Origin: a virus
Virus record (IMG/VR): IMGVR_UViG_3300050821_002215
Coordinates: 1-21,049 of that record
Strand: one strand, 5' to 3'
DNA length: 21,049 nt
Position 1 is the first letter of the stretch. Every line of letters starts with the position of its first letter. The position numbers and the translations under genes are program-made. This document shows, piece by piece, positions 1 through 21,049 of this stretch. A model generated the notes under the pieces. It was not told the origin of the DNA. It worked only from the letters and a program-made list of their open reading frames with translations, and did no database searches.

Positions 1-433
1 TGAACAGCGAGCGCGCGGCGCGCATGCCGGAGGCGACAGGGGCGTGGAACGCGCCGGCGTCGGCGCTCTTCCCTTCCTGCACCGCCATCGCGACCAACGC
101 CCGGCCAATCGCGCTGCGGCGATGCTCGGGCGCGACATAGAATTCCATCAGCACCTGGCACGGGCGGACACTGAAGCTGTGGTCAAGGACGTAGGCCAGG
201 AACCCGACGATCTCGTCGTCGACGATGGCGAGGATGTGAGGCCGTTCGTTAGCGGCTACGCCGCACAGGATGGTGTTGCGCGCCCGGGGTCCGTCCCACT
301 CAAGAAAATCCTTGTAGACCGCTTCCTGGTAGAAGCGTTCGTACAGACCCATTAGCTCGGGCACGTCGTTCACGTCGGCGAAGCGGAACGCTACGTGCTC
401 GTCAAGGTTGTCGAGGGTGATCGGTTTGTTCAT
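1..433 (-). CDS. GNAT-family acetyltransferase, C-terminus cut by window edge
   Basis: The frame is open from an ATG at 433 to the left edge without a stop (144 residues seen). The translation has the GNAT N-acetyltransferase pattern. Around residues 65-85 the strand ILAIVDDEIVGFLAYV precedes EFYVAPEHRRSAIGRALV (about residues 98-115), which matches motif A: a beta-4 strand followed by an acetyl-CoA pyrophosphate loop of the type R/Q-x-x-G-x-A/G. GNAT enzymes move an acetyl group from acetyl-CoA to an amine; the substrate here is unknown. The start overlaps the end of the upstream gp13-like gene by 32 bases, so the two are probably translated together. No strong ribosome binding site was identified. 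Its place next to the virion gene block suggests a late-expressed or virion-associated protein, but this is inference. Confidence 0.8.
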   Translation of the reverse strand, partial: MNKPITLDNLDEHVAFRFADVNDVPELMGLYERFYQEAVYKDFLEWDGPRARNTILCGVAANERPHILAIVDDEIVGFLAYVLDHSFSVRPCQVLMEFYVAPEHRRSAIGRALVAMAVQEGKSADAGAFHAPVASGMRAARSLF

Positions 434-908
434 CGGCAAGCCACGCGAAGAGGGTGAAATCTTCGTGTCGGATGCCGAATTCCGACAATGCGGCCTCTGC
501 TTTCCAGCCCAGCGAAGTGAGCCAGATCCGGGTGTCTTCGCGCTTGGCGAGAGCCCGGCACTCGGCGCGGTGGAACCCCGCCTTGAGCAATTGAGGCACC
601 ATAACATGGCGCGCCTGTCTTGTCACGCCCCTGACGACGTGGGGCCAGCTCGCCGTGCCGAACGCCCAGCAGCCGGCGACGGCGGGCGTCATCGCGTAGG
701 CTCCGAGGACAGCGGAGGGTTCGCCGGTGTCTCCGCGCCAGAAGATCCAGCCGTCGAGGGTGAGCGCAAGCTGGCAGAACTGGAGCGCCAGCTTCATGCT
801 GTCGAACCCCACGCCGCGCACCGCTTCGATCTCTTCTTTGTCTTCAGGACGCAGATTGGCGAGGATGTACTGAAGCGGCTCCGGCGCGACCGACGTGATC
901 CTGCTCAT
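402..908 (-). CDS. T7 gp13-like (DUF2833) GNAT-fold virion protein
   Basis: A 168-residue protein whose layout recalls the phage T7 gp13 family (DUF2833). It has an N-terminal helix with RPEDKEEIEAV, a central strand region reading GWIFWRGDTGEPSAVLGAYAM, then a VVRGVTRQARHVMVPQLLKAG helix (about residues 90-110) and a C-terminal LTSLGWKAEAAL...F segment typical of GNAT folds. T7 gp13 is needed for assembly of the internal core and is not a proven acetyltransferase. The motif A loop is poor here, so catalysis is doubtful. It starts with ATGA overlapping the stop of the preceding coiled-coil gene and lies downstream of the nozzle gene, matching the T7-type order of tail tubular proteins then internal virion proteins. 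The family call rests on pattern recognition, not a search. Confidence 0.75.
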   Translation of the reverse strand: MSRITSVAPEPLQYILANLRPEDKEEIEAVRGVGFDSMKLALQFCQLALTLDGWIFWRGDTGEPSAVLGAYAMTPAVAGCWAFGTASWPHVVRGVTRQARHVMVPQLLKAGFHRAECRALAKREDTRIWLTSLGWKAEAALSEFGIRHEDFTLFAWLADEQTDHPRQP

Positions 909-1153
909 CCGGTGTCTGTGAACGGAGCATAGCCGCGCATGCCCGTGGCTTGCTCCTGCGCGAGAATGTTGGGGTCGCGGATCGCGACCGTGCCGTCTGG
1001 AGAGACCCGCGTGACCGCGCCTCTTGGCTGGCGCAGGACCGTTTTGATCTCGGCAAGTTCGCGTTCCAGCAAATCGATGCGCGCATACACGAGATCAAAG
1101 GCGCGCTCCAGCCGGTCAAGACGGTCAACTAAGTGGTCATCACTGTAGGGCAT
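905..1153 (-). CDS. Small coiled-coil protein, function unknown
   Basis: An 82-residue protein starting with ATG at 1153, two bases after the stop of the nozzle gene. Residues 5-42 (DDHLVDRLDRLERAFDLVYA and on to ELAEIKTVL) form a clear heptad-type coiled coil, followed by a short beta-like C-terminus with GAVTRVSPDGTVAIRDPN. Its stop overlaps the start of the gp13-like gene as ATGA. Small coiled-coil proteins in this position occur in many podophages, sometimes as minor tail or fibre-trimer elements, but I do not recognise the family. Gene reality is supported by tight coupling on both sides and the coherent helical sequence. Confidence 0.75.
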   Translation of the reverse strand: MPYSDDHLVDRLDRLERAFDLVYARIDLLERELAEIKTVLRQPRGAVTRVSPDGTVAIRDPNILAQEQATGMRGYAPFTDTG

Positions 1154-1155
1154 GG

Positions 1156-2643
1156 TCAGCTCGTGTCGCTCGGCGCGTAGTGAAGGAAGATTTTCGAGAA
1201 CGTCGCGGCCCCCGGCGCTTGGTGGGTGATCTGAAGCTGGATGTGGGTGCCGCGCCCACTGATTGGAATTCTCCCGTCCATGATCGTCGGGCCGTCAATC
1301 GTGCAGATCTGGTCGAATGGTGTTGTCGCCTCGGTCGGGTCGAACGACGCTTGCACGTTCCAAGTCGAGCCCGGATCATTGGCGCAGATGGCGTCAAAAC
1401 CCTGGTAAAACTTGAAGGTCGCCGGCTTGTCGAACGAGAGGAATGGCGTGGTGAAGCTGACCGGGCAACTGTCGTAGTTCAACGCGCCCTGCGAGCCGAA
1501 GCGATAGATCGCTCCAGTGGTCGAGCGCAGCACGACGTAAGGGTCGGAGAACACACAATGCTGGTTGTCGATGGCGAACTCGGGGATGTAGACGCTCCAC
1601 GCCGAGATATTTGGCGACGCCCAGTTCGACAAAATGTAGATCCGGTCGCCGAAGGTCATCCAGATCCGGCCCGTCCGAGGCGAGAGGATTGCTCTCGTCC
1701 AGTAGAGGCCATAAAGCGAGCCTCGCGTCGCCAGCAAGTCTTGAATGATCGGGTCGATGGGCGAGCCCACGTCAGCCACCGCAGCGGTCGTTGTCAGATC
1801 ACGCGCCCGGAGCGACCTGATCCCGTGGGTTCCCAAGAAATAGACATCGTTGGCGACATATTGCCTGACGCTGCACGGCGCCAGCGTGCCTGCGTCGCGC
1901 AGCGTTTGGTAATATTGGTTCAACGACGGGTCCGGGTCCAGGAACCAGAGCTGGCACGACAAGTTGGAGAAAATCGCCATCTTGTCGTAGTAGACCTCCA
2001 TCGCGGTCAAGTTCTCGCTGTCGGCGTCGTTCGCGCCAATATTAACGAACCCTGAGCCGTTGTGAGCGACATTGCCGGAACTGTCGGGCGGCGGGTCCTG
2101 CCAAATCGTCGGGTCGCCAACAGCACTGAAAAACAAGTTGCGTCCGAAGACGCCGTACATCTTCTCTTTGTAGGTGCGAACGAAAGTGCCTTTGTTCGCG
2201 GCCTGCGTGACCAATACACCATTGTAATAGTGCCACCAATTAAGATTTCCGGCGAAGACGACGTAGATCTGGCCGTTGAACACATCATAAGAGTACTGAG
2301 CGACAAGTGTATCGCCCGGCGGTTGGGCGATGTGAATGACGCCGATATTGGTTGTAGTCGGCTGGTCGATCTGACCTGGAGTTCCACTCACCAAATGGGT
2401 GAACACCAGATTGTTGACCGAGCAAAGTCCTATCGATCCTGCCGGAGCCTGACACCATTCAGCGAACGCCGTGCGCTTCTCGATCTCGCCGCCTTGGGTG
2501 ATGTGGGCGTTCTGAAGCATCCGCAGAGTGCCTGCGGGCGCAGTAAGCGCGCTCTTGCGCAGGTCCATGCCGGCTTGGAAGTTGGCGATCTCGTAGTAGA
2601 GCGAGGCTCCCCCGCCAGCTCCTCCCCCGCGCTGTCCAGCCAC
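1156..2643 (-). CDS. Tail nozzle / packaged-DNA stabilisation protein
   Basis: A 495-residue protein on a GTG start (2643), three bases after the adaptor stop, with a G-rich but weak ribosome binding site. The N-terminal FQAGMDLRKSALTAPAGTLR followed by QNAHITQGGEIEKR is the hallmark opening of the P22 gp10 / T7 gp12 type of tail tube closure proteins, where the GxLRxLxN...GEixKR region starts a beta-propeller. The rest is beta-rich with repeating aromatic strands (YDVFNGQIYVVF, MYGVFGRNLFFSAVGDPTIW, DRIYILSNW). Length is close to P22 gp10 (about 470 residues). Such proteins form the hexameric nozzle below the adaptor and hold packaged DNA. The order adaptor then nozzle agrees. The broad role is well supported; P22-like versus T7-like assignment is not decided. 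Confidence 0.85.
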   Translation of the reverse strand: MAGQRGGGAGGGASLYYEIANFQAGMDLRKSALTAPAGTLRMLQNAHITQGGEIEKRTAFAEWCQAPAGSIGLCSVNNLVFTHLVSGTPGQIDQPTTTNIGVIHIAQPPGDTLVAQYSYDVFNGQIYVVFAGNLNWWHYYNGVLVTQAANKGTFVRTYKEKMYGVFGRNLFFSAVGDPTIWQDPPPDSSGNVAHNGSGFVNIGANDADSENLTAMEVYYDKMAIFSNLSCQLWFLDPDPSLNQYYQTLRDAGTLAPCSVRQYVANDVYFLGTHGIRSLRARDLTTTAAVADVGSPIDPIIQDLLATRGSLYGLYWTRAILSPRTGRIWMTFGDRIYILSNWASPNISAWSVYIPEFAIDNQHCVFSDPYVVLRSTTGAIYRFGSQGALNYDSCPVSFTTPFLSFDKPATFKFYQGFDAICANDPGSTWNVQASFDPTEATTPFDQICTIDGPTIMDGRIPISGRGTHIQLQITHQAPGAATFSKIFLHYAPSDTS

Positions 2644-2646
2644 CGG

Positions 2647-3423
2647 CTACCCCCCGATCTGCTGGTACGCCGGAATGAAGTCGAGATAGGGCGTCAGGCG
2701 TCGACCATCGTTGAGCGACCCCATGTGGCCGCCATCTTTGGAAAGCGACTTCATGTTGCGCTGCTGCGCCCCCAACCGGGCGATCAGCATGCGCCGGTAC
2801 TGGTTGGCCTTCTGGAGTTTGAGCGACGCGCTCTCGCTCTTTTGCATCGCCAAAATCTCAGCCGCTGCAAAGAGAACCACCAGGGTCGCGTCGATCACGC
2901 AGGTGTCTGTGTCCTCGACCAGCGCGTTCAACGGCGCGTTGCCCTCGATGCGCAGCGAGTAGGGATAGTTGGCGGGCGGGATCGGCCACACTTCAAACTG
3001 CGCGGCGGCGTTCGTCGAGCCGCTGGTCACATCGTACTGGGCGCAATTGCGCCAGCGCCGGGGCGGCCACGCCTGGATCAATTCACCGCCCATCGCCGCG
3101 TAGGTCTGCGGGTTAATACCGTAGTCCAGGGGCACCCAGGTGACGCCCTGCGGCCACCAGATCCTGAAGATGCTGTCGAACGGGAGTTCAGGCGGATAGT
3201 CGTAGTAACGCTGGCCGGCGACCATCGGCATGTCGTGGTAGATCGTCAGATGCGGCCACTCGATGTCGTTCCACTGCTCGCGCTGCACCCGCTGAAGCTG
3301 ATAATTGTAGAAAGGCGTCGAAGACGTGGTCTGGCTGGGGGTCAGCGACTGAAACGTCTCGGCGAGAAGCTCGTAGCGCAGCTCGCTCAAAGGCACGCCC
3401 ACCCGCATCGAGCGCAGGGCCAT
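2647..3423 (-). CDS. Head-tail adaptor / tail tubular protein A-like
   Basis: A 258-residue protein starting at ATG 3423 with a clear AGGAGG eight bases upstream. The sequence has the look of podophage adaptors (T7 gp11 / P22 gp4-like, and phage proteins annotated as tail tubular A). It has an early helix with LSELRYELLAET, an aromatic strand set PHLTIYHDMPMVAGQRYYDYP, FRIWWPQGVTWVPLDYG, then RWRNCAQYDV and FEVWPIPP, and a helical C-terminus from about residue 195 (LVVLFAAAEILAMQKSESASLKLQKANQYRRMLIARLG). Adaptors bind the bottom of the portal as a dodecamer and connect to the nozzle. It is followed directly by the nozzle gene, which supports the role. Confidence 0.8.
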   Translation of the reverse strand: MALRSMRVGVPLSELRYELLAETFQSLTPSQTTSSTPFYNYQLQRVQREQWNDIEWPHLTIYHDMPMVAGQRYYDYPPELPFDSIFRIWWPQGVTWVPLDYGINPQTYAAMGGELIQAWPPRRWRNCAQYDVTSGSTNAAAQFEVWPIPPANYPYSLRIEGNAPLNALVEDTDTCVIDATLVVLFAAAEILAMQKSESASLKLQKANQYRRMLIARLGAQQRNMKSLSKDGGHMGSLNDGRRLTPYLDFIPAYQQIGG

Positions 3424-3453
3424 ATTCGAACCCTCCTAGACTGACGCGCCTGC

Positions 3454-3588
3454 CTACTCGGCGTCGGCCAGCTTGGTCTCAAGCGCCCGGATCTCGTCTT
3501 CGATCCGCTTGGCTTCCTTGGTGGCTGCGTCCCATTTGACCCGCGCCTCGTGGCAGAGGGCGTCGATCTGTTCTCTCAAGTCGTTCAT
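3454..3588 (-). CDS. 44-residue coiled-coil protein
   Basis: A short gene from ATG 3588 to TAG 3454-3456. A strong ribosome binding site (TAGGAG, seven bases before ATG) overlaps the TAG stop of the upstream 135-residue gene. The translation begins MNDLREQIDALCHEAR and continues as a charged heptad helix (KEAKRIEDEIRALETKLADAE) to the end. It sits just before the adaptor gene. Function is unknown. The good ribosome site, amphipathic helix and tight packing make it a credible gene despite its size. Confidence 0.6.
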   Translation of the reverse strand: MNDLREQIDALCHEARVKWDAATKEAKRIEDEIRALETKLADAE

Positions 3589-3597
3589 CGCTCGCTC

Positions 3598-4005
3598 CTA
3601 TATCCGGGCGTCGAGCGCGTCTTCGTCGGGCTTGTGCTGCTGCACCCGCGTCGGCCGGTCGCTTGGCTTTTTGCTGCGCTTGGCGTTCCTTGGGTTGATC
3701 GGCCAGCCCGGCATGAACCACTCGATTTGGAAGCTCTTGCCGGCGTAGACGCTCTCAACGATGTCGCGCCCATAGATCAGCGACATGCGCTCTTTCTCGC
3801 GCGACGGCGTCTCGCGCGGTCCAAGAGCGATAGGCCGAATATCGTAGATCGCCTGCTCGCCGTGGACTGCCTGAAGCACCAGGATCTCAGGCCAAGGCAC
3901 CGGGTTCTCCTCGCCACGCTGGAGCACGTTGAACTTCTCATTGGCGATGTCGATCATGCACTCGCACAAGTGCTGTTGCATGTACCCTTCTTCGCGCTCG
4001 TTCAT
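3598..4005 (-). CDS. Hypothetical protein, 135 residues
   Basis: A 135-residue protein starting at ATG 4005, overlapping the stop of the Pro-rich gene as ATGA. The N-terminal half is a helix plus mixed alpha/beta (EEGYMQQHLCECMIDIANEK), with EILVLQAVHGEQAIYDIRPIAL in the middle and a basic, probably disordered tail from about residue 105 (NPRNAKRSKKPSDRPTRV). No recognised domain. It lies between the capsid-associated genes and the adaptor, so a minor head or connector role is possible, but nothing in the sequence proves it. Confidence 0.7.
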   Translation of the reverse strand: MNEREEGYMQQHLCECMIDIANEKFNVLQRGEENPVPWPEILVLQAVHGEQAIYDIRPIALGPRETPSREKERMSLIYGRDIVESVYAGKSFQIEWFMPGWPINPRNAKRSKKPSDRPTRVQQHKPDEDALDARI

Positions 4006-4325
4006 GGCTGCTTCTTCGTGTCTGCGGCCTTGTGATCGGCCTTGCGCGCCTCTTCTTGCGCCGCCTTGAGCCTGGCGCCGCGCTCGGCTTCGGTCTTCGC
4101 CAGTTCCTCTTCGTCGGCGGGCTGGCCGGCGACATAGTCCCTGCTGCCCGGCTTGGCGAGATGAAAGTCCTCCGGCGGCGGATAGTTCTCAGTCTTTGGC
4201 GGAAGATCCTCCGGCGGCTTGTCTGGCGTTGGCGCTGGCGTTGGCGCTGGCGGCTTGGCTGGCGTTGGCGCCGGCTGATGCGACGCTTGCTGCGGCGGGC
4301 GGCCCGGCGGTTGGCTGGTCGTCAT
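4002..4325 (-). CDS. Proline-rich, partly helical protein
   Basis: I choose ATG 4325 (107 residues) because GGAG lies eight bases ahead of it. An in-frame ATG at 4355 overlaps the Ig-like gene stop as ATGA and would add ten residues, but has no visible ribosome site, so either is possible. Residues 1-50 are low-complexity Pro/Ala/Thr (APTPAKPPAPTPAPTPDKPP), probably an extended linker. Residues 75-107 are a charged helix (EEELAKTEAERGARLKAAQE). No known family. The composition looks like a flexible spacer on a capsid-associated protein, which is only an inference. Confidence 0.65.
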   Translation of the reverse strand: MTTSQPPGRPPQQASHQPAPTPAKPPAPTPAPTPDKPPEDLPPKTENYPPPEDFHLAKPGSRDYVAGQPADEEELAKTEAERGARLKAAQEEARKADHKAADTKKQP

Positions 4326-4351
4326 GGCGAAGTTCTCCTTCGGTTTTGCCT

Positions 4352-4741
4352 TCATGGTACGGAGACGACATTCGAGCGGACAGTGACCGCGCCGGCTCCA
4401 TTAGTGGCGGTGACCTCGCATTCGACCTGGTAGCCGGACGAGAGGGCGAGCAAAGTGTAAGTTGCGACGGTCGCGCCCGCGATAGGGACGCTGGAGCCAA
4501 ACGCTCGACGCTTCCACTGATAAGTGAGGGTGGGCGAATTGAGCCACGTTCCAGCCGAGCAAGTCTGAACCTGACCAACTGCGACCGTGCCGCTGAGGGC
4601 CGGGGCGGTGGTGCAGACCGGCCCCGCCGCAGCATGAACCTGCTTGGTTTGCGCGAGCCGTGGCTTCAACGCCGTGACGGCCGATGTCGTGTGGTTCTGG
4701 ATAAAGGATACGTCATCAGCGCTTGCAGCGGGCAGGATCAT
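4352..4741 (-). CDS. Ig-like domain phage protein (possible capsid decoration)
   Basis: A 129-residue protein. From about residue 42 it follows the bacterial/phage Ig-like repeat closely: APALSGTVAVGQVQTCSAGTW, then LTYQWKR, then PIAGATVATYTL and SGYQVECEVTATNGAGAVTV. The two cysteines (QTC and VEC) and the YQW tryptophan are the usual core of this fold. The first 35 residues (MILPAASADDVSFIQNHTTS and a helix) are a separate N-terminus. Ig-like domains on phage heads and tails are thought to bind weakly to carbohydrate or cell surfaces. Its place two genes after the capsid gene fits a head decoration protein. It starts at ATG 4741 with an AGAGAG purine stretch upstream. Confidence 0.8.
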   Translation of the reverse strand: MILPAASADDVSFIQNHTTSAVTALKPRLAQTKQVHAAAGPVCTTAPALSGTVAVGQVQTCSAGTWLNSPTLTYQWKRRAFGSSVPIAGATVATYTLLALSSGYQVECEVTATNGAGAVTVRSNVVSVP

Positions 4742-4760
4742 GGCTTTCTCTCTTTCTGGC

Positions 4761-4949
4761 TTACGGTTTGGTCCTGCGCCTTTCCGCCTTGCTCATCTGA
4801 CCGCGCGCCACGCCCTGCGCTGTCGGCTTGTTGGTTCCGGGCTTGAGCGAACCACTCTTCTGGAGTGACGCCGTCGCCACCGCGTAGGGGTTCACTCCCG
4901 GGCTCGATTTCTTGACGGCTTTGACCGCCTCGTCGAGAATTTTGGGCAT
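4761..4949 (-). CDS. Small basic protein downstream of capsid gene
   Basis: A 62-residue protein from ATG 4949, chosen over the upstream start at 5036 because AAGGAGG lies six bases before it and because 5036 would run into the capsid gene. The sequence MPKILDEAVKAVKKSSPG, then VNPYAVATASLQKSGSLKPG, then a basic end (SKAERRRTKP) is of a type I have met in small phage head-module proteins: a short helix, the NPYAVATAxLQKxG segment, and a positive tail. Function is not established. It is the first gene after the 4996-5020 repeat element, about 46 bases downstream of it. Confidence 0.7.
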   Translation of the reverse strand: MPKILDEAVKAVKKSSPGVNPYAVATASLQKSGSLKPGTNKPTAQGVARGQMSKAERRRTKP

Positions 4950-4995
4950 TCGTCGCCTCCTTCCAAACGACGGGAGCTGTCGCCCCCGTCGGCTA

Positions 4996-5020
4996 TGTCT
5001 AGCGTAAAACAGGACGCTAG
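4996..5020 (-). promoter_or_regulatory. 20-base repeated element, copy 1, with 7-bp hairpin
   Basis: TGTCTAGCGTAAAACAGGAC (plus strand, 4996-5015) matches copy 2 at 7243-7262 in 18 of 20 bases. On the minus strand it starts at the capsid stop codon and ends about 46 bases ahead of the next gene start. CTAGCGT (4999-5005) pairs with ACGCTAG (5014-5020) around an 8-base loop. The capsid TAG is followed in frame by five codons and a second TAG inside the element. It could be a phage-specific promoter, an RNA processing site or a weak terminator; there is no T-tract after the stem. Confidence 0.45.
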
Positions 5021-6132
5021 GCGATGTCCAAAACAAGCGACGAATTCAGCATCGAAGCGACCATCTGGCCGGTCGACGTGATCGACTTGTAGAGCACGAA
5101 AATGTTATACGGGCGCGCCGGGGTGTGGTCCTTGCGCCACTCGTCTTCCATCGCCATCAGGAAGATGCACTTCGGGTCGAACCAATAGAGCCGCTTGGAG
5201 AAGCCCAGGTCGTCGAGCGTTGGGTCGTACTGCACCTTGGTCCCGCCAGGCAGGATAATGTCGCCCGAAGAGATGTCCTGCGAGTTGGAGAAGCCGGTCA
5301 TGGTGTACGTGCCGTTCGCCCGGCGCTCGATCATCAAGGCGTCGATCAGCGCCGACCCCGCCAGCGCCACCGTCGGCTTGCCGCCATAACGGATGAGCTG
5401 GAAGTACTCGTGCTGGAGCGCCTGCAACAGCGCGCCGCCGTTGGCGGGGTTCGACGTGATCGGGCCGCCGCCGGAGATCGCGTCGCCCGGGGTTGTCCCG
5501 ATCTGCGTCGCCATCGCGGCGGTGTGCGCCCGGTTGCGCCACCAGGTGAACCCGGTCGCGGCGGTCTGATCGAGGCCGCCGACAGTGCCTACGCCGGGAT
5601 TGTCCTTGATAATGCTGCGCATGCCGGCCAGCGCCTTGGCGTCCGAAGTGCCGTCGCCCCACAGCAGCGCGTTCATGGTGCGGGCGTACTGCTCGCCCAA
5701 CGAGAACAGCTTCTGTTGGAGGAGATTGACGAGGACCGTCAGCTCGCGCTTCGAGTGCTCGGCGGTCTTGTCGCCGTTGGTGTCGACGACGCTGATGCCG
5801 TCGATCTTCAGCTCGGTGTGGGTAAGCGTCAGGCCGATGTGATGTTCGCGCCAGGGGTAGTTCGCCCGCTTAATGTTGGCCGGGGTGAAGAACCCGACGG
5901 CGTCGTTGTGGGTGTAACCCTTGACGACATCGTTGCCGGAGCCGTCGCCGTACTGCCCGACGACCGCGAGCGAGATATTGCCCTTGCCGCCGGGGAAGGT
6001 CTTCTTGCGCCCCTCAAGGAGGTTCAGAAGAGGCTTGTTCTGGATCGACTGGTCGAACTCACCGCCTTTGTTAAAGTAGTAGTCGAGTGACGCGTTCGCG
6101 ATGGAGGCGATTTCGCCTGCTGTGAAGGCCAT
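5017..6132 (-). CDS. Major capsid protein
   Basis: A 371-residue protein with ATG at 6132 and GGAG eight bases upstream. The pattern fits an HK97-fold major capsid protein of the group found with podophage portals: an N-terminal helix (EIASIANASLDYYFNKGGEF), the EGRKKTFPGGKGNISLAVVG strand pair, a long spine helix around residues 125-160 (SKRELTVLVNLLQQKLFSLG), a glycine-rich loop (GDAISGGGPITSNPANGGAL), P-domain strands with ALIDALMIERRANGTYTMTG, and a C-terminal part with WRKDHTPARPYNIFVLY. It follows the scaffold gene by 18 bases, the classical order. The family was recognised by context and general pattern. Confidence 0.88.
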   Translation of the reverse strand: MAFTAGEIASIANASLDYYFNKGGEFDQSIQNKPLLNLLEGRKKTFPGGKGNISLAVVGQYGDGSGNDVVKGYTHNDAVGFFTPANIKRANYPWREHHIGLTLTHTELKIDGISVVDTNGDKTAEHSKRELTVLVNLLQQKLFSLGEQYARTMNALLWGDGTSDAKALAGMRSIIKDNPGVGTVGGLDQTAATGFTWWRNRAHTAAMATQIGTTPGDAISGGGPITSNPANGGALLQALQHEYFQLIRYGGKPTVALAGSALIDALMIERRANGTYTMTGFSNSQDISSGDIILPGGTKVQYDPTLDDLGFSKRLYWFDPKCIFLMAMEDEWRKDHTPARPYNIFVLYKSITSTGQMVASMLNSSLVLDIA

Positions 6133-6150
6133 TGCCTTGCTCCGTCAGAG

Positions 6151-7200
6151 CTATGCTCCGCGAGCACGCGCAAGTCCGAGTTCTGCGGCCTCCATCAGAG
6201 AGCGCGGCTCCGGGCGTGCGCCTGACGCGGCGCGGTTGATGCTGCTCGGAACTGCCCTGGTCGGCTGGCGTTGAGGGGCGAAGGATTGAAGCGTCCGGTT
6301 CGCCCGGGAGTAAGCCTCCTTGGCGATCTCGACAGCGTGCTCCGGCGACTGCGGAGCTCCTCGTTCCTGAACCACGGCCCAGAGGAAGTTCCTCACGGTT
6401 TCTTCCTTGCGTCCGTAGTCCGGGTCGGATTGGCGGATCCCGTTCTCCCACGCGCTCACCGTTTGCTCGATGGAGCGCGAGAGATGCTGCTGTTGCGCGA
6501 CGGTGACTTGAGTGCTCGCGACCTGCGTGACGCGCGTCGCGCGTTGCTCGGCGAGAGCCCTGGCGTACCTGTCGCGCGACATTTGAGCCGCCGCGTCGAA
6601 CGACACGCGACCCTGCTGAACCTCGCCTTGGAGATCCGGCGGGAGCGTGATCCCTAGCGCCTGCGTGGCGAGTTGAACGTAGGGTCCGACGCCATCCAAA
6701 AACGACTTGAAGTCGCCACGCCGCATGGCCGCCGCTAAGTCGAGCGTGAGCTGAAAATCTTCCCGTGCGATGTCGTTGGTGACGAGAAAATTTCGCAGTG
6801 TCTGCGTGACTTCGGCTTCAGCCTTGTAGGCGTTGCGCTGTCCAAGCAACTGCTCGATGCGCTCGCGGGTGCGTTTATTGTAGGCTGCGAGTTCGTCGGC
6901 AGATGGATCGTTGGCGAGGTCTGGCCCCTTGTCCGCTTCACCCGCTTTGGCTTCGGGTTCGGAACTAGGAACGCTCTCCGAGGGTGGCGAAGTCCCGGCG
7001 AGAGACGGCTCTTCATCAGTGTCGTCGGCGGGCTTGACCGCCTTGAGCACCGCTTCGAGCAGTGTCTCCTTAGTGTCGCTCTTCTCAGCCTCTGACGGGG
7101 AGGCGGTTACGTCGGGGGTTTGAGAACGCTCCGCCGGCGCTGCGCTAGTGGCGGCGTCTCGAAGCGTTTCAATGGGTTCGGCAGTCGACGGGTCTGCCAT
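6151..7200 (-). CDS. Capsid scaffolding protein
   Basis: A 349-residue protein just upstream of the capsid gene. Residues 1-95 are acidic, Ser/Pro/Glu-rich and probably disordered (TDEEPSLAG, SVPSSEPEAKAGEADKGPD). A coiled-coil region follows (ADELAAYNKRTRERIEQLLG), then a mostly helical body with the FLVTNDIAREDFQLTLDLAAAM and ARALAEQRATRVTQVASTQV stretches. The C-terminus is basic (RPEPRSLMEAAELGLARARG). An acidic start, helical middle and basic capsid-binding tail are the standard layout of podophage scaffolds, which guide capsid assembly inside the procapsid and then leave. The ATG at 7200 has only a distant GGAG (about 12 bases). It lies 43 bases downstream of repeat copy 2. Confidence 0.85.
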   Translation of the reverse strand: MADPSTAEPIETLRDAATSAAPAERSQTPDVTASPSEAEKSDTKETLLEAVLKAVKPADDTDEEPSLAGTSPPSESVPSSEPEAKAGEADKGPDLANDPSADELAAYNKRTRERIEQLLGQRNAYKAEAEVTQTLRNFLVTNDIAREDFQLTLDLAAAMRRGDFKSFLDGVGPYVQLATQALGITLPPDLQGEVQQGRVSFDAAAQMSRDRYARALAEQRATRVTQVASTQVTVAQQQHLSRSIEQTVSAWENGIRQSDPDYGRKEETVRNFLWAVVQERGAPQSPEHAVEIAKEAYSRANRTLQSFAPQRQPTRAVPSSINRAASGARPEPRSLMEAAELGLARARGA

Positions 7201-7240
7201 TTACGTCGGTGTCTCCACGAGCGTGTCTGCCCGTGCCTGT

Positions 7241-7265
7241 GGTGTCTAGCGTGAAACAAGACACC
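7241..7265 (-). promoter_or_regulatory. 20-base repeated element, copy 2, with 7-bp inverted repeat
   Basis: TGTCTAGCGTGAAACAAGAC (7243-7262) is the second copy of the element near 4996. It sits 43 bases upstream of the scaffold ATG, almost the same distance as copy 1 from its downstream gene. Here a different pair of arms makes the stem: GGTGTCT (7241-7247) with AGACACC (7259-7265). Because the core sequence is kept while the stem pairing is not, sequence recognition (for example by an RNA polymerase) looks more likely than a conserved hairpin. That conclusion is inference. Confidence 0.45.
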
Positions 7266-7335
7266 GTGCAATACTCACTCCGCTGCCGGCCACCCTAAGC
7301 CCGATGAGCCCGCTGTAAGGCCGGACCCGGCTCAT
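7246..7335 (-). CDS. Possible 29-residue ORF between portal and scaffold
   Basis: The 182-base gap between portal and scaffold holds one short leftward frame, ATG 7335 to TAG 7246-7248, reading MSRVRPYSGLIGLRVAGSGV and nine more residues. It lacks a clear ribosome binding site. Its stop codon is the TAG inside repeat copy 2, in the same phase as the second in-frame TAG behind the capsid gene in copy 1. A 7-bp stem GGCCGGA/TCCGGCC with a long loop overlaps its start. It may be a leader or a remnant rather than a real gene. Confidence 0.2.
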   Translation of the reverse strand: MSRVRPYSGLIGLRVAGSGVSIARCLVSR

Positions 7336-7382
7336 GGTGATCCGGCCAGTAGACAAGGTGATCGCCGGCAGCGCTCTTCCTA

Positions 7383-9665
7383 TCAAGCAACAGCTCTTCC
7401 GCCGGACGCCACAATATGTGGCGGCCCAGGCATGGGGTTCGGAGGAGGCGGCCCTCCCGTCTGATCAGGCGGGCGCTGCGCGCCAGGCGGAGCCCCTTGC
7501 GGCGCATTCGAACCTCCCGCCGGGCCTTGAGCCGCGCCCTGGCCGGGGAAGTCCATCGGGCCGCCAGGGCCTTGCGGGCCTTGCCCCAGCTTGGCGGCCA
7601 TGCCGTTCATGGCGATGATCGACGGCAGCATCGACTGGAACGCTGTGGTGATGTCGAGCTTGTCGTCGAGCCGCTTGATCAGCTCCTTCGCCAGCCACTC
7701 CGGCTTGATCCCCGGCAATTGCATCAGCATCGGGAAGATCCGCTCGGCGTTGGCGATTTCCTGCGCCTGGTTGGGACGCCCGGTCGAGCCGGCTTCGATC
7801 TGGAGCCAAAGCTCGTCGGCGATCTGCTGGCGTGACATGTCGGGCCACACAGCGCCTTCGCCCACAATCCGCTTGACCGTGTCTACAGACACCTCCTGCA
7901 AGAGGATCTGCGCGCCGGCGCGGGCAAACGAAGTGAGCAGGTCGTCGATATCATCGATGTTCGCGCCCATCGCGGTGGCGCGCGAGGCTTCGGCGATGTT
8001 CGATTGGGTGGCGCTGGGCGAGCCGCCAGTCTGGCCGATGTTGGCGTCCTGGATGCCGCTGACCCGCATCATGTCGACGAAGGTCTGCTCGACTTCGTAC
8101 AGGTTGGGGTCGATTGGCGGACCTCTGAACGCCTGCAAGAGATCGTCGACCTTCTGGCCGGGCTGGAGCCCGTTCAGTTCGATGATTGCGTTGTCAGGGT
8201 GGTTCGACAGCTTCTCAAGATCTTCCGCGTCGATCATGCCGGCGGCGGTCACGGTTTTTGGTCGCGCGGCGCGGCGATGCTCGCGAATGCCCTGACGTCC
8301 GCGATTGTAGTCCATCTGCATGTCGCGGATCAGCTTCACGTCCGACGGCGGGAAGATCATCGTCTCGTGGTCGACCTCGTTGAGCGTCAGGACGAACCAC
8401 GGCCAGAAGCGGTCGGTGTAGACCTCGGGCGACGCCGGCTCGCGCAGGAAGTCATTGTAGCCGTCGCACATCGTATAGACGAGGCCATCCTTGCGGTTCC
8501 AGATCTCCCACACCACGCACGAGCGCCCGTCATTGCCTTCGCGGTTGTCGGTCCTGGCGGTCTTGTCCTGCAATACGACGAAGCCGCTGCGCGACGTGAC
8601 CGTCACCCCGTCGTCAAAACCCTTGTAGGCGTTGAAGCTCTTGCCGACGTCGACATTGTAGATCTCTTTCACGTCGTTGGGCGACAGGACGAACTCTTGG
8701 GCGACCCAGTCAGCGCCTAGGAACTCCCGCAGGAACATCGTCTTGGGATCGGGGATGATCGCCGTCGACACCGGGTAGTCGAAGGTCAAGCCTTCGCGCA
8801 CGACAACCTGTGTCTGCGCCTTGAGGTCGTTGAGGAGAAGCCGGAGCTGCTCAGCCTCGGGGCCGTTCTCGTCGGTCTGGTCGTCGTGGATGTCGGCGCT
8901 GATGCGCTCCAACGTGGAAAGCCGGTTCGAAATATCGGCGATGCGCTGCTCGATCTCCGGCTTCTTCTGCATCACACGCTCGAAGCCGAGCTTGAGATAG
9001 CCGACGCCGGTGGTCGACGCGCGCCGCACCGTCATCTTCATCATCTGCTTGAAGTCTTGCGGCGCGGCGTCGATGTTGGCGCGGAACAATAGCTCAAGCG
9101 TCTTGCCAATTTTGCCGAGCTGCTCCTCTTCGGCCTTGACCCGAGCGGCGTCTTGCAGAATGGGCATCGCCGCGCTTTGAGCCTGCTGCGCCATCGCCGG
9201 GTCCATCACGCCCATCGCCACTTGCTGCGAGACCTGCGCGGCCGACTGCTGAAGCGCGACCAGCGTGGTCTGCTCGTTGTCCCACACGGTGTTAAGGATG
9301 CGCTGACGCCGGAACGCCTCGAACTTGGGGTTCTTGGCGTAGAAGAACGCCACCCGCTGGGCGATGATGCGCAGGGTCAGATTGGCGGTATATCTGTCGT
9401 CCTTCTCCTCTTTCGACCACTGGTAACCCGCCGCAAAATCCTGATCGGCCTTCATCCGGTTAAAGACGGGCTCCCAGTATTTCTTGGCGCGCTTGACCTT
9501 GTCGGCCCACTGCGACACCAGCTCCTTGCGGGGTTCGGATGGATCGGGCGGATCGCGTTCCAGCAGGTCTTCGTTCTGACGCTCAAGCCCCATCAACTGC
9601 TCAAGCGGCACGCCCGGTTGGTCAGCGAGCGCCTGACCGAATGGATCGCTGTCAAGAACCGCCAT
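7383..9665 (-). CDS. Portal protein
   Basis: A 760-residue protein starting at ATG 9665, one base after the terminase stop. The N-terminal WADKVKRAKKYWEPVFNRMK and YTANLTLRIIAQRVAFFYAK, the central VVWEIWNRKDGLVYTMCDG strands, WPWFVLTLNEVDHETMIFPP, and the long helix DVKLIRDMQMDYNRGRQGIR followed by RRAARPKTV are the typical podophage (P22/T7-type) portal layout, as is the SGIQDANIGQTGGSPSATQS clip-to-crown region. The portal is the dodecameric DNA channel and the docking ring for terminase. The last about 60 residues are Gly/Pro/Gln-rich (GPQGPGGPMDFPGQGAAQGP), resembling the Gly/Pro-rich protein encoded at 11649-12095. Long coiled coils near residues 130-190 and 215-260 add to the usual length. 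Confidence 0.92.
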   Translation of the reverse strand: MAVLDSDPFGQALADQPGVPLEQLMGLERQNEDLLERDPPDPSEPRKELVSQWADKVKRAKKYWEPVFNRMKADQDFAAGYQWSKEEKDDRYTANLTLRIIAQRVAFFYAKNPKFEAFRRQRILNTVWDNEQTTLVALQQSAAQVSQQVAMGVMDPAMAQQAQSAAMPILQDAARVKAEEEQLGKIGKTLELLFRANIDAAPQDFKQMMKMTVRRASTTGVGYLKLGFERVMQKKPEIEQRIADISNRLSTLERISADIHDDQTDENGPEAEQLRLLLNDLKAQTQVVVREGLTFDYPVSTAIIPDPKTMFLREFLGADWVAQEFVLSPNDVKEIYNVDVGKSFNAYKGFDDGVTVTSRSGFVVLQDKTARTDNREGNDGRSCVVWEIWNRKDGLVYTMCDGYNDFLREPASPEVYTDRFWPWFVLTLNEVDHETMIFPPSDVKLIRDMQMDYNRGRQGIREHRRAARPKTVTAAGMIDAEDLEKLSNHPDNAIIELNGLQPGQKVDDLLQAFRGPPIDPNLYEVEQTFVDMMRVSGIQDANIGQTGGSPSATQSNIAEASRATAMGANIDDIDDLLTSFARAGAQILLQEVSVDTVKRIVGEGAVWPDMSRQQIADELWLQIEAGSTGRPNQAQEIANAERIFPMLMQLPGIKPEWLAKELIKRLDDKLDITTAFQSMLPSIIAMNGMAAKLGQGPQGPGGPMDFPGQGAAQGPAGGSNAPQGAPPGAQRPPDQTGGPPPPNPMPGPPHIVASGGRAVA

Positions 9666-9666
9666 G

Positions 9667-11235
9667 TCACCAGCCCCCCGTCGTCAGGTTCTCGCGCTCG
9701 CGATTGCGCTCTTTCAGCGCGCTCTCGATCACCCAGGCGTAGGTTCCCTGCTTGGGCTCCTTGCTCTCTTTCGGCGGCACGCGATGACCGCGCACCTTGT
9801 ACAGCCCCTGCCCAAACAAGGAGAGCGTGTCGACGAAGTCGTCGTGCGCGCCTTGCGGGAATTTCAACATCTGGTCGTGCGCCTCGGCCCACCAGCGGGT
9901 GAACACAGGGAAGAGAATTTTCATCATCGACATTCGCGCTTGCACCGACTGCGCGCGTGTCTGCTTGTCGCCGACAGGGGTTAACTCGTCTATCGAGCAG
10001 AACACCCGCTTTTCCAGCATGCGCTTGCGCAGGAAGGGGCCGATGCTCTTGGAAATGTGGCCCTTTTCCGCCCACCAGAACAACGGCTTGTAGCGCTCCA
10101 TCAAGATCGTCATCGTCTCGACGACAAGTTGCGTGTCCGCTTGCTGCCAGAAAATATCGGGCTGGACCCACATCTGGTCGTGATCATCGACGCCAACAAC
10201 CATCAAACAAGTCTTGTCACGGCCTTGTTCAAGGCTGACCGCGTGATCGCTCGCCCCGTAGAAGCGCAGACGTTCCTTGGGCGGCATGTCTGAGACACGC
10301 GCGTAGGGGCGCATATGAACTGCCTTGAAAAAGGAGCCTTCTTCCGGCGTTGGGCGGCCCTGGTAGAGCGCCTGGAAGCCCCGGATGTCGGTTTCGCGGA
10401 TATTGTCGAGATATTCGCGGTCGAACCGCTCCGGCCATAGAGCTTCGCCCTTTTTGCGGCCCAGAACATCTTTTTCGCGAGCAATCGCGGGCATGTCGAT
10501 CACCCGCCACTTCCTGGCTTCGCTTTCGGAGTAACACGGGTTCTGCGGATCGGTCAGACGGCCAATTAAGTCGTCTTCGTGCCAGCGTGTCTGGATGATC
10601 ACGATGGCTCCGGCCTTGGTCATCAGCCGTGTCTGCAAAACCTGGGTGTACCAGGACCAAAGTTGCTCTCTTATCGTCGGGCTGTCGGCTTCTTTACGGT
10701 CTTTGGTCGGATCGTCGAGCAAAATCACGTCTGCGCCGCGTCCGGTCGCTCCAGAACCGCGCCCAAGGAAGAAAAGCACGCCTCCGTCCTCGGTTTCGAG
10801 CCGGTCCATCGACGCGGACCCCGTTTTGAGCCGCACTTTGGGGAAAATCTGCCTGAAAAGCGGATTTTCGATCAGGTCGCGCACCGCCCGGCCGTGATCC
10901 CAGGCGAATTTCTCGGAATAAGTGGCGCAAATCAGCGATTTTTCCGGGTTTCGGCCAATGAACCAGGCGGCGAACATGTGCGAGGCGAGCTTAGTCTTGC
11001 CGTGTCTGGGCGGAAGGGTGATCTGAAGGCGCTTGTAGGCCCCTTTTTCCACCTGTTCGAGGGCTGCGCCAAGCACGCGGTGGTGCTTGGCGGGCCGGTA
11101 CAGAGACACGAGACAATCGTCCTGCATATCAGGGATTGGCGTCATGAATTTAGCGAACGCAATCACGTCGTCACGCGCCAGAAGGATCGCCTTCTTGCGT
11201 TCGAGCAGCTTTCTGAGTTCGATCCGGTCGCTCAT
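9667..11235 (-). CDS. terL: Terminase large subunit
   Basis: A 522-residue protein. I use ATG 11235, which overlaps the upstream stop as ATGA; the longer frame to 11388 would lie wholly inside the previous gene. The Walker A loop is LPPRHGKT (residues about 74-81), Walker B is VILLDD (about 170-175), and a coupling motif follows in IIQTRWHEDD. The C-terminal RNase H-like nuclease shows acidic residues in GASDHAV, VVGVDDHDQ and GAHDDFVDTLS. TerL cuts concatemeric DNA and pumps it through the portal using ATP. It directly precedes the portal gene, as usual. The TerS candidate is not adjacent but about 7.7 kb away. Confidence 0.95.
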   Translation of the reverse strand: MSDRIELRKLLERKKAILLARDDVIAFAKFMTPIPDMQDDCLVSLYRPAKHHRVLGAALEQVEKGAYKRLQITLPPRHGKTKLASHMFAAWFIGRNPEKSLICATYSEKFAWDHGRAVRDLIENPLFRQIFPKVRLKTGSASMDRLETEDGGVLFFLGRGSGATGRGADVILLDDPTKDRKEADSPTIREQLWSWYTQVLQTRLMTKAGAIVIIQTRWHEDDLIGRLTDPQNPCYSESEARKWRVIDMPAIAREKDVLGRKKGEALWPERFDREYLDNIRETDIRGFQALYQGRPTPEEGSFFKAVHMRPYARVSDMPPKERLRFYGASDHAVSLEQGRDKTCLMVVGVDDHDQMWVQPDIFWQQADTQLVVETMTILMERYKPLFWWAEKGHISKSIGPFLRKRMLEKRVFCSIDELTPVGDKQTRAQSVQARMSMMKILFPVFTRWWAEAHDQMLKFPQGAHDDFVDTLSLFGQGLYKVRGHRVPPKESKEPKQGTYAWVIESALKERNRERENLTTGGW

Positions 11236-11639
11236 GCAGGGTTCTTTTGCGTTCCCTGCATGGTCGCGCTTTCCAGCGCAGACACGCGTTGCTGCAAGTC
11301 CCAGATCTGGCCTTTCAGATCCCACTCGTTGTCGCCTTCTGCCAAGAGGTGCGGACAGTAGACGTAGACCTCGTCGCCGAGCGGCCATTCGAGCCCGGTA
11401 TGGTTGGTCACTTCAACCGTCTCGACCCCTTCAGTCTGGTCGAAGGCTACGTCAATCTCGCCGTCGCCTGCTTTGAACACTTTGTTGGTCGAGGCGACGG
11501 TCACGTCGGCGTGTCTGGTGTCGGTGTAACGCGTGTCAAAGCCCGGCGTGGGGATCTTGATCCCCTCGCCGTCCGGCAATGGAGCTTCGAGCTTGATGCG
11601 CCAACCGTAAGACTGGGCGCTCTTGTCGCCTGCCGTCAT
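11232..11639 (-). CDS. Small beta-rich protein with C-terminal coiled coil
   Basis: A 135-residue protein from ATG 11639 with an excellent AGGAGG site that overlaps the TAG of the previous gene. The middle is beta-rich (TNKVFKAGDGEIDVAFDQTE, VETVEVTNHTGLEWPLGDEVYVY), recalling small beta-barrel or decoration folds. The end is a short coiled coil (WDLKGQIWDLQQRVSALESA). It sits directly upstream of TerL with an ATGA overlap. I do not recognise a family. A coiled coil plus beta domain could form a trimer, for instance a head fibre or decoration, but this is only a guess. Confidence 0.72.
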   Translation of the reverse strand: MTAGDKSAQSYGWRIKLEAPLPDGEGIKIPTPGFDTRYTDTRHADVTVASTNKVFKAGDGEIDVAFDQTEGVETVEVTNHTGLEWPLGDEVYVYCPHLLAEGDNEWDLKGQIWDLQQRVSALESATMQGTQKNPA

Positions 11640-11648
11640 TGAACCCTC

Positions 11649-12095
11649 CTAAGACACCCGCACGGGCGCTTGCTTGATCTTGATGCCGCGCCCCGGCGGA
11701 GCCTTCGGACGCGAACGCGGCGGCCCAGGCGGGCGGCCCATCGCCTGCCCAGGCGAACCCACCATAGGAGCCCGGGGAGCCGGAGGCGGCCCTGCGCCCA
11801 TGCCGGGAGGCGGGCCCATCGGAGGCGGACCCATGCCGGGAGGCCCGCCAGCTCCCATGCCTGGAGGAGGCCCCCCGGCGATGGGAGGCATCGCCGGAGG
11901 ACCGCCGCCGGGCATGCCGCCAGGAGGCATCCCCGGACCCGGGTGCATCGTCAAACTCGCAGCCTGGCCGTGTCTGGCCGAAAGAGCCGCCAGCAAGCCG
12001 CCTAGCCCTCCGCCGGGGGGAGGTCCAGCTCCCATTGGCGATCCGCCGGGAGGAAGTCCGCCGGGCGGGGGTCCGCCTCTCATTGGAAACGCCAT
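11649..12095 (-). CDS. Gly/Pro/Met-rich low-complexity protein
   Basis: A 148-residue protein with GGAGG seven bases before ATG 12095. Almost the entire chain is GGPPPG/PGMPPGG-type low complexity; only residues about 30-50 (GLGGLLAALSARHGQAASLT) look like a helix, and the end is basic (RSRPKAPPGRGIKIKQAPVRV). Because of the repetitive GC-rich coding, the opposite strand also stays open, but the ribosome site and operon position support this strand. A similar Gly/Pro/Gln tail occurs at the portal C-terminus. Function unknown; probably a flexible virion component. Confidence 0.6.
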   Translation of the reverse strand: MAFPMRGGPPPGGLPPGGSPMGAGPPPGGGLGGLLAALSARHGQAASLTMHPGPGMPPGGMPGGGPPAMPPIAGGPPPGMGAGGPPGMGPPPMGPPPGMGAGPPPAPRAPMVGSPGQAMGRPPGPPRSRPKAPPGRGIKIKQAPVRVS

Positions 12096-12108
12096 GATCG
12101 AACCTCCT

Positions 12109-12684
12109 TTATTCAGATGAGGGCGTCGGAACGCCGGGATGCTCTTCCGACGGAACGATGGCGACGACCCAGCCGGATGTCGGCGTCCAAAGCGTTGTCG
12201 CGTCCCAGTTTTCTGCGATCTCCGGCTTATCTTCCGATCCCGGAGGCGGGAGCACGATTGGATGGGTAGGCACGCCAGGGTTTGGCCAGATGCTCGGCGG
12301 AATGTAGATCGGATGCTCTGGCTTCAACCCCGGAATGGTTCCCGGCGGCAGATAGATCGGCGGCGTCGGCATCGGCGCGTTGCCGCCGCCCCAGATGCCT
12401 AAAGGCGGCTGTGGCAAGCCCTGATCAGGATAAACCGGAGGCGGCCAGATCCCTGGCGGCGGACCTCCCGGCGCAATCGGATGAGCCGGATGGCCGGGGC
12501 TCGGCCAAATGCCGACTGGCGGCGAGGGCCAAATCCCTGGCGGCGGACCTCCCGGCGCAATCGGATGCGCAGGGTGTCCCGGTGACGGCCAGATGCCCGG
12601 CGGCTGTCCGGGCGGATAGATCGGGCCGCCGCCGATTTCGAGGCCGGCGTTATAGATTTCTCCAACGATAACGACTTTGGTCAT
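12109..12684 (-). CDS. Pro/Gly/Trp repeat protein
   Basis: A 191-residue protein starting at ATG 12684, chosen because GGAG lies seven bases upstream (the frame extends to 12756 without such a site). After a short ordered start (MTKVVIVGEIYNAGLEIGGG) it consists of repeats such as PPGIWPSPGHPAHPIAPGG and PPIYLPPGTIP, and ends with a more ordered segment (NWDATTLWTPTSGWVVAIVP). Repeat proteins of the PGIWG/GHPxHPI type are often seen near tail or lysis genes of podophages, with unknown role. It follows the two-span membrane protein and precedes the Gly/Pro-rich gene. Confidence 0.65.
   Translation of the reverse strand: MTKVVIVGEIYNAGLEIGGGPIYPPGQPPGIWPSPGHPAHPIAPGGPPPGIWPSPPVGIWPSPGHPAHPIAPGGPPPGIWPPPVYPDQGLPQPPLGIWGGGNAPMPTPPIYLPPGTIPGLKPEHPIYIPPSIWPNPGVPTHPIVLPPPGSEDKPEIAENWDATTLWTPTSGWVVAIVPSEEHPGVPTPSSE
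12449..12567 (-). repeat. 35-base direct repeat inside the Pro/Gly/Trp gene
   Basis: The 35 bases at 12449-12483 are repeated identically at 12533-12567, 84 bases later (28 codons, in frame). They encode the HPIAPGGPPPGI unit twice. The identical DNA, not only protein, points to a recent internal duplication. Confidence 0.8.
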
Positions 12685-12712
12685 GGCGTCTTCTCCTTCA
12701 AGTAAAACTTCA

Positions 12713-12973
12713 TCAGCTCCAGGCGGGCAGTGGGGGCAACACGCCGACCCGGCCAAACAAGCCGGCGCACTCGGCCAGCCGCCAGAGGAACAACAAGATC
12801 AGGATCGCGACCACCCCGCCGATCACAATCTGAATGACGTTCCAGTAAGGAGCGGAGGTGATGTTGGTGAGCCATCCGCCGAGCAGGACGCGAAGCAGCG
12901 CCAAGACAACCAAAACGACAATAACGAAGATCGCGACTTGAAAGATCGTGCCTATGCCAAAGCCACACATCAC
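12713..12973 (-). CDS. Two-span membrane protein, holin candidate
   Basis: An 86-residue protein. GTG at 12973 overlaps the endolysin stop as GTGA, and an ATG follows one codon later, so either start is possible. Two hydrophobic segments are clear: roughly residues 9-30 (IFQVAIFVIVVLVVLALL) and 46-66 (VIQIVIGGVVAILILLFLW), separated by a short loop with NITSAPYWN. Size, two spans and position next to an endolysin gene fit a class II holin, which would form membrane lesions that release the endolysin. There are no family motifs to confirm it, and the two upstream single-span proteins are competing candidates. Confidence 0.68.
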   Translation of the reverse strand: MMCGFGIGTIFQVAIFVIVVLVVLALLRVLLGGWLTNITSAPYWNVIQIVIGGVVAILILLFLWRLAECAGLFGRVGVLPPLPAWS

Positions 12974-13443
12974 GCCCTCGCGACATGTTGAAGGTTGAGA
13001 AATTGCTGATGCTCGCCACGCCGACGCGACATCACTTCCGGCGGCTTATTCCAGAACAGCATCGCTTCGGCGCAGCCGGCATAGTCGCCCGCATTGAGAC
13101 GCTTGAGCGCGGTCGAACCACGGAACTGAGTGACGCCGAGATTAAACACGAACGACGCCAGCGCGTCGAATTCGTGCTGGGCCAGGGGAACCTTGATCAG
13201 CCCCTTGCCTTCGGTGCGGAAGCGCTGATTGTCGGCGCGAAAGATCCGCCAGGCTTCGTCCTCGGTGATCGTCATCCCCTGGAAGACCTTCGGCGGCCCG
13301 GCGGCTGATGTGTGGCCGACGCCGATGGTCAGAATGCCGCGGCTGTCGAGATACGCAGTCAATTCGCAGCCTTCACGGTCGCCAATCAGTTTTGCGCCGG
13401 CGTCCGACAGACGCATCGAGATCGAAGCTTTACGCTCGCTCAT
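12970..13443 (-). CDS. Endolysin, GH24 (T4/P22-type) lysozyme
   Basis: A 157-residue muramidase. ATG 13443 overlaps the upstream stop as ATGA; the longer frame to 13527 lies inside the previous gene. The catalytic region is REGCELTAYLDSRGILTIGV with GHT following: E24, D33 and T39 form the E-8aa-D-5aa-T triad of GH24 lysozymes. Downstream, LAQHEFDALASFVFNLGVTQ and the C-terminal RRRGEHQQFLN match the family's usual blocks. It cuts the beta-1,4 bond between N-acetylmuramic acid and N-acetylglucosamine. There is no N-terminal signal-anchor or signal peptide, so a classical holin is needed for release, in line with the adjacent membrane proteins. Confidence 0.93.
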   Translation of the reverse strand: MSERKASISMRLSDAGAKLIGDREGCELTAYLDSRGILTIGVGHTSAAGPPKVFQGMTITEDEAWRIFRADNQRFRTEGKGLIKVPLAQHEFDALASFVFNLGVTQFRGSTALKRLNAGDYAGCAEAMLFWNKPPEVMSRRRGEHQQFLNLQHVARA

Positions 13444-13673
13444 ATCCGCGGATCCTTTGGCAGGCAGCGGTCCATGATCTGCGTGACTATCTGCACGGTG
13501 CCGAGCTGCTGCTGATGGAAGTACCAAGCGGCGCTGCCGAGAAAGCCGAGGTTCAAGAGCACCATCACCAACAGGATCGGCGAGCCCGAGAGCGCGCTGA
13601 TCGTCTCGCCAGCGACGGCGGTCGCGCCCTGCGCGGGCGTGTTGACGACGACCTGCGGGCGCTGATCGCTCAT
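13440..13673 (-). CDS. Small single-span membrane protein (lysis region), copy B
   Basis: A 77-residue protein from ATG 13673 (ATGA overlap with the previous stop). One hydrophobic span, about residues 32-52 (PILLVMVLLNLGFLGSAAWY), is followed by a short polar tail with VQIVTQIMDRCLPKD. The span and surrounding residues resemble the protein encoded just upstream: both have (S)GSP-or-SSP, then LLxNLGFLG, then a short polar tail ending near a DxC motif. The two look like a tandem duplication. Placed directly before the endolysin, a holin, antiholin or pinholin regulator role is likely, but not shown. Confidence 0.7.
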   Translation of the reverse strand: MSDQRPQVVVNTPAQGATAVAGETISALSGSPILLVMVLLNLGFLGSAAWYFHQQQLGTVQIVTQIMDRCLPKDPRI

Positions 13674-13900
13674 GTCTTCGGCCCCTGACGACAATCGCGG
13701 ATGTCGTGCACCAGGTCGTTGATCAACTGGAGCTGCGCCTTGTTGCGCTCGGCGGCGTTGGCGCTGACCTCGCCAAGGACATAGATACAAAAGCCGAGGA
13801 ACCCTAAATTGACCAGCAAAAGCGCGAGGGCGAGCGGCGACGAACCCATCGACGCCACGGCAGTGTTGGCGACCTTTCCGGCTTCCTCAGTGAGGCCCAT
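13670..13900 (-). CDS. Small single-span membrane protein (lysis region), copy A
   Basis: A 76-residue protein whose ATG (13900) shares one base with the tailspike stop (TGATG). One span at about residues 22-43 (LALALLLVNLGFLGFCIYVL) is followed by a charged helix with SANAAERNKAQLQLINDLVH and DIRDCRQG at the end. It is related to the next gene (copy B) by the NLGFLG core and tail. The same general layout, a short cytoplasmic or periplasmic helix after one span, occurs in class III holins and in antiholins. The specific role is unknown. Confidence 0.7.
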   Translation of the reverse strand: MGLTEEAGKVANTAVASMGSSPLALALLLVNLGFLGFCIYVLGEVSANAAERNKAQLQLINDLVHDIRDCRQGPKT

Positions 13901-16900
13901 CAATTGCGCCCGATGCAGTGGTACTTGATCACGTCCGTACCCGTGCCGGTGAAGGTCAGGACGGTCGTCGTCTCGCTGACCGACGAAGCGTTTCCGGGCG
14001 TCGTAGCGTCGGCGGTGAAGCAAACCGGAGCCGTAGCGTAGACACCAGTGAGCGTGTAGGTCGCCGTTCCAGCCGCAAGGGTGATCCGTCCGCCGACGTC
14101 TTTGTTGGCTGACGAGCCGCTGCGGATGGTGGTTGCGGTATAGTCGGGATTGGCCGGATCGTTGGAGATCGGCGCGGCTCCGTAGGGGTAGAGGAGCTTG
14201 ATCGGATCATTGGCGGCGAGACTGGCGTTGAACGTCGCCGCCGTGCAGGTGATCTGGTTGGCGGCGCAAGAACTGAACACGCACAGATTGACGTTCGGAA
14301 AGAGGCTTGGGCTGGTGTCGGAAACGAGCGTCCCGGCCGGCGGGGTCACGGCGGGGCAAGCAGCGACCGACAACGGGGTGGAGGTCGGCTGTCCCTTGGC
14401 GACGGCGGCGGTGAGCGTCGTCGAAAAGGCTGGCGCATAATACCAAGCGGCTTGGCCGCCCGGCGACTGCGCCGTGCTGATCTCGGCGTTGCCCTGCAAA
14501 TGCCAGTTCGCAGTTGGCTTTGTCGGGCTCATGCCGAAGTAGCGCCAATTATAAGGGCTGGTGTTCCCATCGCCTCCCAAAACAACGCCATTCACCAACG
14601 CCACGCCAAACCCATTGGCTGCATAACCGGCATAGCCCTGGCTGGCCCAGATGTACTTCATCAATGAAGTCGTCGCCCCGCCAATCAGCCAATCCCAACT
14701 GAGGGTGGCTATGTTCCAGCCAAGCCCGACAGTTGTAGCGGTCGAGCAATTGCTGATGCTGACGCCGATTGCATACCAAATGGTGGGAGCGCCGCCGAGC
14801 GCGGCGCATCTTACGCCATCAGCGCCGCCCAAAACCTGGAACCCCTGGATGCCGTAAAAAGCGTTGCCAATTAAACTTGGCCCGTTGTAGTAACTCGCGC
14901 CAAAAGATCCAACAATGAGCGGCCCGCCAGGGGTGGGCGGATAAATCGTCCAATCGTTAGCGGGCAACTGATTGGCGCAGGCATTGACTGAGCCGGTCAG
15001 ATAAGCGCCGACTATCACCGTTTTGTTTTGATTAGCGCAATTGATAATGAAGCCCCATTTGGCGGTGTTGCCCTCGCCGCTCTCGGTGTTCGGATTGGTA
15101 TAAATCTCACCAAGGGTAGCCCCCTCGAAAATATCAGCCAGCATATTGCCGGAGAATTGCTCGTCGGTTGAACTGGCGGTCGAAGTATTGTTCCCCGCCA
15201 CCCATCTCCCGACAAGGTCGATCTGATGCCAATTGTCGCGGTCACGCGACAGGTCGCAATTGACGCCCGACGACCCGCTGGAGCACGCCATCTGCTCGCC
15301 GAGCGGCGAGTAGCTCAGAACATTATGCTCGGCCGACGCGGCGGTCCGGCGCTTCAGGTCCGCCGGCATGACCCATAAAGGAGCCTCAGCCCCTGGCGCA
15401 TGGGTTACGGTGGCGTTCTGCGCCGTCCCGGTGTCGCTGGGAACCGTCATCGTCACCGTCTCAGGGAACCCGGTCCCGGTCGCGGTGAACACCGTCGTGC
15501 CCAACGGAAAGGCGTCGCTCACGACAATGTCTGCCGGCTGCAGGCGGCGCGGCCCCGAGATCACCGTCACCGAGTTGCCGCCGCTGACCGTCTGAACCTT
15601 GAACGCCTGAGCTGCCGGGAGCTGAAAGAACCGCGTCTCGACATTTTGCACCGTGCATGGCGCAGCGCAGTTCGCCGCATTGTTGGCGCCGGAAAAAGTC
15701 GCGCCGCCGAACGCGCCGGCCGGCGTCCCTGCTGGAGTATAAACCGAAGCCAGGGTGTTCGCCCCAGGTCCGCTGTAGTTCGAGGTGAAGGTGATCACCC
15801 CGGCGGCATACGACGCCGTGACGTTAAGATTAGGCAACATGCCCTGCGGGGTCGATACCGGTGGAATATACGTGACAAACTGCCCAGCGGTATTCTTGAT
15901 CGCCGCAATCAGATTGGCCGCCGAAGTGGGAAAATCGACCCCAGTCGCCACGAGATAAGGCGTGCTGACCCCAGACATCGTCGCTGATCTGAACACATAC
16001 GTTACGCCGCCAACCGTGATCGCATCATTGGCGAGAAAGTTGTTCGACCCGGTTTCGGTGAACGTCGCGGTGGACTTCGGCGGGACGCCCCAGCCAAGAT
16101 TGATTGAACCGCCAAGAAACTGGCTGACCGGATTTGATAACGTTAGGTTCTGCTGCCCGGCGGGGTTGCCGTCGCCGCCCAGCGCCCCGACCGCGGTAAT
16201 CGTCGTGCCGAGCGGCGCGGCCGGGATCGCCTCGATAGGAAAAGATCCGTTGTGGTAGGCGCTTAAGAGAATGCCGTCGCCAACCTGCCAGGCCGACAAA
16301 GGAAGAAACCCGGCGGGATCGCCGGCAAAATAGACGCCAGTCAGGACATTCGGCGTAATTGGATTGGCGGTCGCCGCGCCGTAATCCATGCCGCGAATGT
16401 TGCAGCCGCTGAGCATGCCGCCGCCCGATCCGCCATCCGAGGTGAGCGTGGAGGCTTCCTGGATGACGCGGTCGACGCCAGGGGCAAAGATTAAATATGT
16501 CGTCGACCCCGTCGGCGTCGTCCCACTGCAATGGTAGTTGGCGGCTCTACTCAAGATTAACGGCTGGGTGAAATAAAACTCGTTGTAGGCTTGCCCGGGT
16601 CTTGGCCCCGGAATGGTCACGTCGTAATTGGCCCCGAGCGGGCCGATAGCGTTCATCAAAGCCGGCACCAAAGGCGCATTGTCGACGATATTGCCGGCAG
16701 TGAGCGGGGTCATGCCGACGCTGGGATCGGTGACCAGAAGGTCGGCTTCGCCCATGCCGCCGCCGCCAATCGGGTGGAAGGTATGGGTGGTCGGGTCGAT
16801 TGTGCCGATTGGCGCCCAGGTCTTGGTGTTGTCGAGCACCTGGAGCACTTCCGGCAATGTGGTCGGGGTGATGCCCATTTGCGCCGGCGCTACCTGAGCG

Positions 16901-16962
16901 GCGGCGACGGCGGGCGCACACAAAGCAGCAAGAAGGGCGGCGAGGCGCTTGAGCATCGTCAC
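13900..16962 (-). CDS. Tailspike-like protein with Sec signal peptide
   Basis: A 1020-residue protein. GTG 16962 overlaps the fibre stop as GTGA and an ATG lies at 16956; both give the same N-terminus. Residues 3-23 are a textbook signal peptide: KR, then LAALLAALCAPAVA, then an AAAQ cleavage region. There is no lipobox. The body is beta-rich, with Gly/Asn/Thr-rich turns (YFAGDPAGFLPLSAWQVGDG, FTSNYSGPGANTLASVY, YYNGPSLIGNAFYGIQGFQV) suggesting a right-handed beta-helix of the tailspike/pectate-lyase type in the middle-to-C-terminal part, and a final beta domain (GGRITLAAGTATYTLTGVY) that could be a trimerising cap. Roughly 17 cysteines are present, several in pairs (NCAAPC). It follows the fibre gene, as expected for a receptor-binding or depolymerase subunit; no catalytic residues could be assigned. 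Confidence 0.78.
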   Translation of the reverse strand: MTMLKRLAALLAALCAPAVAAAQVAPAQMGITPTTLPEVLQVLDNTKTWAPIGTIDPTTHTFHPIGGGGMGEADLLVTDPSVGMTPLTAGNIVDNAPLVPALMNAIGPLGANYDVTIPGPRPGQAYNEFYFTQPLILSRAANYHCSGTTPTGSTTYLIFAPGVDRVIQEASTLTSDGGSGGGMLSGCNIRGMDYGAATANPITPNVLTGVYFAGDPAGFLPLSAWQVGDGILLSAYHNGSFPIEAIPAAPLGTTITAVGALGGDGNPAGQQNLTLSNPVSQFLGGSINLGWGVPPKSTATFTETGSNNFLANDAITVGGVTYVFRSATMSGVSTPYLVATGVDFPTSAANLIAAIKNTAGQFVTYIPPVSTPQGMLPNLNVTASYAAGVITFTSNYSGPGANTLASVYTPAGTPAGAFGGATFSGANNAANCAAPCTVQNVETRFFQLPAAQAFKVQTVSGGNSVTVISGPRRLQPADIVVSDAFPLGTTVFTATGTGFPETVTMTVPSDTGTAQNATVTHAPGAEAPLWVMPADLKRRTAASAEHNVLSYSPLGEQMACSSGSSGVNCDLSRDRDNWHQIDLVGRWVAGNNTSTASSTDEQFSGNMLADIFEGATLGEIYTNPNTESGEGNTAKWGFIINCANQNKTVIVGAYLTGSVNACANQLPANDWTIYPPTPGGPLIVGSFGASYYNGPSLIGNAFYGIQGFQVLGGADGVRCAALGGAPTIWYAIGVSISNCSTATTVGLGWNIATLSWDWLIGGATTSLMKYIWASQGYAGYAANGFGVALVNGVVLGGDGNTSPYNWRYFGMSPTKPTANWHLQGNAEISTAQSPGGQAAWYYAPAFSTTLTAAVAKGQPTSTPLSVAACPAVTPPAGTLVSDTSPSLFPNVNLCVFSSCAANQITCTAATFNASLAANDPIKLLYPYGAAPISNDPANPDYTATTIRSGSSANKDVGGRITLAAGTATYTLTGVYATAPVCFTADATTPGNASSVSETTTVLTFTGTGTDVIKYHCIGRN

Positions 16963-17867
16963 CCGCCTGTCGCGTAAAAGTATTGGGCGACCAGCGACTG
17001 GCCAGGGATCAAACTCCAGACAGTCGAAGTCCAGTTGATCGTCTGGCCGGCGACGGTGAACGCCGGAGCCGGATCAAGCGACGTAAAAGCCTGGCCATTG
17101 AAGAAAAGCGTCACTGCGCCATAAGGCGCGTGCTGAAGATTGGAGACGGCGTTGACCGCAGTGATCGACAACGCCTCAGTCATCGGCGCGATGCCTGCCG
17201 GCAACGGTACGAGGCCAGACACGATCTGCACCGCACGGTTGGCCCACCAGCGGCTCGACCAGTGATCGCCGGTAATCGCGTTGATCGCCAGGATGTTAGG
17301 GGGAATGGTGTCAGGCATATGCTCGGCCCACTCGATTGACACCTGTGAGTAGTCCTGCGCCGTCGCGCTCGCGCCGAGATCGTCAACGCCAAACGGACCG
17401 CCGACGTTGGGCCCGAGCACGCCAGTCGGCAGCGCCGGGGCGGCGCTACGCGTCTCCACCTCCGCATTGAACGCGGCGAGGCGCATCCGAACCTCCTCGG
17501 ACGCGCGCGACATCGCGTCGGCGCTGGCGGCGATGTCGCGGCGCGACGCCTCGATCCGGTCCTGAATGGCCCGCGCCTCGGCGAGCGCGGCTTGCGCCTG
17601 CGAGGCGGTTCGCGTGACGTTGGCCAGCAACGCGCTCATCGCGGCGACGGCCCGTTCCGCCAGGATCTCCGGCAGTCTCGGGTCGAGCTGCTCGGGGCCG
17701 ATGGAGCCGTTCTTGACGACGCCGTCGTCGCGCACGACGGTGCGCAAAAAGTCAATGACGTTGGAGACGGACTTGCGGTGCTCGTCGAATTGCCGGCCGA
17801 TGTCGTGCGCTGCAACGACACCGCTGTTGAACGGCACGATTTTTTCGGGAGGGTTCGGAAACGACAT
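16959..17867 (-). CDS. Tail fibre protein
   Basis: A 302-residue protein starting at ATG 17867; the frame extends to 18200, but that part overlaps the divergent promoter region and is not gene-like. The N-terminus (residues 1-60: IVPFNSGVVAAHDIGRQFDE, then IDFLRTVVRDDGVVKNGSIG, then EQLDPRLPE) is a common head-proximal segment of podophage tail fibres. Residues about 65-140 are an Ala/Glu/Arg-rich coiled coil (TRTASQAQAALAEARAIQDR) expected to trimerise. The C-terminal 130 residues are beta-like and contain NAITGDHWSSRWWANRAVQI and FTVAGQTINWTSTVWSL. It is first in the leftward late operon and is followed by the tailspike. It probably links the tailspike or host contact to the tail. Confidence 0.78.
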   Translation of the reverse strand: MSFPNPPEKIVPFNSGVVAAHDIGRQFDEHRKSVSNVIDFLRTVVRDDGVVKNGSIGPEQLDPRLPEILAERAVAAMSALLANVTRTASQAQAALAEARAIQDRIEASRRDIAASADAMSRASEEVRMRLAAFNAEVETRSAAPALPTGVLGPNVGGPFGVDDLGASATAQDYSQVSIEWAEHMPDTIPPNILAINAITGDHWSSRWWANRAVQIVSGLVPLPAGIAPMTEALSITAVNAVSNLQHAPYGAVTLFFNGQAFTSLDPAPAFTVAGQTINWTSTVWSLIPGQSLVAQYFYATGG

Positions 17868-17933
17868 CGGCCGCTCTTGAAAAGGAGGGGCGACGGACCA
17901 TGCCGAGCGGTCCATTAACGGCCGAGGGACAAG

Positions 17934-17962
17934 GGTATAGGCGACTTTGTCACGTCTGTCGA
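17934..17962 (-). promoter_or_regulatory. Sigma70-like promoter for the fibre/lysis/head operon
   Basis: On the minus strand TCGACA (plus 17957-17962) and TATACC (17934-17939) are separated by exactly 17 bases. This matches TTGACA/TATAAT at 5 of 6 and 4 of 6 positions. It lies about 67 bases upstream of the fibre start codon in the gap between divergent genes. The call is from sequence alone. Confidence 0.45.
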
Positions 17963-18056
17963 GAGACACGCCAGACGCAGAGATCGCGTTGACTTGGCGC
18001 TTGAAAGCGCACACGATCATGGCAAAAGAAAAAGTCATCGGGAGGAGGCCGCTCAA

Positions 18057-18269
18057 ATGTTCGGCTTCGACTTCGCCGACGCTGTGCAAGCCGCCGCGCT
18101 CCTGGCGCTTGCCGCAATCAGCGTGTTCGCGTTGCGGCGCATCGATCACCGCTTCAACCAACAGCACGACGACATGCAAGACGTGATCATCAGTCAGCAC
18201 GACATCATCAAAAAGCTCAACGGCCAGCAGGCGGAAATCGACAGGCTAAAAAGCAAGGACCGCGCATGA
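18057..18269 (+). CDS. Small membrane/coiled-coil protein
   Basis: A 70-residue protein from ATG 18057, with GGAGGAGG upstream (11 bases from the last G to ATG, slightly long). It has one N-terminal hydrophobic segment (ADAVQAAALLALAAISVFAL, about residues 7-26), followed by a basic stop and a charged coiled-coil tail (RRIDHRFNQQHDDMQDVIIS, then HDIIKKLNGQQAEIDRLKSK). This is the architecture of short spanin-like or membrane-anchored phage proteins, but it is too short for a typical inner-membrane spanin. It reads away from the tail fibre, so it belongs to a different transcription unit than the lysis genes. Function unknown. Confidence 0.6.
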   Translation: MFGFDFADAVQAAALLALAAISVFALRRIDHRFNQQHDDMQDVIISQHDIIKKLNGQQAEIDRLKSKDRA

Positions 18270-18380
18270 GAACCTCCTGGGGACATCCGCAGCCCACGTC
18301 GCGTTTGTCGGTCAGAGCCCGATTGACAGACACGGATTTTCCTCGCCCTCCTGCGGCTCTCGAACACGAGGAGGAAAGCG

Positions 18381-18623
18381 ATGGACCTGGAGCTTCGACG
18401 GTTTCGGCGCGAGTTCCGCAAGCGCGGCGGCTGGACCTTAACCGTGTGGGATAGGCCTCCAAGCCCCGACAAGACCGAGATCAGTTGGACAACGGACGAA
18501 AGCGGCAGGCGCTGCCTGCATTTCGTCATCATACGAAACTCGATCAGAGAGGCTTTCGAAGCGTTGAATTCGCGAGAGCTCGTGGAAGCGATCCGATTGT
18601 TGCCTCCAGGCAGGCTCAATTGA
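18381..18623 (+). CDS. Hypothetical protein, 80 residues
   Basis: An 80-residue protein with AGGAGG well placed ahead of ATG 18381. The sequence alternates a basic helix (ELRRFRREFRKRGGWTLTVW), a strand (TEISWTTDESGRRCLHFVII) and a C-terminal helix (SIREAFEALNSRELVEAIRL). It could be a compact alpha/beta fold. No family recognised. It is 111 bases after the membrane protein gene, a gap that contains the CAGACACG motif at 18327. Probably an early gene; this is inferred only from its strand and position. Confidence 0.68.
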   Translation: MDLELRRFRREFRKRGGWTLTVWDRPPSPDKTEISWTTDESGRRCLHFVIIRNSIREAFEALNSRELVEAIRLLPPGRLN

Positions 18624-18930
18624 ACCTCCCAGCAGCACAGACAGCCCGCGCGGCGCTCGATCCGGCGGGGACAAGGACCACGCTGAGGCCCCCGGAAAGG
18701 CTGGGGAGACACGGCGCTCCTGTCTGCTGGGCGTCGAAGTGTGCTTAAAGTGTGATGCGAAGTTGGAGACACAGAAATTTAGTACACGTGTCGGGCACGG
18801 GCTCGCGACCTCGCGCGCATACCCCCGGGGGCGAAGACCTGAGCCTCGCCGCCGCCCGCGCGTCGGGGCGCTCCCTCCTACAGGGAGCGCAGACACGAAT
18901 GAAATCAATGGGTTAGGACGACGGCCGCGG
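18624..18930. other. 307-base intergenic stretch between convergent genes
   Basis: No convincing gene. It contains a perfect 9-bp hairpin (18868-18890), a CCCCCGGGGG palindrome near 18833, and copies of the GAGACAC/CAGACAC motif (18711, 18767, 18890). A rightward frame from GTG 18739 begins with a CLKC pair, but it has no ribosome site and turns into Arg/Pro-rich sequence, so I treat it as non-coding. The region separates the rightward 80-residue gene from the leftward TerS-like gene and may hold their terminators or a packaging-related site. Confidence 0.6.
18868..18890. terminator. Perfect 9-bp stem hairpin, possible terminator
   Basis: GCGCTCCCT (18868-18876) pairs perfectly with AGGGAGCGC (18882-18890) around a CCTAC loop. 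It lies 40 bases beyond the stop of the leftward TerS-like gene and in a convergent gap, where terminators are expected. Neither side has the T-tract of a Rho-independent terminator, so it could instead be a protein-binding or packaging element. Confidence 0.4.
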
Positions 18931-19290
18931 TCACGCGTCGTCACGCGCCAGCGCTTCGAGCCGGTCGTCTAGCTCCGCCAGCGTGAGTTCCGGCGCGGTC
19001 TTTCGAGCCGTGTCTGCGACGGTGTTTTTGAGCGCTCCGGCAAGCTCTAAAAGTGTGCGCGCCGCCTGTGCACGCGCCGCTGCCGGGCTCAAAGCGTCTT
19101 CGCAGATAACCTGCAAAGTTCGTTTAGCCAGTTCGACCGTGTCTACCGTGTCTGCCGTGTTAGTCCGTGTCTGCGGCTGATCCGGCCCGCTTGCGTCGAC
19201 GGGCTTCGCCGTTGACCGCCGCGAACTTGACGAGCGTCTTGACGCTTTTGGCGTAGGGCCGGGATTGCGCCGCAATCTTTCCTCCCCCAT
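18931..19290 (-). CDS. Terminase small subunit-like protein
   Basis: A 119-residue protein if ATG 19290 is the start; no better start was found and there is no strong ribosome site (GAGG 16 bases away). The first 45 residues are Ser/Arg/Pro-rich and overlap the HGG gene for 131 bases in another frame. The ordered part is helical: ELAKRTLQVICEDALSPAAA, then RAQAARTLLELAGALKN, then ELTLAELDDRLEALARDD. This recalls the helical body and C-terminus of some phage small terminases, which recognise phage DNA and present it to TerL. The TerS identity is tentative. The DNA holds the 9-base-spaced CGTGTCT repeats, which encode (A/V)DT units. Confidence 0.5.
   Translation of the reverse strand: MGEERLRRNPGPTPKASRRSSSSRRSTAKPVDASGPDQPQTRTNTADTVDTVELAKRTLQVICEDALSPAAARAQAARTLLELAGALKNTVADTARKTAPELTLAELDDRLEALARDDA
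19139..19173. repeat. CGTGTCT repeat cluster inside the TerS-like gene
   Basis: GTGTCTA (19139), GTGTCTG (19148), a degenerate GTGTTAG (19157), and GTGTCTG (19167) follow one another at about 9-10-base spacing. In the minus-strand gene, three codons per unit encode (A/V)DT triplets. The motif is the same as the octamer scattered over the window. Confidence 0.6.
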
Positions 19291-19489
19291 GCGCGCGACA
19301 GACGGTCGCCTCACGCACTGCGATGCGCCTGCAATGGTCGCACAGTCGATGCTTGCCGGAGCCAATGCCCGACAAGCGCGCGGCGGCGAGGAACGCGACA
19401 GGCGCTTGCTTCTGGCCGCCGTAGGCGCGTTGCCTGGGATATGTCGCGCGCTTCGCCGAAGGCCGCCAATCGAGAGCCGTGAAGTGCAT
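19160..19489 (-). CDS. HGG-motif zinc-finger phage protein
   Basis: A 109-residue protein from ATG 19489 (ATG 19498 and a longer frame to 19684 are alternatives; no clear ribosome site marks one). The diagnostic piece is LCDHCRRIAVREATVCRAHG with GG following: CxxC, then CxxHGG, a small zinc ribbon often found in phage proteins next to or fused with small terminase domains and in HGGxxP proteins. The N-terminus is basic (WRPSAKRATYPRQRAYGGQK) and the C-terminus is a basic helix (YAKSVKTLVKFAAVNGEARR) ending in RKRAG. It probably binds nucleic acid. It overlaps the next gene out of frame by 131 bases, which raises the possibility of a frameshift fusion. Confidence 0.65.
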   Translation of the reverse strand: MHFTALDWRPSAKRATYPRQRAYGGQKQAPVAFLAAARLSGIGSGKHRLCDHCRRIAVREATVCRAHGGGKIAAQSRPYAKSVKTLVKFAAVNGEARRRKRAGSAADTD

Positions 19490-19544
19490 GTCTGGCATGT
19501 CTGGCACGGTAGCACGCGAAAAAACATCGGGAAAGGCTGAAGAT

Positions 19545-19572
19545 ATTGTATGAAGTGTATTGATGTTGTCTG
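19545..19572 (-). promoter_or_regulatory. Candidate promoter for the HGG/TerS-like genes
   Basis: On the minus strand CAGACA (plus 19567-19572) and TACAAT (19545-19550) are 16 bases apart; TACAAT matches five of six consensus positions, the upstream box four of six. It lies about 47-56 bases before the two possible ATG starts. The -35 box coincides with one of the TGTCTG repeats. Confidence 0.35.
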
Positions 19573-19588
19573 ATTTGTCTGGTATGTC
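19560..19588 (+). promoter_or_regulatory. Candidate rightward early promoter
   Basis: TTGATG (19560-19565), a 17-base spacer and TATGTC (19583-19588) form a weak sigma70-like promoter about 45 bases before the GTG at 19633. The spacer consists of the TTGTCTG repeats, so a protein bound there would block it. Low confidence because the -10 box is poor. Confidence 0.25.
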
Positions 19589-19632
19589 TGGCGCCACATC
19601 GAACGCTTTTGTCCGGTGCAAACGAGAGCTAA

Positions 19633-19839
19633 GTGACTGAAATGACAAAGACAAACGACAAGATATCGATACCAGCGACAGCAACCAAGGCCCGACGCGC
19701 CGCCCGTCGCCTACGTCACTTTGGCATCATCGCCTATTTTGACGCAGCCGAAAAGCGCTTGACCGCCTACGTCCTCGACCAAGGCGAAACCGTAACGCGC
19801 AACGCCATGCTTCGCGCTCTTGATGAAGAGGTGAAGTGA
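19633..19839 (+). CDS. Small basic protein, 68 residues
   Basis: A 68-residue protein from GTG 19633 (GAGAGC just upstream), or 65 residues from ATG 19642. A basic first third (ATKARRAARRLRHFG) precedes a small beta/alpha unit (IIAYFDAAEKRLTAYVLDQG, then TVTRNAMLRALDEEVK). Its stop shares one base with the start of the AAA+ gene (TGATG), so the two are cotranslated. It may be a DNA-binding or partner protein for the ATPase; no family recognised. Confidence 0.65.
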   Translation: MTEMTKTNDKISIPATATKARRAARRLRHFGIIAYFDAAEKRLTAYVLDQGETVTRNAMLRALDEEVK

Positions 19840-21049
19840 TGACCACGAAATTTGCCCACATAAAACTGGGTCGGGCGTTCCGGCCACATGTCCTGTCTGA
19901 GTTGAAGGCGCTAGAGACATGGCAAGACTACATGAACCTGCGCGGCTGGAATAATCGTTCAAACACCATCACTGGCGACGACATCAGGCGCGCTTGCGAA
20001 GACTTGGGCTTCGACCTGAACGCGGCGTTCGTCGCGTTCTTTTCCGCCCGCAACTACGTGACCACGCCGACCGGCGCGGCAGTTTGGGGCGCGCACGATG
20101 CGGCAATTGCGGCAGAGCGCATAAACGACAAGGAAGAGGACGAGATGGACAGCGAAAAGCCCGCCGCCCCGCCGGCTGTCGAAACGCCCGTTGAAGCGCT
20201 TGCGGACGGCGTGGAGGGGTTCGAAGGCAAAGACGCCGAAACATTGATCGCAGAGGCCCTGGCGCCCGCCTCCGCGCATATGACGCCTCACCTCGCGCAA
20301 ATGATGCCCGGGCTAATCCGACCATTTGTCGAAGCTGCGACGAAAGGGCCGCGCGTCGTCACCAAAACCGTCGTCAAGACCGTCCTGAGCCCGTCGAAGG
20401 ACGGCGACAGCGTCGACGCGGCGAGCGCCGCGCCAATCGTCAACGTTCTGCGCAAGAACCCGTTGTATCACGCGTTCGGCTTGCGCAAGTCGGACGCGCC
20501 ACAGGCGTACCGCTACGCGTTCGAAAACGTATTCGTCAACGTTTGCGACTACGCCGACGCGCCCGCCGTCGATCCGGCGTACATGTGGAACGTCGAGGCG
20601 CTGGCGCAGCTTGGCGCAGCCGACGTGACCGGCATGAACGCATGGGCGTTCGGTCACGCGGGCACAGGAAAGACCGAAGGCGTGCGCCAGTACGCGGCTC
20701 GACTTGGCCGGCCTTTCGTTCGGATACCAATCGACCGCACGACCGAGCCGCAAGAAATCATTGGCCAGGAAATGCCCAGGAAAGGCGGGGGCATGGAATG
20801 GCGCGACGGCAAATTGACACGCGCTTTTCGTGTGCCGCATTGCGTAATCCTGATCGACGAGCCGACGTTGCTGCGTTCGGGCTCGCTGGCAGTGTTCCAG
20901 ACGGCTTTGGACACGCGCGAAATCCACTTGCCGACCGGCGAAGTGGTTCGCGCCGCAGACGGCGTGTTCATCGTCGCTTGCGACAACACGGCGGGCGTTG
21001 GCGACGACAGCGGCAGGTATGTCGACACAGCCGCCGTCAACGTCGCGTT
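19839..21049 (+). CDS. CobS/MoxR-like AAA+ ATPase with long N-terminal extension, cut by window edge
   Basis: Open frame from ATG 19839 to the right edge, 403 residues without a stop. The ATPase part begins near residue 265: Walker A GHAGTGKT (272-279), then RLGRPFVRIPIDRTTEPQEI, GMEWRDGKLTRAFRVPHCVI with Walker B VILIDE (336-341), and a sensor-1-like ACDNTAGVGDDSGRY (from 380). The last block corresponds to the ANTVGxGDxxGxY segment of CobS, the AAA+ subunit of cobaltochelatase; the phage version more likely acts as a remodelling ATPase with a VWA (CobT-like) partner, which may lie beyond the edge. Residues 1-260 are an N-terminal region with an acidic, Pro-rich linker (about 95-130) and a helical part before the P-loop. 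An internal ATG at residue 102 with a purine-rich stretch upstream could give a shorter product. Confidence 0.85.
   Translation, partial: MTTKFAHIKLGRAFRPHVLSELKALETWQDYMNLRGWNNRSNTITGDDIRRACEDLGFDLNAAFVAFFSARNYVTTPTGAAVWGAHDAAIAAERINDKEEDEMDSEKPAAPPAVETPVEALADGVEGFEGKDAETLIAEALAPASAHMTPHLAQMMPGLIRPFVEAATKGPRVVTKTVVKTVLSPSKDGDSVDAASAAPIVNVLRKNPLYHAFGLRKSDAPQAYRYAFENVFVNVCDYADAPAVDPAYMWNVEALAQLGAADVTGMNAWAFGHAGTGKTEGVRQYAARLGRPFVRIPIDRTTEPQEIIGQEMPRKGGGMEWRDGKLTRAFRVPHCVILIDEPTLLRSGSLAVFQTALDTREIHLPTGEVVRAADGVFIVACDNTAGVGDDSGRYVDTAAVNVA

Follow-up and report, generated by a model that had tools for sequence, protein, structure and literature searches.

Several systems are known in which phages or bacteria carry short recurrent DNA words. 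The stoperators of Cluster A mycobacteriophages are dispersed phage sites (PMC9283540, PMC6550527), Chi sites and DNA uptake sequences are signals of host genomes (PMC5959072, PMC1939737), and HIP1 is a palindromic octamer of cyanobacterial chromosomes (PMC4390886). The primase-polymerases of pRN1 and NrS-1 read 5'-GTG-3' in the template, and that of NrS-1 reads also an 8-nt site (PMC8718748, PMC8076596). The viral CobS/CobT pair is currently read as boosting cobalamin via the host CobN (PMC8651126), an accepted role that rests on homology.

The window analysed here, the whole stretch of 21,049 nucleotides of the virus record IMGVR_UViG_3300050821_002215, is a 21-kb record with podovirus-like head genes. 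It carries an octamer, CGTGTCTG, which is a real signal maintained by selection on both strands and in the whole phage group to which the window belongs.

The octamer in the window

By exact count the window holds 15 copies of CGTGTCTG, 11 on the + and 4 on the − strand, against a mean of 0.79 in dinucleotide shuffles, none of 100 of which reached 15, and under a Markov-3 model it is the most over-represented 8-mer (p = 9e-12). The core GTGTCTG is found 20 times across the whole window. The over-representation had been noticed in the initial annotation, whose 14 listed positions are all correct; the three additional heptamers that it gave, at 912, 2903 and 7886, are present as well, and two more, at 6798 and 8810, had been overlooked. 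All octamer and core copies below are exact matches.

912..918, + strand: GTGTCTG core copy
2903..2909, + strand: GTGTCTG core copy
4017..4024, + strand: CGTGTCTG copy
5017..6132, − strand: major capsid protein gene, used for a tree (phrog_9953, 3.2e-33)
6798..6804, + strand: GTGTCTG core copy, unlisted earlier
7222..7229, + strand: CGTGTCTG copy
7886..7892, − strand: GTGTCTG core copy
8810..8816, + strand: GTGTCTG core copy, unlisted earlier
9667..11388, − strand: terminase large subunit gene, terL, used for homologous-site and tree comparison (phrog_38, 4.9e-100)
9956..9963, + strand: CGTGTCTG copy in terL, kept in relatives of the GTGTCTG dialect and synonymously lost in others
10586..10593, + strand: CGTGTCTG copy in terL, homologous site in the codon alignment
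10628..10635, + strand: CGTGTCTG copy in terL, homologous site in the codon alignment
11001..11008, + strand: CGTGTCTG copy in terL, GAGGCAC in other dialects
11279..11286, − strand: CGTGTCTG copy
11510..11517, + strand: CGTGTCTG copy
11969..11976, + strand: CGTGTCTG copy
17216..17223, − strand: CGTGTCTG copy, missed earlier, in the supposed gap
18327..18334, − strand: CGTGTCTG copy
18890..18897, − strand: CGTGTCTG copy, cluster upstream of cobS
19009..19016, + strand: CGTGTCTG copy, cluster upstream of cobS
19147..19154, + strand: CGTGTCTG copy, cluster upstream of cobS
19166..19173, + strand: CGTGTCTG copy, cluster upstream of cobS
19836..21049, + strand: 5' part of the CobS-like MoxR AAA+ ATPase gene, which runs off the window (phrog_249, 1.9e-29; CobS profile, 4e-167)

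Codon use or repeated protein motifs could in principle generate such a word, since many enriched words are typical of high-GC genomes and 11 of the 15 copies in genes share one orientation. The copies occupy however all codon phases, different phases having been noted before, and under a null model keeping the protein, the codon use and the codon-junction dinucleotides, CAGACAC (the complement spelling of the core) is expected 2.5 times in the window genes, where 15 are observed, and GTGTCTG remains the top 7-mer. The earlier statement that protein sequence does not explain the copies is thus confirmed, the counts in codon-shuffled sequence staying far lower than those observed. The orientation is another matter: the strand ratio of 4:11 compares with 0.8:2.0 in codon shuffles, so that the shared orientation of most copies, correct as a count, is a coding effect, and a biological orientation bias is rejected. 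The segment between 12.0 and 18.3 kb, described before as empty and possibly acquired from elsewhere together with the tail genes, contains the copy at 17216 on the − strand, and the largest gap on the + strand (7040 b; smaller in 93% of random placements) is compatible with chance; a foreign origin of the tail segment is therefore not supported and was set aside.

Dialects, selection on sites and host genomes

A DNA search for close records among phages gave no match to the window, and scans for loci with single proteins recovered almost nothing beyond the query. In the relatives defined by the terminase, GTGTCTG either occurs at 1-2 per kb or is wholly absent, and where it is absent the top word of the genome is a one- to two-base variant; the search in related phages proposed in the initial annotation finds in this way the same word, or close variants of it, enriched. 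The forms observed are GTGTCTG, GTGTCTY, GTGCCTS, GTGTCTR, GTGYCAG and GTGACAG, the variant top words being, in complement spelling, RAGACAC and SAGGCAC and, further out, CTGACAC, GGGACAC and CTGTCAC. A first guess that every dialect begins with GTG fails on G334, G351 and phiM5, and the word of the latter, CTGWCAG, is the strongest of all. Under the codon-preserving null, the dialect word ranks top in every clade genome: CAGACAC is observed 68 times against 7.9 in G002 and 57 against 7.2 in G006, GAGACAC 39 against 4.7 in G005, and CAGGCAC 58 against 9.3 in G009. Genes were called by a simple ORF picker and many records are fragments; the z values of the dialect words are mostly 7 to 22, and lower in the short fragments.

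The codon alignment of terL allows individual sites to be followed. CAGACAC of one dialect becomes CAAACGC, CAGACGC, GAGGCAC or CAGGCAC in others, and this switching affects sites of both strands and of several phases, with the protein mostly unchanged. The sites are selected at the DNA level. Synonymous switching of homologous codons and a median top z of just 4.7 over 112 other phage and prophage loci stand, with the null models, against an artefact of codon use or protein motifs, which the codon nulls refute and to which we give a negligible probability.

The flanks and spacing of the sites bear on what could read them. At 836 sites, taken from 21 records, the preference for particular bases is limited to two positions on each side of the 7-mer, with chi-square values of 67 and 42 upstream of GTG, 33 and 19 downstream, and at most about 5 elsewhere. 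The main rival to the reading that we prefer below is that a primase-polymerase (Prim-Pol domain, PriCT_2 helix bundle and SF3 helicase) recognises the word in its template, the dispersed copies being priming sites and the arrays origins. Since the pRN1 and NrS-1 enzymes read a template GTG, this enzyme is the first candidate reader: the complete members of the clade encode it, outside the window, it matches the NrS-1 polymerase in sequence and predicted fold, GTG begins most clade dialects on one strand, and on the 5' side of GTG the flank preference spans exactly two bases, the place at which pRN1 makes its first dinucleotide. However, the same enzyme family is present in phages without any word (G324-G326, G329 and four cultured phages), which rejects it as sole predictor of the word; the part that is constant over all dialects is GTCY, not GTG; and the spacing of the sites is no more even than chance and close to random, so that the even spacing expected of lagging-strand priming is rejected too. 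We consider this explanation unlikely. Trees of capsid, polymerase and primase within the clade agree with the dialect in every case, which indicates vertical inheritance and makes the choice of a reader by tree uninformative; this approach was dropped.

The word could also be a host-encoded signal copied by the phage, Chi and uptake words being likewise short, asymmetric and dense, with dialects (PMC5959072, PMC1939737). Against this, VCAGACACG compared with its reversed control shows no enrichment in the 289 Alphaproteobacteria genomes sampled. In a Rhizobiales genome that harbours a related prophage (L089), the prophage word TGTCTAC has 71 copies in 4.2 Mb, where its reversed control has 147; 20 of these 71 copies fall in a 43-kb segment of the prophage contig and the word is depleted outside the prophage. 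The address is a property of the phage, with no host signal in any genome examined, and a host Chi or uptake signal, very improbable on these genomes, is rejected for those sampled. Whole relatives carrying the word, synonymous dialect switching and sampled host-class genomes without enrichment strongly support the selected phage-wide DNA signal that the initial annotation had proposed.

The word and the cobS/cobT genes

The CobS-like AAA+ ATPase and its CobT-like VWA partner first emerged from a contrast of complete genomes. In 30 near-complete genomes, where carrier labels were taken from word scores with the CobS/CobT status of the records already known and the weaker cases G020, G021 and Mae-Yong1326-1 counted as carriers, the CobS-like MoxR AAA+ ATPase is found in 15/15 carriers and 0/15 non-carriers (p = 1.3e-8), the CobT-like VWA protein in 14/15 and 0/15, and the next-best gene family in 13 carriers and 3 non-carriers. 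This association is phylogenetically clustered, Cob status changing about three times independently on the terL tree with motif status changing alongside. G346, which has the word and was scored Cob-negative, is a fragmentary record, and its terminase and that of the Cob-positive G348 are identical. That word carriers are mostly CobS/CobT carriers points to an action of the two proteins, now labelled vitamin B12 enzymes, on DNA.

The same profile bears on two further explanations. The sites might be operators, scattered over the genome, to which a phage repressor or a nucleoid-like protein binds, comparable to the stoperators of Cluster A mycobacteriophages: they are asymmetric and dispersed, with clade-specific variants and an enrichment upstream of cobS, and the window clade could be temperate. 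Most copies lie, however, within genes and on both strands, their orientation follows codon content, and no gene family other than the Cob pair tracks the word among the 30 genomes; we regard operators as a rather improbable explanation. A repressor family tracking the word was not found in this profile, the window itself being a fragment. Alternatively, a phage methyltransferase, modification complex or nuclease might read the word as a modification or self-recognition mark, its density protecting or labelling phage DNA. Short asymmetric words of 7-8 bp with one-base dialects do resemble modification specificities, and the word is restricted to the phage; yet no methyltransferase family tracking it was found in this profile, and an over-represented modification site has no obvious benefit. 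Such a mark we hold to be about as improbable as the operators.

The placement of the sites is in agreement with a link to the Cob genes. Four copies of CGTGTCTG lie in the window within 1 kb upstream of the cobS start at 19836, and in five genomes taken together this upstream kilobase has 27 copies where 7.8 would be expected (p = 6.5e-8), an enrichment part of which may reflect the greater freedom of noncoding DNA to vary. Beyond the window, cobT is adjoined by tandem arrays in G002 (14 copies) and G006 (8 copies), whereas G004 and G335 have none; iteron origins, with which such arrays may be compared, consist of tandem copies in noncoding AT-rich DNA. In cyanophage S-PM2 and Vibrio phage ICP2 the neighbours of the cobT-cobS pair are genes of replication and recombination, and the replication genes of the clade comprise an SNF2 helicase, an exonuclease, a single-stranded DNA-binding protein, a family A polymerase and the primase-polymerase with SF3 helicase.

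The association was followed into new loci collected by scans with CobT and CobS alignments, 60 of which were tested against 103 loci without CobS/CobT. For the GTCY core, which was defined only after the first genomes had been seen, the median best z is 4.93 in the 60 loci and 2.41 in the 103 controls (p = 1.9e-14; p = 1.4e-10 with the core-defining clades left out), and the top word has this core in 30/60 and 11/103 loci, for a chance expectation of 6%. The difference is weak (p = 0.07) relative to ten GC-matched viral_contigs control loci, one of which is CobS-positive in its whole record; three of the other higher scorers are fragments of 9-13 kb. The new loci include further dialects (TGGTCCC, GTCCCGG, TTGTCCC, CTTGTCC), and in nine of them, all with divergent CobS, the top word is GTTTAAA and many GTTTAAAC palindromes are found (24 copies in the 20.8 kb of L515). 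The dialects cluster on the CobS tree.

In predicted structure, CobS is a MoxR AAA+ protein, nearest to NorQ and CbbQ, with an extra N-terminal helical region (residues 15-95), and an HExxH motif is invariant in CobT, at residues 98-102 as counted along the aligned sequence. Pairs of MoxR and VWA proteins are known for remodelling proteins, and in neither CobS nor CobT was a DNA-binding domain recognised. The more distant CobST phages ICP2, RHph_X66 and T4-like S-PM2 have no such word, indicating that CobST is not sufficient, and phiM5, in spite of its strongest word, has a weak CobS match and no CobT match. What the data show is thus a word under selection, its dialects, the switching of its sites, its lack of enrichment in the sampled host-class genomes and its association with cobS/cobT. 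That CobST itself reads the word, and acts in DNA metabolism, is something that we infer; a binding site for a phage protein, as the initial annotation had it, is the best-fitting reading, with the binding itself putative.

Proposed role and comparison with known systems

We propose, with a probability of roughly 0.45, that the dialect word is read by, or serves the complex of, the CobS-like MoxR AAA+ ATPase and the CobT-like VWA protein. CGTGTCTG is the most frequent spelling of a DNA address that is asymmetric and under selection, roughly 5'-C(C/G)GTGTCTG(B)G-3'. This address is found along both strands in a clade of podovirus-like phages, as one of a wider family of lineage-specific dialects that share a GTCY core. 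The ATPase and its partner could act in DNA replication or recombination, the many sites of the same dialect allowing the machine to engage its own genome anywhere and the clusters beside cobS and cobT serving as putative strong loading or control sites. We suggest tentatively, at somewhat short of even odds, that viral CobS/CobT are here a sequence-addressed DNA machine rather than vitamin B12 genes, word and machine co-evolving into dialects. Such an address, genome-wide and with dialects, would add a new layer of information to phage genomes, lying within synonymous codons, and the link to CobS/CobT offers a testable function for a widespread viral gene pair. The question is testable at the bench, since some carriers are in culture, namely Sinorhizobium phiM5, Roseobacter CRP-810 and Microcystis Mae-Yong1326-1.

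Among the known systems, the stoperators of Cluster A mycobacteriophages (PMC9283540, PMC6550527) have in common with the present word that they are dispersed asymmetric phage sites with clade-specific variants, whereas the sites described here are mostly intragenic, occur on both strands and at higher density, and go with an AAA+/VWA pair, not with a repressor, and they keep to no single orientation relative to transcription beyond the coding effect. Chi sites and DNA uptake sequences (PMC5959072, PMC1939737) are short over-represented words with dialects between relatives, but they are signals of host genomes, and the sampled host-class genomes are not enriched in our word. With the pRN1/NrS-1 primase-polymerase sites (PMC8076596, PMC8718748, PMC7102993), the likeness lies in the enzyme architecture and in the GTG end of most clade dialects; the 8-nt site has however only two copies in NrS-1, and related enzymes occur here without the word. 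HIP1 of cyanobacteria (PMC4390886) is comparable as a very dense over-represented octamer, but it is palindromic and belongs to bacterial chromosomes, whereas the word of the window is asymmetric, though one CobS subgroup uses the palindrome GTTTAAAC. The viral cobalamin auxiliary genes (PMC8651126), finally, are of the same two gene families, both the AAA+ CobS and the VWA CobT homologues being present here; the difference is the genome-wide DNA word that co-occurs with them, which a role in cobalamin does not predict.

The region upstream of cobS in the window

Upstream of cobS in the window, the following features were identified:

18931-19684, minus strand: two overlapping frames of 222 and 174 aa, one of which contains a CRAHGG motif
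19480-19590: degenerate motif copies, such as GCATGTCTGGCATGTCTGGC and TTGTCTGGTATGTCTGGC, located after the cluster of exact copies and upstream of cobS

The two overlapping frames possibly correspond to a single frameshifted gene.

Likely origin and secondary words in related phages

In the related phage G002, a second tandem array adjoins the motif array (47960-48197 and 1-235, at the ends of L171 and L169); it is composed of GGCGAGCGCCCCGGGC-like units of approximately 16 b each and extends into both contig ends. An AT-rich stretch and a GGGGCCACTCGGCCCTATAAGGC-like element, also present in the related phages G006 and G004, indicate a probable origin. Secondary over-represented words were also observed, CTGCGCC in G002 (L169-L171, 61 vs 21.8) and GAACCCC in G006 (L172-L174, 59 vs 16.6).

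Words in other loci and genomes

GTTTAAAC palindromes are dense in one CobS subgroup (whole loci L515, L507, L514, L487 and others), for example 24 in the 20.8 kb of L515, and the control word AAATTTG is almost missing. In the whole genome of Sinorhizobium phage phiM5 (L354), CTGACA and CTGTCA were observed 166 and 170 times for 35 and 37 expected, respectively, and the resulting near-palindromic word, YTGWCAR, has the highest density among the words seen. In Vibrio phage 1.185.O (L356), which is devoid of CobS, ACCGGTG was observed 54 times for 14 expected. In the Rhizobiales genome G024, outside the contig region of prophage L089, TGTCTAC is rarer in the chromosome than its reversed control, which is twice as common.

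Comparison with known proteins

The 950 aa DNA polymerase frame of G334 (L326:10180-13032) contains an endonuclease-like insert near residues 595-649, which is intein-like. CobT, the VWA protein, has an invariant HExxH towards its N-terminus (alignment A6 columns, residues 98-102 of L169:543-2564, minus strand); the cyanophage CobT is annotated as 'Peptidase', and the HExxH resembles a zinc-peptidase motif.
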